Below are positions 1 to 64,000 of a DNA stretch of 64,000 bases, piece by piece. The notes under the pieces are model-generated. The model searched no databases. It was given only the letters and a program-made list of their open reading frames with translations, and was not told the origin of the DNA. Made by a program: the position numbers and the translations under genes. Source of the DNA: Prevotella sp. (GTDB lineage: Bacteria; Bacteroidota; Bacteroidia; Bacteroidales; Bacteroidaceae); NCBI GenBank assembly GCA_017460515.1, contig JAFUAY010000049.1, forward strand, positions 1 to 64,000, in the 5' to 3' direction. Numbering within the stretch: position 1 is the first letter of the stretch; each line of letters opens with the position of its first letter.

Positions 1-119
1 ATTTTCAGTACCAGTCCCGTCAGATTGGCATCTACATCCTGTGCGCCCTCCTTCATTCCGAAGGATGTCTCGACATTTCTGTTGTCGATCTTGATTGTTA
101 CGTCAAATGTCGCTTTCAT
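1..119 (-). CDS. N-terminal part of an unknown protein (runs off the window)
   Basis: An ATG at 119 opens a frame that stays open to the window edge, showing 39 residues beginning MKATFDVTIKIDNRN. The start lies 16 bp after the stop of the upstream lipoprotein gene on the same strand, so it is probably the third gene of an acyl carrier protein-lipoprotein-unknown operon. The visible part has alternating hydrophobic and charged residues suggestive of beta strands and has no signal peptide. I do not recognise the family. Confidence 0.5.
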   Translation of the reverse strand, partial: MKATFDVTIKIDNRNVETSFGMKEGAQDVDANLTGLVLK

Positions 120-135
120 AACTAATGGACTGAGG

Positions 136-645
136 TTAGCGCCTCACAAATTGTACGAGGACGGTACTGGCGGCATTGGTGACGGTAATTGACACATCCT
201 TATCATTGGCGACACCCTTGCCAGAGTATATCCGACCAGTACTCTCCCAAGTCGCATTATAGCGCGTCACCACCTCGTTCAGAATCTTATTAAAGAAGTC
301 TGATGGCACATTCATATAGGCCACCTGTGTTGTGCTCAGCGTATTGGTTCTGCTATTCAGCACGCCCATCGTCATCGTGACACCAGGATATCTGCTGTTG
401 TTGCCATACTGTAGGATGTTTCCTTCGCTGACCTGTGCCGTCCAGCCCTGAGTGGACATGTCGGCCTTGATCTGGTCGAGGGTAGCATCCCAACGGAGGT
501 ATGGCTCCACCCATGTCGTGGTGCTGCCGGACATACCGTTATTAAGGTCGTCATCATCACTGTCACCGCCACAGGCTGTGAATGTCATGCACATTGTGGC
601 TACCATGGCCACCATCATCACTCTCATAAAAATGTTCTTTTTCAT
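136..645 (-). CDS. Small lipoprotein of unknown function
   Basis: The 169-residue product begins with a basic stretch, a methionine-rich hydrophobic core and a lipobox ending FTAC at about residue 25, followed by GGDSDDDD, the acidic spacer typical of exported Bacteroidota lipoproteins. The mature part contains PYLRWDATLDQIKADM, which resembles a short W-x-D/K motif seen in several uncharacterised Bacteroidales lipoproteins. It lies 45 bp downstream of the acyl carrier protein gene on the same strand. Membrane anchoring is well supported; the function is unknown. Confidence 0.75.
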   Translation of the reverse strand: MKKNIFMRVMMVAMVATMCMTFTACGGDSDDDDLNNGMSGSTTTWVEPYLRWDATLDQIKADMSTQGWTAQVSEGNILQYGNNSRYPGVTMTMGVLNSRTNTLSTTQVAYMNVPSDFFNKILNEVVTRYNATWESTGRIYSGKGVANDKDVSITVTNAASTVLVQFVRR

Positions 646-690
646 AATTGTTTGTATTTAAGTTGTTATTAATAAATGGATAAATAATAA

Positions 691-930
691 TCATACCAAC
701 TCTTCAACGATGGTGTAGATATCGCCAACGGTATAACACTTATCTGTCTTCTCGTCTGGAATAGAGATATCAAATTCTTTCTCCAGTTCCACGATAATCT
801 CCACACAATCGAGAGAGTCAAGACCTAAATCGACCAATAGGTCGGCAGTCGGCTCAATCTTCTCGGCATTTCCACCAAGTTTGCGCTCTAAAACGTCATT
901 TACTTTCTTCTCAATTTCATTTCTGTCCAT
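691..930 (-). CDS. Divergent acyl carrier protein
   Basis: The 79-residue protein has the length and pattern of an acyl carrier protein. The phosphopantetheine attachment serine is in the motif GLDSLDCVE at about residues 37-45 and is followed by the acidic helix IIVELEKEFDISIPDEK. It differs from the usual Bacteroidales fatty-acid ACP, which normally carries GADSLD. Together with its place inside a mobile element beside a lipoprotein gene, this suggests a specialised carrier for a lipid, polyketide or acylated product encoded further left. Its mRNA leader is unusually long and structured. Holo-ACP function is well supported; the pathway is unknown. Confidence 0.88.
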   Translation of the reverse strand: MDRNEIEKKVNDVLERKLGGNAEKIEPTADLLVDLGLDSLDCVEIIVELEKEFDISIPDEKTDKCYTVGDIYTIVEELV

Positions 931-950
931 AAATGTTATCTACTAAAAGT

Positions 951-986
951 GCCACCCCGGGCGAGGCGTAACGGAACCTCGGTGGC
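951..986 (-). promoter_or_regulatory. Hairpin leader in front of the acyl carrier protein gene
   Basis: On the minus strand GCCACC and GGTGGC enclose an inner GAGG/CCTC stem, and the sequence ACTTTTAG follows about 20 bases before the ATG. It could attenuate transcription or shape the translation start. The blocks GGGCGAG, GGAACC and CGGAAT recur in the same order in the leader of the mobC-like gene at 4748-4771. Confidence 0.45.
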
Positions 987-1054
987 CGGAATGGCTTTTA
1001 TAATTCTTTGTTTCTTTCTGCTGTGAGCCGTTACACATCACAGGCATATATACG

Positions 1055-1237
1055 CAAAAAGGCCACAGAACCCCCGTAGGGATCCTGTGGCCTTTCCGTC
1101 CTGTTCTTCAGGAGTTGGTTGGACTTTATCTCGCAAGGGAGTGAGCCAGTTACCACGCTCATGTCCAAGCACCGACAGCAGGTAGGTGCCTCACATTACG
1201 TGACTGTCGCCACCTTTTACACTTCTACCTTTATCTG
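1055..1237 (-). ncRNA. Candidate structured small RNA or long leader RNA
   Basis: A consensus -7 promoter element (TACCTTTG, plus-strand 1241-1248) lies just upstream, and a terminator-like hairpin (9-bp stem AGGCCACAG/CTGTGGCCT at 1060-1093, then five T on the minus strand) closes the segment. In between are complementary pairs including TCAC/GTGA, GCGACAG/CTGTCG, GCACC/GGTGC, TGAGC/GCTCA and TTGGAC/GTCCAA, several of them mutually exclusive. There is no ORF. It could be an independent RNA of about 180 nt or the 5' part of the acyl carrier protein leader. I do not recognise an Rfam family. Confidence 0.5.
1060..1093 (-). terminator. Intrinsic terminator downstream of the candidate RNA
   Basis: A perfect 9-bp stem (AGGCCACAG/CTGTGGCCT) with a GC-rich loop is followed on the minus strand by TTTTTGCG. 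Confidence 0.65.
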
Positions 1238-1240
1238 TTG

Positions 1241-1248
1241 CAAAGGTA
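1241..1248 (-). promoter_or_regulatory. -7 promoter element for the candidate RNA
   Basis: The minus strand reads TACCTTTG, an exact match to the Bacteroidota -7 consensus TAnnTTTG. The predicted transcript start is about 1237, between the relaxase gene and the structured RNA. Confidence 0.6.
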
Positions 1249-1375
1249 CGAAAAAATTCTGAAACCACCAAATTTTTGAAGTGTTTTTTTTGATGAAAAA
1301 ACAAGAGAAATCACCTGCTTAAGACTTCTTAACATTCCCCAACAACCGGCTGATGATTGTAAACTATCGTTAATA

Positions 1376-3943
1376 TTATCTATGGTTTCCTCCGCGTCCA
1401 GACTTCCTTGTGGGAATATGTCCAAGGATGAATGGCTTTCTCTTCTCGTCATCATCATTCTTACCATCCCATCTGCCAGTGTCCTGGCCACCTCCACCAT
1501 GTCCAGCACCAGCTGCAGCACCGATACTTTCAAAGTATGCTTCTGCAAATGCTCCGCATACACTGCTAAAGCTCCCACACAATCGTCCCGCAAAGTCATT
1601 GAAAGCTGCCACCGTTTCCTCTATCCCCTTAAATGAATTTGGGTCTGCCATTTCTCCAAATAGCCGTCCTTTGAAACTGTTTATACTCAGAGAATCATCG
1701 AGTTCCCAATCCCCGACAATTTCTGGACCATATTTTCTACATGCCATTTGTTCTGGTGTATAGTTATTCTCTTTCAATTCGTGATATTCTTCCTCAGTAT
1801 AGGGTCTATTTCTGTACAGTTTATCACCATTGGCGAAAACAAAATTTGCTGCACAATAAAAAGAATGAGAAGTGAAGTCAAAGTAATCTTTAGTATATTC
1901 AACTACTATACCAAAAGGCATCTTTCCTGCCTTAAAATGCTCTCGTTTCCAATTCTCGAACATTCTCTCCTGTATCTCATCTGGGAAGTAGTGACAAGCC
2001 AGTGCCAACCCATTATTTTGTTTGTCCTCTCTACTATTATATAAATGGAAATGCTCTCTGCTCATCTTCCGGCCGTCATATTGTTCGCCGTCAATCATTG
2101 CCGATATATATGCTTCGCCCTTATATTGATATATATGCGGCTTTAAATCAACAAATGGCAGAAAGTAATCATACTGCTCGTTGGATTGGATAGTACTTAA
2201 TTCTTCCTGTTCCTCCTCTTGTTGTAATAGATTTGGGTTATCGTGCAATGCCTCTGCCAACTGAGCATAAGCCAACGCTTCAGCTGCTTTTTGTTTAGCT
2301 TCACCGATATTACCAATTTGGGTCGACAATAATGATTGTTGAAGGCTGGTATATGCCCTGTCAACAGCAGTATCTTCACTAATATTTTCTTTCGGCAACT
2401 CATAACGATCTGTGAATCCATGTATATGATATTTTTCAATTTCATCAAATACGTAGTCACCAATATTCATGCTGTTAAGGTTTTCTCTGGTTATTTGTTC
2501 CATACCATCCTTTTTGTTTTCCTCACCCAACTGATGTAGGTATTCTGCCACTAAGGCATGATTATAGGCATCCTGCCCTTTTTCGCATAACTGCTTATAT
2601 TCTTCCCCATATTCAGATATTTCTGGGGTATACTCCTTCCTCAGCTCTGCCAAGAGAGAGACGGCCATTCGCCGATTTTCCTCTTCCTCCTGATATTCAA
2701 TCGCTATGTCCTCGATTTCAGATTCCGACAGTCTTGCGACTTCTATTCCCATGTTAGCCAGAGCATCGTATATATCCTCAGCCAAGATTGGAGAATTGAC
2801 CAGTTTATGAGTGGCTTCGTTTGCTTCATCGGCAGATAGAACTAAGTCCTTTTCCGTTCCCTTCTTCCAGTCAGGATTCAGCAGTTTGTCAAGCTGTAAG
2901 ATGTCTGAGCCTTTAAAGACTGACTTTGTTTGATGGTCAATTAGTGTATATCCTCTTGTGCTGCCATCTTTCCACTGGTTAAAGATAATGGATATTCCCA
3001 ATTGTTCTTTCAGTTCTTCAAGGAACTGCTTAAACTGAGCTTTGCGAATACCCTTAACCTCCTGTCCAGTGAGGTTCTTATATTCCTTCTCAAATCCCTT
3101 GTCACCCTCAAATGCAGCTCCACGAACGTCACGTAATCTTTCGGTTACGGTATGACGTTTTCCATCCTTGGTTATCTTCACGTCAGGATCTTCTACGAGA
3201 TACTTCAATGACCGCTGGCGTCTGTCAAGGATCATGCCATGAAGTTGCTTTATCCTATCCTTGGACTCTTCCATAAATTTCTTGTTCCTTTCGATGGCCT
3301 CACTGACTTCTTGAAACGTGAAGATATGCTGAACGTCCCCATTCCGGACAACATTAACGACTTCCAGTTCGTCGTCAAAGAAAGACTTGGGATAGCCATT
3401 GGCGCGAAGCAAGCTGAGGAACTGTTCCTTAGTCTGAAACCTATAATCCAGATAGTTTTCGATGGTCTTAGGTGCATTGATACCTCGAAGTTCATCAAGA
3501 TAATGTCTGGCTTTTCTCCCTTCCTTATAGTTGTTTATCCATTCACCAGTAGTCTGATTCACTGTTACAGTGACGCAATGCAAATGCCAGTGTCCTGTAT
3601 CATTATGTGAATAGATAAGAGAGGGCTGGTTCTTATACCCAAGTCTCTCTAAGACCTTTATGGCATGTTCCACAAGCTGCTGTTTTTCCTCTTCCGTGGG
3701 TTTGCCAGGAAGTGAAAACATAATATGCTTCTGAGGATGTTTCACGTCCTGATTCTGGTCGGCAATCTTTCTCAGGTATCGACTTGTGACTACAGGAGTA
3801 TGTATGCCATACTTCTGCAAGTCACCGAAATTTCGCATTTCAAGCAGCTTGGCTTCACCCTTTGTTACCTTCTTCTCATTATAGAAACATGCCGCAAACG
3901 TAGTGGCATCGTTACCGAGTATTTTAACTATTCCACGTTCCAT
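1376..3943 (-). CDS. mobB: MOBP-type relaxase / mobilization nuclease
   Basis: The 855-residue protein has an N-terminal relaxase domain. Residues 113-122 read HNDTGHWHLH, the metal-binding HxH signature of the mobilization-nuclease family, and Y21 in ACFYNEKK is a candidate nicking tyrosine. Relaxases nick one strand at oriT, stay covalently attached and pilot the strand to a recipient cell. The long middle is charged and helical, and the tail is rich in glycine, arginine and lysine, consistent with DNA binding. It starts 11 bp after the MobC-like gene, forming a two-gene mobilization operon. It is longer than minimal relaxases. Family assignment is firm; the symbol follows Bacteroides mobilizable elements by analogy. 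Confidence 0.9.
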   Translation of the reverse strand: MERGIVKILGNDATTFAACFYNEKKVTKGEAKLLEMRNFGDLQKYGIHTPVVTSRYLRKIADQNQDVKHPQKHIMFSLPGKPTEEEKQQLVEHAIKVLERLGYKNQPSLIYSHNDTGHWHLHCVTVTVNQTTGEWINNYKEGRKARHYLDELRGINAPKTIENYLDYRFQTKEQFLSLLRANGYPKSFFDDELEVVNVVRNGDVQHIFTFQEVSEAIERNKKFMEESKDRIKQLHGMILDRRQRSLKYLVEDPDVKITKDGKRHTVTERLRDVRGAAFEGDKGFEKEYKNLTGQEVKGIRKAQFKQFLEELKEQLGISIIFNQWKDGSTRGYTLIDHQTKSVFKGSDILQLDKLLNPDWKKGTEKDLVLSADEANEATHKLVNSPILAEDIYDALANMGIEVARLSESEIEDIAIEYQEEEENRRMAVSLLAELRKEYTPEISEYGEEYKQLCEKGQDAYNHALVAEYLHQLGEENKKDGMEQITRENLNSMNIGDYVFDEIEKYHIHGFTDRYELPKENISEDTAVDRAYTSLQQSLLSTQIGNIGEAKQKAAEALAYAQLAEALHDNPNLLQQEEEQEELSTIQSNEQYDYFLPFVDLKPHIYQYKGEAYISAMIDGEQYDGRKMSREHFHLYNSREDKQNNGLALACHYFPDEIQERMFENWKREHFKAGKMPFGIVVEYTKDYFDFTSHSFYCAANFVFANGDKLYRNRPYTEEEYHELKENNYTPEQMACRKYGPEIVGDWELDDSLSINSFKGRLFGEMADPNSFKGIEETVAAFNDFAGRLCGSFSSVCGAFAEAYFESIGAAAGAGHGGGGQDTGRWDGKNDDDEKRKPFILGHIPTRKSGRGGNHR

Positions 3944-3954
3944 ATTATATATAT

Positions 3955-4671
3955 TTACTGTTTAGTTTTACTTTCAATTTTCTCATTCAATTCTGCCAAT
4001 AGCTGGCCAATAGTCATATTATGATATTGCTCCTTGTTCTCACTTACATAATCCTTTATCTTTCGAATAAGGACTTTATACTGTTGTTCTTTTTCGCCTG
4101 CAAGAGGAAACACAAGGCAACGTGTCAGCAGTTCGTCTTCACCACCTAACACGTTCTTCAAGGCATCTCTATTTTGGGACATTGAGGCGATAAATGACCT
4201 AATTTTCTCCAGCAACTCGTCCTGATAGTACTGGATATACTTAACCATGTCCAGCAACTTTTTCCCAAGTTCATATTCAGGTGTACCCTCTTCCTTGGCA
4301 ATCAATGACTCAAGATTTACCCGTTTCGTGACCTGGTTGATGTTGTTTCCGATACGGTTCGCTTCTCGCAAAATTTCCTCGAAGAAGATGTCTATTCTAT
4401 CGAGTTGTGAGCGATTAGCCTTGATGGTTTTTATTAGTTCGTCAACGCAGTCAAGGTCGATACCGCACCCATCATCCATGTGTAGATAGATATACCGTAA
4501 CATGCGTGAAAGGCTATATCCAGGCCGTCCAAAACCATTGTTAGACCGCGTTATCATTTCCTCCTTCATTGCTGGTGATGGGGTAAGAAACTCTACTCTT
4601 CTTTCGCGTCTGTCTGACTTCTTTTCACGCAAAGAAGCAAGCGCAGAATTGATAATATTTCCTTCGTTCAT
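3955..4671 (-). CDS. mobC: MobC-like relaxosome accessory protein
   Basis: The 238-residue protein precedes the relaxase by 11 bp. Residues about 112-118 read GNNINQV, matching the core of MobC-type relaxosome proteins (usually GNNLNQ), followed by helical, charged sequence. Such proteins bind oriT and help the relaxase open it. A -7 promoter element lies at 4835-4842 and the leader of about 160 nt contains the oriT-like palindromes, so the protein could bind its own leader DNA. The role is inferred from family motif and position; in some Bacteroides elements the corresponding gene is called mobA. Confidence 0.78.
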   Translation of the reverse strand: MNEGNIINSALASLREKKSDRRERRVEFLTPSPAMKEEMITRSNNGFGRPGYSLSRMLRYIYLHMDDGCGIDLDCVDELIKTIKANRSQLDRIDIFFEEILREANRIGNNINQVTKRVNLESLIAKEEGTPEYELGKKLLDMVKYIQYYQDELLEKIRSFIASMSQNRDALKNVLGGEDELLTRCLVFPLAGEKEQQYKVLIRKIKDYVSENKEQYHNMTIGQLLAELNEKIESKTKQ

Positions 4672-4713
4672 AGTTCTTAAATATTAGAAATTCGTACAAC
4701 GTTAATTAAGAAA

Positions 4714-4830
4714 GCACCCGATACAGAGGGTGCGCTATCCCCTTCAGGGGCGAGTCGGGAACCATCGGAATTTCGCACGTCAGTGTGACATTCCGGATTG
4801 GTGCCACTACTCGCCTAACTCATTTGAGTT
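4714..4830. other. Probable oriT / palindrome cluster upstream of the mob operon
   Basis: This 117-bp stretch contains GCACCC/GGGTGC (4714-4719 with 4728-4733), CCCCTTCAGGGG (4739-4750), a nested cruciform with arms GGCGAGT/ACTCGCC (4749-4755 with 4809-4815) and CGGAAT/ATTCCG (4766-4771 with 4790-4795), and the palindrome AACTCATTTGAGTT (4817-4830). Its position directly upstream of mobC-relaxase is where oriT usually lies. It is also transcribed as the operon leader, so some hairpins may act in RNA. The nick site cannot be placed from sequence alone. Confidence 0.5.
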
Positions 4831-4834
4831 ACAG

Positions 4835-4842
4835 CAAAGGTA
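4835..4842 (-). promoter_or_regulatory. -7 promoter element of the mob operon
   Basis: The minus strand reads TACCTTTG, a consensus -7 element. The predicted start near 4831 gives a leader of about 160 nt that spans the palindrome cluster. Confidence 0.6.
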
Positions 4843-4976
4843 CTTTGTCTCTGTTTTTTTTCGAAAAAAATAGAGTTTCAAAGTCTTGAATTAACTATTT
4901 TACGACAAGTCAAATCTTAAAATGGTTAATTCAAGAGATTTTATGTAGTTTTTACATCAATAACTATCTCTTTGTG

Positions 4977-4984
4977 TACCTTTG
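4977..4984 (+). promoter_or_regulatory. -7 promoter element of the 399-residue protein gene
   Basis: TACCTTTG here places the transcript start near 4989. This rules out an upstream TTG at 4982 as the translation start and favours the ATG at 5009. Confidence 0.65.
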
Positions 4985-5008
4985 TTGAAAAAACAAAAGC
5001 GTATAACT

Positions 5009-6208
5009 ATGGAAGAAAAAAGAATAGAGATACCTTGCAACAAGAAGGTAAGAGACTACACTGTCAACAATCTAAAAAAGTTATGTGGGCTGACTGTCAG
5101 TCGTGCCTATGAACAATTCATAGAGAAGGGTACACTTTCAGTCGAAGAAAGTACTGCTCACGATAATAGGATAGAGCAACTGATAAAGTTGATTAACAGA
5201 TTTACCATTCCAAAATCTGTTCCTGTTCGACCTGTCGATAAAAGACACATGGAGCAGTTTCGTGAACGGTGGAAAAAACATCTGGAGAGCTTACCTGTTA
5301 ACAATGCCGCCGACTCAAAGCCTGTTTATCTCATTGATGCCGTCAATAGAATCTTGAAGCGTCGGAAGTCACGCATACAATGTACTCGTATTCACCTGAT
5401 GTGGCATCTTGACCTTCAGGGAGAAGATCATATGATACCAGAAGAAATTGCAACAGCGATTACGAAGTTTGGTTTGAGCGACTGGAGCGATGTTCGACCA
5501 CTCGTAGAAAACAGCAAATATAACATTAGGATAATTGGAAACGGTACTAAAGAAATAGAACAGGAAGAATTTCTAAAGGCTATCGAGTTCATTTACCAGA
5601 TTCCCAATTATCATGTTGACGAAAGCATGAAGGAGAAAATACTGAACGATATTAAGGTTCTGCAGGATTTTTTAAAAGACAAAGAGAAAGATCCAGAGAC
5701 ATACGATTACGAAGCTGTCTGGAAAAAATATACTGCGAAACTACAGACGGCACCAGCATCAAGGATGCGCAAGTCTGACGCAAAACGAAAGGTGAAGACC
5801 GCCAAGGAAGAGAAAGCTGGTGAGAGTTCCAAAGAAGGTGAGATCACCATGACGGAAGAAACAACTGTTCCGACAGTTCAGCCACAGGGAGAGGTAACGG
5901 TTGGACAGGAAGAGTCATCACCGGAACCAGCGAGGGAAGGTATGACGATGCAGTCATCAGGAATGACATACGTCGCCATCCAGAACAAGATCATAAGAGG
6001 TGAGCCACTGAACGAATCAGACCAGCTCTATTTAATCAGAGTGAAGCATGAATGTCCTTCGTGTGGCCACCAGATGGCAGAGCACACCAGTCAGATAGGC
6101 AGGAAGTATGTATCATGTGACTGTCAGTACTACGCACCAGGCACATTTGAGAATCCGACCATCGATAGCAAGTATAAGGCTGGAGTGATCAGGAGGCAGC
6201 GACCGTAG
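5009..6208 (+). CDS. Unknown element-borne protein with C-terminal zinc ribbon
   Basis: The 399-residue protein is the only plus-strand gene in the element and is divergent from the mob operon. The N-terminal 260 residues are charged and mostly helical with no motif I recognise. Residues about 260-320 are a low-complexity linker rich in K, E, T, P and Q. The C-terminus has CPSCGHQM then CDCQYY, a CxxC...CxC pattern that probably binds zinc. Such architecture suits a nucleic-acid-binding accessory or regulatory protein, but no function can be assigned. The ATG at 5009 was chosen because the -7 element overlaps the longer alternative start. Confidence 0.7.
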   Translation: MEEKRIEIPCNKKVRDYTVNNLKKLCGLTVSRAYEQFIEKGTLSVEESTAHDNRIEQLIKLINRFTIPKSVPVRPVDKRHMEQFRERWKKHLESLPVNNAADSKPVYLIDAVNRILKRRKSRIQCTRIHLMWHLDLQGEDHMIPEEIATAITKFGLSDWSDVRPLVENSKYNIRIIGNGTKEIEQEEFLKAIEFIYQIPNYHVDESMKEKILNDIKVLQDFLKDKEKDPETYDYEAVWKKYTAKLQTAPASRMRKSDAKRKVKTAKEEKAGESSKEGEITMTEETTVPTVQPQGEVTVGQEESSPEPAREGMTMQSSGMTYVAIQNKIIRGEPLNESDQLYLIRVKHECPSCGHQMAEHTSQIGRKYVSCDCQYYAPGTFENPTIDSKYKAGVIRRQRP

Positions 6209-6243
6209 GGAAGCTGCGCGCGGCATAGCGGACGGCGGTCAAC

Positions 6244-6543
6244 CTAACGACCCTCAAAGTAGAATTTCTTCTTAGAAATGGCCTTTACCATGGAGTCGTA
6301 TGTGACAAGGTCTGACGGGTGCAGGGTGTCCCAGAAGAACCGAAGCCGGAAAGAGTCCAAGGTGTCATCCCCTTTTAGGAGATTACATGATCTGCAGGCA
6401 GGCATAAGGTTGTCGATATCACTGGTACCGCCCCGTGACTTGGCCACAACATGGTCTCGGGTCATATTCTGCACATTGAGGGTGCATCCGCAATAGGCGC
6501 AGTGTCCTGCTGTCTTGTTAAGGATAGAGTGTTTCTTTGCCAT
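6244..6543 (-). CDS. HNH endonuclease family protein
   Basis: The 99-residue protein has the complete small HNH fold: CAYC at about residue 16, TRDHVVAKSRGG with the catalytic DH pair, DIDNLMPAC with the central asparagine, and CRSC before NLLKGDD. The two CxxC pairs would bind a structural zinc. Standalone HNH proteins of this size occur in phages and mobile elements as nicking or restriction-like nucleases. It converges with the 399-residue gene (35-bp gap) and heads away from a run of tiny minus-strand genes. The target is unknown. Confidence 0.85.
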   Translation of the reverse strand: MAKKHSILNKTAGHCAYCGCTLNVQNMTRDHVVAKSRGGTSDIDNLMPACRSCNLLKGDDTLDSFRLRFFWDTLHPSDLVTYDSMVKAISKKKFYFEGR

Positions 6544-6555
6544 ATCGGTCCGTAA

Positions 6556-6654
6556 TTACATCATACCCATCATCAGATAGGCCACGAACAAAAGATCTGC
6601 CACAAGCGCAAGGCTTGTAGTCCACAGCAACACTATATTCACCGTTCTGTTCAT
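6556..6654 (-). CDS. Tiny 32-residue membrane protein
   Basis: An ATG at 6654 opens a 32-codon frame beginning MNRTVNIVLLW and continuing through an uninterrupted hydrophobic segment (residues about 6-29) before TAA. It lies between the HNH gene and a 92-residue gene in the same orientation. One predicted transmembrane helix with an N-terminal arginine is clear. The function is unknown; coding is inferred from composition and compact gene packing. Confidence 0.5.
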   Translation of the reverse strand: MNRTVNIVLLWTTSLALVADLLFVAYLMMGMM

Positions 6655-6665
6655 AGTTTAAAGCA

Positions 6666-6944
6666 TTAAAGATGTAAGATGCCAAATGGTGTCATCCTCA
6701 GTACCGGTGCTTTAGCCTCGGGAACATAATATATTAGCTTGAAATATACGTCCTGTCCATCTTTGCGGTCTGTAGCACTGCAGGGATGGCGGTCGTATAT
6801 AGTTCCTGGGCAGGCACCACCGGCATGAGTGGCAAAAGCACAGTCCTTGCACCCATCATCGGCAACGGTGATAACCTTGGCTCCGTCGATGGTGTCTATC
6901 CAGACTTCCCCGACAGCCCTTTCCTGTCCATAAGCAGTAATCAT
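6666..6944 (-). CDS. Cysteine-containing hypothetical protein
   Basis: The 92-residue protein has GCKDCAFATHAGGACPG and a later HPC, giving four cysteines that could bind a metal. There is no signal peptide. Its ATG overlaps the TGA of the upstream 40-codon gene in an ATGA junction, a sign of translational coupling. The family is not recognised. Confidence 0.6.
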   Translation of the reverse strand: MITAYGQERAVGEVWIDTIDGAKVITVADDGCKDCAFATHAGGACPGTIYDRHPCSATDRKDGQDVYFKLIYYVPEAKAPVLRMTPFGILHL

Positions 6945-7063
6945 AACTTAGAAGAATTAAAGCCCTTCAGATATACATTCTTGATAAAGGCATTGAAGCC
7001 GAAGCAGAAAAGAGTGATACACACTCCAACGAGTATCAGTTCAAAATCTGTTAAATGTCCCAT
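6941..7063 (-). CDS. Tiny 40-residue membrane protein
   Basis: The frame starts at the ATG at 7063 with MGHLTDFELILVG, continues through one hydrophobic helix and ends with LKGFNSSKL. Its TGA overlaps the ATG of the next gene by four bases. The acidic start and basic region after the helix suggest an N-out, C-in single-span protein. No family is recognised; the overlap with a neighbouring real gene is the main support. Confidence 0.55.
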   Translation of the reverse strand: MGHLTDFELILVGVCITLFCFGFNAFIKNVYLKGFNSSKL

Positions 7064-7064
7064 A

Positions 7065-7289
7065 TTAGTATTCTATTTTAGCTGTTCCTACTTCCAGAAG
7101 TGTACTGTCAGCCAACTTCACGTATTCACGTCCCGCCAGAGCTGCCAGACGGCTATCTTTCTCCAGATGTTCATAACCCGTCTCGATACGTCGCTGCATC
7201 CTGTCGATTGCACGGTCAAGATCTTCCTTTACACTGTCAAGGGTGCGCTGCACCTCCTTCAACTTCTCAATATATTCTTCCGGTGTCAT
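7065..7289 (-). CDS. Short coiled-coil protein
   Basis: The 74-residue product has a predicted coiled coil over residues 2-50, with regular leucine/valine spacing and alternating K and E/D. Its stop lies one base before the start of the 40-codon gene. It has no cysteine, signal peptide or recognisable domain. It probably belongs to the same operon of small element genes. Confidence 0.6.
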   Translation of the reverse strand: MTPEEYIEKLKEVQRTLDSVKEDLDRAIDRMQRRIETGYEHLEKDSRLAALAGREYVKLADSTLLEVGTAKIEY

Positions 7290-7312
7290 AATATATATTC
7301 GTTATATACTTA

Positions 7313-7675
7313 TTATATACTGCTTTGTACTGTTACGCTATTTATGAATGGCGAATAGACGTTTGACACGTCACCATGAGGGAACTGTTTCAGATACTCT
7401 TGTATCTCGTCGTACTCTTCCTGATCCAGGAGGCGGTGAATAAACCACACCTCTTCATCCGGCTTGCGGAAGTTGTTCATGCTTTCACACATCATGTCAG
7501 CCCCTTCCTGGTCTTCTCCGAAGTCCTGGACTAACTTGCAAAAGTAGCATTCACTATGCTTGTTCGGGTGAGTGATCTCGAATATGCAATGATGCTTGGT
7601 GCCGGAAAACACCTGTTCCTTCACCTCTTCCTCCTTCTGAATAAAGTTGTTGATCATTCCCATGTCTGTTGCCAT
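7313..7675 (-). CDS. Hypothetical acidic protein
   Basis: From the ATG at 7675 the product is 120 residues, starting MATDMGMINNF, rich in E and D, with SECYFCKL in the middle. An alternative TTG start lies six bases upstream and overlaps the previous gene's stop; the ATG is preferred. No domain is recognised. It sits between two coiled-coil-like small genes in the same orientation. Confidence 0.6.
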   Translation of the reverse strand: MATDMGMINNFIQKEEEVKEQVFSGTKHHCIFEITHPNKHSECYFCKLVQDFGEDQEGADMMCESMNNFRKPDEEVWFIHRLLDQEEYDEIQEYLKQFPHGDVSNVYSPFINSVTVQSSI

Positions 7676-7677
7676 AA

Positions 7678-7881
7678 TCAATCCTCCTTAACCATTAAGT
7701 GCTCCATACCGTATTTCTTCATCCATTCATTGTAGTGCTTGATGGCTGCTTCCCCATGGAGACCCAGACGTTGGCGTTCCTCCAGTTCGGCACGGTACAC
7801 TTGGCCTTCCTTGCGGATGTTCTCGCCGATTGTCTCCATTTGGTTCTCAATCTTCTGCAATCTTTCAACTGTCTGTTTCAT
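7678..7881 (-). CDS. Short coiled-coil protein
   Basis: The 67-residue product MKQTVERLQKIENQM... is a single amphipathic helix followed by a short basic tail ending LMVKED. It closely precedes the 120-residue gene, with its stop two bases before that ATG. Helical coiled-coil character is clear and function unknown. Confidence 0.6.
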   Translation of the reverse strand: MKQTVERLQKIENQMETIGENIRKEGQVYRAELEERQRLGLHGEAAIKHYNEWMKKYGMEHLMVKED

Positions 7882-7984
7882 ATCTTTGCTGCCTGTTTCT
7901 ATCCCGTCGGCATCGGTTTTAGTGAATATTGTATGTGCGCTGTTGTTGAAGTTATCGGCTGATAGACCTTTAGATCTTTCTTCC

Positions 7985-8107
7985 TTAGAAGTTTTTTCTT
8001 GTCGAAGTCAGCCGTGTGTTTTCAAATTCCCAGTCGTCATCGACTGCATATCGCTTTGAGTCTTTTTCCTTGCTTCCCTGACAGAGAGGCTTAACAGTGG
8101 CCTTCAC
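7985..8107 (-). CDS. Possible 40-residue ORF with GTG start
   Basis: The frame ending at the TAA at 7985-7987 reads KATVKPLCQ... then DDDWEFENTRL and looks protein-like. It has no ATG; a GTG at 8107 or TTG at 8110 could start it. The open frame continues upstream to about 8195 across a hairpin and a repeated leader motif, so the upstream part is probably not translated. Weakly supported; it could be a fragment of a decayed gene. Confidence 0.3.
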   Translation of the reverse strand: MKATVKPLCQGSKEKDSKRYAVDDDWEFENTRLTSTRKNF

Positions 8108-8109
8108 CA

Positions 8110-8160
8110 AGAAATTCTGCGAGAAATTTTGTGGAATACCCAGATTATGTGTAATCTGTG
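8110..8160 (-). repeat. Leader-type repeat, copy 1 (hairpin plus shared motif)
   Basis: On the minus strand a CAGATTA/TAATCTG hairpin (plus 8141-8158) is followed by GGTATTCCACAAAATTTC. The same arrangement, a short hairpin then GGTATTCCATAAAATTTC, occurs upstream of the element's ssb at about 9679-9725. These look like two related control regions. Confidence 0.4.
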
Positions 8161-9234
8161 GAAGGCTTCCAGAAAATTTATCCCAGAATAGGCACGGTTA
8201 TTGGTATGGCAACGAGCCTCGCTAACTTTGCAAGGGAAAACGGCTCACCAAAAGCGACATGTACCGTCAACGGTGGGAATAAACACATGGACAGGACGAA
8301 GACAAATCAGAAAAGACTTCCCCATCACCCATTGGGTGCTGTCAGCATGACGGTTTGCTTCAGGAAGCGTCCGGCTGTCACCAGTGGCTCCTGCCAGGAA
8401 AGTTCGTGGACATCCCGCAAGGTAGGGTGACAAACAGGAATAGCCATTCAGCCCAGCAATAAGGAGTGTGATGTTACGTCCAGCAGACAGTGGTATGCGG
8501 TGACACCGACATCGAGGAATGAAGACGTTGGTGACACTGTTCATGGTGTGTGTGACTGTCACCAGGCACATTCTCCATTAACAGAGAAGACCGCCGTCTA
8601 CTATCAGGACGCAACGTTACTCTGCGGTTGTAGAGCAGAATGGTGTCCGTCGAGCAGGAACCCCCGAAGAGAGATATTCATGAACTTTCAGGCAGATTAA
8701 GAGACAATGGCGGTGTCGGATGCAAGCGGAAGTGTAGATTCCCATCAGAAGGAAGTACTGGCGACCCAGCGGCCACACTGACAGACAGAGGACGGCGACC
8801 AAAGCTGATGACGAACCATCCGGGTTGGCGACCCAACCTCCATGAGGTGCCTGGGAGTGAACAAGGATAGTGCATTAGCAGCTGCCAGGAGTGGGCAGAG
8901 TCCGTCAATGAGGCTGTACCGGGAGTGAGTATGCACGGCTGATGGGTTTATGTATCAAAAATGATACAGAGGTAAGCAGATTTGATACGAAAATCGGGTG
9001 TCAATATTTTTCTTTTCGCCCGATTTTAGGAGGTATTATTACCCCACCGATGCTGAGAAATGACGGCAGCGGGCTTCCTGTGAGGTCGTTTTTCGGGTGG
9101 ATGCCCTAAAAACGTCCGTTTTCGAAGAAATCTTAACAAATTCAGGAGTACGGTAAAAGAGGACGAGATTCACATCTGGCCCTCATCAACAAACAAAAAT
9201 TGAATTACAATCCAAAGTAGACAAGGAGGCTTCA
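8161..9234. other. ORF-poor stretch rich in inverted repeats
   Basis: About 1.07 kb holds no convincing gene; the frames that are open have odd composition (many C, R, H, W). Visible structures are TGGTGACA/TGTCACCA (8529-8536 with 8557-8564), TGTATC/GATACA (8951-8968) with a further GATAC at 8984, AAAATCGGG/CCCGATTTT (8990-9027), and a CGTTTTT/AAAAACG hairpin near 9087-9114. It is followed by a plasmid-type ssb on the minus strand. It may hold replication, transfer or recombination sites. Confidence 0.5.
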
Positions 9235-9585
9235 CTAAGCCTCCTGTGTATCTTCCTTCTTCTCGATCTTCTCGATGGCCGTGGCCTTCCAGGAGAGAGT
9301 AAAGTGTTCTTTCTCGTCTTTGCCGGTATAGACGCGTGGCTCGAAGAATCCCTCAACCTTGACGATGGTACCCTTCTTCAGAAGATCCAGCTTCGGAGAG
9401 CCTTCCTTGGTAGCTACCTCGATATCCTGGAGAGCGGAGATCTTCTTCTCGTTGCCGTCCTTGTCCTTACGGGTGACGCGGATTGACAGAGGGAACTTGC
9501 CCCATACGCTGCCATTGTTGTTGTTCTTTACAGTAGCGTCCATTGCTACGATGCCTGTCACTGTGAAATTGTTGAAAGTTGCCAT
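9235..9585 (-). CDS. ssb: Plasmid-type single-stranded DNA-binding protein
   Basis: The 116-residue protein has the OB-fold pattern of SSB: an N-terminal strand with VTGIVAMDATVKN, KFPLSIRVTRKDKDG, and the central GTIVKVEGFFEPRVYTG where chromosomal SSB has G-x-I-x-V-E-G-R. The C-terminus ends EDTQEA rather than the canonical DDDIPF-like tip. SSBs on mobile elements protect single-stranded DNA during transfer and establishment. It is distinct from the chromosomal ssb at 61230-61577. Confidence 0.85.
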   Translation of the reverse strand: MATFNNFTVTGIVAMDATVKNNNNGSVWGKFPLSIRVTRKDKDGNEKKISALQDIEVATKEGSPKLDLLKKGTIVKVEGFFEPRVYTGKDEKEHFTLSWKATAIEKIEKKEDTQEA

Positions 9586-10228
9586 AATTCTTAAATTTTA
9601 AAGGGTTTGACTTAATTTTTACGATGCTCCCAAAACAAGCAAGGAGAAGGTGAACATAAGGTCAAGGAATTACAAGGAAATTTTATGGAATACCGTATTT
9701 TGTTTAGCCACTAACTGGCGTTAAGAAGAAAATGCGGAAGGCTGCCGTCAAATTTCTGCAGGAATAACAACATGGTACTTGCCGTGCGCCGCTTGCGTTA
9801 AATTTGCAACGGAAAAATAAGCAAAACCCGCTTTAAAGATGGAATGGCAACCATAACAGCAATGATGACAGGTATTAAGGCCTTGGATGCATAGATGATG
9901 TCAACACCAGGCACGTTCGGGCAAGTTCAGCCAGAACCAGAGCATCACCGGGCAAGGATGCCTGCGAGAAAACGAGAAGATGTCAGCTCGGAAGATAGAC
10001 ACTGGCACCAAGCAAGGATGTCCAGATGACCTTAAAAGAGAAAAGGGTAGGAACCAGAGTTGGGGGGAAGCGATAAAGCCACAACACCGACAAAAGCGAG
10101 AGACCATTTGTCCAGACAGGCCAGACGAACACAGAAGAAGAGAAGAAAAACACAGAAGGGTGAAGACTCAATAAAATCAAAAGGAGTAATTCAAAATACA
10201 ACAGACTGCGGTCAGATTTGAGTCTCGT

Positions 10229-10260
10229 ACCCACCATATAACGGTTATTTGGTGGGTTTC
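10229..10260. terminator. Terminator-like hairpin
   Basis: ACCCACC (10229-10235) pairs with GGTGGGT (10251-10257), followed by TTTCTATAAAAAG. The stem is clear but the T tract is weak, so it may be a structural site instead. Confidence 0.4.
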
Positions 10261-10301
10261 TATAAAAAGTGAGACTGATGAAAGTCAGATAGAGCCATTG
10301 G

Positions 10302-10471
10302 TGTATTCATGAAAACAGCTACACATTGTATTCATGATTACAATGTAAACATGTATTCAGTTATACATTATTTCATGTCCGCATTTTATATTTGAATACA
10401 TGAACACATGTATAAATGTGTACACTATACTACTGGCATAATGTTTACATGTACTCATACCTACGTATTCA
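10302..10471. repeat. Iteron-like array of TGTATTCA sites
   Basis: Exact TGTATTCA occurs at 10302, 10327 and 10352, a regular 25-bp spacing. An inverted copy TGAATACA is at 10393, and variants TGTACTCA and CGTATTCA are at 10450 and 10464. The surroundings are AT-rich. Regular spacing suggests protein binding on successive helical faces, as at iteron origins or integrase arm sites. No Rep gene is visible in the window. Confidence 0.5.
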
Positions 10472-10908
10472 CATTATGCAACGTTTTCAACCAGTCGGCA
10501 GAAAACCCTTAAATGTTGTTATAGTATAGGGGAATAGCAGCGGTATGTATACCGATATCGGATGATAGACAGGAGTGTTGACCATCAGGAGTAGAATCGG
10601 ACATCTTCAGAGGAAAAACGGATAGCAGTTCCGTGATGCCAGTATCGGTAATGGTACGTTCCATCAGGTTTCGATCAGCAGTATGCCGATAGAAAACGGC
10701 TGCGTTGACAGGTTCACCTGGCTACCCGGACGTAGGATGGTGACATACCATTACCGATGCCGACATAGGATAGTTGCACTAAGTCGAGCTTTCCGAGGAA
10801 GATGCCTGGCTCTACTCGGTCATCGCCCTGTCCATTATCCAGAGGGTGTGAAGCACCCGTTCCCAGGAAAAAAAATAAGAAACGATTGGTAAATTCAAAG
10901 AAATATTG

Positions 10909-10916
10909 TACCTTTG
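10909..10916 (+). promoter_or_regulatory. Orphan -7 promoter element
   Basis: TACCTTTG is a perfect -7 match but no gene follows before the antisense tRNA-Ser. It may be a relic of the chromosomal gene structure before insertion, or drive a short RNA across the inverted repeats at 10958-10998. Confidence 0.4.
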
Positions 10917-10957
10917 TCTCTTGAAAGCGGATATTATAGATATTGGGAAAAGAAATA

Positions 10958-11022
10958 CGCACGTAATCCGCGAAAAGTGTGCGTATTTACGTGCGTAAAC
11001 TTTGCAAGTTGCTGATTATCAG
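10958..11022. repeat. Inverted repeats beside the tRNA-Ser 3' end (possible att arm sites)
   Basis: ATACGCAC (10958-10965) pairs with GTGCGTAT (10978-10985), and the overlapping TACGCACGTAA (10959-10969) pairs with TTACGTGCGTA (10988-10998). A GCTGA/TCAGC palindrome follows at 11010-11022, ten bases from the tRNA 3' end. The position suits integrase or excisionase binding sites at attR; this is inference. Confidence 0.35.
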
Positions 11023-11031
11023 CGTTTACTG

Positions 11032-11116
11032 CGGAGAGAGAGGGATTCGAACCCCCGGTGCCTCTCAGCACGGCGGTTTTCAAGACCGCTGTAATCGACC
11101 ACTCTACCATCTCTCC
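11032..11116 (-). tRNA. tRNA-Ser (anticodon UGA)
   Basis: Acceptor stem GGAGAGA/TCTCTCC, anticodon loop CTTGAAA giving UGA, a long class II variable arm, and T-arm GGTTCGAATCC are all present. CCA is not encoded. A -7 element (11145-11152, minus) lies upstream. The 3' end faces the mobile element. Confidence 0.95.
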
Positions 11117-11144
11117 TTGCAGTCGACTTGCTCGAAAGCGGGTG

Positions 11145-11152
11145 CAAAGGTA
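11145..11152 (-). promoter_or_regulatory. -7 promoter element of tRNA-Ser
   Basis: The minus strand reads TACCTTTG, about 30 bases upstream of the mature tRNA 5' end. Confidence 0.65.
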
Positions 11153-11258
11153 CACATAAAAACGAGAAACAAGAAATGAGGAATGGGAAATTATTCCAAA
11201 ATTAGAGTTTTTTAACCAAAACTTCATATCTCAAGCCTTGTTCCTCAAAAAAAAACAG

Positions 11259-11266
11259 TACCTTTG
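11259..11266 (+). promoter_or_regulatory. -7 promoter element of mutS2 (near-leaderless)
   Basis: TACCTTTG ends five bases before the ATG at 11271. With usual Bacteroidota geometry the transcript would begin at or within a base or two of the start codon. This also argues against the longer frame beginning at 11238. Confidence 0.6.
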
Positions 11267-11270
11267 CACT

Positions 11271-13877
11271 ATGATTTATCCAAACAACTTTGAGCAAAAA
11301 ATAGGATTCTCTGAAATTCGTTCCCTATTAAAAGGCCACTGTCTCAGTACCCTGGGACAGGAGAAGGTTGACGAATTAGAGTTTTCAACCAGCGCAGACG
11401 ACATAAAAGAATGGCTTTGTCAGGTAAACGAATTCAGAAGAATTACTGAGACGACAAACGATTTCCCACTACAATATTTTTTTGACGTACGCGAATCTGT
11501 TACACGCATCAGAATGGCAGGTACTCATTTGGAAGAGAATGAGTTGTTCGACCTGCGTCGTTCTTTGGAGACCATCCAGAAGATGGTGAGCTACCTGAAA
11601 AGGGAGGAGCACGACGAGGAAAGGAGCGAGAACAGTGAAACATCCCCCTACCCTGCCCTTCACAGACTGGCAGACAACGTTCCTACGTTCCCTGCCATGA
11701 TCAGACGTATAGATTCTATCATTGACAAGTTTGGACACATCAAGGATGGCGCCACGATGTCACTGGCCAGTATACGCCACGAATTAGCAAAGACGGAGGG
11801 GAGCATTTCACGCACGCTATACACCATTCTTCATGCAGCGCAACGCGATGGTCTGGTGGACAAGGACGCAGCCCCCACCCTACGCGACGGACGACTAATG
11901 ATACCTGTCGCTCCAGGACTGAAAAGACGCATCAATGGTATTGTACACGACGAGAGTGCTACTGGCAAAACTGTTTTCATAGAACCTGCTGAAGTAGTAG
12001 AAGCCAACAACCGAGTGAGAGAGCTGGAAGCAGAAGAGCGCAGAGAGATTGTTAGGATCCTGACCGTTTTTTCTGATGAGGTGCGTCCTCACGTGAAAGA
12101 AATATTGGACTCATATCAGTTTATGGCATGGATAGACCTGATTCGTGCGAAAGCAGAACTGGCCAAACAAATCAAGGCCATAGAGCCAACTGTTGAGAGC
12201 CGCCCATACATTGACTGGATTGGCGCTATTCATCCGCTACTGCTGCTCTCCCTGGAGAAACAGGGGAAGAAAGTGGTACCATTGGAGATTGTCTTAAAAG
12301 GAGAAAGGAGAGATGAGAAAGGAGAAAGGAGAGAAGAGAGCGGAAGGCTCCTCATTATCTCTGGCCCGAATGCTGGTGGCAAATCGGTATGCCTAAAAAC
12401 GGTCGGATTATTGCAGTATATGCTGCAGTGCGGACTTTCCGTACCCATGAACGAACATTCCACCTGTGGTATTTTCCATCACCTCATGATTGATATCGGT
12501 GATGAGCAGAGCATAGAGAATGACTTGTCGACCTATTCATCCCATCTGATGAACATGAAGGAGATGATGAAGGTTGCCGACCCCTACACATTATTATTAA
12601 TAGACGAGTTCGGAGGCGGAACGGAGCCAACCATTGGTGGCGCCATAGCAGAAGCCATGCTGAACCAGTTCTGGAAGAAGAAGACATTCGGTGTAATCAC
12701 CACCCACTACCAGAATCTGAAACATTTTGCTGAGGACCATGATGGAGTTGTCAACGGAGCCATGCTTTATAACCGCCACGAAATGCAGGCACTCTTCCAA
12801 CTATCCATCGGACAGCCTGGTTCCAGTTTTGCAATAGAAATTGCCAGAAAGACTGGCATTCCCGAAGAGGTGATACAAGAAGCTTCCGACATTGTGGGGC
12901 GCGACTATATTCAGAGCGACAAATACCTCCAAGACATTGTTCGCGACAAGCGATATTGGGAAGGTAAACGACAGACCATCCACCAGCATGAAAAACGACT
13001 GGTGGTAAGAGGCGAAAAGTTGGAGGCAGATATTGAAGAGATAGAACGCCAGCGCAAAGAGATACTCCGAAAGGCAAAGGAACAGGCAGAAGAACTGCTC
13101 AGGGAGAGCAACAAGAAAATTGAGAATGCAATCAGAGAAATCCGTGAGCAACAAGCTGAGAAAGAAGCAGCCAAGCGTATTCGTGAAGAACTGGAAGCCT
13201 TCAAACAAGATGTAAGCGAGATTGACACCAAGGCCAATGACGAAATGATTGAGCGCAAGATGCGCCAAATCCAGGAACGCAAAGAAAGGAAAGAGAAGCG
13301 GAAACTGGAGAGACAAGAGGAAAGGGAAGAGAAGAAAGATGATAGAGGAGAGAGAAAAGAACCGACCTCTACCCCGGAAATCCAACTCCATAAAGGTTCG
13401 ACTGTACGTATCAAAGGACTTACCTCCGTTGGTGAGATTGACAGTATAGACGGGAAGATGGCTACGGTTATCTTTGGTGGTATGCGTACGAAGATGCGTA
13501 TCGATCGTTTAGAGCCTGCCCAAAAGACAAAAACAGAGCAGAGCAAGAGTGATGAGCGTAATGCTGCTATCGTTGGCTCGTATGGAAACGTCTCGAACGC
13601 CACACGTGCAGCCATCGATGAGCGCAAACTGAACTTCCATCAGGATATTGACGTTCGAGGCATGCGTGGTGATGAAGCCATCAACGCCATCACCTACTTC
13701 ATCGATGACGCTATCCTGGTAGGAATGTCACGCGTACGTATTCTACATGGTACGGGAAGCGGCATCCTACGACAACTGATCAGACAATACCTGGGCACGA
13801 TACCCAATGTAACCCACTATCGCGACGAACACGTCCAGTTCGGCGGAGCAGGCATCACGGTAGTTGACCTGGAATAA
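11271..13877 (+). CDS. mutS2: Endonuclease MutS2 (Smr-domain MutS homologue)
   Basis: The 868-residue protein has the MutS2 layout: N-terminal core and clamp helices, an ABC-type ATPase with Walker A SGPNAGGKS at about residues 364-372 and Walker B LLLIDEFGGGTEP, a long charged coiled coil, and a C-terminal Smr domain with DVRGMRGDEA and LHGTGSGILR. MutS2 acts in recombination control and ribosome quality control, not mismatch repair. A purine-rich repeat at 12297-12342 adds about 16 residues (KGERRDEKGERREESG) just before the ATPase strand leading into Walker A, where relatives have a short loop. Start set by the -7 element. Confidence 0.95.
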   Translation: MIYPNNFEQKIGFSEIRSLLKGHCLSTLGQEKVDELEFSTSADDIKEWLCQVNEFRRITETTNDFPLQYFFDVRESVTRIRMAGTHLEENELFDLRRSLETIQKMVSYLKREEHDEERSENSETSPYPALHRLADNVPTFPAMIRRIDSIIDKFGHIKDGATMSLASIRHELAKTEGSISRTLYTILHAAQRDGLVDKDAAPTLRDGRLMIPVAPGLKRRINGIVHDESATGKTVFIEPAEVVEANNRVRELEAEERREIVRILTVFSDEVRPHVKEILDSYQFMAWIDLIRAKAELAKQIKAIEPTVESRPYIDWIGAIHPLLLLSLEKQGKKVVPLEIVLKGERRDEKGERREESGRLLIISGPNAGGKSVCLKTVGLLQYMLQCGLSVPMNEHSTCGIFHHLMIDIGDEQSIENDLSTYSSHLMNMKEMMKVADPYTLLLIDEFGGGTEPTIGGAIAEAMLNQFWKKKTFGVITTHYQNLKHFAEDHDGVVNGAMLYNRHEMQALFQLSIGQPGSSFAIEIARKTGIPEEVIQEASDIVGRDYIQSDKYLQDIVRDKRYWEGKRQTIHQHEKRLVVRGEKLEADIEEIERQRKEILRKAKEQAEELLRESNKKIENAIREIREQQAEKEAAKRIREELEAFKQDVSEIDTKANDEMIERKMRQIQERKERKEKRKLERQEEREEKKDDRGERKEPTSTPEIQLHKGSTVRIKGLTSVGEIDSIDGKMATVIFGGMRTKMRIDRLEPAQKTKTEQSKSDERNAAIVGSYGNVSNATRAAIDERKLNFHQDIDVRGMRGDEAINAITYFIDDAILVGMSRVRILHGTGSGILRQLIRQYLGTIPNVTHYRDEHVQFGGAGITVVDLE
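12297..12342 (+). repeat. Purine-rich repeat inserted in mutS2
   Basis: The segment is almost entirely A and G, built from GGAGAAA and GGAGAGA units, and is in frame. It encodes a charged K/E/R stretch between VPLEIVL and RLLIISGPNAGG. Confidence 0.75.
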
Positions 13878-13886
13878 TGGCGGATA

Positions 13887-14487
13887 CTACAACTGGATAT
13901 CAAACTTATAGCCAAGCGTCAGCTGGAACACGTGGTTACGCATAGTTCCCTCACCCTTCAGGAAATCAGTAACACCAATGTTATAGCGAGCGTCAAGCAC
14001 GAAGTTCCGGTATTCATACGAAAGGCCAACAGGGATAGAGAACATTACCTTGCTCATCTTTGAATCTCCATAGCCAGCTCTTTCCAAGAGCCAGTCAACG
14101 TCATATTTCTTTCCATCGAATCTCACCGTTGTCTTGGTACGAAAGGCGGGTTGCACACCAGCCTTCAAAGCCAAGCCCGGCAATACATAGCAATTCAACA
14201 TGATGGGCAAATTAACGAAGTCGATATCAAGGACTTCCTCTATTCCATCCTCATCATCCTTTGCACCCTGATCGGAATACATCAAGGCAGCTGAGAGGCT
14301 GAGCATATCCGTCATCTGATACTCCATTTCCATACCAAAAGCATAGCCGGGCTTCGTCTTGTTGTAATCATTCATCGTCGACAAGTTAAGTCCTACGCGA
14401 GGTTGAATGGTCACATCTCCTTCTTCTCTGGGCATTGACACACACCGTCAGCAACAGCGCGAAGATTATCAAAACAGTTCTTTTCAT
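13887..14487 (-). pseudogene. Outer-membrane beta-barrel protein with apparent frameshift after the signal peptide
   Basis: A signal peptide MKRTVLIIFALLLTVCVNAQ starts at the ATG at 14487. The barrel itself (about 180 residues, IQPRVGLNLSTM... to LTLGYKFDIQL) is in another frame. Removing one base just after the CAG codon at 14428-14430 would join them as NAQ-EEGDVTIQPR, the usual junction of porin-type OMPs of this family. The barrel frame alone lacks an ATG with a signal peptide. It may be a recent disrupting mutation or a sequence error; the rest is intact. A -7 element lies at 14523-14530. Confidence 0.75.
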
Positions 14488-14522
14488 TGTGGGCAATCCT
14501 TAATAATATAATGTTTTGCGTG

Positions 14523-14530
14523 CAAAATTA
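14523..14530 (-). promoter_or_regulatory. -7 promoter element of the barrel gene
   Basis: The minus strand reads TAATTTTG, matching TAnnTTTG, about 36 bases before the ATG at 14487. Confidence 0.55.
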
Positions 14531-14606
14531 TAAAAAAACAGCGAAAGGAAAGAAAAAAAAGAGTATTAATCTGTGTTAATCAGCATTGACTGTCACATTT
14601 TTTATT

Positions 14607-14614
14607 TATCTTTG
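14607..14614 (+). promoter_or_regulatory. -7 promoter element of galE
   Basis: TATCTTTG lies 30 bases before the galE ATG, with a TTGACT sequence about 20 bases further upstream. Confidence 0.6.
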
Positions 14615-14644
14615 CACAAGATTCTATAACCTACATCTCATAAA

Positions 14645-15685
14645 ATGAAGCAGACAATATTAGTAACTGGTGGCACCGGATTCATCGGAAGCCACACCAC
14701 CGTAGAGCTGCAAGAGGCTGGCTACGAAGTAGTAATCATTGACAATCTCTCTAACTCTAATGCCAATGTCATTGACGGCATTGAGAAGATTACCGGTAAG
14801 CGCCCCGCTTTCGAGAAAGTGGACTGCTGCGACTTTGAGGCTTTGGAGGGCGTGTTTAAGAAATATCCGAAGATTGAGGGTATCATTCACTTTGCTGCTT
14901 CAAAGGCAGTTGGTGAGAGCGTTGAGAAGCCCCTGCTCTACTATCGCAATAACCTCACCTCTCTGATTAACCTGTTGGAACTGATGCCCAAATATGATGT
15001 CAAGGGAATTATCTTCTCGTCAAGTTGCACTGTCTACGGACAGCCTTCTGAAGAGAACCTTCCTGTAACGGAGAATGCTCCTATCCAGAAAGCCCTTTCG
15101 CCTTATGGCAACACCAAGCAGATTAATGAAGAAATCATTCAGGACTATATTCATAGTGGTGCCCCCATCAAGAGCATCATCCTTCGCTATTTCAATCCTA
15201 TCGGCGCACACCCCACTGCCCTGATAGGCGAACTGCCCAATGGCGTACCCATGAACCTGATTCCCTTCGTCACTCAGACAGCTATTGGTATTCGCAAGCA
15301 GCTGAAGATTTTCGGAAACGACTATGGCACTCCTGATGGCACCTGCATCCGCGACTATATCTATGTCGTTGACTTGGCCAAGGCTCATGTCAAGGCTATG
15401 GAGCGCGTACTCGACAAGCCTGAGACAGACGCTGTAGAGGTATTCAACATCGGTACAGGTACAGGTCTTTCAACACTTGAAGTTGTTCAAGGCTTTGAAA
15501 AGGCAACAGGCGTGAAAGTAAACTGGGAATATGCTCCTCGCCGTGAAGGTGATATTGAGAAAGTCTGGGGCAATGTTGACAAAGCAAACAAGGTGTTGGG
15601 CTGGAAGGCAGACACACCTACTGAAGAGGTACTGAAGTCCGCTTGGCGCTGGCAGGAAAAGCTGCGCAAGGACGGTATCCAGTAA
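14645..15685 (+). CDS. galE: UDP-glucose 4-epimerase
   Basis: The 346-residue enzyme interconverts UDP-glucose and UDP-galactose in the cytoplasm for galactose use and envelope sugar supply. It has the NAD-binding GGTGFIGSH at residues 9-17, the SSSCTVYG strand near residue 124-131, and the YxxxK catalytic pair in YGNTK near residue 153. Length and motifs fit GalE of the extended SDR family throughout. It is monocistronic: its own -7 promoter lies upstream and a strong terminator at 15702-15738. Confidence 0.95.
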   Translation: MKQTILVTGGTGFIGSHTTVELQEAGYEVVIIDNLSNSNANVIDGIEKITGKRPAFEKVDCCDFEALEGVFKKYPKIEGIIHFAASKAVGESVEKPLLYYRNNLTSLINLLELMPKYDVKGIIFSSSCTVYGQPSEENLPVTENAPIQKALSPYGNTKQINEEIIQDYIHSGAPIKSIILRYFNPIGAHPTALIGELPNGVPMNLIPFVTQTAIGIRKQLKIFGNDYGTPDGTCIRDYIYVVDLAKAHVKAMERVLDKPETDAVEVFNIGTGTGLSTLEVVQGFEKATGVKVNWEYAPRREGDIEKVWGNVDKANKVLGWKADTPTEEVLKSAWRWQEKLRKDGIQ

Positions 15686-15701
15686 GTATCATAACAACCC
15701 T

Positions 15702-15738
15702 ATCATCCCTCGACTATTCATCGGGGGATGATTTTTTG
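15702..15738 (+). terminator. Terminator downstream of galE
   Basis: ATCATCCC pairs with GGGGATGAT and is followed by a run of six T. Confidence 0.8.
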
Positions 15739-15803
15739 TCAAGAAATTCCGACTGTTCGTCAATATTTTTATCAAAACACTCGGCTGTCTCAAAAAGATT
15801 GCG

Positions 15804-15811
15804 TATCTTTG
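15804..15811 (+). promoter_or_regulatory. -7 promoter element of the ThiE-like gene
   Basis: TATCTTTG here means that upstream in-frame starts (from 15728) are not transcribed, so the ATG at 15839 is used. Confidence 0.6.
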
Positions 15812-15838
15812 CAACCAGAAAGAGCAAACCACTTCGAG

Positions 15839-16447
15839 ATGAAACTCATCATCATGACAAAAGCCACGTTTTTCGTGGAAGAAGACAAGATTTTAACTTC
15901 CCTCTTTGAAGAAGGAATGGAGAATCTGCATTTGTATAAGCCTGGTTCAGAGCCCATTTATTCTGAAAGGCTGCTAACTTTACTATCTGATGAATATTAC
16001 AAGAGAATCACCGTTCACGATCATTTCTACCTGCGCGATGAGTTCAGACTAAGAGGAATCCACCTCAACAATGCTTCTGACAACCTTCCTGCCAACTATC
16101 GTGGAACAGTGAGTCGTACTTGTCATGCTATCGACGAGATACGTCAGGCAAAGAAAGAATCGAAGTACGTCTTCCTGAAGACCATTTTCGACAGTCAGAG
16201 CAACCCTTCTGACAAGCAGACCATCAGCTATGATTCATTGATAGAGGCCTCTAAGAAAGGTATTATCGACAAGAATGTCTATGCTATGGGAGGCATCAAT
16301 TTGGACAATATTCGGCTTTGTCGCGAACTTGGCTTTGGCGGGGTTGTCATCTGTGGCGATCTATGGAACAGGTTCAACATCCACCACGAACAGGATTACA
16401 AAGACCTGATTTCACATTTCCAGAAATTACAGAAAGCAGTCGGATAG
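15839..16447 (+). CDS. Thiamine-phosphate-synthase-like (ThiE/TenI family) protein
   Basis: The 202-residue protein, starting MKLIIMTKATFF, has the TIM-barrel layout of the ThiE/TenI family: SERLLTLLSDEYYKRITVHDHFYL, GIHLNN, and the phosphate-binding end YAMGGINLDNI then GFGGVVICGDLW. Family members couple thiazole and pyrimidine phosphates, or isomerise the thiazole (TenI). The set of substrate residues is reduced compared with ThiE, and no other thi genes are nearby, so the exact role is uncertain. prs follows 32 bp downstream, probably in the same transcript. Confidence 0.75.
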   Translation: MKLIIMTKATFFVEEDKILTSLFEEGMENLHLYKPGSEPIYSERLLTLLSDEYYKRITVHDHFYLRDEFRLRGIHLNNASDNLPANYRGTVSRTCHAIDEIRQAKKESKYVFLKTIFDSQSNPSDKQTISYDSLIEASKKGIIDKNVYAMGGINLDNIRLCRELGFGGVVICGDLWNRFNIHHEQDYKDLISHFQKLQKAVG

Positions 16448-16479
16448 ATAGTGAAACAACAGAACATACAAACATAACA

Positions 16480-17418
16480 ATGGCTACACAAAATTCCTAC
16501 ATGGTATTCTCTGGCACTGCCACCAAGTATCTGGCAGAGAAAATCTGCCAAAGTCTGGGCTGTCCGCTTGGCAAAATGTTAATGACTAAATTCTCTGACG
16601 GAGAATTTGCTGTCAGCTATGAAGAGTCTATTCGTGGTCGCGACATCTTCTTGGTTCAGAGCACCTTTCCAAATTCAGACAACCTGATGGAGTTGCTGCT
16701 GATGATTGACGCTGCCAAGCGTGCTTCGGCTCGTACGATCAATGCAGTGATTCCTTATTTCGGATGGGCACGCCAGGATCGAAAAGACAAGCCACGCGTA
16801 TCAATCGGTGCCAAGCTGGTAGCCGACCTGTTGAGCGTAGCTGGTGTGAACCGCGTCATCACGATGGACCTGCATGCCGACCAGATACAGGGATTCTTTG
16901 ATGTTCCCGTAGACCATCTCTATGCTTCGGGCGTACTCCTACCCTATCTGCAAAGTCTGAAACTTGACGACCTGGTGATTGCCTCGCCAGACGTAGGTGG
17001 CTCTAAGCGTGCCAACACATACGCCAAGTATCTGGGCTGTCCGCTTGTGCTCTGCAACAAGACACGTGCCCGCGCCAATGTGGTTGCCACTATGCAGATT
17101 ATAGGTGACGTAGAAGGAAAGAATGTGGTAATCATCGACGATATGGTCGATACGGCTGGTACGATTACCAAGGCTGCCGACCTGATGAAAGCAGCAGGTG
17201 CAAAGACTGTTCGTGCGTGTGCTTCCCACTGCGTGATGAGTGGTCCTGCCAGCGATCGCGTTCAAGAGTCTGCCCTTGAGGAGATTGTCTTCACAGACTC
17301 CATCCCCTACACCCAGCGCTGCGCAAAAGTGAAACAGATTTCAGTGGCAGAGATGTTTGCTGAGACCATTCGTCGTGTCATTGAGAACGAGAGTATCAGC
17401 GACCAATATCTGGTATGA
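16480..17418 (+). CDS. prs: Ribose-phosphate pyrophosphokinase
   Basis: The 312-residue enzyme makes PRPP from ribose 5-phosphate and ATP for purine, pyrimidine, NAD, histidine and tryptophan synthesis. It has the KFSDGEFAV region, the flexible-loop sequence WARQDRKDKPRV, and the PRPP-binding loop IIDDMVDTAGT at about residues 218-228. The start MATQNSYMVFSG at 16480 gives the standard length; a longer frame from 16318 overlaps the upstream gene and is rejected. The next gene overlaps its stop in an ATGA junction. Confidence 0.96.
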   Translation: MATQNSYMVFSGTATKYLAEKICQSLGCPLGKMLMTKFSDGEFAVSYEESIRGRDIFLVQSTFPNSDNLMELLLMIDAAKRASARTINAVIPYFGWARQDRKDKPRVSIGAKLVADLLSVAGVNRVITMDLHADQIQGFFDVPVDHLYASGVLLPYLQSLKLDDLVIASPDVGGSKRANTYAKYLGCPLVLCNKTRARANVVATMQIIGDVEGKNVVIIDDMVDTAGTITKAADLMKAAGAKTVRACASHCVMSGPASDRVQESALEEIVFTDSIPYTQRCAKVKQISVAEMFAETIRRVIENESISDQYLV

Positions 17419-17990
17419 GGAAATCCATCATTCTTTTGTTGGCACTGCTCTCCATTACAGCATGTCAGCGAAACACCTTTCATATAGAGGGAATTGCCGA
17501 AGGGTTCACCGACGGCGATACCCTCTTTCTCATGAAGGATTTGAACACACAAATACCCACTGACACCATCCTCGTCAAAGAAGGAGCTTTTGAGTTGTCG
17601 GGTGAAGCAGATACTACTCTTTTATCCTTGCTCTACGTACAGAAGAATCCAGAGCTGAACACTACACTGTTCTTAGAGCCAGGCACGATTGACATTGTCA
17701 TGTCGCATGAGGAAGGCCAGTCCGTCATAGGTGGAACGCCTGCCAATATTGCACTTCAGGAAGCAAACGACATTGCTATCACCTATGGCAAGAAAATGGA
17801 GGAATTAACCCAATTAGCCACGACACCCGACATCACCCAGGCTCTTGGTCTGAATATTGCCGAGCAGTTAAAACAATTGCAAAGCGATATGATAAAAAGG
17901 ATACAAGAATTGGCCGAAAGGAACCGTGATAATGCCTTTGGCCAATTTATTCATTCCCATCTGGAAAACGATACAATCAGTATTCCTTAG
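17415..17990 (+). CDS. DUF4369-type lipoprotein
   Basis: The 191-residue product has a lipobox ending ITAC at about residue 17, then FHIEGIAEGFTDGDTLFLMKD, typical of the DUF4369 beta domain found at the N-terminus of Bacteroidota thioredoxin-like lipoproteins. The C-terminal 80 residues are helical, and no thioredoxin CxxC domain follows, so it is a short form. Its ATG overlaps the prs stop by four bases, indicating translational coupling. It is likely anchored in the envelope; role unknown. Confidence 0.8.
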   Translation: MRKSIILLLALLSITACQRNTFHIEGIAEGFTDGDTLFLMKDLNTQIPTDTILVKEGAFELSGEADTTLLSLLYVQKNPELNTTLFLEPGTIDIVMSHEEGQSVIGGTPANIALQEANDIAITYGKKMEELTQLATTPDITQALGLNIAEQLKQLQSDMIKRIQELAERNRDNAFGQFIHSHLENDTISIP

Positions 17991-18011
17991 GGGTTATTAC
18001 AGACGATTATC

Positions 18012-18353
18012 TTACAGATGATTATCCTGTGGGAAAACGACTGTAGGCTTGAAAGTCTTTGCTTCTTCAAAATCCATCAGTGCATAGGAGATAATAATAA
18101 CCGTATCTCCCACCTGGACCTTACGTGCAGCCGCTCCGTTCAGGCATACGCAGCCTGAGCCACGCTCTCCCTTGATGATATAAGTTTCAAAGCGTTCACC
18201 ATTGTTGTTATCAACGATCTGCACCTTCTCGCCAGCAATCATATTGGCAGCATCCAAAAGGTCTGCATCAATAGTGATACTGCCCATATAGTTCAGATTA
18301 GCCTCTGTGACCTGAACGCAATGCAGTTTAGACTTTAGAACTTCTATCATCAT
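18012..18353 (-). CDS. panD: Aspartate 1-decarboxylase
   Basis: The 113-residue proenzyme makes beta-alanine from aspartate for pantothenate synthesis. Self-cleavage occurs at the GS pair in NYMGSITID (G24-S25) to create the pyruvoyl group. [19 protein letters not shown] and [14 protein letters not shown] match the family closely. Its ATG overlaps the panC stop by four bases, so panC-panD are translationally coupled. A second ATG three bases in is an equally possible start. Confidence 0.96.
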
Positions 18354-19210
18354 TTCACATCCTCCTTATATTTGATATGGTCAATCAGGCGAATAGGAGT
18401 CTTACCACAATATACCGTGATACATCCTACGATATAGGGCGAATCGCTCCACTCCTCCACATCCTGTAAGGTATTTCCGTCAACGACAGCAAAATATTCC
18501 ACCTCAAGGCCTTTCACCGCGTTAATCTCATCGATAACCATCTGACGGGTTTCCTTCAGTGAATGCTTTTTGGCATATTCAGTGCTCTCCTTCAGTACCT
18601 TATAGATAGTAGGAGCGATGGCACGTTCGTCAGGAGCCAAAAGCGTATTACGACTTGAACGGGCCAGTCCGTCGTCATCGCGAACGATAGGACATTCAAC
18701 GATATTGACAGGCAACTGCAGGTGGCGAACCATTGCCTTGATGACAGCTATCTGCTGCCAGTCTTTCTCACCAAAGTAGGCTCGATCGGGACGAACGATG
18801 TAGAACAATCGGCTCACTACCTGACAGACACCATTAAAATGGCCTGGACGATGTGCGCCTTCCATCACCGTTGACACGGGTGGATACTCAAAATGACGAT
18901 TATCGGGTGTCGGATACATCTCCTCCACCTCCGGAGCCAGCACATAGTCAGCACCACAGGCTTCCAAAAGTCTGCAGTCTTCTTCCAATGTACGGGGATA
19001 GTTCTTCAGGTCGTTTTTATCGTTAAACTGTGTTGGGTTTACAAATACCGAAACAACCGTAACATCATTATCCTTCACACTGCGACGCACCAACGAGGCG
19101 TGTCCATCATGCAGTGCACCCATAGTGGGTACCAATCCTATTTTCTTACCCGCTTTACGCGCTTCAAACAGAGCGTTCTGTAGGGGTACAATCTTTTTGA
19201 AAACTTCCAT
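18350..19210 (-). CDS. panC: Pantothenate synthetase
   Basis: The 286-residue enzyme condenses pantoate with beta-alanine using ATP. It has the nucleotide-binding [13 protein letters not shown] at about residues 28-40, VFVNPTQFN, and [14 protein letters not shown] with the KxxQ region. The start MEVFKKIV at 19210 gives normal length; a longer frame from 19243 would begin at or upstream of the probable transcript start. It is the first gene of the panC-panD operon and divergent from a GT5-like gene. Confidence 0.95.
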
Positions 19211-19363
19211 CTCTTGCAAGTGAATTCTTGAATCGGGGTGCAAAATAACAACATTTTTAGCAAATAAGGAAAAAAAACGCTAAAAATAAGCCTATAAAAT
19301 GTCACTTTTTCCTAAAATCATTGTAAATTCATGCTTTTTATTCGCATTTTCGAATATTTTTTG

Positions 19364-19371
19364 TACCTTTG
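19364..19371 (+). promoter_or_regulatory. -7 promoter element of the GT5-like gene
   Basis: TACCTTTG lies 20 bases before the ATG at 19392 and excludes the longer frame starting at 19299. Confidence 0.65.
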
Positions 19372-19391
19372 CATGGGTTAAAAATAAAACA

Positions 19392-20204
19392 ATGGCTAAA
19401 AAGAAGATTCTGTTCATCAATCAAGAGATTGCTCCTTACGTACCTGACTGTGACATGTCGATCCTTGGTCAGAAACTCCCTCAGACGATGCAAGAGAAGG
19501 GACATGAAATTCGTACCTTCATGCCGAAGTGGGGAATTATCAATGAGCGCAGAGGTCAGTTGCACGAAGTGCAGCGTCTCTCTGGTATGAATCTCATCAT
19601 CAACGATACTGATCACCCGCTGATTATCAAGGTAGCAAGTATTCCCTCAGCACGTATCCAGATTTACTTCATCGACAACGATGATTATTTCTCGAAGCGC
19701 CAGATGGGTACTGATGAGAACGGAGAGGAGTATTCTGACAACGGGGAGCGAGCTATATTCTTCGCCCGTGGTGTCTTGGAAACGGTAAAGAAGCTGCGCT
19801 GGGTGCCAGACATCATTCATTGCCAAGGCTGGATGAGTGCTGTCGTTCCTTTCTATATCAAGACTGCCTATCATGATGAGCCTTCATTTGCCAACACGAA
19901 AGTTGTCACGTCTCTTTTCACGAAATCGCTGAAGAAAGGCTTAGGTGAAGATTTCAAAACTTGTGTGGAATTCCGCGATGCCAAGGCAGAGTTGTTGCAA
20001 TCTTACAAAGACCATTTTGATTTTGAAGAATTAAGCAAGTTGGCCATTGAATATAGCGATGGAGTGATCATGGCTGAAAAGGGCATCAGTTCCAAACTCA
20101 TCAAATTCGCATCCAGTAAGCAGGTTCCCCTGTTAGACTATCACGAGGACTTCGCTAACTATTTTGAAGATTTCTACAATCAGATTTGTCCTGATGAAGA
20201 ATAA
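19392..20204 (+). CDS. Short glycogen/starch synthase-like protein (GT5 N-terminal domain only)
   Basis: The 270-residue protein resembles the N-terminal Rossmann domain of glycogen/starch synthases: FINQEIAPYVPDCDMSILGQKLPQTMQEKGHE corresponds to the ADP-glucose-binding region and DIIHCQGWMSAVVPFYIK to the DxxHxHDW region of GlgA. The C-terminal GT-B half is absent, so it may not be catalytic alone. Such single-domain proteins are widespread in Bacteroidales beside pan genes and DUF4270 lipoproteins. The DUF4270 gene starts 34 bp downstream. Confidence 0.8.
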   Translation: MAKKKILFINQEIAPYVPDCDMSILGQKLPQTMQEKGHEIRTFMPKWGIINERRGQLHEVQRLSGMNLIINDTDHPLIIKVASIPSARIQIYFIDNDDYFSKRQMGTDENGEEYSDNGERAIFFARGVLETVKKLRWVPDIIHCQGWMSAVVPFYIKTAYHDEPSFANTKVVTSLFTKSLKKGLGEDFKTCVEFRDAKAELLQSYKDHFDFEELSKLAIEYSDGVIMAEKGISSKLIKFASSKQVPLLDYHEDFANYFEDFYNQICPDEE

Positions 20205-20238
20205 GAGAGCTATACGCATACAAAGCATTATTCAAACA

Positions 20239-21696
20239 ATGAAAAGACTAAAGTACATGGCTGGAGCCGTTTTAGCGGCAATAGCCATTTCTTCTTGTTC
20301 AGAAGACACTGAAGAGATTGGTCACTCGCTCACGAGCGAAGCTGACAAACTGGTATTCAGCAATAACACATTCTACGCCACCACCAATACCTATATGGTA
20401 GACTCCCTGATGACTCGCCAGTCATACTGCTACCTGGGCAAGGTGATTGACCCTGAGACAGAAACAGAGGTATCCAGTTCGTTCACTACCCAGCTATACT
20501 TACTGCCAGACGCCACGATACCATATCAGTACGTCACCAGCAAGGAAAACGGTGAGATTGTTGCCGACTCCTGTGATATCATCATGTATCTCTACAATCC
20601 TTTCAAGACTGTCGATAAGAAAGTAGCTGTACAGATGAATATCCGCGAACTGCAGACACCCGTCAAAGAAGATGTGCGCTACTATTCCAACTTCGTCCCC
20701 AACCAGTTTCTCCGCAAGGATGCCAATGCCATCAACATCAATCATATCTTTTCGTATGACAATATGACTGACGATGACAATAGCCGTTCTGCTTCAGGTT
20801 ATCTGGACAATATCCGCATCCCCATGAATCAGCGCTACGTTGCTCTTGACGGAGTGAGCTATAAGAACTACGGCACTTATATTCTCCGAAAGCTTATCAA
20901 ATACCAGACAGAAGGCAAGAAAAAGTTGCCCAACACTTATGTATTCAGTCATGAGGTATGTCCCGGATTCGCCTTCAACATCACTGACGGCTATGGATTC
21001 CACTCTGCCTATACCGACCTCGGACTCCGTATCTACTATAACGTGGTAAAGCCCGACACGTCCTACAAGGCTACATATATCCTCTCCAGCACCGATGAGG
21101 TGATGCAGACCATCAGCGTAAACAATGACAAAGCAGCTCTTGCCAAACTTGCTGCTGAGACTGACCACACCTATCTGAAGACCCCCGCAGGACTGTTTAC
21201 TGAAGTGAAGCTACCTGTTGAGCAGATCTGGAACGGCCATGAGAACGACTCTCTGTTGGCAACAAAGATTACGTTCCAGCGCATGAACAACCAGCAGACC
21301 AACGAGCGTTCCTTCAATCCGCCCTCAGCCCTGTTGATGGTGATGAAGGATAGCCTGAAGACCTACTTTGAGACCAAGCAGGTACCAAACAGTAAGTCAT
21401 CATTCCTGACATCCTACAACTCTACTTACAACACCTATTCATATTCCAATATTGCCAATCTCATCACCCGTATATGGAGGTTACGCAATAAGCATATTGC
21501 CAATGATCCTACCTGGGCAGATCCCAATTCTGACCACTATAAGGTATTGCTTGTTCCCGTGGAATACGGTACATCGTCAACCAGCACTGCTCCAGTATGG
21601 ATAGGTCACGATCTTTCGCTCACCAGTACCCGACTTGTAGGTGGCAGTAAGACGCCCATCGAGTTGAATGTCGTTTACGCAAAATTCAAGAAATAG
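20239..21696 (+). CDS. DUF4270 lipoprotein
   Basis: The 485-residue protein starts MKRLKYMAGAVLAAIAISSC with a lipobox ending SSC at about residue 20. The mature sequence fits the DUF4270 family of Bacteroidota surface lipoproteins: YLGKVIDPETETEVSSSF near the start, a beta-rich middle, and a C-terminal strand ending IELNVVYAKFKK. The longer frame from 20164 overlaps the upstream gene and lacks the signal peptide at its start. The function of the family is not established. Confidence 0.85.
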   Translation: MKRLKYMAGAVLAAIAISSCSEDTEEIGHSLTSEADKLVFSNNTFYATTNTYMVDSLMTRQSYCYLGKVIDPETETEVSSSFTTQLYLLPDATIPYQYVTSKENGEIVADSCDIIMYLYNPFKTVDKKVAVQMNIRELQTPVKEDVRYYSNFVPNQFLRKDANAININHIFSYDNMTDDDNSRSASGYLDNIRIPMNQRYVALDGVSYKNYGTYILRKLIKYQTEGKKKLPNTYVFSHEVCPGFAFNITDGYGFHSAYTDLGLRIYYNVVKPDTSYKATYILSSTDEVMQTISVNNDKAALAKLAAETDHTYLKTPAGLFTEVKLPVEQIWNGHENDSLLATKITFQRMNNQQTNERSFNPPSALLMVMKDSLKTYFETKQVPNSKSSFLTSYNSTYNTYSYSNIANLITRIWRLRNKHIANDPTWADPNSDHYKVLLVPVEYGTSSTSTAPVWIGHDLSLTSTRLVGGSKTPIELNVVYAKFKK

Positions 21697-21700
21697 TACG

Positions 21701-21829
21701 ATGGCAGACGGATATCTGGAGAAACGTCAAGAAGACTATGAAGCCCGTAAGGCTGCATTCCTACGCAGGAAGAAGCATCTGCCTCAACAGGGACGCACCA
21801 TAGAGCGTCCTGACGATGAAGCACTTTAA
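21701..21829 (+). CDS. 42-residue basic protein
   Basis: Five bases after the DUF4270 stop, an ATG opens a 42-codon frame beginning MADGYLEKRQEDYEARKAAF and ending RPDDEAL. It is highly charged and helical. Similar tiny MxDxYLExRxxxY proteins are common in Bacteroidales and often carry misleading database names. A strong hairpin follows. Coding is likely from its composition and tight spacing; function unknown. Confidence 0.6.
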   Translation: MADGYLEKRQEDYEARKAAFLRRKKHLPQQGRTIERPDDEAL

Positions 21830-21837
21830 CACCATAT

Positions 21838-21878
21838 ATGAAGAATGAGCGTCCCGCAATGAGGCGCTCATTCTTCAT
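21838..21878. terminator. Hairpin between convergent genes
   Basis: A perfect 14-bp inverted repeat ATGAAGAATGAGCG/CGCTCATTCTTCAT lies between the 42-codon gene and malQ. It has no strong T tract but suits a bidirectional terminator. Confidence 0.6.
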
Positions 21879-21895
21879 TCATGGGCAGAAAAGGA

Positions 21896-24556
21896 TTATG
21901 CCCGTTTACTTCTGGAGACCATCATCTTGATCTTCTTATTATATTTCTCTGCTTTCAGCAGTTCTTCTATATTGAGGTGCATGCGCCACTGCCAACGATG
22001 GTAGTCGGAACCCGGAATATTGATACGCTCCTCACGCGGATTCTTGTTCCATAACTCGCTATCCATAGCTAGCCAGTCCTGCAGACTGAGGATACACATC
22101 ATCGAGGGAGAATACAGATGACGCGCAATGATTTCCTCTGCCAGATGAGCGGGAAGATGCTCAGGAGCACGTCCCTGTTTTTGCAACATCGTTGTATAGA
22201 AACGCTGCGTACGTTCAGGATTCTCTTCCCACCACAAGCGTAGGGGTGACATATCGTGGGTAGAGATGGTAGCAACCGATCGTATAGGGTTTGCATCCAG
22301 ATGAGTAAACTCGATACCCGACTGTTTAGGCATCGTCTGTACTTCAAGTGTCAGGATGTGCAGGCTGTCCAGTACTGGCTCCACACACTCAGGCATCGCT
22401 CCCAAGTCTTCAGCACAGACGAGCATGCGCGTATCGCCAAACAACCTGTTCAACAACTCATAGCCATTTCTTCCCCAGAAGAAAGAATGACGCTGCAGGA
22501 AGAAGTTATTGTAGAGTCGCATATAGGCATCCCTCTCATCTTCTGTCAGTGCCTCAAAAACAGGCTCTTTATAGGCCAGAACACGCGGATGGTAGGAATC
22601 TGGCTGGTGCGGGTCTTCAACAAACAGGACATTTGCCACCAGTCTATAGAGTCCGTCGCGAATCCAGAGGCTGTTTTCATCGCCTTTTCCTTCGAATAGT
22701 TCCTTCACCTTACGCTGCGTGCTCACCTCTTCGTTCAGATCGTATAATCCGTATGCCTTCCGTGTCAGGAAATTATCACGTACATACTTTGCATGCATAC
22801 CAAATATGCGATCAATGATGCGATCGTTGATAAAGGGGCGCGTCAACATATCACGTCGGAAAGGCAATCCGAAATACTCTATATCTCCTCTGGTGAAAGG
22901 CAAGGCTGGTGAGTAATGTCCCATGATGCCAAAGAGCTGTTCGCACGGAACCTCCCAGATACTGAAATATCCCAGCACATGATCGATACGTATTGCATCG
23001 AAATACTGCGCCATGTATTGGATGCGGGAACGATACCACTCGTAGATATCCTTTCCCCCCGAAGCATGAAGGGCAGAATCCCGTTCCTGATACTGTCCGT
23101 TATCCGTCTGCCAGTTATAGGTCGGGAACCCCCAGACCTGACCTTGCATGGAGAATGTATCTGGTGGTGAGCCAGCCAACATATCCAGATGGAAATACTC
23201 AGGATGCTCCACTCCGTCAGCGCTTTCCTTACATACGCCTATCGTCAGGTCGCCTTTCAGGAAGATACCTTTCGAGTGGGCATAGTCTGTCACTGATTTC
23301 AGCTGACAATGCAGATGATACTGGATAAAACGCGACAGCATGGGAGTCACCTCCTGTGACAGTGACTCATGATACTTGTCGAGTGCTGCCAGCCATTCCT
23401 CGTTTTCCTTTTCCCATTCCGCGTATTCCTTCGTACTCAGCGTCTTCTCACCCTGTTCTTGAAACAGTTCGCTGACATATCCCATCTTCACCCGATGCAC
23501 AGCCTCATAGTCACAATAGCTCAGCGCATTCAGTTCTCTTTGCTGTCTGCGGTAATCCGTCATGCGTTTCTTGTCTTTCAGTGTTCCTAAAGCTTCCAGA
23601 TCCAGATAATGAGGATGCAGGGCAAAGGCAGAGACGATGCAATAAGGACAACTGTCGCCCCACTCTCCCCTGACCGTTGTATCGTTGACAGGCAATAACT
23701 GTATCGCCCTCATTCCTGTTTCAGACGCCCAGTCCACCAAACGTTTCAGGTCGCCAAAATCGCCTACGCCACAGGAGTGTTCACTCCTCAGTGCAAACAC
23801 AGGGACAGCAACACCTGCCACGCGCCAAGTTCGTTCCGCCATCCGCAGAGGCTCATCGTAGGTCACGTAGACTTCTCCGTCTCCCAGTTCTTCGGTGATC
23901 TGACGGTTATCACCTTCCTCCCAGGCCACCAGCTCATGTTTTGCCTTATCTACCACCACATACTTATACTCCAGGGGCATCCCTATCCAATCTACGTTCA
24001 GCGTTGTCATCCAGTCACCCATGCCTATTGACTCCATGGGCAGGAAGCGCGCGGGATTCCATGCGCCCAATGCAGGATGACTGCCAATGATGGCCAACTG
24101 CTGAGAGGTGCTCAACTGAGGAGCAGACACACGAAACATCACCGTCTTCCTGAAGAGTGAGAACACCTTTGCCCTTACCGTCTCTAGGAATATCTCGCCC
24201 TGCGACAACTGATAGGGAGCCTTATAGACGTGACTGTGAAGTGGCAGATCGCGCCAATGGTCTGCCATCGTGTATATCTTCGTAGAGTCAAAGGCAAAGA
24301 CACGTGGCACGAGGCTCCACTCCCTGCGCAACTCATGTCCGCTGTTATCCTCTACTATATATAAATAGGTGAACGACTCAATAGGACTTCGCCTGCTTGC
24401 CAGCACCGAGGTTTCTGCTGTCCAGCTCTCCCCGTCCTCCGTCAACATTGGGATATTCGCCGTACGTTCCGCCCCGTCCTGTTGCCTATAGGTTATCAGG
24501 ATGGCAAGCTGCTGGCCCCATTCCGTTCTATATTGTATGGAGAATCTGATTTTCAT
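21896..24556 (-). CDS. malQ: 4-alpha-glucanotransferase (GH77) with N-terminal starch-binding domains
   Basis: The 886-residue enzyme transfers alpha-1,4-glucan segments in maltodextrin metabolism. Two CBM20-like domains precede the catalytic domain (KIRFSIQYRTEWG at the start and SAPQLSTSQQLAIIGSHPALGAWNP near residue 145). The GH77 core shows RIDHVLGYF with the nucleophile aspartate, CAEDLGAMP with the acid/base glutamate, and STHDMSPLRLWW. The start at 24556 gives the CBM at the N-terminus; the upstream extension lies across the promoter. No LacI operator is seen at its promoter, unlike the second malQ at 39986-42445. Confidence 0.93.
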   Translation of the reverse strand: MKIRFSIQYRTEWGQQLAILITYRQQDGAERTANIPMLTEDGESWTAETSVLASRRSPIESFTYLYIVEDNSGHELRREWSLVPRVFAFDSTKIYTMADHWRDLPLHSHVYKAPYQLSQGEIFLETVRAKVFSLFRKTVMFRVSAPQLSTSQQLAIIGSHPALGAWNPARFLPMESIGMGDWMTTLNVDWIGMPLEYKYVVVDKAKHELVAWEEGDNRQITEELGDGEVYVTYDEPLRMAERTWRVAGVAVPVFALRSEHSCGVGDFGDLKRLVDWASETGMRAIQLLPVNDTTVRGEWGDSCPYCIVSAFALHPHYLDLEALGTLKDKKRMTDYRRQQRELNALSYCDYEAVHRVKMGYVSELFQEQGEKTLSTKEYAEWEKENEEWLAALDKYHESLSQEVTPMLSRFIQYHLHCQLKSVTDYAHSKGIFLKGDLTIGVCKESADGVEHPEYFHLDMLAGSPPDTFSMQGQVWGFPTYNWQTDNGQYQERDSALHASGGKDIYEWYRSRIQYMAQYFDAIRIDHVLGYFSIWEVPCEQLFGIMGHYSPALPFTRGDIEYFGLPFRRDMLTRPFINDRIIDRIFGMHAKYVRDNFLTRKAYGLYDLNEEVSTQRKVKELFEGKGDENSLWIRDGLYRLVANVLFVEDPHQPDSYHPRVLAYKEPVFEALTEDERDAYMRLYNNFFLQRHSFFWGRNGYELLNRLFGDTRMLVCAEDLGAMPECVEPVLDSLHILTLEVQTMPKQSGIEFTHLDANPIRSVATISTHDMSPLRLWWEENPERTQRFYTTMLQKQGRAPEHLPAHLAEEIIARHLYSPSMMCILSLQDWLAMDSELWNKNPREERINIPGSDYHRWQWRMHLNIEELLKAEKYNKKIKMMVSRSKRA

Positions 24557-24581
24557 AAGTAGTAACGATTTATGCTGAATG

Positions 24582-24589
24582 CAAAAGTA
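24582..24589 (-). promoter_or_regulatory. -7 promoter element of the first malQ
   Basis: The minus strand reads TACTTTTG, about 26 bases before the ATG at 24556. No GCAAACGTTTGC-like site occurs 62 bp upstream. Confidence 0.6.
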
Positions 24590-24634
24590 CATAAAAAATA
24601 TCATAATCGATAATCTTTTCAGCAAAATTATACG

Positions 24635-24642
24635 TAACTTTG
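24635..24642 (+). promoter_or_regulatory. -7 promoter element of mltG
   Basis: TAACTTTG lies 28 bases before the mltG ATG, divergent from the malQ promoter. Confidence 0.6.
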
Positions 24643-24670
24643 CACCATTCTAACAAAACATCGCGTATTT

Positions 24671-25705
24671 ATGAACCTAAAGAGAGTCTCTGACAAGAAT
24701 TATTACCTCATCCCGGCCATTAGTTGCCTGCTCATTATCATTGGCCTCATCTTCTATTATTTCTTTACCGGATTCACTGACAACACAGAAACCACATACT
24801 TATATATAGATGACGATGACACTGCCGACTCTGTCTTCACCAAGCTGTCACCTCTGGGTTCCCGCCACGGAGTCACAGCCCTTTGCACCATGCTCCGACA
24901 TTGCGACTACGAGCATGATATTCGGACAGGACGCTATGCCATACATCCAGACGATGGTGTGATTGCCCTCTTCCGCAGGTTGCGCAATGGTCAACAGACG
25001 CCTATGCGCCTGACGATTCCTGAGAGCCGCACTGTCAGTCGCCTGGCAGGGGTTCTTGGCCACAAGCTTATGATTGACAGCGCCAAGATCGCATGCGTAC
25101 TCCTGGATTCTGTCTACTGTGCCAAACTGGACTATACGCCAGCCACCATCACAGCCATGTTTGTGCCCAACACCTACGAGGTATATTGGGATGTTGATAT
25201 CGACAAGTTCCTTCAGCGCATGAAACGCGAGCATGATGCGTTTTGGAACAGCGAGCGTGTGAAGAAAGCAAAGACCATCGGACTCTCTCCTAACGAAGTC
25301 TGTATCTTGGCCAGCATCATCGACGAGGAGACTGCCAACACAGCCGAAAAGCCCATGATAGCAGGCATGTATCTGAACCGCTTGGCTGCTGGCATGCCCC
25401 TTCAGGCCGATCCTACCATTAAGTTTGCCTTGGGCGATTTTTCCATCAAGCGCGTCCGCCATGGTATGCTGACTGTTGAGAGTCCCTACAACACCTACAA
25501 ATACGAAGGGCTTCCTCCTGGTCCTATCAAGATTGCCAGCATCAAGGGCATCAATGCCGTCCTGAATCGTGTGGCTCACAACTATCTCTATATGTGCGCG
25601 AAAGAAGATTTCTCTGGTACCCATAACTTCGCCTCCACCTACAACGACCACCTAAAGAATGCCGCCCGTTACGCCAAGGCGCTCAACGAGCGGAATATCC
25701 AATAA
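24671..25705 (+). CDS. mltG: Endolytic murein transglycosylase MltG
   Basis: The 344-residue inner-membrane protein cleaves nascent glycan strands and sets their length. It has one N-terminal transmembrane helix (about residues 13-33), a LysM-like region, and the YceG catalytic domain with LASIIDEETANTAE carrying the catalytic glutamate near residue 218, LQADPTIKFA, and SPYNTYKYEGLPPGPI. Length and order are standard. A candidate minus-strand small RNA ends against its stop codon. Confidence 0.94.
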   Translation: MNLKRVSDKNYYLIPAISCLLIIIGLIFYYFFTGFTDNTETTYLYIDDDDTADSVFTKLSPLGSRHGVTALCTMLRHCDYEHDIRTGRYAIHPDDGVIALFRRLRNGQQTPMRLTIPESRTVSRLAGVLGHKLMIDSAKIACVLLDSVYCAKLDYTPATITAMFVPNTYEVYWDVDIDKFLQRMKREHDAFWNSERVKKAKTIGLSPNEVCILASIIDEETANTAEKPMIAGMYLNRLAAGMPLQADPTIKFALGDFSIKRVRHGMLTVESPYNTYKYEGLPPGPIKIASIKGINAVLNRVAHNYLYMCAKEDFSGTHNFASTYNDHLKNAARYAKALNERNIQ

Positions 25706-25796
25706 AAAAGCGAATGCCCCGTGCTTCACAGCGCAGGGCACCAATCTCAATAGGTATTAGCCTTTTTAAGGTAAAAAGATTGTATTCAGGATAACG
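25704..25796 (-). ncRNA. Candidate small RNA of about 93 nt
   Basis: A -7 element (TACTTTTG, minus, 25800-25807) with TTGACA about 15 bases upstream precedes a short transcript containing CAATCT/AGATTG around a CTTTTT/AAAAAG hairpin. It ends in a GC-rich hairpin (25715-25740) followed by CGC and six T. An 18-bp perfect palindrome sits 40 bp upstream of the -7. There is no ORF of any length. It runs tail to tail with mltG. Confidence 0.55.
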
Positions 25797-25799
25797 CTG

Positions 25800-25807
25800 C
25801 AAAAGTA
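25800..25807 (-). promoter_or_regulatory. -7 promoter element of the candidate small RNA
   Basis: The minus strand reads TACTTTTG, with TTGACA upstream at a spacing compatible with the -33 element. Confidence 0.5.
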
Positions 25808-25838
25808 ATTGATTTATGTCAATCCAACAAATTTTCTT

Positions 25839-25856
25839 ACATGTTATATAACATGT
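25839..25856. promoter_or_regulatory. 18-bp palindrome upstream of the candidate small RNA
   Basis: ACATGTTATATAACATGT is a perfect palindrome centred 40.5 bp upstream of the -7 element, a position that suits a dimeric regulator. Confidence 0.4.
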
Positions 25857-25995
25857 TTTCACAAAATCAACCATTTTCCCCTCTTTTTGCGGAGTTTTTC
25901 CACTATTTCAGCCCGTTCATCTATAAAAAAAGATGAAGAAAGGTACGTACGCGCGAAAAAGCAAAAATAAATTTGGCTTTTTGCTCACTTAATCG

Positions 25996-26003
25996 TACCT
26001 TTG
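25996..26003 (+). promoter_or_regulatory. -7 promoter element of glnS
   Basis: TACCTTTG lies 30 bases before the ATG at 26034, which selects this start over a frame from 26001. Confidence 0.65.
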
Positions 26004-26033
26004 CATCATAAAGCAAAAATACCTTATAAAAAT

Positions 26034-27857
26034 ATGACAGAAAATGTGAAGTCAGGCCTCCCTACAGACAGTCGGATGGCTGAAGAAAGCAAGAATGAAG
26101 AAAAGAAATCAGTAAGTTTCGTTGAGCAGATGGTCATTGACGATCTGGCAGCAGGTAAGAATGGTGGCAGACTGCAGACGCGTTTCCCACCAGAGCCTAA
26201 CGGTTATCTGCACATTGGTCACGCCAAGGCTATAGCCATCGACTTCGGACTGGCCAAGAAATACGGCGGTGAGTGCAACCTGCGTTTTGATGACACCAAC
26301 CCCGTCAAGGAAGATACCGAATTTATCGAGAATATTGAGAACGATATCAAGTGGCTGGGATTTGAGTGGGCTCATGTCTATTATGCCAGCGACTATTTCC
26401 AGGAGCTGTGGGACTTTGCCGTATGGCTTATCAAGCAGGGTCGTGCCTATGTCGATGAGCAGACTGCTGAGCAGATTGCCCTCCAGAAGGGTACCACCAC
26501 TAGTCCTGGCACCAACTCTCCGTTCCGTAATCGTCCTGTTGAGGAGAACCTGCGCCTGTTTGAGTTCATGAACAGCGGAAAGTGTGAGCCCGGTACGCTC
26601 GTCTTGCGTGCCAAGATTGATATGGCCCACCCCAACATGCTGTTCCGTGATCCACTCATCTATCGTGTGCTGAATATTCCCCATGTGAAGACTGGCGACA
26701 AATGGAACGCCTACCCGATGTACGACTTCACACATGGTCAGAGCGACTACCTGGAGGGGGTCACCCACTCTTGGTGCACACTTGAGTTCGTTGAGCACCG
26801 TCCACTCTATGACCTGTTCGTACAATGGATGCGCGAGTGGGCAGCAGAATGCGGTGTTACAGCGGAGAGCGGTAGCAAACTCTCCACTCTACACTCTACG
26901 CTATTAACTTATCAGGGTCCCCGCCAGACGGAGTTCAACAAGTTGAACCTGAACTATACCCTGTTGTCGAAGCGCAACCTGCGTACCCTGGTCAGCGAAG
27001 GTCTCGTCAGCGGATGGGATGATCCCCGTATGCCAACCATCTGCGGCTTCCGTCGTCGTGGCTATTCGCCTGAAGGCATCAAGAACTTCATGGAAAAGAT
27101 TGGCTACACGAAGATTGACGCCCTGAACGATATGGCCCTCTTTGAAAGTGCGCTCCGTGATGACCTGAACACCCGTGCCCTTCGTGTGAGCGCTGTGCTC
27201 GACCCTGTGAAGGTGGTCATCACCAACTATCCTGCAGACCAGCAGGAAATGCTCACAGCTATCAACAATCCTGAGAACGAGGCTGATGGCACCCACGAGA
27301 TTGAGTTCAGTCGTGAGCTGTGGATTGAACGCGATGACTTCATGGAGGTGGCTGAGAAGAAGTTCATGCGTCTGGCTCCTGGCAAGGAGGTCCGCCTGAA
27401 GAACGCCTATATCATCAAGTGCGACGAGGAGCACCCGTGCGACAAGGATGCTGACGGGCGCGTGACTACCATCTACTGCACTTACGATCCTGAGACTCGT
27501 AGCGGACTACCAGGTGCCAACCGTAAGATCAAGGGTAAGACCCTCCACTGGGTGAGCTGCCATAATGCTGTGAAGGCAGAGGTTCGCCTCTACGAGCGGC
27601 TGTGGAAGATGGAGAATCCCCGCGACGAGCTGAAACGTCTGGAGGAGGAAGAAGGCATCAAGGGTGCCGACGCTCTGCGCCTGATGATGAATCCCGACAA
27701 TCTGCACATTCTGAACGACTGCTATATCGAGCCTTTTGCAGCAAAGATGCCTGCACTCACCTATTTGCAGTTCCAGCGTATCGGATACTTCAATGTTGAC
27801 CCCGACACGACGCCAGAACATCCCGTGTTCAACAAGACTGTAGGGCTGAAGAGTTAA
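26034..27857 (+). CDS. glnS: Glutaminyl-tRNA synthetase
   Basis: The 607-residue class I enzyme charges tRNA-Gln. It has RFPPEPNGYLHIGHAKA with the HIGH motif, DDTNPVKEDTEFI, and LLSKRNL as the KMSKS-type loop, followed by the beta-barrel anticodon-binding domain. Between RPLYDLFVQWMREW and PRQTEFNKLNLNYT there are about 20 extra residues (including SGSKLSTLHSTLLTYQ), encoded by a CTCTCCACTCTACACTCTAC-type repeat at 26875-26912. The stop codon also lies within a GAGTTAAGAGCGAAGAGTT repeat. The enzyme is expected to be active. Confidence 0.95.
   Translation: MTENVKSGLPTDSRMAEESKNEEKKSVSFVEQMVIDDLAAGKNGGRLQTRFPPEPNGYLHIGHAKAIAIDFGLAKKYGGECNLRFDDTNPVKEDTEFIENIENDIKWLGFEWAHVYYASDYFQELWDFAVWLIKQGRAYVDEQTAEQIALQKGTTTSPGTNSPFRNRPVEENLRLFEFMNSGKCEPGTLVLRAKIDMAHPNMLFRDPLIYRVLNIPHVKTGDKWNAYPMYDFTHGQSDYLEGVTHSWCTLEFVEHRPLYDLFVQWMREWAAECGVTAESGSKLSTLHSTLLTYQGPRQTEFNKLNLNYTLLSKRNLRTLVSEGLVSGWDDPRMPTICGFRRRGYSPEGIKNFMEKIGYTKIDALNDMALFESALRDDLNTRALRVSAVLDPVKVVITNYPADQQEMLTAINNPENEADGTHEIEFSRELWIERDDFMEVAEKKFMRLAPGKEVRLKNAYIIKCDEEHPCDKDADGRVTTIYCTYDPETRSGLPGANRKIKGKTLHWVSCHNAVKAEVRLYERLWKMENPRDELKRLEEEEGIKGADALRLMMNPDNLHILNDCYIEPFAAKMPALTYLQFQRIGYFNVDPDTTPEHPVFNKTVGLKS
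26875..26912 (+). repeat. Pyrimidine-rich repeat inserted in glnS
   Basis: Units of CTCTCCA/CTCTACA occur in frame within the loop before PRQTEFNKL. The same units occur near 34120-34190 outside genes. Confidence 0.65.
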
Positions 27858-27870
27858 GAGCGAAGAGTTC

Positions 27871-29280
27871 ATGACAGGAGAAGATTATTACGACAGTAAG
27901 GAGTTCCGTAAGATACTTTCTAAATACGAGAAAGCCAGGAATGCAGGCGAGCCTGTGTTCCAAGATGCTGACGAGCTTGCTGAGATAGCCGACTATTACC
28001 GGATGAATGGTGAGTCGGAACAAGCTAATATTGCCATCAAACTGGCTCTGAAACTTTCGCCTGGTGCTGTCTCGCCCCTCTGCTACTGCATCCATGAGGC
28101 ACTTGACAATAATGATACGGCAAAAGCATGGCACTATCTCAATCAGATTATCGACAAGGACGATCCCGACTATGTCTACTGTCGTGGAGAAATTCTCGTT
28201 GCTGAGGATCGTATTGACGAGGCTGAACAGTATTTCAATGACACGCTGAAGACAGTTCCTGACGATGAACGCCAGGACTATTTGCTCGATGTAGTCAACA
28301 TCTACGATGACGGAGGCCTAAACGAAAAGGCGATGGAATGGATGATGCGCGTTACCCCGGATGGTTCGTCCGACTATAAGGAGGCCATGGCTCGCAGTCT
28401 CTTTGGCGTTGGCAAGTTCAAGGACTCTGCCCGTCTGTTCAATGAGTTGCTTGACACTGATCCTTTCCAGAAGCGCTACTGGAATGCTCTGGCTTCTGCC
28501 CAGTATATGACTGAGGACTATTCAGGTGCAGTTGAGAGTAGCGAGTATGCAATTGCCATCGACCCGAACGATCCTGATGGTCTTATTGCCAAAGCTAATA
28601 GTCTTTACCATCTAGGCAATCGTGAGCTAGCCATCGACTATTACCACCGTTATCTTGATCAGGTCCCTGATGATGAGTTCACCATGCTGCTACTGGGCAC
28701 CTGTCTCGTTGACTGTGACAGGTCTGACGAGGCTGTCGATGTCCTGAAGGAGGCAGTCGAGATTGGTCAGCCTTATTCACCTTATCTACCCGATATTTAT
28801 CAGGAGCTGGCATTCGCATATAAAGAGCGGGGCGAGATCGACGAGGCCATCCGCTGTATTGACATGACTGACGCCATGGATTGCGACCATATCCAGATGA
28901 CAGTCATCAAGGGTCATATCCAACTGTCAGCAGAACATATCAAAGAGGCTGAACACTATTTCCGCCAAGCCCTCCAGGAGAGCGATACGCCTGCCAAGAC
29001 ACTCCTTCGCATCATCGTCTCACTCTATGACAATCTGTATCTGGAGGCAGCCTACAAAATGATGCTGCACTACTTCAAACTCGTAGAACCCGATGATCGT
29101 GATGGTTATGCCTATATGGCCCTTTGCTGTCACGACTTGAAGCGCAATGATGAGTATATGCAGTATCTGGAGAAGGCCTGTCAGCTGAATCCTGCTGAGT
29201 GCAAGTTTGTGCTCAGCCATCTCTTCCCAAAAGAAGTTGAACCCAAGAATTATTATAATTATCTGAAAGAAAACTCATGA
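27871..29280 (+). CDS. Tetratricopeptide repeat protein
   Basis: The 469-residue soluble protein is built of TPR units throughout, for example ADYYRMNGESEQANIAIKLAL, NALASAQYMTEDYSGAVESSEYAI and LAFAYKERGEIDEAIRCIDM. It lacks a signal peptide. TPR scaffolds mediate protein interactions; the partner is unknown. It starts 13 bp after glnS across a GAGTTAAGAG-type repeat, and its stop overlaps the DedA gene in an ATGA junction, so the two are probably coupled. Confidence 0.85.
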   Translation: MTGEDYYDSKEFRKILSKYEKARNAGEPVFQDADELAEIADYYRMNGESEQANIAIKLALKLSPGAVSPLCYCIHEALDNNDTAKAWHYLNQIIDKDDPDYVYCRGEILVAEDRIDEAEQYFNDTLKTVPDDERQDYLLDVVNIYDDGGLNEKAMEWMMRVTPDGSSDYKEAMARSLFGVGKFKDSARLFNELLDTDPFQKRYWNALASAQYMTEDYSGAVESSEYAIAIDPNDPDGLIAKANSLYHLGNRELAIDYYHRYLDQVPDDEFTMLLLGTCLVDCDRSDEAVDVLKEAVEIGQPYSPYLPDIYQELAFAYKERGEIDEAIRCIDMTDAMDCDHIQMTVIKGHIQLSAEHIKEAEHYFRQALQESDTPAKTLLRIIVSLYDNLYLEAAYKMMLHYFKLVEPDDRDGYAYMALCCHDLKRNDEYMQYLEKACQLNPAECKFVLSHLFPKEVEPKNYYNYLKENS

Positions 29281-29912
29281 ATTGGATTTCCTCCCTTTTA
29301 GGCAATCTGAACTACGGAACCATCCTGTTGCTGATGCTCCTTGAGAGCACTGTCATCCCCGTTCCCTCCGAGCTGGTGGTGGCTCCTGCCGCCTATCATG
29401 CTGCTGGTGGCAACCTCAACGTGATTCTCGTAGTGCTCTTTGCCACTATCGGTGCTGACGTTGGTGCCTCTATCAACTACTTCGTGGCCCTTTACGTAGG
29501 CCGTCCTGTCATCTATAAGTTTGCCAACAGTCGTTGGGGCAAGATGTGTCTGCTCAATCAGGAGAAGGTCGAGAAGAGTGAACGCTATTTCGATGACCAT
29601 GGTGTTGCCGCCACCCTGACGGGCCGACTCATTCCTGGCATCCGTCACCTCATCAGCCTTCCTGCTGGTCTGGCCCGCATGAACTACTGGAAGTTCCTGC
29701 TCTACACCACTATTGGCGCTGGCTGCTGGCATGCCATTCTTGCTGCCATGGGCTGGTATCTGCATGCCATCGTACCCGAAGATCAGTTGGAGCAGACCAT
29801 TACTGAATACAACCACTATATCGTAGGTGTGATACTCGCTATCGTGGTTCTCGCCATCGCCTGGTTTGCAGTCAAGCAATACCTTAAGAACAAAAAAGGA
29901 CTTCAATCATGA
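29277..29912 (+). CDS. DedA family inner-membrane protein
   Basis: The 211-residue protein has the DedA (SNARE-associated/VTT) pattern: an N-terminal re-entrant region with LLMLLESTVIPVPSELV, then TGRLIPGIRHLISLPAGLARM with conserved arginines and glycine-proline, and two C-terminal transmembrane helices. Some DedA proteins flip lipid carriers (undecaprenyl phosphate) or phospholipids. Four-base overlap with the TPR gene. The terminator hairpin overlaps its last codons. Confidence 0.88.
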   Translation: MNWISSLLGNLNYGTILLLMLLESTVIPVPSELVVAPAAYHAAGGNLNVILVVLFATIGADVGASINYFVALYVGRPVIYKFANSRWGKMCLLNQEKVEKSERYFDDHGVAATLTGRLIPGIRHLISLPAGLARMNYWKFLLYTTIGAGCWHAILAAMGWYLHAIVPEDQLEQTITEYNHYIVGVILAIVVLAIAWFAVKQYLKNKKGLQS

Positions 29913-29928
29913 AGTCCTTTTTATTTTT
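29893..29928 (+). terminator. Terminator overlapping the end of the dedA gene
   Basis: AAGGACTTCA pairs with TGAAGTCCTT and is followed by TTTTATTTTT; the 5' arm lies in the last codons. Confidence 0.8.
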
Positions 29929-29948
29929 CATCTTTCATCTATCATCTC

Positions 29949-31997
29949 TCATATTACTAAGACTTTCTTCTGATTGATGATATACAGTCCGCGACTGAGT
30001 CCCTTGGTGGCTTCAGCGGCAGTTGACTGTTTCAGCGTGCGTATCAGTCGTCCGTCGATTGAGTAGATGCTGACAGTCCCCTGTTCATCAGCTGCAATCG
30101 CGTTGATACCCGTTGTCACGATACCCTGCATTCCTTCCTCCGTATAATATCCTCCATTGCGGAAGGTGAGGTCGGCTGTCTGTGGTGATCCGTCGCTGCT
30201 GAAGATGATGAAGGTAGGTGACGCTGTCGATGTTCCCGTGTATGCCCATTTCCATACAGCCTTGCCCGTTTTCTCGTTGACGCCCAACTTCTGACAAGCC
30301 TGTCCGGGCCACGATCCGCCTGTGAAGTTCTCCGAGTCGTTCCATGCCCAGGTCTTGATGGTATTGGTCCATGTTGAGGGAGCCTCGAAGAAAGCGCAGG
30401 TCTCGCCCTCTGCCACCGTGCAGAACGAGGGAGCCTCAAAAACGGGTTCCACCTTCTTCTCCTTCACCTCATAGCTGCGCTCCAGGATGGTCTGTACCTG
30501 TCCGTCCACCAGCATTCCTGCCTTCAGCGTATGCGTGCCTATGGGCAATTCGATGATGGTTCCCGATTCCACTGCCGTGCTCTCTGCGGTGGGTGTCGTA
30601 CCATCCAGTGTGTACACCACCTTGGCCCCCTGCTTGTCAGTCACTGCTGTCAAGAGCACCTTCAGTGTGCCCACCTCATAGGTACCCGATGCCTTGTCCA
30701 CCCAGGCTGTCTGCAGCGATGGTGCCAGATAGTAGGCGTAGTGGTAGCCTTCCGCCACCTTGATCCACTGGGTGGTTTCCGGAGTCCACTGCTCCGTATG
30801 TCCCACCACCACCAGCAGCTTGTTGTCTGTCTGTGATGCATAGTAAGTTCTCTGTGCAGCCTGCTGTGTATACGTGCTGTTATTCTGGATGCCCGCCAGC
30901 TGTCGCAGGGCAATCATCGTCTTGATCTCATTCTTGTATGCCTGCCAGTGTTTAAGGAACACGCAGGGTGTGCCAGGCATCGCCATCATATAGGCATTGG
31001 CAGCCAATGTGTCACGCAACAGCGGGTCGTTCTTCTCACCGTTCGAGCGCCACTCCGTATCATGGTTCTCCACGAAGGTTACCGCATAGCGACGGTAGGT
31101 GCCCTGCGTTGTCTGTGAGGCTATCAGTGGCCAGTTGCCATCGTTCGTCATGCCCAGCTTCTGCCAGTTGTCGTTGTTGCAGGCGTTGCGCACCACGTAG
31201 CGGAACTGGAAGTCGAAGGCTGCCGACTGTATCACACCGTCCACTTTCGTGCCGTTAATCCAATTTCTGATGGTGCTCGTACCGTCCCAGCACTCTCCTA
31301 CGGAGAACTCCGGTTCTGCCTCCTTGTTATACTGTCCTGTGAACGAGGCTGAATAGCCCTTCACCATATCGTAGCGGAAGCCGGCATAGCCCAGGTCATT
31401 CTTCAGGAAGTCCAGGTAGGCCTTCACGCTCTTCTGCACATTCTCACTCTTATGGTCCAGGTCGCGCATGCCGTCCCATCCTTCGCCCGTATCATTGTTT
31501 GCGCTAAGCTCATAGCCATTGTTCGTGGCCCATGTCTTCGTCTTGCCACCATCATCATTGGCACAAATATCCGTTGACACCAACTGATATACCTCTCCCT
31601 TATAGGTCTCCCTGGGGAAGTCCACCCAGTTCGACACGTTCTTGCGATGGTTGATCACCACGTCTGCCAATGTCTTCACGCCTTTCTCCTTCAAGGTGCT
31701 GATCATCGAGCGCAGCTGATTCTCGTTGCCAAACGAGCTGGTGTAGTTGCTAAACCAGTACAGGTCGTCATAACCCATCGACTTTCCGCCACAGTAGCCG
31801 CTCTGCGGAATCCATAGCAGTGAGAACGACGCTGCCAGTTCGTCAGCCTGTGCTTCCAGCTTCGTCCACTTCGTATCGCTGTACGAGTCCCAATAGAATC
31901 CTTGCAGCATCACGCCACCATAGTTCTCAGGCCATCCCTGTGCCTGCATTGTGACACTTGTCACAACTGTTATCAAAGTAAGAAGTATCCGTTTCAT
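29949..31997 (-). CDS. Secreted alpha-amylase (GH13) with starch-binding module and C-terminal sorting-like tail
   Basis: The 682-residue enzyme has a signal peptide ending QAQ at about residue 20. The (beta/alpha)8 catalytic domain has GFRYDMVKG (nucleophile near residue 208), VGECWDG (acid/base near 235) and FVENHDTE (near 312). A chitobiase-like/FN3-type domain (VVYTLDGTTPTAEST) and a CBM26-like module (WAWNDSENFTGGSWPG) follow. The end, VSIYSIDGRLIRTL...GLYIINQKKVLVI, resembles Bacteroidota type IX secretion tails. It probably cuts starch outside the cell. It lies 60 bp after the neopullulanase-like gene, probably in one operon. Confidence 0.9.
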   Translation of the reverse strand: MKRILLTLITVVTSVTMQAQGWPENYGGVMLQGFYWDSYSDTKWTKLEAQADELAASFSLLWIPQSGYCGGKSMGYDDLYWFSNYTSSFGNENQLRSMISTLKEKGVKTLADVVINHRKNVSNWVDFPRETYKGEVYQLVSTDICANDDGGKTKTWATNNGYELSANNDTGEGWDGMRDLDHKSENVQKSVKAYLDFLKNDLGYAGFRYDMVKGYSASFTGQYNKEAEPEFSVGECWDGTSTIRNWINGTKVDGVIQSAAFDFQFRYVVRNACNNDNWQKLGMTNDGNWPLIASQTTQGTYRRYAVTFVENHDTEWRSNGEKNDPLLRDTLAANAYMMAMPGTPCVFLKHWQAYKNEIKTMIALRQLAGIQNNSTYTQQAAQRTYYASQTDNKLLVVVGHTEQWTPETTQWIKVAEGYHYAYYLAPSLQTAWVDKASGTYEVGTLKVLLTAVTDKQGAKVVYTLDGTTPTAESTAVESGTIIELPIGTHTLKAGMLVDGQVQTILERSYEVKEKKVEPVFEAPSFCTVAEGETCAFFEAPSTWTNTIKTWAWNDSENFTGGSWPGQACQKLGVNEKTGKAVWKWAYTGTSTASPTFIIFSSDGSPQTADLTFRNGGYYTEEGMQGIVTTGINAIAADEQGTVSIYSIDGRLIRTLKQSTAAEATKGLSRGLYIINQKKVLVI

Positions 31998-32057
31998 GCG
32001 TTTAAATTTTTGAGACATTAGTCCATCTAATCATATCTTTCATTTCTCATCTTTCAT

Positions 32058-34004
32058 CTAAAATTCTAGGACGAGTGCCTGTCTCGCTTTCAGGGTCAGG
32101 TTCTTGCTCAGGTCATAGTAGCGTCCTGTGGGGATATCCTTGACCCGTTTGGCACTGCCTATCACCTCTGCATAGCGTTTCACATCCATTACCGCCTCCT
32201 TTGATGTTCCGTTCAGGATGGTCATCACTGTCTTACCCTTGTATTGGCGGGCTATCACATAGACACCCTCATAGGGTATAAACTGTTTCATCCGTCCCTT
32301 GCTGATGGCCTCGTTGCCCTGTCGCCAGTGCAGCAGTCTGCTCAGCCAGTTGAACATGCTGTTCTCTGCCTGTGAGCGTCCTTCTTTGGTGAAGCAGTTG
32401 TGTGCATCGCCAGCAAATCCGCCAGGGAAGTCCTTGCGCACGTGTCCGTCGGTCACCTCTTTCGTGCCGTTCATGAGTATCTCCGTACCATAATATAATT
32501 GTGGTATGCGTCTGACGGTAAGCAACAGCGCCAGTGCCTGCTTCAACGCCAGTGAGTCGCGCCCGTTGCCCAGGAAGCGGTCGGTATCATGGTTGTCCAG
32601 GAACGCCATCACTGACGATGGGTCCGGATACAGGTAGTCGTAGCAGAACGAGTTATACAGGCGGTTCATGCCCCTCCACCATGCGTCAGTCTCCTCATGC
32701 TTGGCAGAGTCCAGTTTCTCCTGGAACGAGAAGTCCATTACCGTCTTCAGGTGCGAGTTCATGGCCGACAGCTTCGAGTCTTTCTGCCATGCAGCTGTAT
32801 AGGCAGGCTCTGTGACCCATGTCTCGCCCACGGTATTGAAGTTCGGGTATTCCTCTTCCAATTCCTTCATCCATTGTGCCATCGACTCGCGGAAAGCGTA
32901 TGGATAGGTATCCATGCGGATGCCGTCGATACCTGCTGTCTCAATCCACCAGATACTGTTCTGTATGAGGTAGCGCATCAAGTGAGGATTGTGCTGGTTC
33001 AAGTCGGGCATGGTCGACACGAACCAGCCTTCCTGAGTCTCACGCTTGTCCACCTCTGAGGCGTAGGGGTCCAGGATGGGTGTGAGCTTATAGCTGGTCT
33101 GCAGGAAGCTCGTGTTGCGCGAATCGCTGGTGCCCTTCGACTCCTTCAGCCAGTCCGACAGATTGAACCAGTCCTTTGAAGGCATATCCTTCACCCAAGG
33201 ATGCTCAAAGCCGCAGTGATTGAAGATCATGTCCATCACCACCTTCAGTCCACGCTGATGACACTCGTCGATGAGCTGTCTGTATTCCTCATTGGTACCA
33301 AAGCGCGGATCTACGCGGTAGTAGTTCGTACACGCATAGCCGTGATAGGTAGACCACGTTTCCATCATGTCGGGTGAGTCGTTCTCCAGGATAGGCGTGA
33401 ACCACAGTGCCGTGACGCCCAGGTCGTTGAAATAGTCCAGGTGTTCACGTATGCCTGCAATATTTCCGCCATGACGTAGCGAAGGCTTCGTTCTGTCCAC
33501 CACATACTGGCTCTTCACGCCTTCCTTTAGGACTTTTGCACCCTTAGCCTTCAGAGCGGGAGTTTGCCCCTGGGCAAACCTGTCTGGCATCAGCAGGTAG
33601 AGCACGTCACTGATGTCGAAGCCCTTGTGCAGCTCTCCGCTCATCTCGCGCTCCTTCAGCTGGTAGTCGACAGTCTCACTTTTCACTTTTCCTTTTTCAT
33701 TTTTCATCTGAAACGTAAGTTTCACCGTTCCTGCCTTTGCATCCTTGACGTTTAGGTAGAGCAGCAGGTAGTTGGGCGAGTCGAGACGCACCATGCTGTC
33801 AACCACCACTCCCTCATAGTTGGTGGTCACTTCACTGACATCAGCAATATTCTTGCCATAGACCATCAGTTGCACCTGCGGGTTCTTCAGTCCCACGAAC
33901 CAGTTGGTCGGTTCAATGCGGTCGACCGCTACTTTCTGTTTTGCTGCACTCATGGTCATCATGTTTGCCATCAGAATGGCTGTTAATAGGATTAATCTTC
34001 GCAT
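32058..34004 (-). CDS. susA: Neopullulanase/cyclomaltodextrinase-type GH13 (SusA-like)
   Basis: The 648-residue enzyme has a signal peptide ending SAA, an N-terminal immunoglobulin-like domain (VDRIEPTNWFVGLKNPQVQLMVYG) typical of SusA and cyclomaltodextrinases, and the GH13 barrel with GIDGIRMDTYP (nucleophile near residue 363), NTVGETWV (near 391) and FLDNHDTDR (near 471). It is expected in the periplasm, degrading maltooligosaccharides. About 12 residues (MKNEKGKVKSET) in the N-terminal domain come from a CTTTTTCATTTTTCA-type repeat. A degenerate LacI operator lies 62.5 bp upstream of its -7 element. Confidence 0.92.
   Translation of the reverse strand: MRRLILLTAILMANMMTMSAAKQKVAVDRIEPTNWFVGLKNPQVQLMVYGKNIADVSEVTTNYEGVVVDSMVRLDSPNYLLLYLNVKDAKAGTVKLTFQMKNEKGKVKSETVDYQLKEREMSGELHKGFDISDVLYLLMPDRFAQGQTPALKAKGAKVLKEGVKSQYVVDRTKPSLRHGGNIAGIREHLDYFNDLGVTALWFTPILENDSPDMMETWSTYHGYACTNYYRVDPRFGTNEEYRQLIDECHQRGLKVVMDMIFNHCGFEHPWVKDMPSKDWFNLSDWLKESKGTSDSRNTSFLQTSYKLTPILDPYASEVDKRETQEGWFVSTMPDLNQHNPHLMRYLIQNSIWWIETAGIDGIRMDTYPYAFRESMAQWMKELEEEYPNFNTVGETWVTEPAYTAAWQKDSKLSAMNSHLKTVMDFSFQEKLDSAKHEETDAWWRGMNRLYNSFCYDYLYPDPSSVMAFLDNHDTDRFLGNGRDSLALKQALALLLTVRRIPQLYYGTEILMNGTKEVTDGHVRKDFPGGFAGDAHNCFTKEGRSQAENSMFNWLSRLLHWRQGNEAISKGRMKQFIPYEGVYVIARQYKGKTVMTILNGTSKEAVMDVKRYAEVIGSAKRVKDIPTGRYYDLSKNLTLKARQALVLEF
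33676..33712. repeat. Pyrimidine-rich repeat within the susA-like gene
   Basis: Units of CTTTTCA/TTTTTCA are in frame and encode MKNEKGKVKSET on the minus strand. Confidence 0.5.
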
Positions 34005-34034
34005 GACTTATTTATAGTTAAAGCGTTCTGCATG

Positions 34035-34042
34035 CAAATATA
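34035..34042 (-). promoter_or_regulatory. -7 promoter element of the susA-like gene
   Basis: The minus strand reads TATATTTG, 31 bases before the ATG. Confidence 0.6.
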
Positions 34043-34098
34043 AGCAATTTTCCATTTCCTCCCTTTCGTCACAGCAGAATAATTTCAAATTGCTCTGC

Positions 34099-34110
34099 AA
34101 AAACGATTGC
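34099..34110. promoter_or_regulatory. Degenerate LacI-type operator upstream of the susA-like gene
   Basis: AAAAACGATTGC matches GCAAACGTTTGC at 9 of 12 positions. Its centre (34104.5) is 62.5 bp from the -7 element, the same spacing as at susC. Confidence 0.55.
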
Positions 34111-34119
34111 ACAACCAAC

Positions 34120-34190
34120 AAGGCTAAAGTCCCTCCACTCGAAAACTAAAGTCTCTAAACACTAAACTCTAAACTCTCCACTCTATAGAC
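34120..34190. repeat. Pyrimidine-rich short repeats at the gene end
   Basis: Repeated CTCTAAA/CTAAACT/CTCCACT units span the last codons and stop of the hypothetical gene and the following intergenic DNA. Confidence 0.65.
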
Positions 34191-35131
34191 AGGTAGTACC
34201 AGATGTCGCGCTGCTCTATCCCTTCGTGATCCTCGTAAAAGTCCCTATAAGAGAACGACTCCGTTTTTCCTGGAGTGAGCACGTACTGTTGCTCACCTCT
34301 TCTGAGGATAATCTCCTGCTCGTTGATCTCCGTGATACACAGCCCTGCAAAGCCCTCATATACTAATGTGCCCGTGCGGGCCTGTATCGTCTCGTCAGTA
34401 CGCTCATTCCATTCGTTGTCCATCAGTGCCCATCCACGCTTGCTCCACCATATTCGCAGTTTGGCGTCAGTAGGTTCGCCTTCCTTCACGCTCCAGTTCA
34501 GTCTCCTTCTGCACTCGTCAGCATCTGTGATAAACACGTAGGCATTGTCAGCGCCAAGGGTGTCTCTAAGTATCTCTCCCACCTCGTCCCAATGCTCTTC
34601 AGGGTGGTCGCAGCATAGGGCGGAGAAAGCCTCCAGCATGGCTTTATTCAGTGGTTCCCAGTCTCTTTCCCTTTCATACGGGGCAGAAGAAAGCAGGATG
34701 GCCTCTTTACCATAGCCTATCAGGATATCAGCTATCAGGTCTCTGGTAGAATACAGCTCACGCTGGTTCAGGTAGAAATCAGCTGACAATGCCATCGCTT
34801 CAGCATTCAGCGTATACGGATTCTCCGGATAGGAGCCTCTTTCGCGTTTCACCTTCTTAAATAGGCAATGTCCCCACAGGCTGTCATCATTATAGGTAGG
34901 ACATCTGTAGAACATCACCGTAGGCGAATTGGTCTTCAGGCTCTTAAACAGTTTCTCATGTTCCTCCCACAACGCCTTCTCCAGCTTTGCTGCCCCCTCC
35001 TGATAGGCAGCAATCGTCTCCTCTGCCTGATTGCCTTTGGTCACCAGTCCGCTGATCCATCCGTCAATGTTCACTGTCACCGCCCTTGCGGTACCGTTCT
35101 TCGGGTTAAAAGCTTTTGCGATAATATCCAT
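34169..35131 (-). CDS. Hypothetical cytoplasmic protein
   Basis: The 320-residue protein has no signal peptide or membrane segment. Visible stretches include DIIAKAFNPKNGTARAVTVNIDGWI at the start, a helical middle with AEAMALSADFYLNQRELY, and a beta-rich end FAGLCITEINEQEIILRRGEQQYVLTPGKTESF. I do not recognise a family. The last codons and stop (IEWRV) fall within a GAGTGGAGAGTTTAG repeat, so the C-terminus may have been truncated or extended by repeat insertion. Own promoter at 35164-35171. Confidence 0.65.
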   Translation of the reverse strand: MDIIAKAFNPKNGTARAVTVNIDGWISGLVTKGNQAEETIAAYQEGAAKLEKALWEEHEKLFKSLKTNSPTVMFYRCPTYNDDSLWGHCLFKKVKRERGSYPENPYTLNAEAMALSADFYLNQRELYSTRDLIADILIGYGKEAILLSSAPYERERDWEPLNKAMLEAFSALCCDHPEEHWDEVGEILRDTLGADNAYVFITDADECRRRLNWSVKEGEPTDAKLRIWWSKRGWALMDNEWNERTDETIQARTGTLVYEGFAGLCITEINEQEIILRRGEQQYVLTPGKTESFSYRDFYEDHEGIEQRDIWYYLSIEWRV

Positions 35132-35163
35132 CTCGTTTGGTTTTTAGCTTCCTAAATCTGCTT

Positions 35164-35171
35164 CAAAGTTA
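35164..35171 (-). promoter_or_regulatory. -7 promoter element of the hypothetical gene
   Basis: The minus strand reads TAACTTTG, 33 bases before the ATG. Confidence 0.55.
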
Positions 35172-35236
35172 GCAAATTTTTCTGAAATCACCAAACTTTT
35201 TTCAATAATTCCTCAGAATCTTCGTATTTTCGTACT

Positions 35237-35430
35237 TCTGACTTTCTGACTTCTGACATCTGACGTTTTCCCAAAATTTTTTGGTACAGAAGCCAAGAAA
35301 GAAGAGAAGGGTAATAATAGTTAAAATATTTAACTATTAATATATTATATATATAATATATTAATAGTTCTTTTTGTTTGTGCAAATTAAAAACACCAAA
35401 ACGTCAGATGTCAGAAGTCAGAATGTCAGA
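35237..35430. repeat. Nested palindromic element (MITE-like)
   Basis: Arms 35237-35269 and 35398-35430 are complementary at 32 of 33 positions and are themselves built of CTGACTT/CTGACAT units. Between them lies a perfect 38-bp AT-only-like palindrome at 35332-35369. No transposase or ORF is present. It sits in a 650-bp gap between the hypothetical gene and the pullulanase operon. Confidence 0.6.
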
Positions 35431-35447
35431 TTTTACCTTGCTTGAGA

Positions 35448-35610
35448 GCGTTTGACCGAAACGCTGTGTGCGTTTGACCGAAACGCGCAAGGCAAACCGC
35501 CGAAACGCAATTTTGAGTGAAGAGTGAAGAGTGAAGAGTGAATAATTGGCTACCGCTCTGAGAGTGAAGAGTGAAGAATTGGCTACCGCTGTAGAGAGTT
35601 AAGAGTGAGA
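35448..35610. repeat. Cluster of short direct repeats
   Basis: Two copies of the 17-bp GCGTTTGACCGAAACGC (35448-35464 and 35470-35486) and a partial third are followed by many GAGTGAA/GAGTTAA units. Two longer copies of GAGTGAAGA...ATTGGCTACCGCT are also present. Confidence 0.75.
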
Positions 35611-35674
35611 TAATTCGCGGCAAAAAGATAGCGATGATTTTTTTGCAAAATTAGAGCGAAAAATGGGGTGCGAA

Positions 35675-35697
35675 AAAGGCGGGTTTTCCCGCCTTTC
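35675..35697 (-). terminator. Terminator of the pullulanase operon
   Basis: AAAGGCGGG and CCCGCCTTT pair with a TTTT loop and are followed by further T on the minus strand (CTTTTTCGC). Confidence 0.75.
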
Positions 35698-35722
35698 ACT
35701 TGCACGCATGTAAAGAAATGTG

Positions 35723-35730
35723 TACCTTTG
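35723..35730 (+). promoter_or_regulatory. Orphan -7 element facing the pullulanase 3' end
   Basis: TACCTTTG on the plus strand would drive transcription antisense to the end of the pullulanase gene. No plus-strand gene follows. Confidence 0.35.
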
Positions 35731-35787
35731 TAACGCCCGAACAACTAATCTCCTAAACGTCCAATCTACCAAACGCCCAAAGGACAT

Positions 35788-37749
35788 TCAGTCATGAAGG
35801 ATGAGGGCAGAGCACGCAGGCACGTCGACTGAAGAGGCTTCGAGGGTGGAGAGGCCGTTCTCGTCGATCTGACCATCACTGCAGACGATGGTGTAGCGAC
35901 CCTGTGGAATAACAAGGGTCTGCTGCTGAGAAGCAGCGTTGAGCACAACGATGATATTCCGCCAAGCATCACCTCCGGCATTGTCCTTCAGGCGGAAGGC
36001 AACGAGGCTTGCAGGGGTATCCCGAACAGCAGCATCAGCGGATGACTGAACAGGCAGGAACTCCAGATGCTGGCGCACCAGGTCGGCACTACCCAGACGG
36101 AAGGCGGGATGATGACGACGCAAGGCAATGAGGTTCTTATAGTACTCGAACACCTGCGGATACTCCGAGAGATGATGCCAAGGCAGCTGGTTGACGCTGT
36201 CGGGCGACTCGTAAGAATTGTGCACACCTTTTTTATCACGCAACAGCTCTTCACCGCTGAGCATAAAGGGGACGCCCTGAGAGGTGAACACAGCAGTCTG
36301 GGCGAGGAGGTCGAGGGAGACTAGTTGAGTGTTTAGAGATGAGAGTTTAGAGACTTTAGTATTCTGCACGCTGGCTTTGAGGCGATCGACGAGGCACATA
36401 TCGTCATGGCAGCTGACGTAGGAAATCATCTGCGTGGGTTCGAGCGCCCAGGGCTCCTTGGAGTAGTTTACCTTCGACACGTCTACCTGCGGATGACGGA
36501 TGGCTCCCACGATACCGAACTTCAGACTCTCCTTCAGCACTGACAGCTCTTCAGTCTTCTCCGACGCGATCTTTGACATCATGGACAACCCAAGCCAACC
36601 CGGAATATGGTCATCAGAGAACGGACCACGGAGTGCATCGCGAATCTCATCGCTGAAGGCAGCAATGCGCGGCATTTGGGGAATATTTGCCTTCAGACCG
36701 AGTTGTTCAGCAGGAAGGCCACAGGCTCCCGCACTCCAGCCCTCGCCATAGATAAAGATAGAAGGGTCTATCTCGTCTACAGCCTTGCGAATCTCGTTCA
36801 TCGTCTCGATATCATGACAGCCCATGAGATCGAAACGGAAGCCATCAATATGATACTCGTTGATCCAGTACTTCACGCTCTCCATCATGAAACGTCGCAT
36901 CATGGGCTGCTCAGAGGCAGTCTCATTGCCACAGCCAGAGCCATTTGAACCTTTTCTATAGTAATAGTCGGGATAGGTGCGTTGGAAGTTAGAGTGGTCG
37001 ATGTCATAGGTATGGTTATATACCACGTCGAGGATGACGCGGATGCCTGCCTTATGGAGCGCCTGCACCATCTGCTTGAACTCACGGATGCGCACTTCGG
37101 GCTGATAAGGGTCAGTACTGTAGCCTCCCTCCGGCACGTTATAGTTCACTGGATCATAGCCCCAGTTATACTTATTGTCCTCCAGACGCGTCTCATCAAT
37201 GGAGCCATAGTCGTAGCTGGGCAGGATATGGACAGCATTGATACCGAGCGACGTCAGGTGATCGATGGCCCACGGCTCTGTGAGGGCGAGGAACTTGCCC
37301 GGATACTTGGCGTCAGGACGCGCGATGGAGAAATCGCGGTGATGCATCTCATAGATGACCAGGTCGGCAGGCGACTGACACGCGGGACGCTGATCACTCT
37401 CCCACCCTACAGGATCGGTATCGCGCAGGTCGACCACCACACCTTTCTCGCTATTAACAGTCACTGCCTTGGCAAAGACACCTGGCGACGACTGTCCGTT
37501 GACCATGAACTGATAGCTCTTACCCTTGTGGTCGCCACGGGCGGTGACGGTCCAAATGCTGTCTTCTCCAAGCTGCATGGGCAGGCTATCCTCACCCAGC
37601 ACCACCAGGCAGCGGGCATCGACGGGAGCAAAGAGGCGGAACACGGTTTCACTGGACGAGTAGGTCATCTCGTCGAAATGGAAGGCCTGCTGGCCTGAGC
37701 CACATGCGGTGAGGGTTGCAGCAAGCATCATTGAATAAAGAGTACGCAT
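35788..37749 (-). CDS. pulA: Type I pullulanase (GH13), lipoprotein
   Basis: The 653-residue enzyme debranches alpha-1,6 links of pullulan and amylopectin. A lipobox ending LTAC (about residue 17) precedes a CBM48-like domain. The type I pullulanase signature YNWGYDP is at about residue 195, then GFRFDLMG (nucleophile near 306), YGEGW (acid/base near 333) and SCHDD (near 447). A repeat at 36322-36362 encodes KVSKLSSLNTQLVSL after the third catalytic motif. The start MRTLYSMML at 37749 gives the signal peptide. It is the last gene of malQ-susB-pulA, 16 bp after susB. Confidence 0.92.
   Translation of the reverse strand: MRTLYSMMLAATLTACGSGQQAFHFDEMTYSSSETVFRLFAPVDARCLVVLGEDSLPMQLGEDSIWTVTARGDHKGKSYQFMVNGQSSPGVFAKAVTVNSEKGVVVDLRDTDPVGWESDQRPACQSPADLVIYEMHHRDFSIARPDAKYPGKFLALTEPWAIDHLTSLGINAVHILPSYDYGSIDETRLEDNKYNWGYDPVNYNVPEGGYSTDPYQPEVRIREFKQMVQALHKAGIRVILDVVYNHTYDIDHSNFQRTYPDYYYRKGSNGSGCGNETASEQPMMRRFMMESVKYWINEYHIDGFRFDLMGCHDIETMNEIRKAVDEIDPSIFIYGEGWSAGACGLPAEQLGLKANIPQMPRIAAFSDEIRDALRGPFSDDHIPGWLGLSMMSKIASEKTEELSVLKESLKFGIVGAIRHPQVDVSKVNYSKEPWALEPTQMISYVSCHDDMCLVDRLKASVQNTKVSKLSSLNTQLVSLDLLAQTAVFTSQGVPFMLSGEELLRDKKGVHNSYESPDSVNQLPWHHLSEYPQVFEYYKNLIALRRHHPAFRLGSADLVRQHLEFLPVQSSADAAVRDTPASLVAFRLKDNAGGDAWRNIIVVLNAASQQQTLVIPQGRYTIVCSDGQIDENGLSTLEASSVDVPACSALILHD
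36322..36362. repeat. Short-unit repeat inserted in pulA
   Basis: TTGAGTGTTTAGAGATGAGA-type units are in frame and encode SKLSSLNTQLVSL, matching the GAGTTTAGAG family seen outside genes. Confidence 0.65.
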
Positions 37750-37765
37750 ATACGATTGGAGAATA

Positions 37766-39985
<2,220 letters not shown>

Positions 39986-42445
39986 TTACTTTCGTCCGCT
40001 TTGGACAATCATGGTGGCGATTTCCTCGTTAAGCGCATCAGCAGCGAGGAGCTGTTCAAGCGTGAGGTGCATGCGGTAGCGCCAGTAATGACGCGGGTTG
40101 GCAGGAATATTGATGCGCTCAGCGTTCTGGTCAGGCAGTCGCAGCTGCTCGTTGACAGAGAGCCAGTCCTGAAGCGACAGCAGACAAAGCATAGAAGGCG
40201 ACGTAAGATGACGGGTCACGATCTCCTTAGCCAGCCATCCCGGTAGCGGATGGGGTGCAGCACCCTCACGACGCAGACGAGACTCGTAGTAGTCCTGCGT
40301 GCGCTCCTCATCCTCATCCCACCACTGACGGAGCGTTGCCATATCGTGAGTAGAAATGGTGCATACGGAGCGATAGGGATTATGAGAGAGCTTTCCGAAA
40401 CGGATGCCCTGCTCCTTCGGCATCGACTGGATTTCCAGCGAGAGGATGCGCAGCTCGTTCATCACCCAGGGCACGCAATCGGGCACCATGCCCAGGTCTT
40501 CAGCACAGCAGAGCATACGGGTGGCCTGCGTCAGACGAGGCAGTTTCTTCATTGCCTCCTGATACCAGAACTGGTTATTGCGACGATAGAAATAATCATT
40601 ATAGAGATTCCAGAAACGCCACTGCTCGTCAGCTGAGAGCTCCTGGAACTCAGGCATCTTCACCGCATTGATGCGCGGGTGCCACAACTCCCTACCCTTA
40701 TTGTCACGGAGGAAGAGCACCTCACGGAAAGGAATGCCATAGGCCTCCACCTCAGCCTGGGTCATGCCCAGGGCGGGCTGGAATTGTCCCCAGAGTCCAC
40801 TCTTGTGAGGCATGGGAATCTCCCAGATACGGAAGAAGCCCAGCACATGGTCGATACGGTAGGCATCGAAATATTCTGCCATCTTACGGAAACGGCGCAC
40901 CCACCACTGACAACCATCAGCGAGCATCTCGTCCCAGTTGTAGGTGGGGAAGCCCCAGTTCTGTCCGTCTTCAGCGAAAGCATCGGGCGGAGCACCAGCC
41001 TGTCCGTTCAGGTTGAAGTAGCGTGGTTCCACCCAAGCCTCAACACCATCACGACTAATGCCGATGGGGATATCGCCCTTGAGGATGACACGCTGCTCGC
41101 GGGCATGTTTATGGGCAGCGCGCATCTGCTGGTCGAGGTTGAACTGAACAAAATACCAGAACGCCACCTCTTTATATAGTTTAGTCGTTGGTTTCGACAT
41201 AGCCACACGCTCGCTTTCAGGCAGCTCATGATGGTCGGGCCAGGCTGAGAAGGTAGCAGTGCCATAGAGGTCGCGGTAGTGACAGAAGGCAGCATAAGGC
41301 ACCAGCCACTCCTTGTTCTGCTCGAAGAACTGCTTGAAGGCGTCAGTCTTCATCACCTTGCTACCCTCCTGGGCATAGATCTCGCGCAGGTAATCCATCT
41401 TGGCAGCAAACATCCGCTCGTAGTCAATCTGTGGCAGGGCATTGAGTTCCTTGCGAACTGTCTCGAAAGCCTCGCGCTTAGCCTCATCCTTGATGGCAGG
41501 CAACTGGCGCAGATCCGTGTATTGCGGATGGAGGGCATAGATACTGATACTGTTATAGGGATAAGAGTCCTGCCACGTCTTCGTGATGTTCGTATCATTG
41601 ATGGGCAACACCTGCAGGATGCACTGTCTGGTCTTGGCACACCAGTCGATCATCAGCTTCAGATCGCCGAAGTCGCCCACACCGAAACTGCCTTCCGTAC
41701 GCAGAGAAAAAACGGGAATCACAGCACCTGCTCCCTTCCACGGATAGATGGGGAACGAGGCCTTTGACAGCTCATAGACCACCACATCGCCCACTTCCAG
41801 TTCCGGAAGGGACACCGTACGGTTCGCACCCGTCTCCCAGAGAGGCGTCACGTCTTCTTCATCGTCGAGGCCCACAAACTTGAACTCAAAGGTCTGAGGC
41901 AGTTTGTCTGCATCGAGGCTGATGACCCACTCGTTGTACTCGTGCTCCGTCATATCCATGGCTCGCTTGGCCTCCCAGTTACCCAGCAGTTCGCCAGCGC
42001 CTAGGATGGCCAGGCGCTCGAAGTTACGCAACTGCGGGGCGCGTACCTTCAGCCGCACAGTACGGGCAAAGTGTGTAGGCTCGCTCATATTCACCCCACG
42101 GGCAGCAACACACTCTGTAAAGGCTGTGGAATAGAGATAGGCATCCTCCGGGATGTCGAGCCAGTGGTCATAGACGACGTAGCGCACGCCACGCTTGGCC
42201 TGCAGCTCCAGTCTGTGGGGCATCATCAGCCACTCATGGCGTTTCTCCTCATCGCCAGCATACAGGCTATAGTAATAATCCACGAAGGTAGCTGAGAGCG
42301 ACCTCAATGTAGTGCCTAACTGCCAATGCTCACCATCCTGGGTCTGCATCGGATAACGCTTCACCTGCTGCTTCTCGTCAAGCATGTTCAGAACGAGATG
42401 CTCACCAAAAACAGTCTTGTACTCAAGGTTAAAAAGTAACTTCAT
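39986..42445 (-). CDS. malQ: 4-alpha-glucanotransferase (GH77), second copy
   Basis: The 819-residue enzyme has two N-terminal CBM20-like domains (KLLFNLEYKTVFGEHLVL; LKVRAPQLRNFERLAILG) and a GH77 core with RIDHVLGFFRIWEIP, CCAEDLGMVPDCVPWV and STHDMATLRQWW. It is a paralogue of the enzyme at 21896-24556, 67 residues shorter, but embedded in the glucan locus as first gene of malQ-susB-pulA. The start at 42445 is downstream of the -7 element (42470-42477). A LacI operator 61.5 bp upstream suggests maltodextrin control. Confidence 0.93.
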   Translation of the reverse strand: MKLLFNLEYKTVFGEHLVLNMLDEKQQVKRYPMQTQDGEHWQLGTTLRSLSATFVDYYYSLYAGDEEKRHEWLMMPHRLELQAKRGVRYVVYDHWLDIPEDAYLYSTAFTECVAARGVNMSEPTHFARTVRLKVRAPQLRNFERLAILGAGELLGNWEAKRAMDMTEHEYNEWVISLDADKLPQTFEFKFVGLDDEEDVTPLWETGANRTVSLPELEVGDVVVYELSKASFPIYPWKGAGAVIPVFSLRTEGSFGVGDFGDLKLMIDWCAKTRQCILQVLPINDTNITKTWQDSYPYNSISIYALHPQYTDLRQLPAIKDEAKREAFETVRKELNALPQIDYERMFAAKMDYLREIYAQEGSKVMKTDAFKQFFEQNKEWLVPYAAFCHYRDLYGTATFSAWPDHHELPESERVAMSKPTTKLYKEVAFWYFVQFNLDQQMRAAHKHAREQRVILKGDIPIGISRDGVEAWVEPRYFNLNGQAGAPPDAFAEDGQNWGFPTYNWDEMLADGCQWWVRRFRKMAEYFDAYRIDHVLGFFRIWEIPMPHKSGLWGQFQPALGMTQAEVEAYGIPFREVLFLRDNKGRELWHPRINAVKMPEFQELSADEQWRFWNLYNDYFYRRNNQFWYQEAMKKLPRLTQATRMLCCAEDLGMVPDCVPWVMNELRILSLEIQSMPKEQGIRFGKLSHNPYRSVCTISTHDMATLRQWWDEDEERTQDYYESRLRREGAAPHPLPGWLAKEIVTRHLTSPSMLCLLSLQDWLSVNEQLRLPDQNAERINIPANPRHYWRYRMHLTLEQLLAADALNEEIATMIVQSGRK

Positions 42446-42469
42446 AATGAAATAGTTTTGATTTTTGGT

Positions 42470-42477
42470 CAAAATTA
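42470..42477 (-). promoter_or_regulatory. -7 promoter element of malQ-susB-pulA
   Basis: The minus strand reads TAATTTTG, matching TAnnTTTG, 25 bases before the ATG. Confidence 0.65.
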
Positions 42478-42529
42478 CTGCATTTGAAGCAACATTCCTA
42501 TTTTTTTAAACAATATCGAATACGGAAAA

Positions 42530-42555
42530 GGCGCAAACGTTTGCACATTTGCGCC
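42530..42555. terminator. Bidirectional hairpin containing a LacI operator
   Basis: GGCGCAAA (42530-42537) pairs with TTTGCGCC (42548-42555), with A runs and T runs on the two sides. It would terminate the transporter transcript. Its first arm and loop contain the palindrome at 42533-42544. Confidence 0.6.
42533..42544. promoter_or_regulatory. LacI-type operator upstream of malQ
   Basis: GCAAACGTTTGC is a perfect 12-bp palindrome, centred 61.5 bp upstream of the malQ -7 element. Confidence 0.75.
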
Positions 42556-42593
42556 CTTTTATTCGAGGTACAAGATCGAGGTACCGGAAAATA

Positions 42594-43889
42594 TTATTTC
42601 GTCCGGATGGTGAAGACGCAGAGGGCACCTATCACCAACAGACAGCCTGAGACGAACATCATGTTTGCCTGATCACTGCCTACTAGCGAGAGCAGACTGC
42701 CACCCAGGAGGGCTGCCACAATCTGAGGAATACAGATGGTGCCATTAAAGAGGCCCAGGTAGGCACCCATGTGACCATAACCCTGCAGGGCATTGGTGAC
42801 CAGCGTAAACGGACAGGCCAGCATAGCTGCCCAGGCACAGCCAATGAGCAGGAAGGGCACAATCTGCAGATACTTATCCGCACAGAAGGGGATGAGCGCA
42901 AAGCCCAGTCCACCCATGACGAGGCTCACTGCGTAGGCCTGCTTGATGTTACGGAAACGAGGAATGACCATCGCCCATACCACAGCGCCCACAGCCTGAA
43001 TGGCATAGAGCACGCCCGTCCAGTTGCCCGCTGTCTGATAGGCCTCGGTAGCTGAGTCGGCAGTATCCCATACAGTCAGCGAGACTGCATCGACCACGTA
43101 GGTCCACATATAAAGGAAAGCGCCCCAGCAGAAGAACTGCACCAAGCCAATGCGCCAGAAAGCAGAAGGAGCATTCTTCAGCAGCGTAAACCAGTTGGCA
43201 CTCGCTTCAGCAACAGGAGCAGGGTTATACTCGTTATACTCTTGGGGTGGCCACTCCTTGACCTTCATCACCGTATAGAAGACACAGATGATGAGTATGG
43301 CTGCACCCACATAGAACGACCAGATGACGGTGTCAGGCACCACACCTTCAGGAGCCACATTCTTCAGACCCATCCAGGCAAAGACAAAGGGGAAGATGAA
43401 GCCCACCACCGAGCCTGCATTACAGAGGAATGACTGGATGGAATAGGCCTTGCTCTTCTGCTCTTCGTTGACCATATCGCCCACCATCATCTTAAATGGT
43501 TGCATCGCCATATTGATACTGGTGTCGAGCAACATCAGCATCAGCAGTCCGAACGTCATCACCATGGAGAGCTGCAGACCCAGTGAACCCGCATTGGGCA
43601 ACAGGCACATCACTGCCACAGCTACCGTTGCGCCCACAAAGAGATAAGGAATACGACGTCCAAAGCGCGTCCATGTCTTGTCAGAGAGTGTGCCCACGAT
43701 AGGCTGTACGAGGATGCCCATCAACGGAGGCAGAATCCAGAAGAACGAAAGATCGTGGGGGTCGGCACCCAGTGTGCGGAAGATACGGGATATGTTTGCA
43801 CTCTGCAGGGCGTAAGCTATCTGCACGCCAAAAAAGCCAAAGCTCAGGTTCCAAAGGTTCCAAAACGACAAATTAGGTTTCTGTTTCAT
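42594..43889 (-). CDS. MFS sugar transporter, maltose/maltodextrin type
   Basis: The 431-residue protein has about 12 transmembrane helices. FWNLWNLSFGFFGVQIAYALQ at the start and GTLSDKTWTRFGRRIPYLFVG in the loop between helices 2 and 3 match the SLC45/GPH-like sugar transporters found beside Bacteroidota starch genes. Such proteins import maltose or short oligosaccharides across the inner membrane by proton symport. It starts 11 bp after the lacI-type gene and ends at the hairpin operator before malQ. The substrate is inferred from context. Confidence 0.88.
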   Translation of the reverse strand: MKQKPNLSFWNLWNLSFGFFGVQIAYALQSANISRIFRTLGADPHDLSFFWILPPLMGILVQPIVGTLSDKTWTRFGRRIPYLFVGATVAVAVMCLLPNAGSLGLQLSMVMTFGLLMLMLLDTSINMAMQPFKMMVGDMVNEEQKSKAYSIQSFLCNAGSVVGFIFPFVFAWMGLKNVAPEGVVPDTVIWSFYVGAAILIICVFYTVMKVKEWPPQEYNEYNPAPVAEASANWFTLLKNAPSAFWRIGLVQFFCWGAFLYMWTYVVDAVSLTVWDTADSATEAYQTAGNWTGVLYAIQAVGAVVWAMVIPRFRNIKQAYAVSLVMGGLGFALIPFCADKYLQIVPFLLIGCAWAAMLACPFTLVTNALQGYGHMGAYLGLFNGTICIPQIVAALLGGSLLSLVGSDQANMMFVSGCLLVIGALCVFTIRTK

Positions 43890-43900
43890 AGTTATCTGTT

Positions 43901-44923
43901 TTATCTTGTTGTACCTCTTATTATCAGGCGCGTGCGCACGATGCGACGCTCCACCTTGTCAATCGGGATGCGCCCTTCCACATGTCCTATCAGCACACTG
44001 GCAGCCTCCTCGCCCACCTTCAGTCCGTTCTGCTCGATGGTGGTCAGCATCGGGTCGCACGAAACAGCCTCAATACCATTGGTAAAGCCACAGATGGAGA
44101 TATCCTCTGGCACACGCAGTCCCATGTGCTTTACTGCATAGAGTACACCAAGGGCTGTATCATCGTTGACAGTGAAGAAAGCATCCGGATAGCTGTCGCC
44201 ATCAAACAGGTCGGGCGTAATTCGCTCCGCCTCCCGACGATTATCACAGATACGCGTCAGCCGTTCATCATAGGGGATACCGTTTTTCAGGAGGGCATCC
44301 TTATACCCATTGAAACGATTCTTGGCAATCTCCATGTTCAGCTTCGAACCATAGTAGGCAATCCTCCGACAGCCTGTCTTCAACAGATGACTGACAGCAT
44401 TGAAAGCCCCCATGTAGTCGTCGACCACTACCCTACTGGCATTCACGCCCGTACAGATACGGTCATAGAACACCACGGGGACGCCTGCATCTATCAGGCG
44501 CTGGAAATGGTCATACTGATGGGTGTCCTTGGCTTGTGAGACAATGACGCCACACACCATGCTCTCATAGAACCAGCGACAGAGCTTCGCCTCGTGCTCA
44601 TAGCTCTCGCCACTCTGTGCCACGATGATGCGGTAACCACATGCCTCCGCTTTCTCCTCAATGCCATGCAGGATGGAAGAGAAATAGTAGTGAACGAACT
44701 CAGGGATGATGACACCAATAATCTTCAGGGGCTGCACCCTGCTGTTGCGCAGCGACTCAGCTAACACATTAGGTATAAAATTATGTTCGCGCGCGTATTG
44801 CTGAATCTGCTGTCTCCTGCTCTCCGAAATACGCGGAGAGTCTTGCAGCGCTCGCGATACCGTAGCTACCGACACGCCCAACTCGCGGGCAATATCTTTC
44901 ATGGTTATCATCTTGTCACTCAT
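43901..44923 (-). CDS. LacI-family transcriptional regulator of the glucan locus
   Basis: The 340-residue protein has the LacI helix-turn-helix (ITMKDIARELGVSVATVSRALQDSPRIS at the start), the hinge helix around PNVLAESLRNSR with the minor-groove leucine, and a periplasmic-binding-type effector domain (IIGVIIPEFVHYYFSSILHGIE; DAFFTVNDDTALGVLYA). It probably binds GCAAACGTTTGC-like sites at the promoters of susC, malQ, GH53, the susA-like gene and the 383-residue repeat protein. The effector is probably a maltooligosaccharide. It lies between the GH53 and MFS genes in one operon. Confidence 0.92.
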   Translation of the reverse strand: MSDKMITMKDIARELGVSVATVSRALQDSPRISESRRQQIQQYAREHNFIPNVLAESLRNSRVQPLKIIGVIIPEFVHYYFSSILHGIEEKAEACGYRIIVAQSGESYEHEAKLCRWFYESMVCGVIVSQAKDTHQYDHFQRLIDAGVPVVFYDRICTGVNASRVVVDDYMGAFNAVSHLLKTGCRRIAYYGSKLNMEIAKNRFNGYKDALLKNGIPYDERLTRICDNRREAERITPDLFDGDSYPDAFFTVNDDTALGVLYAVKHMGLRVPEDISICGFTNGIEAVSCDPMLTTIEQNGLKVGEEAASVLIGHVEGRIPIDKVERRIVRTRLIIRGTTR

Positions 44924-44989
44924 ATTGCGGTAGCCGCTCGGCGCTCTGCGACGCTTTCACAAAGCGAAGCGACTGAAAGAAACTCTACA

Positions 44990-46252
44990 CTATTCCCTCA
45001 TCACTTTTCCATTATAAATCGTGAGGCCGCTACGAGAGGACACACCTTCGGGGAGCTTGCGTCCCTGCAGGTCAAACCGCTCTCCTCTACTCTCTCTCCT
45101 CTCTCCTCTTAAAGGGGTGATCCCTGCCTCCCCACCCAGGAAGTTCTTCAGTACGTAGAGACCAGGATGCGCTCTATGGTTGCTGTTGTTCCAGAGTCCG
45201 CGGTTCACCCATCCGTTCAGCACCTTCACAGCACTGCTGCCATTGCCGTTCTCTTCAGGAAACCACCAGTAGAGACCATTCACGTTAGGATGCTTCTTCA
45301 GCTCATCAATAAGGGCCTGAGCAAAGGCTGCCTGTCCTTCCTTTGAGACGGGCCACGTAGAAGAGAAATCATAGTCAATACCCTGGCCTTTCTCAGGCTG
45401 CCACTGGTAGTAATAGGCTGTCTCCACAATCTGCACCTTCTTGTTGGGGAAATTGGTTGCCAGATTGTTAAGCGACGTTGCAAGGGTCGACAGTCCGTTG
45501 TGCCAGAATGGATAATAGCTCAGGCCAATCACGTCGTAGTCGACTTCCGCCAAACGGCTATAGATGCCTACCAGCACGCTCGGATTTCCAGCACGCTCGG
45601 TATGGATAATAATCTTGGCCTGCGGACACACCTCGCGACAAGCCTTCGAAGCCTGTGAGAGCAGCGCCACGAAGCGTGGCCAGTTAGCATTACTGCTGGT
45701 ATAACAACGATAGCTATTCGAGCCCTCAGCACCCCACAGCATGCCGTATGAAATCTCGTTACCCGTCTGGATATAGTCGGGGGTGGCATCAGCATCGACC
45801 AATGCTTGCAGGCACTCTTTCGTATAGTCGTAGATCTTCTGTTTCAGTTCATCCTGAGTCAATGAGAGCCACGATTCAGGCGTCCACTGCTTGGAGGGGT
45901 CGGCCCAGGTATCGCTATAGTGGAAGTCAAGCATAAACGTATAGCCAGCGGCCTTGATACGCTTGCCCAACTTCACCACATAATCCAGATCCTGACACAC
46001 CTGCGGGTCGCTGTCGCCAGAGGGGTCGACGAACAGACGAACGCGAAGGGCATTCCACCCTACTTCCTCGCTCTTCAGATACGTCAACATATCGGTAATC
46101 TTCTTGCCATTATTATCGTAATAGGATGTTTTGGCCTCTTCATAACGGGGCAATACAGAGATATCGCCACCCACGAGCAAAGTCTCCTGACACCAGGCAG
46201 AAAGGGAAATGCCCATCACAGCCAAGAGCGAAAGTAATGTCTTTTTCATCAT
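44990..46252 (-). CDS. Endo-beta-1,4-galactanase GH53
   Basis: The 420-residue enzyme hydrolyses beta-1,4-galactan of type I arabinogalactan. It has a signal peptide ending WCQ (about residue 21), then GGDISVLPRYE, LRVRLFVDPSG, FMLDFHYSDTWADP, IQTGNEISYGMLWG with the acid/base glutamate, and VQIVETAYYY with the nucleophile glutamate. The tail FDLQGRKLPEG...GLTIYNGKVMRE resembles a sorting domain; a repeat at 45075-45120 adds GERRESRGERF just before it. It is first in the operon with lacI and MFS. Presence in a starch locus is unusual. Confidence 0.92.
   Translation of the reverse strand: MMKKTLLSLLAVMGISLSAWCQETLLVGGDISVLPRYEEAKTSYYDNNGKKITDMLTYLKSEEVGWNALRVRLFVDPSGDSDPQVCQDLDYVVKLGKRIKAAGYTFMLDFHYSDTWADPSKQWTPESWLSLTQDELKQKIYDYTKECLQALVDADATPDYIQTGNEISYGMLWGAEGSNSYRCYTSSNANWPRFVALLSQASKACREVCPQAKIIIHTERAGNPSVLVGIYSRLAEVDYDVIGLSYYPFWHNGLSTLATSLNNLATNFPNKKVQIVETAYYYQWQPEKGQGIDYDFSSTWPVSKEGQAAFAQALIDELKKHPNVNGLYWWFPEENGNGSSAVKVLNGWVNRGLWNNSNHRAHPGLYVLKNFLGGEAGITPLRGERRESRGERFDLQGRKLPEGVSSRSGLTIYNGKVMRE
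45075..45120. repeat. Pyrimidine-rich repeat inserted in the GH53 gene
   Basis: CTCTCCT units on the plus strand are in frame and encode RGERRESRGER on the minus strand, between the catalytic domain and the C-terminal tail. Confidence 0.7.
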
Positions 46253-46298
46253 CGAATCGTTTAATCAGCAGTTTTTAGTCTTTGATGTTTTGTGTCGA

Positions 46299-46306
46299 CA
46301 AAAGTA
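46299..46306 (-). promoter_or_regulatory. -7 promoter element of GH53-lacI-MFS
   Basis: The minus strand reads TACTTTTG. The operator centre is 24.5 bp upstream, overlapping the -33 region, so binding there should affect this promoter directly. Confidence 0.6.
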
Positions 46307-46322
46307 AAGAAAATCACGTAAA

Positions 46323-46338
46323 ATGCAAACGTTTGCAT
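46323..46338. promoter_or_regulatory. LacI-type operator between GH53 and susC
   Basis: ATGCAAACGTTTGCAT is a perfect 16-bp palindrome in the divergent promoter region, centred 62.5 bp upstream of the susC -7 element and 24.5 bp from that of the GH53 operon. Confidence 0.85.
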
Positions 46339-46392
46339 CCATATTTTTATAATTTTTATATAAGAATCGCACATGAAAGGTCAAAAGTAACA

Positions 46393-46400
46393 TATCTTTG
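46393..46400 (+). promoter_or_regulatory. -7 promoter element of susCDEF
   Basis: TATCTTTG lies 95 bases before the susC ATG at 46495, leaving a leader of about 90 nt. Confidence 0.65.
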
Positions 46401-46494
46401 CAATTGAATTTACCAATCAACCCTTTCTTGTGTAGAAGAACTAAAAACGAATATAACATAATTACTAACAACATTAACTCAAAAATTACATGCA

Positions 46495-49400
46495 ATGATG
46501 AAGCAGGCAAACAGTATGATCCTTTGTCTAGGCAAAGCGATGAATCGATTACCTGTCAGAATGCTGGCCCTTCTGGTGGGCTTGTTCATGACAATGGGAG
46601 CCTTTGCGCAAATCAGTGTGCAAGGACATGTGAAGGATTCGAGTGGTGAACCTGTTATTGGTGCTACCGTACGCGTAGTGGGTACACAAGTAGCAACCAT
46701 CACCGATTTCGATGGAAATTTCTCACTGAAAGCCAATCAGGGCGCTGACATCAGCGTCTCGTTCGTTGGTTTCCAGACAGCAACTAAAAAGGCTGCTGCC
46801 AAGATGGAGTTTATCATGAAAGATGACCAGGCCGTTCTGGAGAATGTGGTGGTCATTGGCTACGGACGCGCGAAGAAGAGCGACCTCACGGGTTCTGTCA
46901 CAGCCATCAAGCCCGATGACAAGAACCATGGACTGAACGTCAATGCGCAGGACATGATCCAGGGTAAGATTGCTGGTGTGAATATCACATCGGGCGACGG
47001 TACGCCTGGTGGCGGAGCCCAGATCCGCATCCGTGGTGGTTCGTCGCTGAATGCCTCTAACGACCCTCTGATCGTTATCGACGGACTGGCAATGGACAAC
47101 TATGGTGTTCAGGGACTTGCCAACCCTCTCTCAATGGTCAACCCGAACGATATCGAGTCGTTCACCGTGCTGAAGGACGCTTCAGCTACTGCTATTTATG
47201 GTAGCCGCGCTTCAAACGGTGTGATCATCATCACCACGAAGAAGGGACGCTCAGGACAGAAGCCCACCTTTAATTATAGTGGTAATGTTTCTATTTCGTC
47301 CAAGAAGAAGACCATCGAGGTCATGGATGGTCCTGGATTTACAGACTTCATCAAGAACCTCTATGGCGAAGGTAGCGATGCCTACAACGAACTGGGCTAT
47401 CTGGATGCCAATGGCAACAAGCAGTATGCCAATACTGACTGGCAGGATGAGATTTTCCGCACTGCCATCAGCACTGACCATAACCTGACCATGTCGGGCG
47501 GACTGAAGAACATGCCTTATCGTGTATCTTTAGGCTATACCAACAACCAGGGTATCATCAAGACCTCAAAATTTGAGCGTTATACCGCCAGCTTCAGCCT
47601 CTCTCCTTCCCTGCTGAAGGATCACTTGAAACTGAACATCAACGGTAAGGGTATGATTGCCAAGAACCGTTATGCTCCAGGTGTGGTAGGATCAGCCATC
47701 TCTATGGATCCCACCAAGGCTGTCACCAGCGACAACCCCATCTACAATGAATATTTCGATGGCTATGTGCAGAACTATACTGCAGCTGCCTATGATGGTG
47801 CTGCCAGTTGGAAATACACCAACAAGGGCACAGGCAACCCAATAGCTGCCCTCAATCAGACCAATGACCGCGCTACCTCAAAGACCTTGATGGGTAATAT
47901 TGAGGCAGACTATGCCATTCATGGCTTTGAAGACCTGCACCTGCACATGAACGCTGCTATGGACCTCTCGACAGGTAAGCAGGAGAATGACAAGGAATAC
48001 AGATCGGCTGTAGCCAACTATTATGGTTATACTGGTTGGAACACGATGGACACCTACAACCTGCAGCTGTCTCTCTACGCACAGTACATGAAAGACTTCA
48101 CCAAAGACCACCACTTCGATATAATGGCTGGTTACGAATGGCAACACTACCATAAACAGACAGACTGGTATGGTCATGGCACATACCCTGCTGGCAATAC
48201 CAAGTATGCTGAAGGCTCACAGTATGACGCCCCGAAGGAAGACCAGATTACAGAATACAAGACAGAGAACTACCTCGTATCTTTCTTTGGACGCCTGAAC
48301 TACACACTGATGGATCGCTACATGCTGACCTTCACACTGCGTGCTGACGGATCATCACGTTTCAACTGGATGAAGGGCAACGAGAACCAGCAGTGGGGCT
48401 ACTTCCCCGCCCTGGCGCTGGCTTGGAAGATGAAGGAAGAGCCTTTCCTGAAGAATATCAAGGCATTGAGCGACGCCAAGTTGCGCTTAGGCTGGGGTAA
48501 GACCGGTCAGCAGGAAGGTATTGGCGACTACACCTATATCCCCGTATTCAAGCCGAATACCAACGCACATGCGCTCTATCCCGTACTGGGCAATGGTACC
48601 ACCTATCGTCCACAGGCTTACAATGCCCACCTTACTTGGGAGAAGACCACTACCTGGAACGCAGGTATCGACCTGGCATTCCTGAACAACCGTATCGAGT
48701 TCTCAGTAGACTGGTACTATCGCAAGACTACCGACCTGATTAACACTGTATTCGTAGCTGCAGGTTCTAACTTCCGCAACAAAGTAACGAGCAACATCGG
48801 ATCACTGCACAACACGGGTATTGAGTTCATGACTACCGTTCGTCCCATCCAGAACAAGACCTGGAACTGGGAGGTTAGCTACAACTTCACTTACAACAAG
48901 AACGAAGTTGACGAGCTGATTTCTGGCGAAGGTGATGACTACTTCGTAGAGACTGGAGGCGGACTGACTGGTACTGGTGGCAACATCCAGGCACATACTG
49001 TAGGTAAACCTACGAGTTCTTTCCATGTTTACCAGCAGGTATATGACCAGAATGGCAATCCTATCCCCAACACCTTCGTAGACCGCAATGGTAATGGCTA
49101 TCTGGACAGTGGTGACCGCTACTACTATTACAAGCCTGCTCCCGACGTGACGATGGGACTTTCATCGAAACTGAGCTACAAGAACTGGGACCTCGGCTTC
49201 TCAATGCGTGCCAGCCTGGGCAACTACGTATTCAATAGTGCTGCTTCAGGCTCCAGCAACGTGGGTGCAGGCAGTGTCTACACGAATGGAAACCTCAGCA
49301 ACCTGCGTGTTTCTTCAGTAGAGCGCGGCTTCACGAATGTTTCTCAGCAGCAATATGCTTCCGACTACTTCGTAGAGAATGCATCCTTCCTGAAGATGGA

Positions 49401-49593
49401 CAATATCACCTTGGGCTACAGCTTTGAGAAGTTCTTCGGAACTCCTCTCAGCGGACGTGTCTATGCAACAGTGCAGAACGTATTCACCATCACCAAGTAT
49501 TCGGGCATTGACCCAGAGGTGGCCAGCGGTGTCGACGGTGATATCTATCCCCGTCCTATCACCACGATCCTTGGTGTAAGCCTGAACTTCTAA
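46495..49593 (+). CDS. susC: SusC-like TonB-dependent outer-membrane transporter
   Basis: The 1032-residue protein has a signal peptide ending AFAQ (about residue 38), a carboxypeptidase-D-like N-terminal domain (VQGHVKDSSGEPVIGATVRVVGT...TDFDGNFSL), a TonB-box region, the plug with VVVIGYGRAKKSDLTGSV and DASATAIYGSRASNGVIIITTKKG, and a 22-strand barrel ending TILGVSLNF. It imports glucan oligosaccharides using TonB energy with the SusD-like partner. It is first of susC-susD-susE-susF. A second ATG (MNRLPVRML) at about residue 15 is an alternative start with a more usual signal peptide. Confidence 0.96.
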   Translation: MMKQANSMILCLGKAMNRLPVRMLALLVGLFMTMGAFAQISVQGHVKDSSGEPVIGATVRVVGTQVATITDFDGNFSLKANQGADISVSFVGFQTATKKAAAKMEFIMKDDQAVLENVVVIGYGRAKKSDLTGSVTAIKPDDKNHGLNVNAQDMIQGKIAGVNITSGDGTPGGGAQIRIRGGSSLNASNDPLIVIDGLAMDNYGVQGLANPLSMVNPNDIESFTVLKDASATAIYGSRASNGVIIITTKKGRSGQKPTFNYSGNVSISSKKKTIEVMDGPGFTDFIKNLYGEGSDAYNELGYLDANGNKQYANTDWQDEIFRTAISTDHNLTMSGGLKNMPYRVSLGYTNNQGIIKTSKFERYTASFSLSPSLLKDHLKLNINGKGMIAKNRYAPGVVGSAISMDPTKAVTSDNPIYNEYFDGYVQNYTAAAYDGAASWKYTNKGTGNPIAALNQTNDRATSKTLMGNIEADYAIHGFEDLHLHMNAAMDLSTGKQENDKEYRSAVANYYGYTGWNTMDTYNLQLSLYAQYMKDFTKDHHFDIMAGYEWQHYHKQTDWYGHGTYPAGNTKYAEGSQYDAPKEDQITEYKTENYLVSFFGRLNYTLMDRYMLTFTLRADGSSRFNWMKGNENQQWGYFPALALAWKMKEEPFLKNIKALSDAKLRLGWGKTGQQEGIGDYTYIPVFKPNTNAHALYPVLGNGTTYRPQAYNAHLTWEKTTTWNAGIDLAFLNNRIEFSVDWYYRKTTDLINTVFVAAGSNFRNKVTSNIGSLHNTGIEFMTTVRPIQNKTWNWEVSYNFTYNKNEVDELISGEGDDYFVETGGGLTGTGGNIQAHTVGKPTSSFHVYQQVYDQNGNPIPNTFVDRNGNGYLDSGDRYYYYKPAPDVTMGLSSKLSYKNWDLGFSMRASLGNYVFNSAASGSSNVGAGSVYTNGNLSNLRVSSVERGFTNVSQQQYASDYFVENASFLKMDNITLGYSFEKFFGTPLSGRVYATVQNVFTITKYSGIDPEVASGVDGDIYPRPITTILGVSLNF

Positions 49594-49643
49594 GCGCTGG
49601 GCTAATGGAAAAATGATAATTGATAAATGAAAAAGTAAAAGCT

Positions 49644-51329
49644 ATGAAACTGAAATATATTTTACCAGCTGCATTGTTCACTGGCTCATTTCTTTTCACT
49701 TCCTGTGTGAAAGACTTGGAGGTGGATAATATCAATCCCCAAGAGTTGTCTGACTTCAATCAGGACTATGTCTTCAATAAGATTTATGGCAACCTCGTGC
49801 TCACAGGACAGACGGGTCCTAACGGTGACTCGGATCTGGATGATATCGATGAGGGTACATCTAACATGACACGTTTGATCTGGTATCTGAACGTGCTGAC
49901 TACCGACGAGGCTCACTGCTGGTGGAACGACCCTGGCGCGCCTGAGCTGAACCGCAACTCATGGACAAACTCCAACGTTCTGATCAAGGCCCTCTACTAT
50001 CGTCTGATGTTTGGCGTAACGCTCTGTAACTTCTATCTTGACAGCGCTACTGGCGGTGACAATGAGACCAAGACCAAACGTGCGGAGGCTCGTTTTATGC
50101 GCGCATTCCATTATTTCTACCTGATGGACTTCTATGCCAATCCTCCGTTCCTCACCAAGCTTTCAAGCGAGAATGCATCACAGATTCAGCGTCCAGACCT
50201 CTTTACGTTCCTGGAGAGCGAGTTGAAAGACGTGATTGGCGAGGGCTCAGGCGACGAAATTCTGGCTGATGCAAGACAGACTGAGTATGGTCGTGCAGAC
50301 AAGGCTGCTGCCTATCTGCTGCTGGCCCGCCTGTATCTGAACGCAGAAGTCTACACAGGCACTGCTCGCTGGGCAGACGCTAAGACCTATGCAGAGAAAG
50401 CCATCAACACTGGCTATAAGCTCTGCGAGACGCCCAAGAACGGATTCAGTGCCTACCAGCTGCTCTTCATGGGCGACAACAACGAAAACGGTGCTCAGGA
50501 GGAAATCATCCTTCCTGCCCTCCACGATGGTGACAAGACACAGACCTGGGGTGGTTCACTCTATGTGATTGCCAGCAACATGTCATCAAAGATGCGCGAT
50601 ATGGACCTCTATGGCGCTACAGACGCCAATGGCGATCCTATCAAGGGCTATGGAACAACTGAAGCCTGGGATCGTGGCGTACGTGCACGCAAGCAGTTCT
50701 CACAAGTATTCTTCGGCAGTACAGCTTCCAGCGCTGCACAGGGAGCCCCCAAGGATATCGTTATCAAGGTGGCTGACGATCGTGCTATCTTCTATACAAC
50801 CGGACAGAGTCTGAGCATCGAGGATGAGAAGTCGACAGCCAGTGGTCTGATCTACATGAAATACAACAACCTGCATGCTGACGGAACAGCTGGTCATGAC
50901 CCCGGTGGTCGCTTTGTAGATACCGACTATCCCATGCTCCGACTGGCAGAGGCTTACCTCATTTCTGCAGAGGCAGACGCCCGCATCAATGGAGGCAACT
51001 GCTCAGCAGAAGGTGTTGAGCGCATCAAGGCGCTGCGCAAACGTGCCAACGTAAAAGCCAGCAACCCCTATGATGGCAAGAGTCCTGAATCACTCACCAG
51101 TGTATCATTGGAAGACATCTTCCAGGAATGGTCACGCGAGTTCGGCTACGAGGGTATGCGCCGTATGGTACTGATCCGCTGGAACCGCTTTGCAGGACAG
51201 AGCGACTACAAGTGGGAATGGATGGGAGGCACACATGCTGGAACACAGTTTGACAAGCGCTTCAACATCTTCCCCATTCCTGACAGCGAGTTGAACGCCA
51301 ACCCGAATATTAAGCCTAATTACAATTAA
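49644..51329 (+). CDS. susD: SusD-like starch-binding lipoprotein
   Basis: The 561-residue protein has a lipobox ending TSC (about residue 20), then KDLEVDNINPQELSDF, a TPR-like helical scaffold (ALYYRLMFGVTLCNFYL; ADKAAAYLLLARLYLNAEVY), and a SusD C-terminus with YEGMRRMVLIRWNRF and FPIPDSELNANPNIKPNYN. SusD caps the SusC pore and binds glucan at the surface. It lies 50 bp after susC across an AAATGATAATTGATAAATG repeat. The start was chosen for the signal peptide. Confidence 0.95.
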   Translation: MKLKYILPAALFTGSFLFTSCVKDLEVDNINPQELSDFNQDYVFNKIYGNLVLTGQTGPNGDSDLDDIDEGTSNMTRLIWYLNVLTTDEAHCWWNDPGAPELNRNSWTNSNVLIKALYYRLMFGVTLCNFYLDSATGGDNETKTKRAEARFMRAFHYFYLMDFYANPPFLTKLSSENASQIQRPDLFTFLESELKDVIGEGSGDEILADARQTEYGRADKAAAYLLLARLYLNAEVYTGTARWADAKTYAEKAINTGYKLCETPKNGFSAYQLLFMGDNNENGAQEEIILPALHDGDKTQTWGGSLYVIASNMSSKMRDMDLYGATDANGDPIKGYGTTEAWDRGVRARKQFSQVFFGSTASSAAQGAPKDIVIKVADDRAIFYTTGQSLSIEDEKSTASGLIYMKYNNLHADGTAGHDPGGRFVDTDYPMLRLAEAYLISAEADARINGGNCSAEGVERIKALRKRANVKASNPYDGKSPESLTSVSLEDIFQEWSREFGYEGMRRMVLIRWNRFAGQSDYKWEWMGGTHAGTQFDKRFNIFPIPDSELNANPNIKPNYN

Positions 51330-51353
51330 GCAACTCAAAAAAACTGAACAGAT

Positions 51354-52577
51354 ATGAAAAAGTTAAGCATTATATTTCCACTGTTGGTAGGTGCTTTCCT
51401 GATGGCTGCCTGTGAAACGGACCGCGATGACAACCCAACCATCGACCTCACACAGAAGCAACAAGCCATTACATTGAACATACCAACCTTTGCCAATAGT
51501 ACCTACGACCTGGCAAACACTGACTCAGTGACGCTGACTTGCACGGCTCCCAACTACGGATTCCCTGCAACAACGACTTACGTGGTTCAGCTGTCTATTG
51601 ATGAAGACATGTCAAATCCCAGTGAGCTGACAACAACCTACTATCTGAACCGTATGGTGGTTCCTGGCAAGGAGATTGCTATGGCCACAACCAAGCAGAT
51701 GATCAACAAGAAGGGACTGAAGCAGGAGGACTTTCCCGTGGAGACACCAGCCTATCTGCGCATTCGTGCCTTCATTGAAGGAACACCTGAGACAGAGACA
51801 CTGTCAAACATCGTCAAGCTGAACAAGGTGAAGACGAAGTTCGCCCTGCCTGATGTAGCAATGCCCGACTCAATGTTTGTCAATGGAACATTCACTGATA
51901 ACGACTGGAGCAAATCAGTGAAGACCATTCAGGTGAACAACTCTACTCAGAACCATTGGCGCATGGTTTGGATGGACAGCAAGGGCGTACGTCTCAGCCC
52001 CATCCAGGGTGAACCTAACTTCAGCGACAATATGATTACGCCTGTCCATGTATGTAACACGACTGGATTCAAGGTTTCTTCCGATGGTCTTGTTACTGCT
52101 GAGAACCCTGGCTGGTATGTTATGCTCATTGAGGGCACTGGTAACAACGAAAAGCGCCAGCTGACGTTGACCTACAGATTCTACGAAGCTACGGTATGGC
52201 TCATTGGTCCCAGCCTGAACAATGTGCTTGGCGATGACATCAAGGATTGCTGGACTGAGAAGGGACTGCGCGAGAACTACACACAATACGTGAAGTTCAC
52301 TACTCCTACGACGATGGATGGAGTATTCGTTTCTCCCCCACTGGTTGGTAATGTGACTGGTGACGATGGTGGCGTACGCGCCTATGTCAGCATCAAGTGG
52401 GACTGGTGGCAGACAGAGTTCATGGCCTACACGAACGACAAAGACCGCACCAGCAGCACACGCATCATCAAGTATCGTGGCAATGGCGAAGAGGTGAAAC
52501 CTTTCGTGGACGGAATACAAGGTCAGCGCGTCTACCTGAACTTCCGTAACGACACGGGTGAGATTAGAAATGAATAA
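51354..52577 (+). CDS. SusE-like surface glycan-binding lipoprotein
   Basis: The 407-residue protein has a lipobox ending MAAC (about residue 19) followed by an acidic spacer, a SusE-type N-terminal immunoglobulin-like domain (LANTDSVTLTCTAPNYGFPATTTYVVQLSIDEDM), and C-terminal beta domains with aromatic residues (WKWDWWQTEF-like region near residue 350) that may bind starch. It lies 24 bp after susD. Its binding role is inferred from the family and position. Confidence 0.85.
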   Translation: MKKLSIIFPLLVGAFLMAACETDRDDNPTIDLTQKQQAITLNIPTFANSTYDLANTDSVTLTCTAPNYGFPATTTYVVQLSIDEDMSNPSELTTTYYLNRMVVPGKEIAMATTKQMINKKGLKQEDFPVETPAYLRIRAFIEGTPETETLSNIVKLNKVKTKFALPDVAMPDSMFVNGTFTDNDWSKSVKTIQVNNSTQNHWRMVWMDSKGVRLSPIQGEPNFSDNMITPVHVCNTTGFKVSSDGLVTAENPGWYVMLIEGTGNNEKRQLTLTYRFYEATVWLIGPSLNNVLGDDIKDCWTEKGLRENYTQYVKFTTPTTMDGVFVSPPLVGNVTGDDGGVRAYVSIKWDWWQTEFMAYTNDKDRTSSTRIIKYRGNGEEVKPFVDGIQGQRVYLNFRNDTGEIRNE

Positions 52578-52601
52578 TAACCCATTAACAGAGAATCGAT
52601 T

Positions 52602-53795
52602 ATGAAAAAGATATCATTATTACTGATGCTCGTCATCGCAGGCTGGTCACTGACCGCCTGTGACGAGAGCCATAACGACTATCCTATGCCACCCGTTTAT
52701 CCGCAGGAGCCTCTTATAACGGTGGAAGGCTTTGAGGCTACAACAACCCCGGCAGCCACACAGCCTATTGACTTAGGAACGATGACCGAAGATTCCATCC
52801 AGCTGTTTACCCTGAAACAGGGAACACTGCCAGAAGGCATGACGCTCAAGAATCTCCGTCTGGAGGCAAAGGCCAACGACAAGCCCAAGGAGCAGCCCCA
52901 TAATGTGATGGCCAGCAGCGACGGCTATGTCAAGAAAGAGGAATTTTCAAAATTGGTCTACACATTCTATGGCAAGAAAGCCACAGAGCGCACCTTCACA
53001 GCACAGGTCTTTGCTGATGCTGTCAAGGGTAACGAGGCACAGCTGATCTATCTGACAGCTCCCTTTACGCTGAGGGTTACGCCTGAGAAACTGGAAGATC
53101 CATACTACTATCTGTTCGGACTGGCTACCGGCAACGTATCAGCTGCCAATGCCTACAAGTACGTGATGACTCCTATTGAAGGCAACGATATGGGATTCAC
53201 TTTCACCACCAAATACACTTCCAAGAAAGCGGGCGACCTGCTGGTATGGAATATCAGCTACTGGAAGAACGACTTCCCCAAGAAGGACTTCTCAAAGGTA
53301 TATGCTACGGAGACGAAATACGACAAGTCTGAGAAGGGTTTGGTTATTCAGGGTGAGAAGGACAACTACTTCATCGCGCCTACAGCTGAGTATTACACCT
53401 TTAAAATTGACCTCGAAGCACTCACCTTCGAATGGCAAAAGCTCGATGATCAGAATCCTGCCACGTATACAAATATTTCTATAATTGGTGCCTTCAACGC
53501 ATGGAACGAGACTGATAACAGCGAGATTGAACTGGCTGCCGTTGACCCCAGCAAGCACAACTGGTACGTGCGTCATACCTTTGCCAGCGACACAGAGCTG
53601 AAGTTCCGTGCCAACCATGACTACTCAGTAATGAACTGGGGCTATGGCAACAACGACAAGGACTGGGATGCTGGCGAGGACTGGGCTAAGATCTGCGAAA
53701 AGGACAAGAAGAACATCGCAGTACCCGCTGGTACCTACGACATCTACTTCTGCGACATTACTGGAGCAGCCCACTTCGTACCTGTTGAAGAATAA
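52602..53795 (+). CDS. SusF/SusE-like surface glycan-binding lipoprotein
   Basis: The 397-residue protein has a lipobox ending LTAC (about residue 20), an N-terminal Ig-like region, and a C-terminal starch-binding-like module with SIIGAFNAWNETDNSEIEL and LKFRANHDYSVMNWGYGNNDKDWDAG, the pattern of SusE/SusF carbohydrate-binding domains. It is the last gene of the susC-F operon (24 bp after the SusE-like gene) and is followed by a terminator. It probably helps hold starch at the surface. Confidence 0.85.
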   Translation: MKKISLLLMLVIAGWSLTACDESHNDYPMPPVYPQEPLITVEGFEATTTPAATQPIDLGTMTEDSIQLFTLKQGTLPEGMTLKNLRLEAKANDKPKEQPHNVMASSDGYVKKEEFSKLVYTFYGKKATERTFTAQVFADAVKGNEAQLIYLTAPFTLRVTPEKLEDPYYYLFGLATGNVSAANAYKYVMTPIEGNDMGFTFTTKYTSKKAGDLLVWNISYWKNDFPKKDFSKVYATETKYDKSEKGLVIQGEKDNYFIAPTAEYYTFKIDLEALTFEWQKLDDQNPATYTNISIIGAFNAWNETDNSEIELAAVDPSKHNWYVRHTFASDTELKFRANHDYSVMNWGYGNNDKDWDAGEDWAKICEKDKKNIAVPAGTYDIYFCDITGAAHFVPVEE

Positions 53796-53813
53796 TCTGA
53801 CTCCATTCTGATG

Positions 53814-53857
53814 AACAAGAGGGTGTGTCACAAAATGACGCATCCTCTTGTTTTTTA
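53814..53857 (+). terminator. Terminator of the susCDEF operon
   Basis: CAAGAGG pairs with CCTCTTG, with inner GTGTGTCA/TGACGCAT partial pairing, followed by six T. Confidence 0.8.
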
Positions 53858-53874
53858 GAAACATTCGATACAAT

Positions 53875-53886
53875 GTAATCGTTTGC
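53875..53886. promoter_or_regulatory. Degenerate LacI-type operator of the 383-residue gene
   Basis: GTAATCGTTTGC matches GCAAACGTTTGC at 10 of 12 positions. Its centre (53880.5) is 62.5 bp upstream of the -7 element. Confidence 0.6.
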
Positions 53887-53942
53887 GCACGAACTTTTAT
53901 ATTTTTTACATGCGCACGTGAGCACTCTATTGTAAAAATACT

Positions 53943-53950
53943 TAACTTTG
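53943..53950 (+). promoter_or_regulatory. -7 promoter element of the 383-residue gene
   Basis: TAACTTTG lies 87 bases before the start codon. Confidence 0.6.
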
Positions 53951-53980
53951 CCCTTGAAAACCAGTAAGACATTCAAAACG

Positions 53981-53990
53981 AAAACGTTTT
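53981..53990. promoter_or_regulatory. Possible second operator in the leader
   Basis: AAAACGTTTT is a palindrome with the central AACGTT of the LacI sites, about 30 bp after the predicted transcript start. It could allow repression from downstream or be coincidental. Confidence 0.3.
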
Positions 53991-54029
53991 TACAACTAAC
54001 ACTATTAATTATTTTAAAACAAACAGATT

Positions 54030-55181
54030 ATGAAGAAAATCTTTACTCTTTTAGTAATGCTCTGCGCTGCACTTGGTATGCAGGCACAAGACAAGTATGT
54101 TGTTGCAGGTGCTTCCACCTTGCTCGGTGAGAACTGGAACGCTGATACTGAGATCAACGTGATGACCACTGCAGACAATGGAGCCACCTATACCCTTGAA
54201 AAGCAAGGCGTAAAGCTTCAGAAAGGCAATAACTACGAGTTCAAGGTTGTCAAAGTAGAAGGCGAAAACAAGACTTGGTATGGTACTGGTGATGACGGAA
54301 ACACCAACTACAGCGTTGCTGTTGAAGCTGATGGCGAGTACACTGTTAAATTCACATTCACCGTTGAAACCACAACAGCTACTTGTGAGGCTACAAAGAC
54401 TGGTGAAGCAGTATTTGATGAAGACGTATGGACACTCGTAGGTTCAAGCGTTCTCTGCGGAAAGAGCTGGGATTTGGAAGATGCAGACGGTGTCAACAAG
54501 TTCAGCACTACTGACAAGATCACCTACACTCTCGTAAAGGAGAACCTGATTCTTGAGGCTGATACTCCTAACGAGTTCAAGATTGCCCTGAACCACTCAT
54601 GGGACGTAGCTTACGGTAAGGACGGTGGCAAAGACAACAACTCGCTGACTGTTTCTGAGACTGCTAAGTACACTGTAACCTTCACATTCGTCAATGACGA
54701 CACCCACCTGCTGACTGCTGTTGCAGTGAAGACTGGCGAGGCTACTGTTGCTGAGAAGACCTGGACGATGGCAGGTAGCGGTGTAGAACTCTTTGGCACA
54801 GAATGGGATCCCGCAAACACCGATAATGATTTGGCAAAGATTAGCGATGGATACTATGAGCTGGTTAAGGAGAATGTAACACTTGAGGCAAAGGACTATA
54901 AGTTCAAGGTTTGCGCTAACCACGCATGGGACGAGTCTTATGGTGACAATGGCGCCGATATGGTTCTGACTGTTGAGAATGCTGGTCTGTACAATGTTAC
55001 CTTCACCTTCTTCTCTGAGGCTAAGACTTTGACTGCTGAACTGGGTGAAGCTTCTGGCATCCAGAATGTGAAGCTGAACAACACCAATGCTAACGTCATC
55101 TTCAACCTGAAGGGTCAGCGTGTGAACGCTAACTATCGTGGCATCGCCATCAAGAATGGTCACAAGATGATTGTAAAGTAG
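54030..55181 (+). CDS. Secreted protein with three carbohydrate-binding-like repeats
   Basis: The 383-residue protein has a signal peptide ending QAQ (about residue 20) and three repeats of about 110 residues beginning YVVAGASTLLGENW, WTLVGSSVLCGKSW and WTMAGSGVELFGTEW. Repeats 2 and 3 contain ALNHSWDVAYG and CANHAWDESYG, a motif typical of starch-binding domains in SusE/SusF and pullulanases. The end (NVIFNLKGQRVNANYRGIAIKNGHKMIVK region) resembles a sorting tail. It has no catalytic domain. It is probably an extracellular starch binder co-controlled with susC by the LacI-type regulator. Confidence 0.75.
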   Translation: MKKIFTLLVMLCAALGMQAQDKYVVAGASTLLGENWNADTEINVMTTADNGATYTLEKQGVKLQKGNNYEFKVVKVEGENKTWYGTGDDGNTNYSVAVEADGEYTVKFTFTVETTTATCEATKTGEAVFDEDVWTLVGSSVLCGKSWDLEDADGVNKFSTTDKITYTLVKENLILEADTPNEFKIALNHSWDVAYGKDGGKDNNSLTVSETAKYTVTFTFVNDDTHLLTAVAVKTGEATVAEKTWTMAGSGVELFGTEWDPANTDNDLAKISDGYYELVKENVTLEAKDYKFKVCANHAWDESYGDNGADMVLTVENAGLYNVTFTFFSEAKTLTAELGEASGIQNVKLNNTNANVIFNLKGQRVNANYRGIAIKNGHKMIVK

Positions 55182-55221
55182 AAATAACAAGCCTTTTATC
55201 TAACTAATAAAAAAACACTTC

Positions 55222-55260
55222 AGACGGGCACGCCAAATAGAGCGGCCCGTCTTTTTTTTG
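55222..55260 (+). terminator. Terminator after the repeat protein gene
   Basis: AGACGGGC pairs with GCCCGTCT and is followed by TTTTTTT. Confidence 0.85.
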
Positions 55261-55292
55261 TTAATTTTCTTTGTCATATTCTTCCTTTTTTG

Positions 55293-55300
55293 TACTTTTG
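55293..55300 (+). promoter_or_regulatory. -7 promoter element of the mannose-1-phosphate guanylyltransferase gene
   Basis: TACTTTTG lies 29 bases before the ATG at 55329, ruling out the longer frame from 55290. Confidence 0.6.
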
Positions 55301-55328
55301 CCGCATTATTCACAAAAAAAAGAAATAT

Positions 55329-56396
55329 ATGGCTCGAATCAACAATCACCTTGTCATCATGGCAGGCGGCGTAGGCAGCCGTTTCTGGCCTATGAGTACT
55401 GCTGAATGTCCCAAACAGTTTATCGATGTATTAGGATGCGGAAAAACGCTCTTGCAACTCACCGTTGAACGCTTTGGCACACTGGTAGCCCCTGAGAATA
55501 TCTGGGTGGTTACCAATGAGAAATATGCTGACATCGTGGCTGAGCAGTTGCCTTCGATGCCCCGCACCAACATTCTCTGCGAGCCTTGTCGACGCAATAC
55601 GGCTCCCTGTATCGCCTACGTTTCATGGCGCATCAAGTCGACTGACCCGAAAGCAAATATCGTGGTGACTCCCAGCGACCATATCGTGATGAATGTGCAG
55701 GAGTTCCAACGCGTCATTGGCGACTGCATGAAGTTCACCAGCGATACCGATGCCATCATCACACTGGGCATGAAGCCCTCACGTCCGGAGACGGGCTATG
55801 GTTATATCCAGGCGAACCTGGCAGCACCTTCACTGCGCAACAAGGGCATCTTCCGTGTGGACTCGTTCCGCGAGAAGCCCGACCTGAAGACTGCTCAGGA
55901 GTATATCAAGCAGAACAACTACTTCTGGAATGCGGGAATCTTTATCTGGAACGTGAATACGATTGTGAATGCTTTCCGTATGTATCAGCCTAAGCTGGCC
56001 AAGATCTTCGAGTCAATGTTGCCCGTCTATGGCACGCCTGAAGAGCAGGCCACCGTCAACCAGAAGTTCCCCACCTGCGAGAACATCTCTGTCGACTACG
56101 CCATCATGGAGAAGGCTGAAGAGATCTTCGTCTGCCCTGCCGACTTCGGATGGAGCGACCTGGGCACATGGGGCTCGCTGCAGACGCAGAGCAAGCGCGA
56201 CCTGTATGGCAATGCTATCATTGGCTCAGATATCCAGTTGTACGAGTGTCACGACTGTATCGTTCATGCCACCCAGGAGCGTAAGGTGGTTGTTCAGGGA
56301 CTTGATGGCTACATCGTTGCTGAGAACAACGACACACTGCTCATCTGCAAGCTCTCTGAGGAGCAGCGCATCAAGCAGTTCAGTGGAGAGAACTAA
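55329..56396 (+). CDS. manC: Mannose-1-phosphate guanylyltransferase
   Basis: The 355-residue enzyme makes GDP-mannose from mannose 1-phosphate and GTP for glycan synthesis. It has the nucleotidyltransferase signature MAGGVGSRFWPMS, ECPKQFIDVLG, EPCRRNTAPCIAY, VTPSDHIV and the sugar-binding FREKPD. It lacks the C-terminal phosphomannose isomerase half of bifunctional ManC, so it is the short form usual in Bacteroidales. Monocistronic, with a terminator at 56447-56478 shared with the convergent GH25 gene. Confidence 0.93.
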   Translation: MARINNHLVIMAGGVGSRFWPMSTAECPKQFIDVLGCGKTLLQLTVERFGTLVAPENIWVVTNEKYADIVAEQLPSMPRTNILCEPCRRNTAPCIAYVSWRIKSTDPKANIVVTPSDHIVMNVQEFQRVIGDCMKFTSDTDAIITLGMKPSRPETGYGYIQANLAAPSLRNKGIFRVDSFREKPDLKTAQEYIKQNNYFWNAGIFIWNVNTIVNAFRMYQPKLAKIFESMLPVYGTPEEQATVNQKFPTCENISVDYAIMEKAEEIFVCPADFGWSDLGTWGSLQTQSKRDLYGNAIIGSDIQLYECHDCIVHATQERKVVVQGLDGYIVAENNDTLLICKLSEEQRIKQFSGEN

Positions 56397-56446
56397 TCAT
56401 CAAAGAAAAGGATTCCCCCAAAGAGGAATCCCACTACTGTAATCAA

Positions 56447-56478
56447 TAAAGGCTCGTTGGAATAACGAGCCTTTTTGT
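56447..56478. terminator. Bidirectional terminator
   Basis: AAAGGCTCGTT pairs with AACGAGCCTTT, flanked by A and T runs, between convergent genes. Confidence 0.8.
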
Positions 56479-56481
56479 TTT

Positions 56482-57270
56482 CTATCTTCTGAATCTCAGT
56501 TCATCCAGACTATGGGTGCCCATGAAGCGGCTCTTGTCTACATTGCCCGTGACGCCATTGATCGTACCGCGCCCCGTGTATTGCCACAGTAGGAAGTCGC
56601 GCTCATCAGCCAATACGGGCGCCTCGTCAGTATACATGGCTATCATCAGCTGATAGTCATCCACTTCGCCCACCAGATACTTATTGTAGAAATTTCGTCC
56701 CGTATAGATGAGCGGCTTCTGTTGGTAGGTATCTTCCAGCATCCACAGGAATTTATGGAGCGAGTCGCAGAACTCCTCGACAGGCAGTCCGCCCGTGCTC
56801 TCTACGTCGAGCATCGGTATCAGGTCCTGTTCACCTGGTAGACACTGGGTACGGAAGTTCAGCAGTTGTGAGGTCAGGTCTGTCTTCGGACGGAAGAAAT
56901 GGTACGAGCCCACCTTCAGTCCGTGGCGATGGGCCATCTCGATGTTATGTTCATAGCGTGCGTCAATACGGTCACCACCCTCGGTAGCCTTCAGGTAGAC
57001 ATAGGAGGTACGCGTGCGTTCGCCAATGGTATGCCAGAACACCTCTCCCTGATAGTGGCTCAGGTCGATGCCATGGATATGGCTGCACGTATCCTCGCAT
57101 TGTATGAAGCGGTTCTCGTGGATGGTAGGCTTATGGACAGGCACTCTTCTGCGCTTTTTGATGACTCGGTGCGTACGGGCTTTCTTACGTTTCTTTTTGG
57201 GCGCAGCGTCGACATTGCCTACAATGAGGAATGATAAGAGCAATGTCAATATGATGGTAATTTTTCTCAT
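56482..57270 (-). CDS. GH25 family lysozyme
   Basis: The 262-residue protein has a signal peptide ending VDA (about residue 22), a very basic linker (APKKKRKKARTHRVIKKRRR), and a GH25 muramidase domain with HGIDLSHYQGEVFW, YVYLKATEGGD, VGSYHFFRP, and MLDVEST carrying the catalytic glutamate. It cleaves N-acetylmuramic acid links in peptidoglycan. The basic linker may bind the wall or lipopolysaccharide. It has a divergent promoter pair with the clostripain gene at 57288-57325. Confidence 0.9.
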   Translation of the reverse strand: MRKITIILTLLLSFLIVGNVDAAPKKKRKKARTHRVIKKRRRVPVHKPTIHENRFIQCEDTCSHIHGIDLSHYQGEVFWHTIGERTRTSYVYLKATEGGDRIDARYEHNIEMAHRHGLKVGSYHFFRPKTDLTSQLLNFRTQCLPGEQDLIPMLDVESTGGLPVEEFCDSLHKFLWMLEDTYQQKPLIYTGRNFYNKYLVGEVDDYQLMIAMYTDEAPVLADERDFLLWQYTGRGTINGVTGNVDKSRFMGTHSLDELRFRR

Positions 57271-57287
57271 TCTTCTATATTTTGGTG

Positions 57288-57295
57288 CAAAGTTA
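57288..57295 (-). promoter_or_regulatory. -7 promoter element of the GH25 gene
   Basis: The minus strand reads TAACTTTG, 18 bases before the ATG. Confidence 0.6.
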
Positions 57296-57317
57296 CGAAA
57301 TAATAAAGAATTTTCCG

Positions 57318-57325
57318 TAACTTTG
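57318..57325 (+). promoter_or_regulatory. -7 promoter element of the clostripain-family gene
   Basis: TAACTTTG lies 20 bases before the ATG, only 22 bp from the divergent -7 element, so the two promoters overlap. Confidence 0.6.
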
Positions 57326-57344
57326 CAAACAAAATCATACGAGA

Positions 57345-58712
57345 ATGAAGAAATTACTGCTTTTCATGTCTGCATTGCTCCTGATGACGGCTTGCAGCAA
57401 AGATGAAGATAACGATGACGATTCTGTTCCCAGTACTGAACCCAGTTGGGCAGGTGTACCTTCTAAGCCTCACGAAATGTTCGAACGTACAGTACTTGTC
57501 TATATCTCAGGTGAGAACAATCTGAGCAAGCAGATTGCCACGGAATTGTCAGAGTTGCGTCAAGGTTCGAAAGGTATTGGCAATAATGCACTGGTTGTCT
57601 ATGTTGACGATGCTAATAGTAGGCGCAATCCTTATCTGCTATGGATACGTGAGGGCGAATCTGTCGATTCTGTCACCTTGGATAGTGATCCCTATTCCTC
57701 TTCGCCAGAGGCGATGAGTCGCATCCTGAATTTCACCTCTACCTATTATCCTGCTCAGGAGTACGGGCTCGTGCTTTGGGGTCACGCCTCTGGCTGGATG
57801 ATCGGCGATTCGATAGCTACGTCCAGTTCAGCACGCATAGGCTCATGGGATGATGATACTGTCAACAGCCGCAGAGCATTTGGTGTTGACAACGGGGAAA
57901 ACACGACCTCAGTCGTTGGTAAATGGATAAATATGCCTACGCTGGCAAACACGCTGGCTCACTGGAAGCACCTGAAGTTCATCTTTGCAGACTGTTGCCA
58001 GTTCCAGTGCATAGAGAGTGCCTACGAATTGTTGGGCGTCTGCGACTACCTCATCGCCTCGCCGGCAGAGATTCCCGATCGCGGTGCTCCTTACGATACT
58101 GTGACGAAAGGATTCTTCGAGAAGAGTGAGAAGTTCTACGAGACCATCGTAGACAGTTACTTCGCACAGGTGGTGCCCTGGTCTCTGCCCTGGTATGAAT
58201 ACAACTCGCGTACTCCTCTCTCCGTCATCTATATGCCTGAGATGCTTAATCTGGCAACAGCTACCCATGAGGTGCTCACCCATTTCGTAGGCGAGGAGTA
58301 TCCCGATATGAGTTCGCTGATCTACTATATGGGCAATCAGAATAGCTCGAAGGAAAGCGTGATGTATGACATGAACGACTTCATCCTGAAACACACCATG
58401 AGGAAGAGCCCAGCTACAACTGCTGATACTGCTGCCTACGAGAAATGGAAGGAAGTGTTCGATCGCACTGTCATCTACAAGAAGAATGCCAAGAACGGAT
58501 GGGCGAGCTCCGGACAGGTTGTGCCATCTATGTTCCAGTATCTGAAGGATGACGCCCGCTATGGTGGTGTAAGCATGTTCGTCCCGCAGAACAGACCCAA
58601 TTCATGGTATGAGCCTTATACCTCTAATGGCGTAGCTTTCGATGGCTATAACAAGTCCATCAAACAGACTGCCTGGTATTATGCTGCCCATCTGAACGAT
58701 TTCGGATGGTAA
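57345..58712 (+). CDS. Clostripain-family (C11) cysteine peptidase lipoprotein
   Basis: The 455-residue protein has a lipobox ending MTAC (about residue 17) and an acidic spacer KDEDNDDD, then the C11 fold: RTVLVYISGENNLS, YGLVLWGHASGWM with the catalytic histidine, and LKFIFADCCQFQCIE with the catalytic cysteine. C11 peptidases cut after arginine or lysine, often after self-activation. It is probably on the cell surface or periplasmic side. Substrate unknown. Confidence 0.9.
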   Translation: MKKLLLFMSALLLMTACSKDEDNDDDSVPSTEPSWAGVPSKPHEMFERTVLVYISGENNLSKQIATELSELRQGSKGIGNNALVVYVDDANSRRNPYLLWIREGESVDSVTLDSDPYSSSPEAMSRILNFTSTYYPAQEYGLVLWGHASGWMIGDSIATSSSARIGSWDDDTVNSRRAFGVDNGENTTSVVGKWINMPTLANTLAHWKHLKFIFADCCQFQCIESAYELLGVCDYLIASPAEIPDRGAPYDTVTKGFFEKSEKFYETIVDSYFAQVVPWSLPWYEYNSRTPLSVIYMPEMLNLATATHEVLTHFVGEEYPDMSSLIYYMGNQNSSKESVMYDMNDFILKHTMRKSPATTADTAAYEKWKEVFDRTVIYKKNAKNGWASSGQVVPSMFQYLKDDARYGGVSMFVPQNRPNSWYEPYTSNGVAFDGYNKSIKQTAWYYAAHLNDFGW

Positions 58713-58736
58713 GAGGCATTCTCTCCTCTCTTTCCT

Positions 58737-59855
58737 CTATACCGTGATTTCTCCCGACCCGTAGCAGCGGTGATGGTCTGCATCATAGACGACGCAGAAC
58801 TGTCCGGGGGCTACGCCATGAATAGGGGCATCAGCATGAATGCTGTAAGAACCCTCCTCCCTACCCTGCTCTATCGTAGCTGTCAGGTAGTCGGGGGTAT
58901 GACGAATCTTGAAGGTGATGCGCTGGGGCAATGACTCTCCCTCAAGCAGGGGCGTCAGATGATGGAAGTCGCGGATATTGAAGTCCTGCTTATAGGCTGT
59001 CTCAGGGTCGTAGCCATGACTGACGTAGAGGATATTCTGCTCCACATCTTTCTTCACCACGAACCAAGGACCACCTCCGAATCCCATTCCCTTACGCTGT
59101 CCGATGGTGTGGAACCACAGTCCGCTATGCTGACCTATGCAGCGTCCGGTCTCCAGTTCAATGACGTCGCCAGGCATCTCGCCCAGGAATCGACGGATAT
59201 ACTCGTTATAATTGATCTTTCCCAGAAAGCAGATACCCTGAGAGTCCTTACGACGGGCATTCACCAAGTGTTCGCGCTCAGCTATCTGGCGCACCTCATC
59301 CTTCATATAATGGCCTATCGGAAAGAGAGCTTTCTCCAACTGCCAGTCGTAGATCTGTGCCAGGAAATCAGTCTGGTCCTTCACTGGGTCGGGACTGGTG
59401 CAGAGCCATTTTCTCCTCTCTCCCCTCTCCTCTACATACTCTATCTCCGTCTGTGCATAATGGCCTGTGGCTATGAGGTCGTAGTCATGTCCGCGCTTCT
59501 CGTGGAAGGCACCGAACTTGATCAGTCGGTTGCACATCACGTCGGGATTAGGCGTCAGCCCTGCCTTCACCTTCTCCATCGTATAGCGGGTCACGTTGTC
59601 CCAGTACTCGCGATGACAGTCAACGACCTCCAGGCGGCACCCGTACTTATGGGCAACGGCAGTGGCCATCTCCAAGTCTTCCTCACTGGAGCAGTCCCAC
59701 TCTTCGTTCTCTTCAGGACCAATCTTGATATAGAAGCAGTCGGGCGTCAGTCCCTGCTGTGCCAGTTCATGAACCACCACAGCACTGTCGACACCGCCTG
59801 ACAACAGTACGGCAATCCGCTTGTCATTCAGATTCTCAGCAGTTGGAAAACTCAT
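58737..59855 (-). CDS. mnmA: tRNA-specific 2-thiouridylase
   Basis: The 372-residue enzyme 2-thiolates U34 of tRNA-Lys, -Glu and -Gln. It has the PP-loop SGGVDSA (S19-A25), PDVMCNRLIKFGAF with the first catalytic cysteine, ATGHYAQ, KDQTDFLAQI, and QGICFLGKINYNEY with the second cysteine. A repeat at about 59405-59450 adds EYVEERGERRKWL between ATGHYAQ and DPVKDQTDF. The stop codon is formed by a TAGAGGAAAGAGAGGAGAGA repeat. It starts one base after gldE stops on the same strand. Confidence 0.95.
   Translation of the reverse strand: MSFPTAENLNDKRIAVLLSGGVDSAVVVHELAQQGLTPDCFYIKIGPEENEEWDCSSEEDLEMATAVAHKYGCRLEVVDCHREYWDNVTRYTMEKVKAGLTPNPDVMCNRLIKFGAFHEKRGHDYDLIATGHYAQTEIEYVEERGERRKWLCTSPDPVKDQTDFLAQIYDWQLEKALFPIGHYMKDEVRQIAEREHLVNARRKDSQGICFLGKINYNEYIRRFLGEMPGDVIELETGRCIGQHSGLWFHTIGQRKGMGFGGGPWFVVKKDVEQNILYVSHGYDPETAYKQDFNIRDFHHLTPLLEGESLPQRITFKIRHTPDYLTATIEQGREEGSYSIHADAPIHGVAPGQFCVVYDADHHRCYGSGEITV
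59405..59450. repeat. Pyrimidine-rich repeat inserted in mnmA
   Basis: CTCCTCTCTCCCCTCTCCTC on the plus strand is in frame and encodes EERGERRK on the minus strand, in a loop before DPVKDQTDF. Confidence 0.65.
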
Positions 59856-59856
59856 A

Positions 59857-61170
59857 CTATTCAGCCTTTCCGATAATGACTTTGATCTTTGAAATGCGAT
59901 GCTCGTCCATCTCTACCATTTCAAACTTAAAGGTATCGAACTCCAGCGTCTCATGCAGTTTGGGGAAGTCGCCCTTCAGTTCAAGCATCAGTCCTGCCAG
60001 CGTATCGGCATCCCCCTGCACCTCCTCGAACACATCGTCTGAGAGGTTGGTAATCTTATAGAAGTCAGTGAGCAGGGTCTTTCCCTCAAAGATATAGGTG
60101 TTGGCGTTCAGACGCACGTAGTTCTTCTCCTCCTCATCGTATTCGTCGTTGATCTCGCCTACAATCTCCTCCAGGATATCCTCCAGGGTGACGAGTCCGC
60201 TGGTACCGCCAAACTCATCGACGACGATGGCGATGTGCACCTTGTTCTCCTGGAAGTCACGCAGCAGGTCGTCAATCTTCTTCGTCTCCGGTACGAAGTA
60301 TGGCGGACGTATGAGCGACTGCCAGCGGAAGGCAGCGGGCTTGCCCAGATGGGGCAGCAGGTCCTTGATATAAAGGATGCCGCGCACGTTGTCCATCGAT
60401 TCCTGATAGACGGGGATGCGCGAATAGTTGTTCTCAACGATGCACTGCAGCACTTCGGGGAAGGTGGAGCGGAAATCGAGTGCCACCACGTCTTGTCGAC
60501 TGGTCATCACTTCCTTGGCAGTCTCGTCGCCAAAGCGCACAATGCCTTCCAGCATGTTCTTCTCTTCCTTCAGCTCTTCCTTGTCAGTGAGTTCCAGCGC
60601 CTGCTCCAGGTCACTGGCACTCAGTGCGTGGCTCTCTTTCTCTGTCACCTTCTCAACCAGCACACCAGTGCGAATCAGCACGGATGCCAGGGGATAGAAC
60701 ACCTTGCGCAGCATCATGATGGAGCTGGCAAAGGTGCGACAGATGGCCAGTGCATGCTGACTGCAATACACCTTCGGCATGATCTCGCCAAAGAGGAGCA
60801 GCAGGAAAGTGAGCAGTACGGTGATGACGATGAACTCCAGCCAATAGGCGCTACCGAAATCAATCACGTGGGCAAAGAAATAGTTGCACAGCATGATGAT
60901 GGTGACGTTCACCAGGTTGTTTGTAATAAGGATGGTGGCCAGCGTGCGCTCTGAATCCGCACGCAGTGTCTTGATATCAGCGTCTACAGGGCGCTTCTCC
61001 TCATCCAGGTCGTTCAGATCGACGGGTGTCAGCGAGAAGAAAGCTATTTCCGATCCGGAGGCAAAGCCTGAAGCAATCAAGAGGATGCCTGCCAGGACAA
61101 TAGAGATGATGGCTCCAACGGTTGGAACCAAGAATTGTACTTCACTGAATAATTGTTGAAAATAGTCCAT
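59857..61170 (-). CDS. gldE: Gliding-motility-associated protein GldE (CNNM/CBS family)
   Basis: The 437-residue protein has an N-terminal CNNM (DUF21) membrane domain with GFASGSEIAFFSLTPVDL and ATILITNNLVNV, two CBS domains (EVMTSRQDVVALDFRSTFPEV; HIAIVVDEFGGTSGLVTLEDILEEIVGEI), and a C-terminal CorC/HlyC domain. In gliding Bacteroidota GldE works with GldD and SprA-type secretion; in non-gliding Prevotella relatives it is usually retained with the type IX system. It is followed directly by mnmA. Confidence 0.9.
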   Translation of the reverse strand: MDYFQQLFSEVQFLVPTVGAIISIVLAGILLIASGFASGSEIAFFSLTPVDLNDLDEEKRPVDADIKTLRADSERTLATILITNNLVNVTIIMLCNYFFAHVIDFGSAYWLEFIVITVLLTFLLLLFGEIMPKVYCSQHALAICRTFASSIMMLRKVFYPLASVLIRTGVLVEKVTEKESHALSASDLEQALELTDKEELKEEKNMLEGIVRFGDETAKEVMTSRQDVVALDFRSTFPEVLQCIVENNYSRIPVYQESMDNVRGILYIKDLLPHLGKPAAFRWQSLIRPPYFVPETKKIDDLLRDFQENKVHIAIVVDEFGGTSGLVTLEDILEEIVGEINDEYDEEEKNYVRLNANTYIFEGKTLLTDFYKITNLSDDVFEEVQGDADTLAGLMLELKGDFPKLHETLEFDTFKFEMVEMDEHRISKIKVIIGKAE

Positions 61171-61230
61171 CAGTCATTCGGTTATCTGTCAGAAGAGCAT
61201 CAGTCGTTCGGTTATCTGTCAGAAGCGCAT
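61171..61230. repeat. Tandem duplication of a 30-bp unit between ssb and gldE
   Basis: Two copies of a 30-bp unit (61171-61200 and 61201-61230; 28 of 30 identical) fill the space between the ssb stop and gldE start. A degenerate third copy extends into the ssb 3' end. Confidence 0.85.
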
Positions 61231-61577
61231 CACTCTTCCGGTTGCTGGGCCTTGGGCGAGAGCATCTCCATATTGTCGGCCCAAATCTCCGTGTAGTACT
61301 GGCGCTTGCCCTGCTTATCATCATAGGAGGCATAATGGATGCGCCCCTCAATATAGAGCTTGTCGCCCTTGTGTACGTACTTATCGACGATTTCAGCCAA
61401 CTTCCGCCAGAGTATAACGTTATGCCATTCGGTACGGTCGGGCACCTGTGTACCGTTCTGCAGCGTATAGCCGCGCTCGGTAGTAGCCAGGGCAATACGT
61501 GCCACAGGCTGTCCCTGGTCGACGTAGCGCACCTCAGGGTCACGTCCCACATTTCCTATCAGCATCACCTTATTCAT
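61230..61577 (-). CDS. ssb: Chromosomal single-stranded DNA-binding protein
   Basis: The 115-residue OB-fold protein has MNKVMLIGNVGRDPEVRY, EWHNVILWRKLAEIVDKYVHKGDKLYIEGRIHYASY and WADNMEMLSPKAQQPEE. It binds single-stranded DNA in replication and repair. The acidic tail is very short (QPEE), unlike the DDDIPF tip of enterobacterial SSB. It lies upstream of gldE, separated by a tandem 30-bp duplication that may extend the stop region. Confidence 0.93.
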   Translation of the reverse strand: MNKVMLIGNVGRDPEVRYVDQGQPVARIALATTERGYTLQNGTQVPDRTEWHNVILWRKLAEIVDKYVHKGDKLYIEGRIHYASYDDKQGKRQYYTEIWADNMEMLSPKAQQPEE

Positions 61578-61614
61578 GGTCTGTCAAGTTGTCTGGTCCC
61601 AATAGCAGCAGTGA

Positions 61615-62163
61615 TTATCTTAACATCTCCTTCGCCATTCCCATGTAGCGGAACTTGAAGTTCTTGCCCTTGGCTGAGGGGAACTGGCTGCGCTCATCCA
61701 CACGCGAACGAAGATGGTCAACGATACGGTTGTAGCAGTCCTGACCCGAAATGGCACGAACGATGGCTACGAAATGGGTGTCGCGATACTGGAACTTACC
61801 CGTGCCTGGCACTGGCTGAACGCGCTTGAAGTCCATCGTTCCCTCATACCATCCGTCACGCTCCTCGTTCAGGCGCATCATCACAGGTATATTGCTGCGA
61901 TCCTTCTCAGCAGGCGTCCTCACGGCACGCTTCTCCTTGAAGTCCTGCATCGTGGCTGCCTCTGTCTTGATGATAATAAAGTACACGCGTGAGCGAATCT
62001 TATAACGCTTCGGAATGCACACGTTGCTTGCAGCATACTCACGGATGTCTGCCTCAAGCATCGGGTTCATCTCAATTTCGTCAATACTTCTCAGAAAATC
62101 AATGGCTTCATCAACAGTATTGACAAGGGTCTCGCTGTTAAAATATCTAATGTATAAATTCAT
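61615..62163 (-). CDS. Conserved hypothetical protein
   Basis: From the ATG at 62163 the product is 182 residues, starting MNLYIRYFNSETLVNTVDEAIDFLRSID. It is mixed alpha/beta with a basic C-terminus (SAKGKNFKFRYMGMAKEMLR) and no signal peptide. The longer frame reading through tRNA-Gly to 62334 is rejected. It probably belongs to a family limited to Bacteroidales. It begins 40 bp after tRNA-Gly and has no evident promoter of its own. Confidence 0.75.
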   Translation of the reverse strand: MNLYIRYFNSETLVNTVDEAIDFLRSIDEIEMNPMLEADIREYAASNVCIPKRYKIRSRVYFIIIKTEAATMQDFKEKRAVRTPAEKDRSNIPVMMRLNEERDGWYEGTMDFKRVQPVPGTGKFQYRDTHFVAIVRAISGQDCYNRIVDHLRSRVDERSQFPSAKGKNFKFRYMGMAKEMLR

Positions 62164-62203
62164 TTTTAAGTTAAGATGCGTTGTTTTCCTAAATAGAAGA
62201 AAG

Positions 62204-62276
62204 AGCGGAAAACGGGACTCGGACCCGCGACCCCAACCTTGGCAAGGTTGTGCTCTACCAACTGAGCTATTTCCGC
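62204..62276 (-). tRNA. tRNA-Gly (anticodon GCC), copy 1
   Basis: Acceptor GCGGAAA/TTTCCGC, D-arm TAGCTCAGTTGGTAGAGCA, anticodon loop TTGCCAA with GCC, and T-arm GGTCCGAGTCC. The mature sequence appears identical to the copy at 62541-62613. Confidence 0.95.
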
Positions 62277-62293
62277 CTAAAACAAAAAAAATG

Positions 62294-62377
62294 TGAAGAG
62301 GAGGAGACTCGAACTCCCACGTCGCAATTGACACTACCCCCTCAAAGTAGCGCGTCTACCAATTCCGCCACCTCTCC
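62294..62377 (-). tRNA. tRNA-Leu (anticodon GAG)
   Basis: Class II tRNA with the leucine D-arm GTGGCGGAATTGGTAGACGC, anticodon stem CTACT/GGTAG with loop TTGAGGG giving GAG, long variable arm, and T-arm GAGTTCGAGTCTC. Confidence 0.93.
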
Positions 62378-62408
62378 AACATGAGAGTTACCATGTTGAA
62401 AAAAAGAG

Positions 62409-62490
62409 TGCCCAGAACAGGACTCGAACCTGCACGCCTCGCGGCACACGCACCTGAAACGTGCGCGTCTACCAATTCCGCCACCTGGGC
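62409..62490 (-). tRNA. tRNA-Leu (anticodon CAG)
   Basis: Class II tRNA with the same leucine D-arm, anticodon stem CACGT/GCGTG with loop TTCAGGT giving CAG, and acceptor GCCCAGG/TCTGGGC. Confidence 0.93.
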
Positions 62491-62540
62491 ATTTTTCGAA
62501 AGGGCCCATCGCCCTAACGTCTCTTTGTTTCAAAATGTTG

Positions 62541-62613
62541 AGCGGAAAACGGGACTCGGACCCGCGACCCCAACCTTGGCAAGGTTGTGCTCTACCAACT
62601 GAGCTATTTCCGC
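62541..62613 (-). tRNA. tRNA-Gly (anticodon GCC), copy 2
   Basis: Same sequence as the copy at 62204-62276; it is first in the four-tRNA cluster and follows the promoter element at 62669-62676. Confidence 0.95.
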
Positions 62614-62668
62614 CTGTTATACCGAACGCAGCAGCGTTCTTTTATGCTATCTCTCTCGATTGCGGGTG

Positions 62669-62676
62669 CAAAGGTA
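62669..62676 (-). promoter_or_regulatory. -7 promoter element of the tRNA cluster
   Basis: The minus strand reads TACCTTTG, about 55 bases before the first tRNA. It may also serve the genes from 62163 to mnmA. Confidence 0.6.
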
Positions 62677-62729
62677 CAACAAATTTCCGAACCGCCAAAA
62701 CTTTTCCTCGTTTTTTTTAAAAAAAAGTG

Positions 62730-63878
62730 CTAATCCATCCTATTTCGATAGTCTTCATAGTCAAATTCGCGCAAAATCTCCAGTTTCCCGTCTTGATGGA
62801 GCATGCCGATGGCGGGGTGGCTGATGCCATTAAACGTATTGGTCTTCACGGTGGTGTAGTGAATCATGTCCTCAAAGATAATGGTCTCGCCCACCTGCAG
62901 TTCGTGGTCGAACTCCCAGGAGCCCATGAAGTCACCGCTCAGGCAGCTGTTACCGCCGAGGCGATAAATGAAAGATGAAAGATGAGAGATATGATTAGAC
63001 TCATCAATATGTTCGGCGTTGCGCACAGCGGGATAATACGGCATTTCCAGACAGTCGGGCATGTGACAGGTGAAGCTGACGTCGAGGATAGCCGTGCGGA
63101 CGCCCTTGTCCTCCACGATGTCTACCACGTGGGCCACCAGCGGTCCTGTCTGCCAGGCAAAGGCGCTGCCAGGTTCCAGGATGATCTTCAGCCAGGGATA
63201 GCGCTCGTGCAGGCCCTTTAATATATTAATAAGGTGTTCGGTGTCATAATCCTTGCGGGTCATCAGGTGTCCGCCGCCCAGGTTCAGCCATTTCAGCTGC
63301 GGGAACCAGCGCGAGAATTTCTCCTCGATATGCACCAAGGTACGCTCCAATACGTCGGGTCCGCTCTCGCAATGACAATGGCAATGAAATCCCTCAATAT
63401 CCGCTGGCAGCGTGCTCGGCAATTTATTTGCCGATACACCGAATCGCGTGCCGGGCGCACAGGGATTATACAGCAGCGTCTCCACCTCACTGTATTCGGG
63501 ATTGACGCGCAGACCTATCGAGGCCTTCCCCACTACCCTTTCATGGAAACGCTCATACTGCGACAGCGAGTTGAAGGTCAGATGACTGCTGCAGCTGACT
63601 ATCTCGTCTATCTCTCCATCGGTATAGGCGGGCGAATAGGTATGGGCCTTGGCACCAAATTCCTCCAGTGCCAGTCGGGCCTCGCTCAGGCTGCTGGCCG
63701 TGGTGCTGTTGATATACTCACGGAAGATGGGGAAAGTCTTCCAGAGCGCGAAGGCCTTGAAAGCGAGGATAATCTCCACGTCAGCGCGTTTGGCAACACT
63801 GGCTATGAGCTCCAGGTTGCGTCGCAGTCGCTGCTCTTCTATAATATAAATAGGTTTGGTGATGTTGCTGTAATCCAT
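62730..63878 (-). CDS. nspC: Carboxynorspermidine decarboxylase
   Basis: The 382-residue PLP enzyme (alanine-racemase fold) makes spermidine or norspermidine from the carboxy precursor. It has EIILAFKAFALWKTFPIF with the PLP lysine, FHCHCHCESGPDVLERTL, LNLGGGHLMTRKDYD, ILEPGSAFAWQTG and GDFMGSWEFD. About a dozen extra residues (ESNHISHLSSFIYRLGG region) before NSCLSGDF come from an ATGAAAGATGAAAGATGAGA repeat at 62965-62998. The start MDYSNITKPIY lies one base after the stop of the upstream YggS-type gene. Confidence 0.93.
   Translation of the reverse strand: MDYSNITKPIYIIEEQRLRRNLELIASVAKRADVEIILAFKAFALWKTFPIFREYINSTTASSLSEARLALEEFGAKAHTYSPAYTDGEIDEIVSCSSHLTFNSLSQYERFHERVVGKASIGLRVNPEYSEVETLLYNPCAPGTRFGVSANKLPSTLPADIEGFHCHCHCESGPDVLERTLVHIEEKFSRWFPQLKWLNLGGGHLMTRKDYDTEHLINILKGLHERYPWLKIILEPGSAFAWQTGPLVAHVVDIVEDKGVRTAILDVSFTCHMPDCLEMPYYPAVRNAEHIDESNHISHLSSFIYRLGGNSCLSGDFMGSWEFDHELQVGETIIFEDMIHYTTVKTNTFNGISHPAIGMLHQDGKLEILREFDYEDYRNRMD
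62965..62998. repeat. Purine-rich repeat inserted in nspC
   Basis: GAAAGATGAAAGATGAGAGA on the plus strand is in frame and encodes ISHLSSFI on the minus strand, before RLGGNSCLSGDF. Confidence 0.65.
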
Positions 63879-63879
63879 A

Positions 63880-64000
63880 TCAATATACGCGTGGACCAAA
63901 TATCATTGTACCGATGCGAACCATCGTAGAGCGGTTCTTGACGGCTATCTGGTAGTCGTCGCTCATGCCCCACGAACGTTCGCAGAAGGCGTCGTCATCA
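63880..64000 (-). CDS. C-terminal part of a YggS-type PLP homeostasis protein
   Basis: The frame entering from the window edge reads SWGMSDDYQIAVKNRSTMVRIGTMIFGPRVY and stops at TGA (63880-63882). The motif LSMGMSDDYxxAIxxGSTMVRIGTxIFGxR is the hallmark of the YggS/PLPBP family, which carries PLP and helps keep vitamin B6 in balance. Only about 40 residues are visible. It directly precedes nspC, a PLP enzyme. Confidence 0.85.
   Translation of the reverse strand, partial: DDDAFCERSWGMSDDYQIAVKNRSTMVRIGTMIFGPRVY

Follow-up and report, generated by a model that had tools for sequence, protein, structure and literature searches.

A LacI-family regulator proposed to activate starch genes in Prevotella from a palindrome at a near-fixed upstream distance

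Starch loci are the founding example of polysaccharide utilization loci (PULs). In Bacteroides thetaiotaomicron, the starch (sus) genes are activated by SusR, which is membrane-bound and is predicted to recognize direct repeats with a spacing of 67 or 77 bp (PMC3878776). In Bacteroides fragilis and Bacteroides uniformis, a LacI gene accompanies an MFS transporter gene in a sus locus that lacks SusR; the passage concerned names the genes only and gives neither an operator nor a mode of action (PMC11633381). In the relevant passages of these two sources, activation of starch loci is thus described for SusR only, the LacI genes of SusR-less sus loci being noted without a mechanism (PMC3878776, PMC11633381). 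Among characterized LacI-family proteins, MalR of Streptococcus pneumoniae, which acts on maltodextrin genes, has been shown to be a repressor (PMC4451989), FruR/Cra of Escherichia coli both represses and activates (PMC4052901), and CcpA of Bacillus subtilis activates from sites located upstream of the -35 at ackA, pta and ilvB (PMC3463425).

The window analysed here is a 64,000-nucleotide stretch of Prevotella sp. DNA that carries a starch locus in which a LacI-family gene adjoins an MFS gene:

32058..34004, minus strand: susA-like GH13 gene (cyclomaltodextrinase type), doubtful target
39986..42445, minus strand: malQ (GH77 with CBM20), proposed target
42594..43889, minus strand: MFS sugar transporter gene, adjoining the regulator gene, without an operator of its own
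43901..44923, minus strand: LacI-family regulator, 340 residues, proposed activator (Pfam LacI and Peripla_BP_3)
44990..46252, minus strand: GH53 gene, between the regulator gene and susC
46495..49593, plus strand: susC-like TonB-dependent receptor gene, proposed target, with susD/E/F-like genes behind it up to 53795
54030..55181, plus strand: gene for a 383-residue X25-repeat protein, proposed target

The regulator has the features of the LacI family: a LacI helix-turn-helix domain (PF00356, E 7.4e-16), a periplasmic-binding-protein-like sensor domain (PF13377, E 4e-32) and, as putative operator, a CG-centred palindrome. In most fetched relatives its gene is directly divergent from susC; in the present genome GH53 lies between the two.

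A previous sequence-only reading had placed operator-like sites 62.5, 61.5, 62.5 and 62.5 bp upstream of the susC, malQ, X25 and susA-like promoters, respectively. All four sites and distances were reproduced. Distances are given from the operator centre to the T of the -7 element (TAnnTTTG), and operators are scored as matches out of 12:

34035..34042, minus strand: -7 element of the susA-like gene (TATATTTG), candidate site 62.5 bp away
34099..34110: weak candidate operator of the susA-like gene, AAAAACGATTGC (9/12), without ortholog support
42470..42477, minus strand: -7 element of malQ (TAATTTTG), operator centre 61.5 bp away
42530..42555: terminator-like inverted repeat GGCGCAAA...TTTGCGCC with flanking A and T runs, 3' of the MFS gene
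42533..42544: malQ operator, perfect GCAAACGTTTGC
46299..46306, minus strand: GH53-side -7 element (TACTTTTG), 24.5 bp from the susC operator
46325..46336: susC operator, perfect GCAAACGTTTGC (16-bp form ATGCAAACGTTTGCAT at 46323-46338)
46393..46400, plus strand: -7 element of susC (TATCTTTG), operator centre 62.5 bp away, -33 TTG absent
53875..53886: operator of the X25-repeat protein gene, GTAATCGTTTGC (10/12)
53943..53950, plus strand: -7 element of the X25-repeat protein gene (TAACTTTG), operator centre 62.5 bp away

TAnnTTTG occurs 55 times in the window, and the four best scores at offsets of 61.5 or 62.5 bp are exactly those of the four promoters listed, the next being 7/12. At control offsets of 30.5-119.5 bp (minus 60.5-63.5), a score of at least 9 was reached at 1 of 4730 positions. 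The first malQ gene (21896-24556), cited as a negative case, indeed behaves as one, with a best score of 3/12 at that distance. In the 65%-complete genome only two perfect 12-mers were found, the susC and malQ operators; the latter, as read from the sequence, is embedded in the terminator-like inverted repeat. The loose pattern, with as many as 3 mismatches allowed, occurs 26 times in the window against an expectation of 25.4; there is no enrichment, so the evidence lies in the perfection and the spacing of the sites and not in their number.

Conservation was assessed on 120 fetched loci, 110 of which had a susC match; 106 gave a usable upstream region (N-terminus aligned, at least 200 bp present), which with the window makes 107. 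The other sets, to each of which the window was added, comprised 76 malQ, 47 amylase, 3 x25, 28 susA and 117 regulator upstream regions. Orthologous promoters without conserved spacing would have spoken against the proposal; instead, the operator centre precedes TAnnTTTG by 61.5-63.5 bp in all 107 susC regions (the window and 106 same-genus loci). A culturable relative, Xylanibacter brevis ATCC 19188, shares the geometry. The standard deviation of this distance is 0.52 bp (n=106), versus 19 bp for the distance between the -7 element and the start (n=41). On the regulator side, a site of at least 10/12 is present in 114/118 regions and the operator is 60.5-63.5 bp from the -7 element in 110, this spacing being missing in the other 8; in 102 genomes a single operator stands at about 62 bp from the -7 elements of both susC and the divergent regulator gene. 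The P values ignore relatedness, and the sets of the second test were scanned with different gap ranges; a further set of 80 loci overlaps the main set and is therefore no independent replicate.

Beyond the divergent pair, the pattern is less uniform. An operator of at least 10/12 is present in 58 of the 77 malQ regions and absent from 19; where present, an exact TAnnTTTG at the spacing is found in 34 and a one-mismatch form in 14 more. In nine of these 58 cases the operator follows closely on the MFS stop codon, at 33-48 bp from malQ, which leaves no space for a promoter 62 bp away; activation fails to explain these nine. Of the 48 regions upstream of the GH13 amylase gene, 11 lack such an operator and 37 carry it, with an exact (27) or one-mismatch (10) -7 element. 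The site is at 61.5 or 62.5 bp in 4/4 x25 regions. Conserved susA sites were rejected, and membership of the susA-like gene in the regulon is not supported: its 9/12 site is isolated, none of the 28 orthologous upstream regions has a site plus a promoter at that distance, and the single region among 29 to reach 10/12 has no promoter there. The MFS and pullulanase genes were likewise rejected as operator-bearing targets, since 0/115 and 0/53 upstream regions, respectively, reach 10/12. An unanchored scan of 60 genomes returned 198 matches against 2 for the reversed control, with a gap of 55-57 in 139/150 among the matches listed; away from the locus, 10 of the 20 genes read behind the pattern belong to GH13, GH77 or GH97. 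Occurrence outside the genus was also counted for the activator reading. An extension to distant homologs (39-42% identity, other families) was dropped, the 62-bp geometry with an exact -7 element being absent in 7/7.

The genus also has a separate class of sites, located 24.5-25.5 bp from the -7 element and hence on the -33, which accounts for 38 of the 55 matches in the scan range (the reversed control gave 26 matches versus 55) and looks like the layout of ordinary repression. At susC, malQ, amylase and X25 the sites are located upstream of the -33 and not, as in the repressor layout, over the promoter core or beyond it; the nine malQ sites next to the MFS stop codon are ambiguous in this respect. 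Within the window the repressor layout is found only at the GH53 side, which the earlier reading had not noted and where the TTTG of the operator occupies the -33 position with a 19-bp gap. The regulator gene starts 67 bp downstream of GH53 and has no TAnnTTTG of its own ahead; the GH53-side promoter probably serves it too, by co-transcription. Regulator bound at the susC operator would be expected to block this promoter and, because the operator overlies the -33 of the promoter for GH53 and the regulator, it probably represses its own gene in the window while activating susC.

Which protein reads these sites is suggested by gene content. An ortholog of the regulator was found in 120 of 150 same-genus genomes, and the operator-promoter pattern is present in 54 of 55 genomes that carry the regulator (the exception is G091) versus 3 of 20 without it, most of these 20 being incomplete. 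Adjacency and co-occurrence support the earlier claim that the 43901-44923 protein binds the operators; the claim is weakened by LacI paralogs with a near-identical recognition helix. The 65%-complete genome has four other LacI-like matches; the paralog on C28 has such a helix, and in genome G011 a gene of this C28 type adjoins an operator-driven unit. Use of the sites by a paralog nevertheless appears unlikely, as the C28 protein has its own operator, GTAAACGTTTGCG, whose flanks differ from those of RTGCAAACGTTTGCAY and whose distance is 25.5 bp, and as the 62-bp pattern tracks the adjacent regulator. It is scarcely conceivable that palindromes and spacing are chance occurrences or functionless leftovers of common descent: the loose pattern is indeed not enriched and the loci are related, so that counts are not independent, but shuffled palindromes (19 of them) match on average about 1.2/107 susC regions versus 105/107 with at least 10/12 for the real one, and several non-homologous promoters retain operator, -7 element and distance while the median identity of the spacers is only 0.31-0.49.

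The sign of regulation is the next point to weigh. GalR of E. coli represses galP1 from upstream by polymerase contact, and a protein holding polymerase inactive in this way until released by sugar would likewise need a fixed helical distance. Most LacI proteins are repressors (PMC4451989). Such a promoter ought to be strong alone, yet TTG is found at -33 in 14/279 operator promoters versus 37/77 controls. With the -33 mostly missing, these promoters resemble activator-dependent (class I) promoters, and as the genus already has the 24.5-25.5 bp class for ordinary repression, we consider repression from upstream improbable. Still less probable is anti-activation, in which the LacI protein would block another activator at these promoters; the precedent is the block of LevR by CcpA at the lev operon of B. 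subtilis (PMC3463425). An ACAA element at -21 from the TA, enriched in susC (35/106) and regulator (21/110) promoters over controls (0/77), could be the site of a second factor, but it is weak and absent from most; by column information, conservation in the susC promoters is strong in the palindrome, the A/T tracts and the -7 element, no other motif between -80 and +21 being comparably strong, and no second regulator gene of another family was found among the 20 window proteins, a subset of the ORFs, run through Pfam. Activation, proposed at the outset from the fixed distance, is hence favoured by the kept spacing, the missing -33 and the separate 24.5-25.5 bp class, and we infer with good confidence that in rumen Prevotella and relatives a LacI-family regulator activates the starch genes from a fixed upstream palindrome, which is overall the best explanation.

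The 43901-44923 regulator, as a dimer, would bind the 16-bp palindrome RTGCAAACGTTTGCAY and contact RNA polymerase from a fixed upstream position, as class I activators do; provided that the -7 element sits where named, the transcript would start about 73 bp downstream of the operator centre. A/T tracts between operator and promoter are possible sites for the polymerase alpha subunit, and the effector would be maltose or maltodextrin. In most relatives, the operator has a divergent -7 element on either side at equal distance, and activation from it would reach susC as well as the gene of the regulator itself. The predicted regulon is one of alpha-glucan use: the susC operon, malQ, the GH13 amylase, the X25 protein, sometimes GH97 and, in some species, a short terminator-ended transcript.

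Compared with SusR, of the same phylum, the present regulator is a cytosolic LacI protein with a single palindrome in place of direct repeats. CcpA shares the LacI family and the CG-centred palindrome, is one of the proteins of solved structure nearest in sequence, and offers the same arrangement of a site upstream of the -35 at a helically fixed distance, here in 107/107 susC regions. However, CcpA is global, works with HPr-Ser-P and mostly represses, whereas the present regulator is pathway-specific, adjoins its PUL, keeps one near-fixed distance in >100 genomes and has an operator common to two divergent promoters. Cra differs as a global regulator of central metabolism and is not known to be tied to one rigid distance. 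MalR shares family and maltodextrin genes, but is a repressor, in contrast to the activation proposed here.

In some operator-driven units no ORF is convincing and a terminator-like hairpin forms the end; these units are candidates for a conserved small RNA, which the LacI-type regulator probably switches on too. At the Rfam gathering score, 8 ORF-less loci gave a single match, a tRNA outside the unit. Weak covariance-model matches (77/200 genomes, E 0.01 or better) were mostly not trusted; 30 such loci were cut out, and among the 24 that were not training sequences the operator with its spacing is found in 7. A base-pairing target search with the small-RNA motif returned only sites with 0-2 mismatches. 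GibS of B. thetaiotaomicron is a sugar-linked intergenic sRNA near glycogen genes (PMC7366714); as described, it is set apart by its PM2 promoter and conserved 5' end from the present candidate, with its LacI operator and conserved 3' motif.

In its widest form, a proposal that we regard as evenly poised, Prevotella and relatives would read the palindrome by distance, repressing at 24.5-25.5 bp and activating at 61.5-62.5 bp, and a dedicated LacI activator, acting in both directions from one operator placed centrally between two promoters that lack a -33, would replace SusR for starch, control its own gene and, besides the enzymes, drive a conserved terminator-ended small RNA. A rigid operator-promoter distance would then predict the sign of regulation from the DNA alone, and the two distance classes would let the LacI regulons of this group be sorted into activated and repressed ones. 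The candidate small RNA would connect starch sensing with post-transcriptional control.

The window holds a starch (sus-type) locus with GH13, GH97, GH77 with CBM20, an MFS transporter, a LacI regulator and GH53, together with SusC, SusD, SusE/F-like and X25-repeat proteins; its source genome is 65% complete. The sequence-only reading had placed palindromic operators, scored here out of 12, at a near-constant distance from four promoters, measured from the operator centre to the T of the -7 element TAnnTTTG:

46325-46336: susC operator, perfect palindrome, 62.5 bp
42533-42544: malQ operator, perfect palindrome, 61.5 bp
53875-53886: operator of the X25-repeat gene, 10/12, 62.5 bp
34099-34110: site before the susA-like gene, 9/12, 62.5 bp
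43901-44923, minus strand: LacI-family regulator, the proposed activator

All four sites were recovered with these scores and spacings, and the first malQ, put forward as a negative case, scored 3/12 at best at that distance. The window contains 55 TAnnTTTG, and the four highest scores at the 61.5/62.5 offsets (12, 12, 10 and 9) belong to these promoters; the fifth is 7. At the remaining tested offsets a score of 9 was reached at 1 of 4730 positions. A loose palindrome pattern was not enriched across the window (26 found against 25.4 expected). The susA-like site stood as a window feature only, as the spacing was present in 0 of 28 other susA regions, and membership of susA in an activation regulon is unsupported.

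An ortholog of the regulator was present in 120 of 150 same-genus genomes (E 1e-70 or better); named relatives belong to Prevotella, Xylanibacter or uncultured Prevotellaceae, and many come from the rumen. Up to 20 kb was cut around the 120 matches, which gave 106 usable susC upstream regions, or 107 with the window. The best operator scored at least 10/12 in 105 of these 107, a level that 19 letter-shuffled palindromes reached in ~1.2 of them on average. None of the orthologous susC promoters had lost the spacing: all 107 kept 61.5-63.5 bp, with an exact TAnnTTTG at 61.5, 62.5 or, once, 63.5 bp. On the regulator side, TAnnTTTG lay at 60.5-63.5 bp in 110/118 regions. Both spacings were found in 102 genomes and sum to 123-127 bp, which places a single operator halfway between the two divergent promoters. 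SDs are 0.52 bp for the operator-to--7 distance and 19 bp (n=41) for the -7-to-start distance, and median spacer identity is just 31-49%. The regulatory geometry is real, conserved and unusually rigid. Twenty homologs (49-67% identity) represent other genera in the family: 11 kept 61.5/62.5 bp to the divergent gene and 15 kept 60.5-63.5 bp to the regulator. L163, also from this family, kept both spacings; none of seven homologs from other families (39-42% identity) had the 62-bp geometry.

When 60 genomes were scanned without an anchor gene, the pattern GCAANCGNTTGCN{41,71}TANNTTTG gave 198 matches versus 2 for the reversed pattern, with a gap of 55-57 in 139 of the 150 matches listed. It matched in 54/55 regulator-bearing genomes and 1/5 regulator-less ones; the tight-gap pattern matched in 0/5 of the latter and in 3/20 of a wider regulator-less set that includes these five and consists mostly of incomplete genomes. 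Twenty distal matches were read: 10 stand before GH13, GH77 or GH97 genes, 8 before no convincing ORF, one before a DUF3575 gene and one before a beta-lactamase-fold gene (L279, gap 57), whose operator-promoter stretch is identical in three genomes as listed (also G017 C57 and G076 C1). At malQ, 58/77 regions had an operator of at least 10/12, with a -7 at the same distance that was exact in 34 and had one mismatch in 14; one match falls within the gene itself. Nine others lie 33-48 bp before malQ, directly past the MFS stop codon, too close for a 62-bp promoter (L047, L051, L053, L082, L112, L158, L159, L160 and L161). In the window, a terminator-like inverted repeat 3' of the MFS gene (42530-42555) encloses the malQ operator. 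The GH13 amylase had an operator in 37/48 regions (-7 exact in 27, one mismatch in 10), X25 genes a site in 4/4 and GH97 the spacing in 2 of 62, while 10/12 was reached in 0/115 MFS and 0/53 pullulanase upstream regions.

A fixed upstream distance speaks for polymerase contact, be it activating or repressing. GalR at galP1 and the class I distances of CRP are cases for comparison. More telling is the -33 region: a TTG 18-21 bp before the -7 was found at 1/106 susC, 6/110 regulator, 5/35 malQ and 2/28 amylase promoters, and at 37/77 operator-less promoters of the same loci. Promoters unable to start alone are activator promoters, and the operator promoters, mostly missing this TTG, appear to be of that type. 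In place of TTG, ACAA occurs at -21, counted from the TA in the -7, in 35/106 susC and 21/110 regulator promoters of L043-L162 (controls 0/77), and T and A tracts lie between operator and -7 at susC. The best reading, and from these sequence patterns a probable one, is that the adjacent LacI protein acts as an activator; it leaves the nine malQ sites unexplained. TAnnTTTG and the -33 TTTG are described as sigma-ABfr elements, the latter not found in Flavobacterium, in PMC7366714; activation by CcpA from sites lying upstream of -35 is described in PMC3463425, and LacI and MFS genes in SusR-less sus loci in PMC11633381. Related work includes PMC4052901, PMC3878776, PMC11784079, PMC4451989 and PMC10766802. 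In the open-licence literature searched, we recognised no report of a LacI protein that activates starch genes in Bacteroidota.

The eight distal units without a convincing ORF (L280, L284, L285, L286, L288, L289, L290 and L292) end in a terminator-like hairpin. Five have TTTTGTTGATTTA directly before it, four of which share TTTGTTGATTTAGTGA. The exact 16-mer occurred six times in 120 genomes, at the four known loci and two new ones, both of the latter preceded by an operator and a -7 that lie 62.5 bp apart; 0/12 one-mismatch matches in these genomes had an operator at that spacing. A covariance model built from the six loci was run on 200 genomes. Seven non-training matches exceeded 46 bits: four had operator and spacing (L327, L328, L333 and L332, the already known L280), whereas L329-L331 did not. 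Overall, 7/24 non-training loci cut out after this search had both. Further operator-driven units lacking a convincing ORF are L303-L306, L311, L317, L327, L328, L333, L335, L337 and L342; all listed units span ~110-320 nt and end in a hairpin of terminator type, several with a conserved UUUUGUUGAUUUAGUGA directly before it. Several share neighbours, L321 having a 407-aa OEP-like ORF and two DUF4230 ORFs. The units had no Rfam match, and the window's genome no covariance-model match; they are candidates for a conserved small RNA.

A second peak was seen in the same 60 same-genus genomes, where GNAAACGTTTNC sites, mostly GTAAACGTTTGCG, lie 24.5-25.5 bp from TAnnTTTG. The pattern GNAAACGTTTNCN{8,38}TANNTTTG gave 55 matches, 38 with a gap of 18-19 (24.5-25.5 bp); the reversed pattern yielded 26, so the evidence for this class lies in the peak and not in how many matches there are. 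Here the operator's TTTG falls at -33, which by its placement would be a repression layout. Members include the LacI paralog on contig C28 of the window's genome (L172, 25.5 bp) and, at 24.5 bp, the GH53 side in the window:

46299-46336: shared susC/GH53 operator-promoter stretch, the operator supplying the -33 TTTG of the divergent GH53 promoter

Another C28-type LacI gene (L325:128-1150, genome G011), 66% identical to that on C28, adjoins an operator-driven unit. Since the susC operator lies on the GH53 -33, the same site may serve activation on one side and blocking on the other. The window's regulator begins 67 bp past GH53 and lacks a separate upstream TAnnTTTG, and so may repress itself while activating susC.
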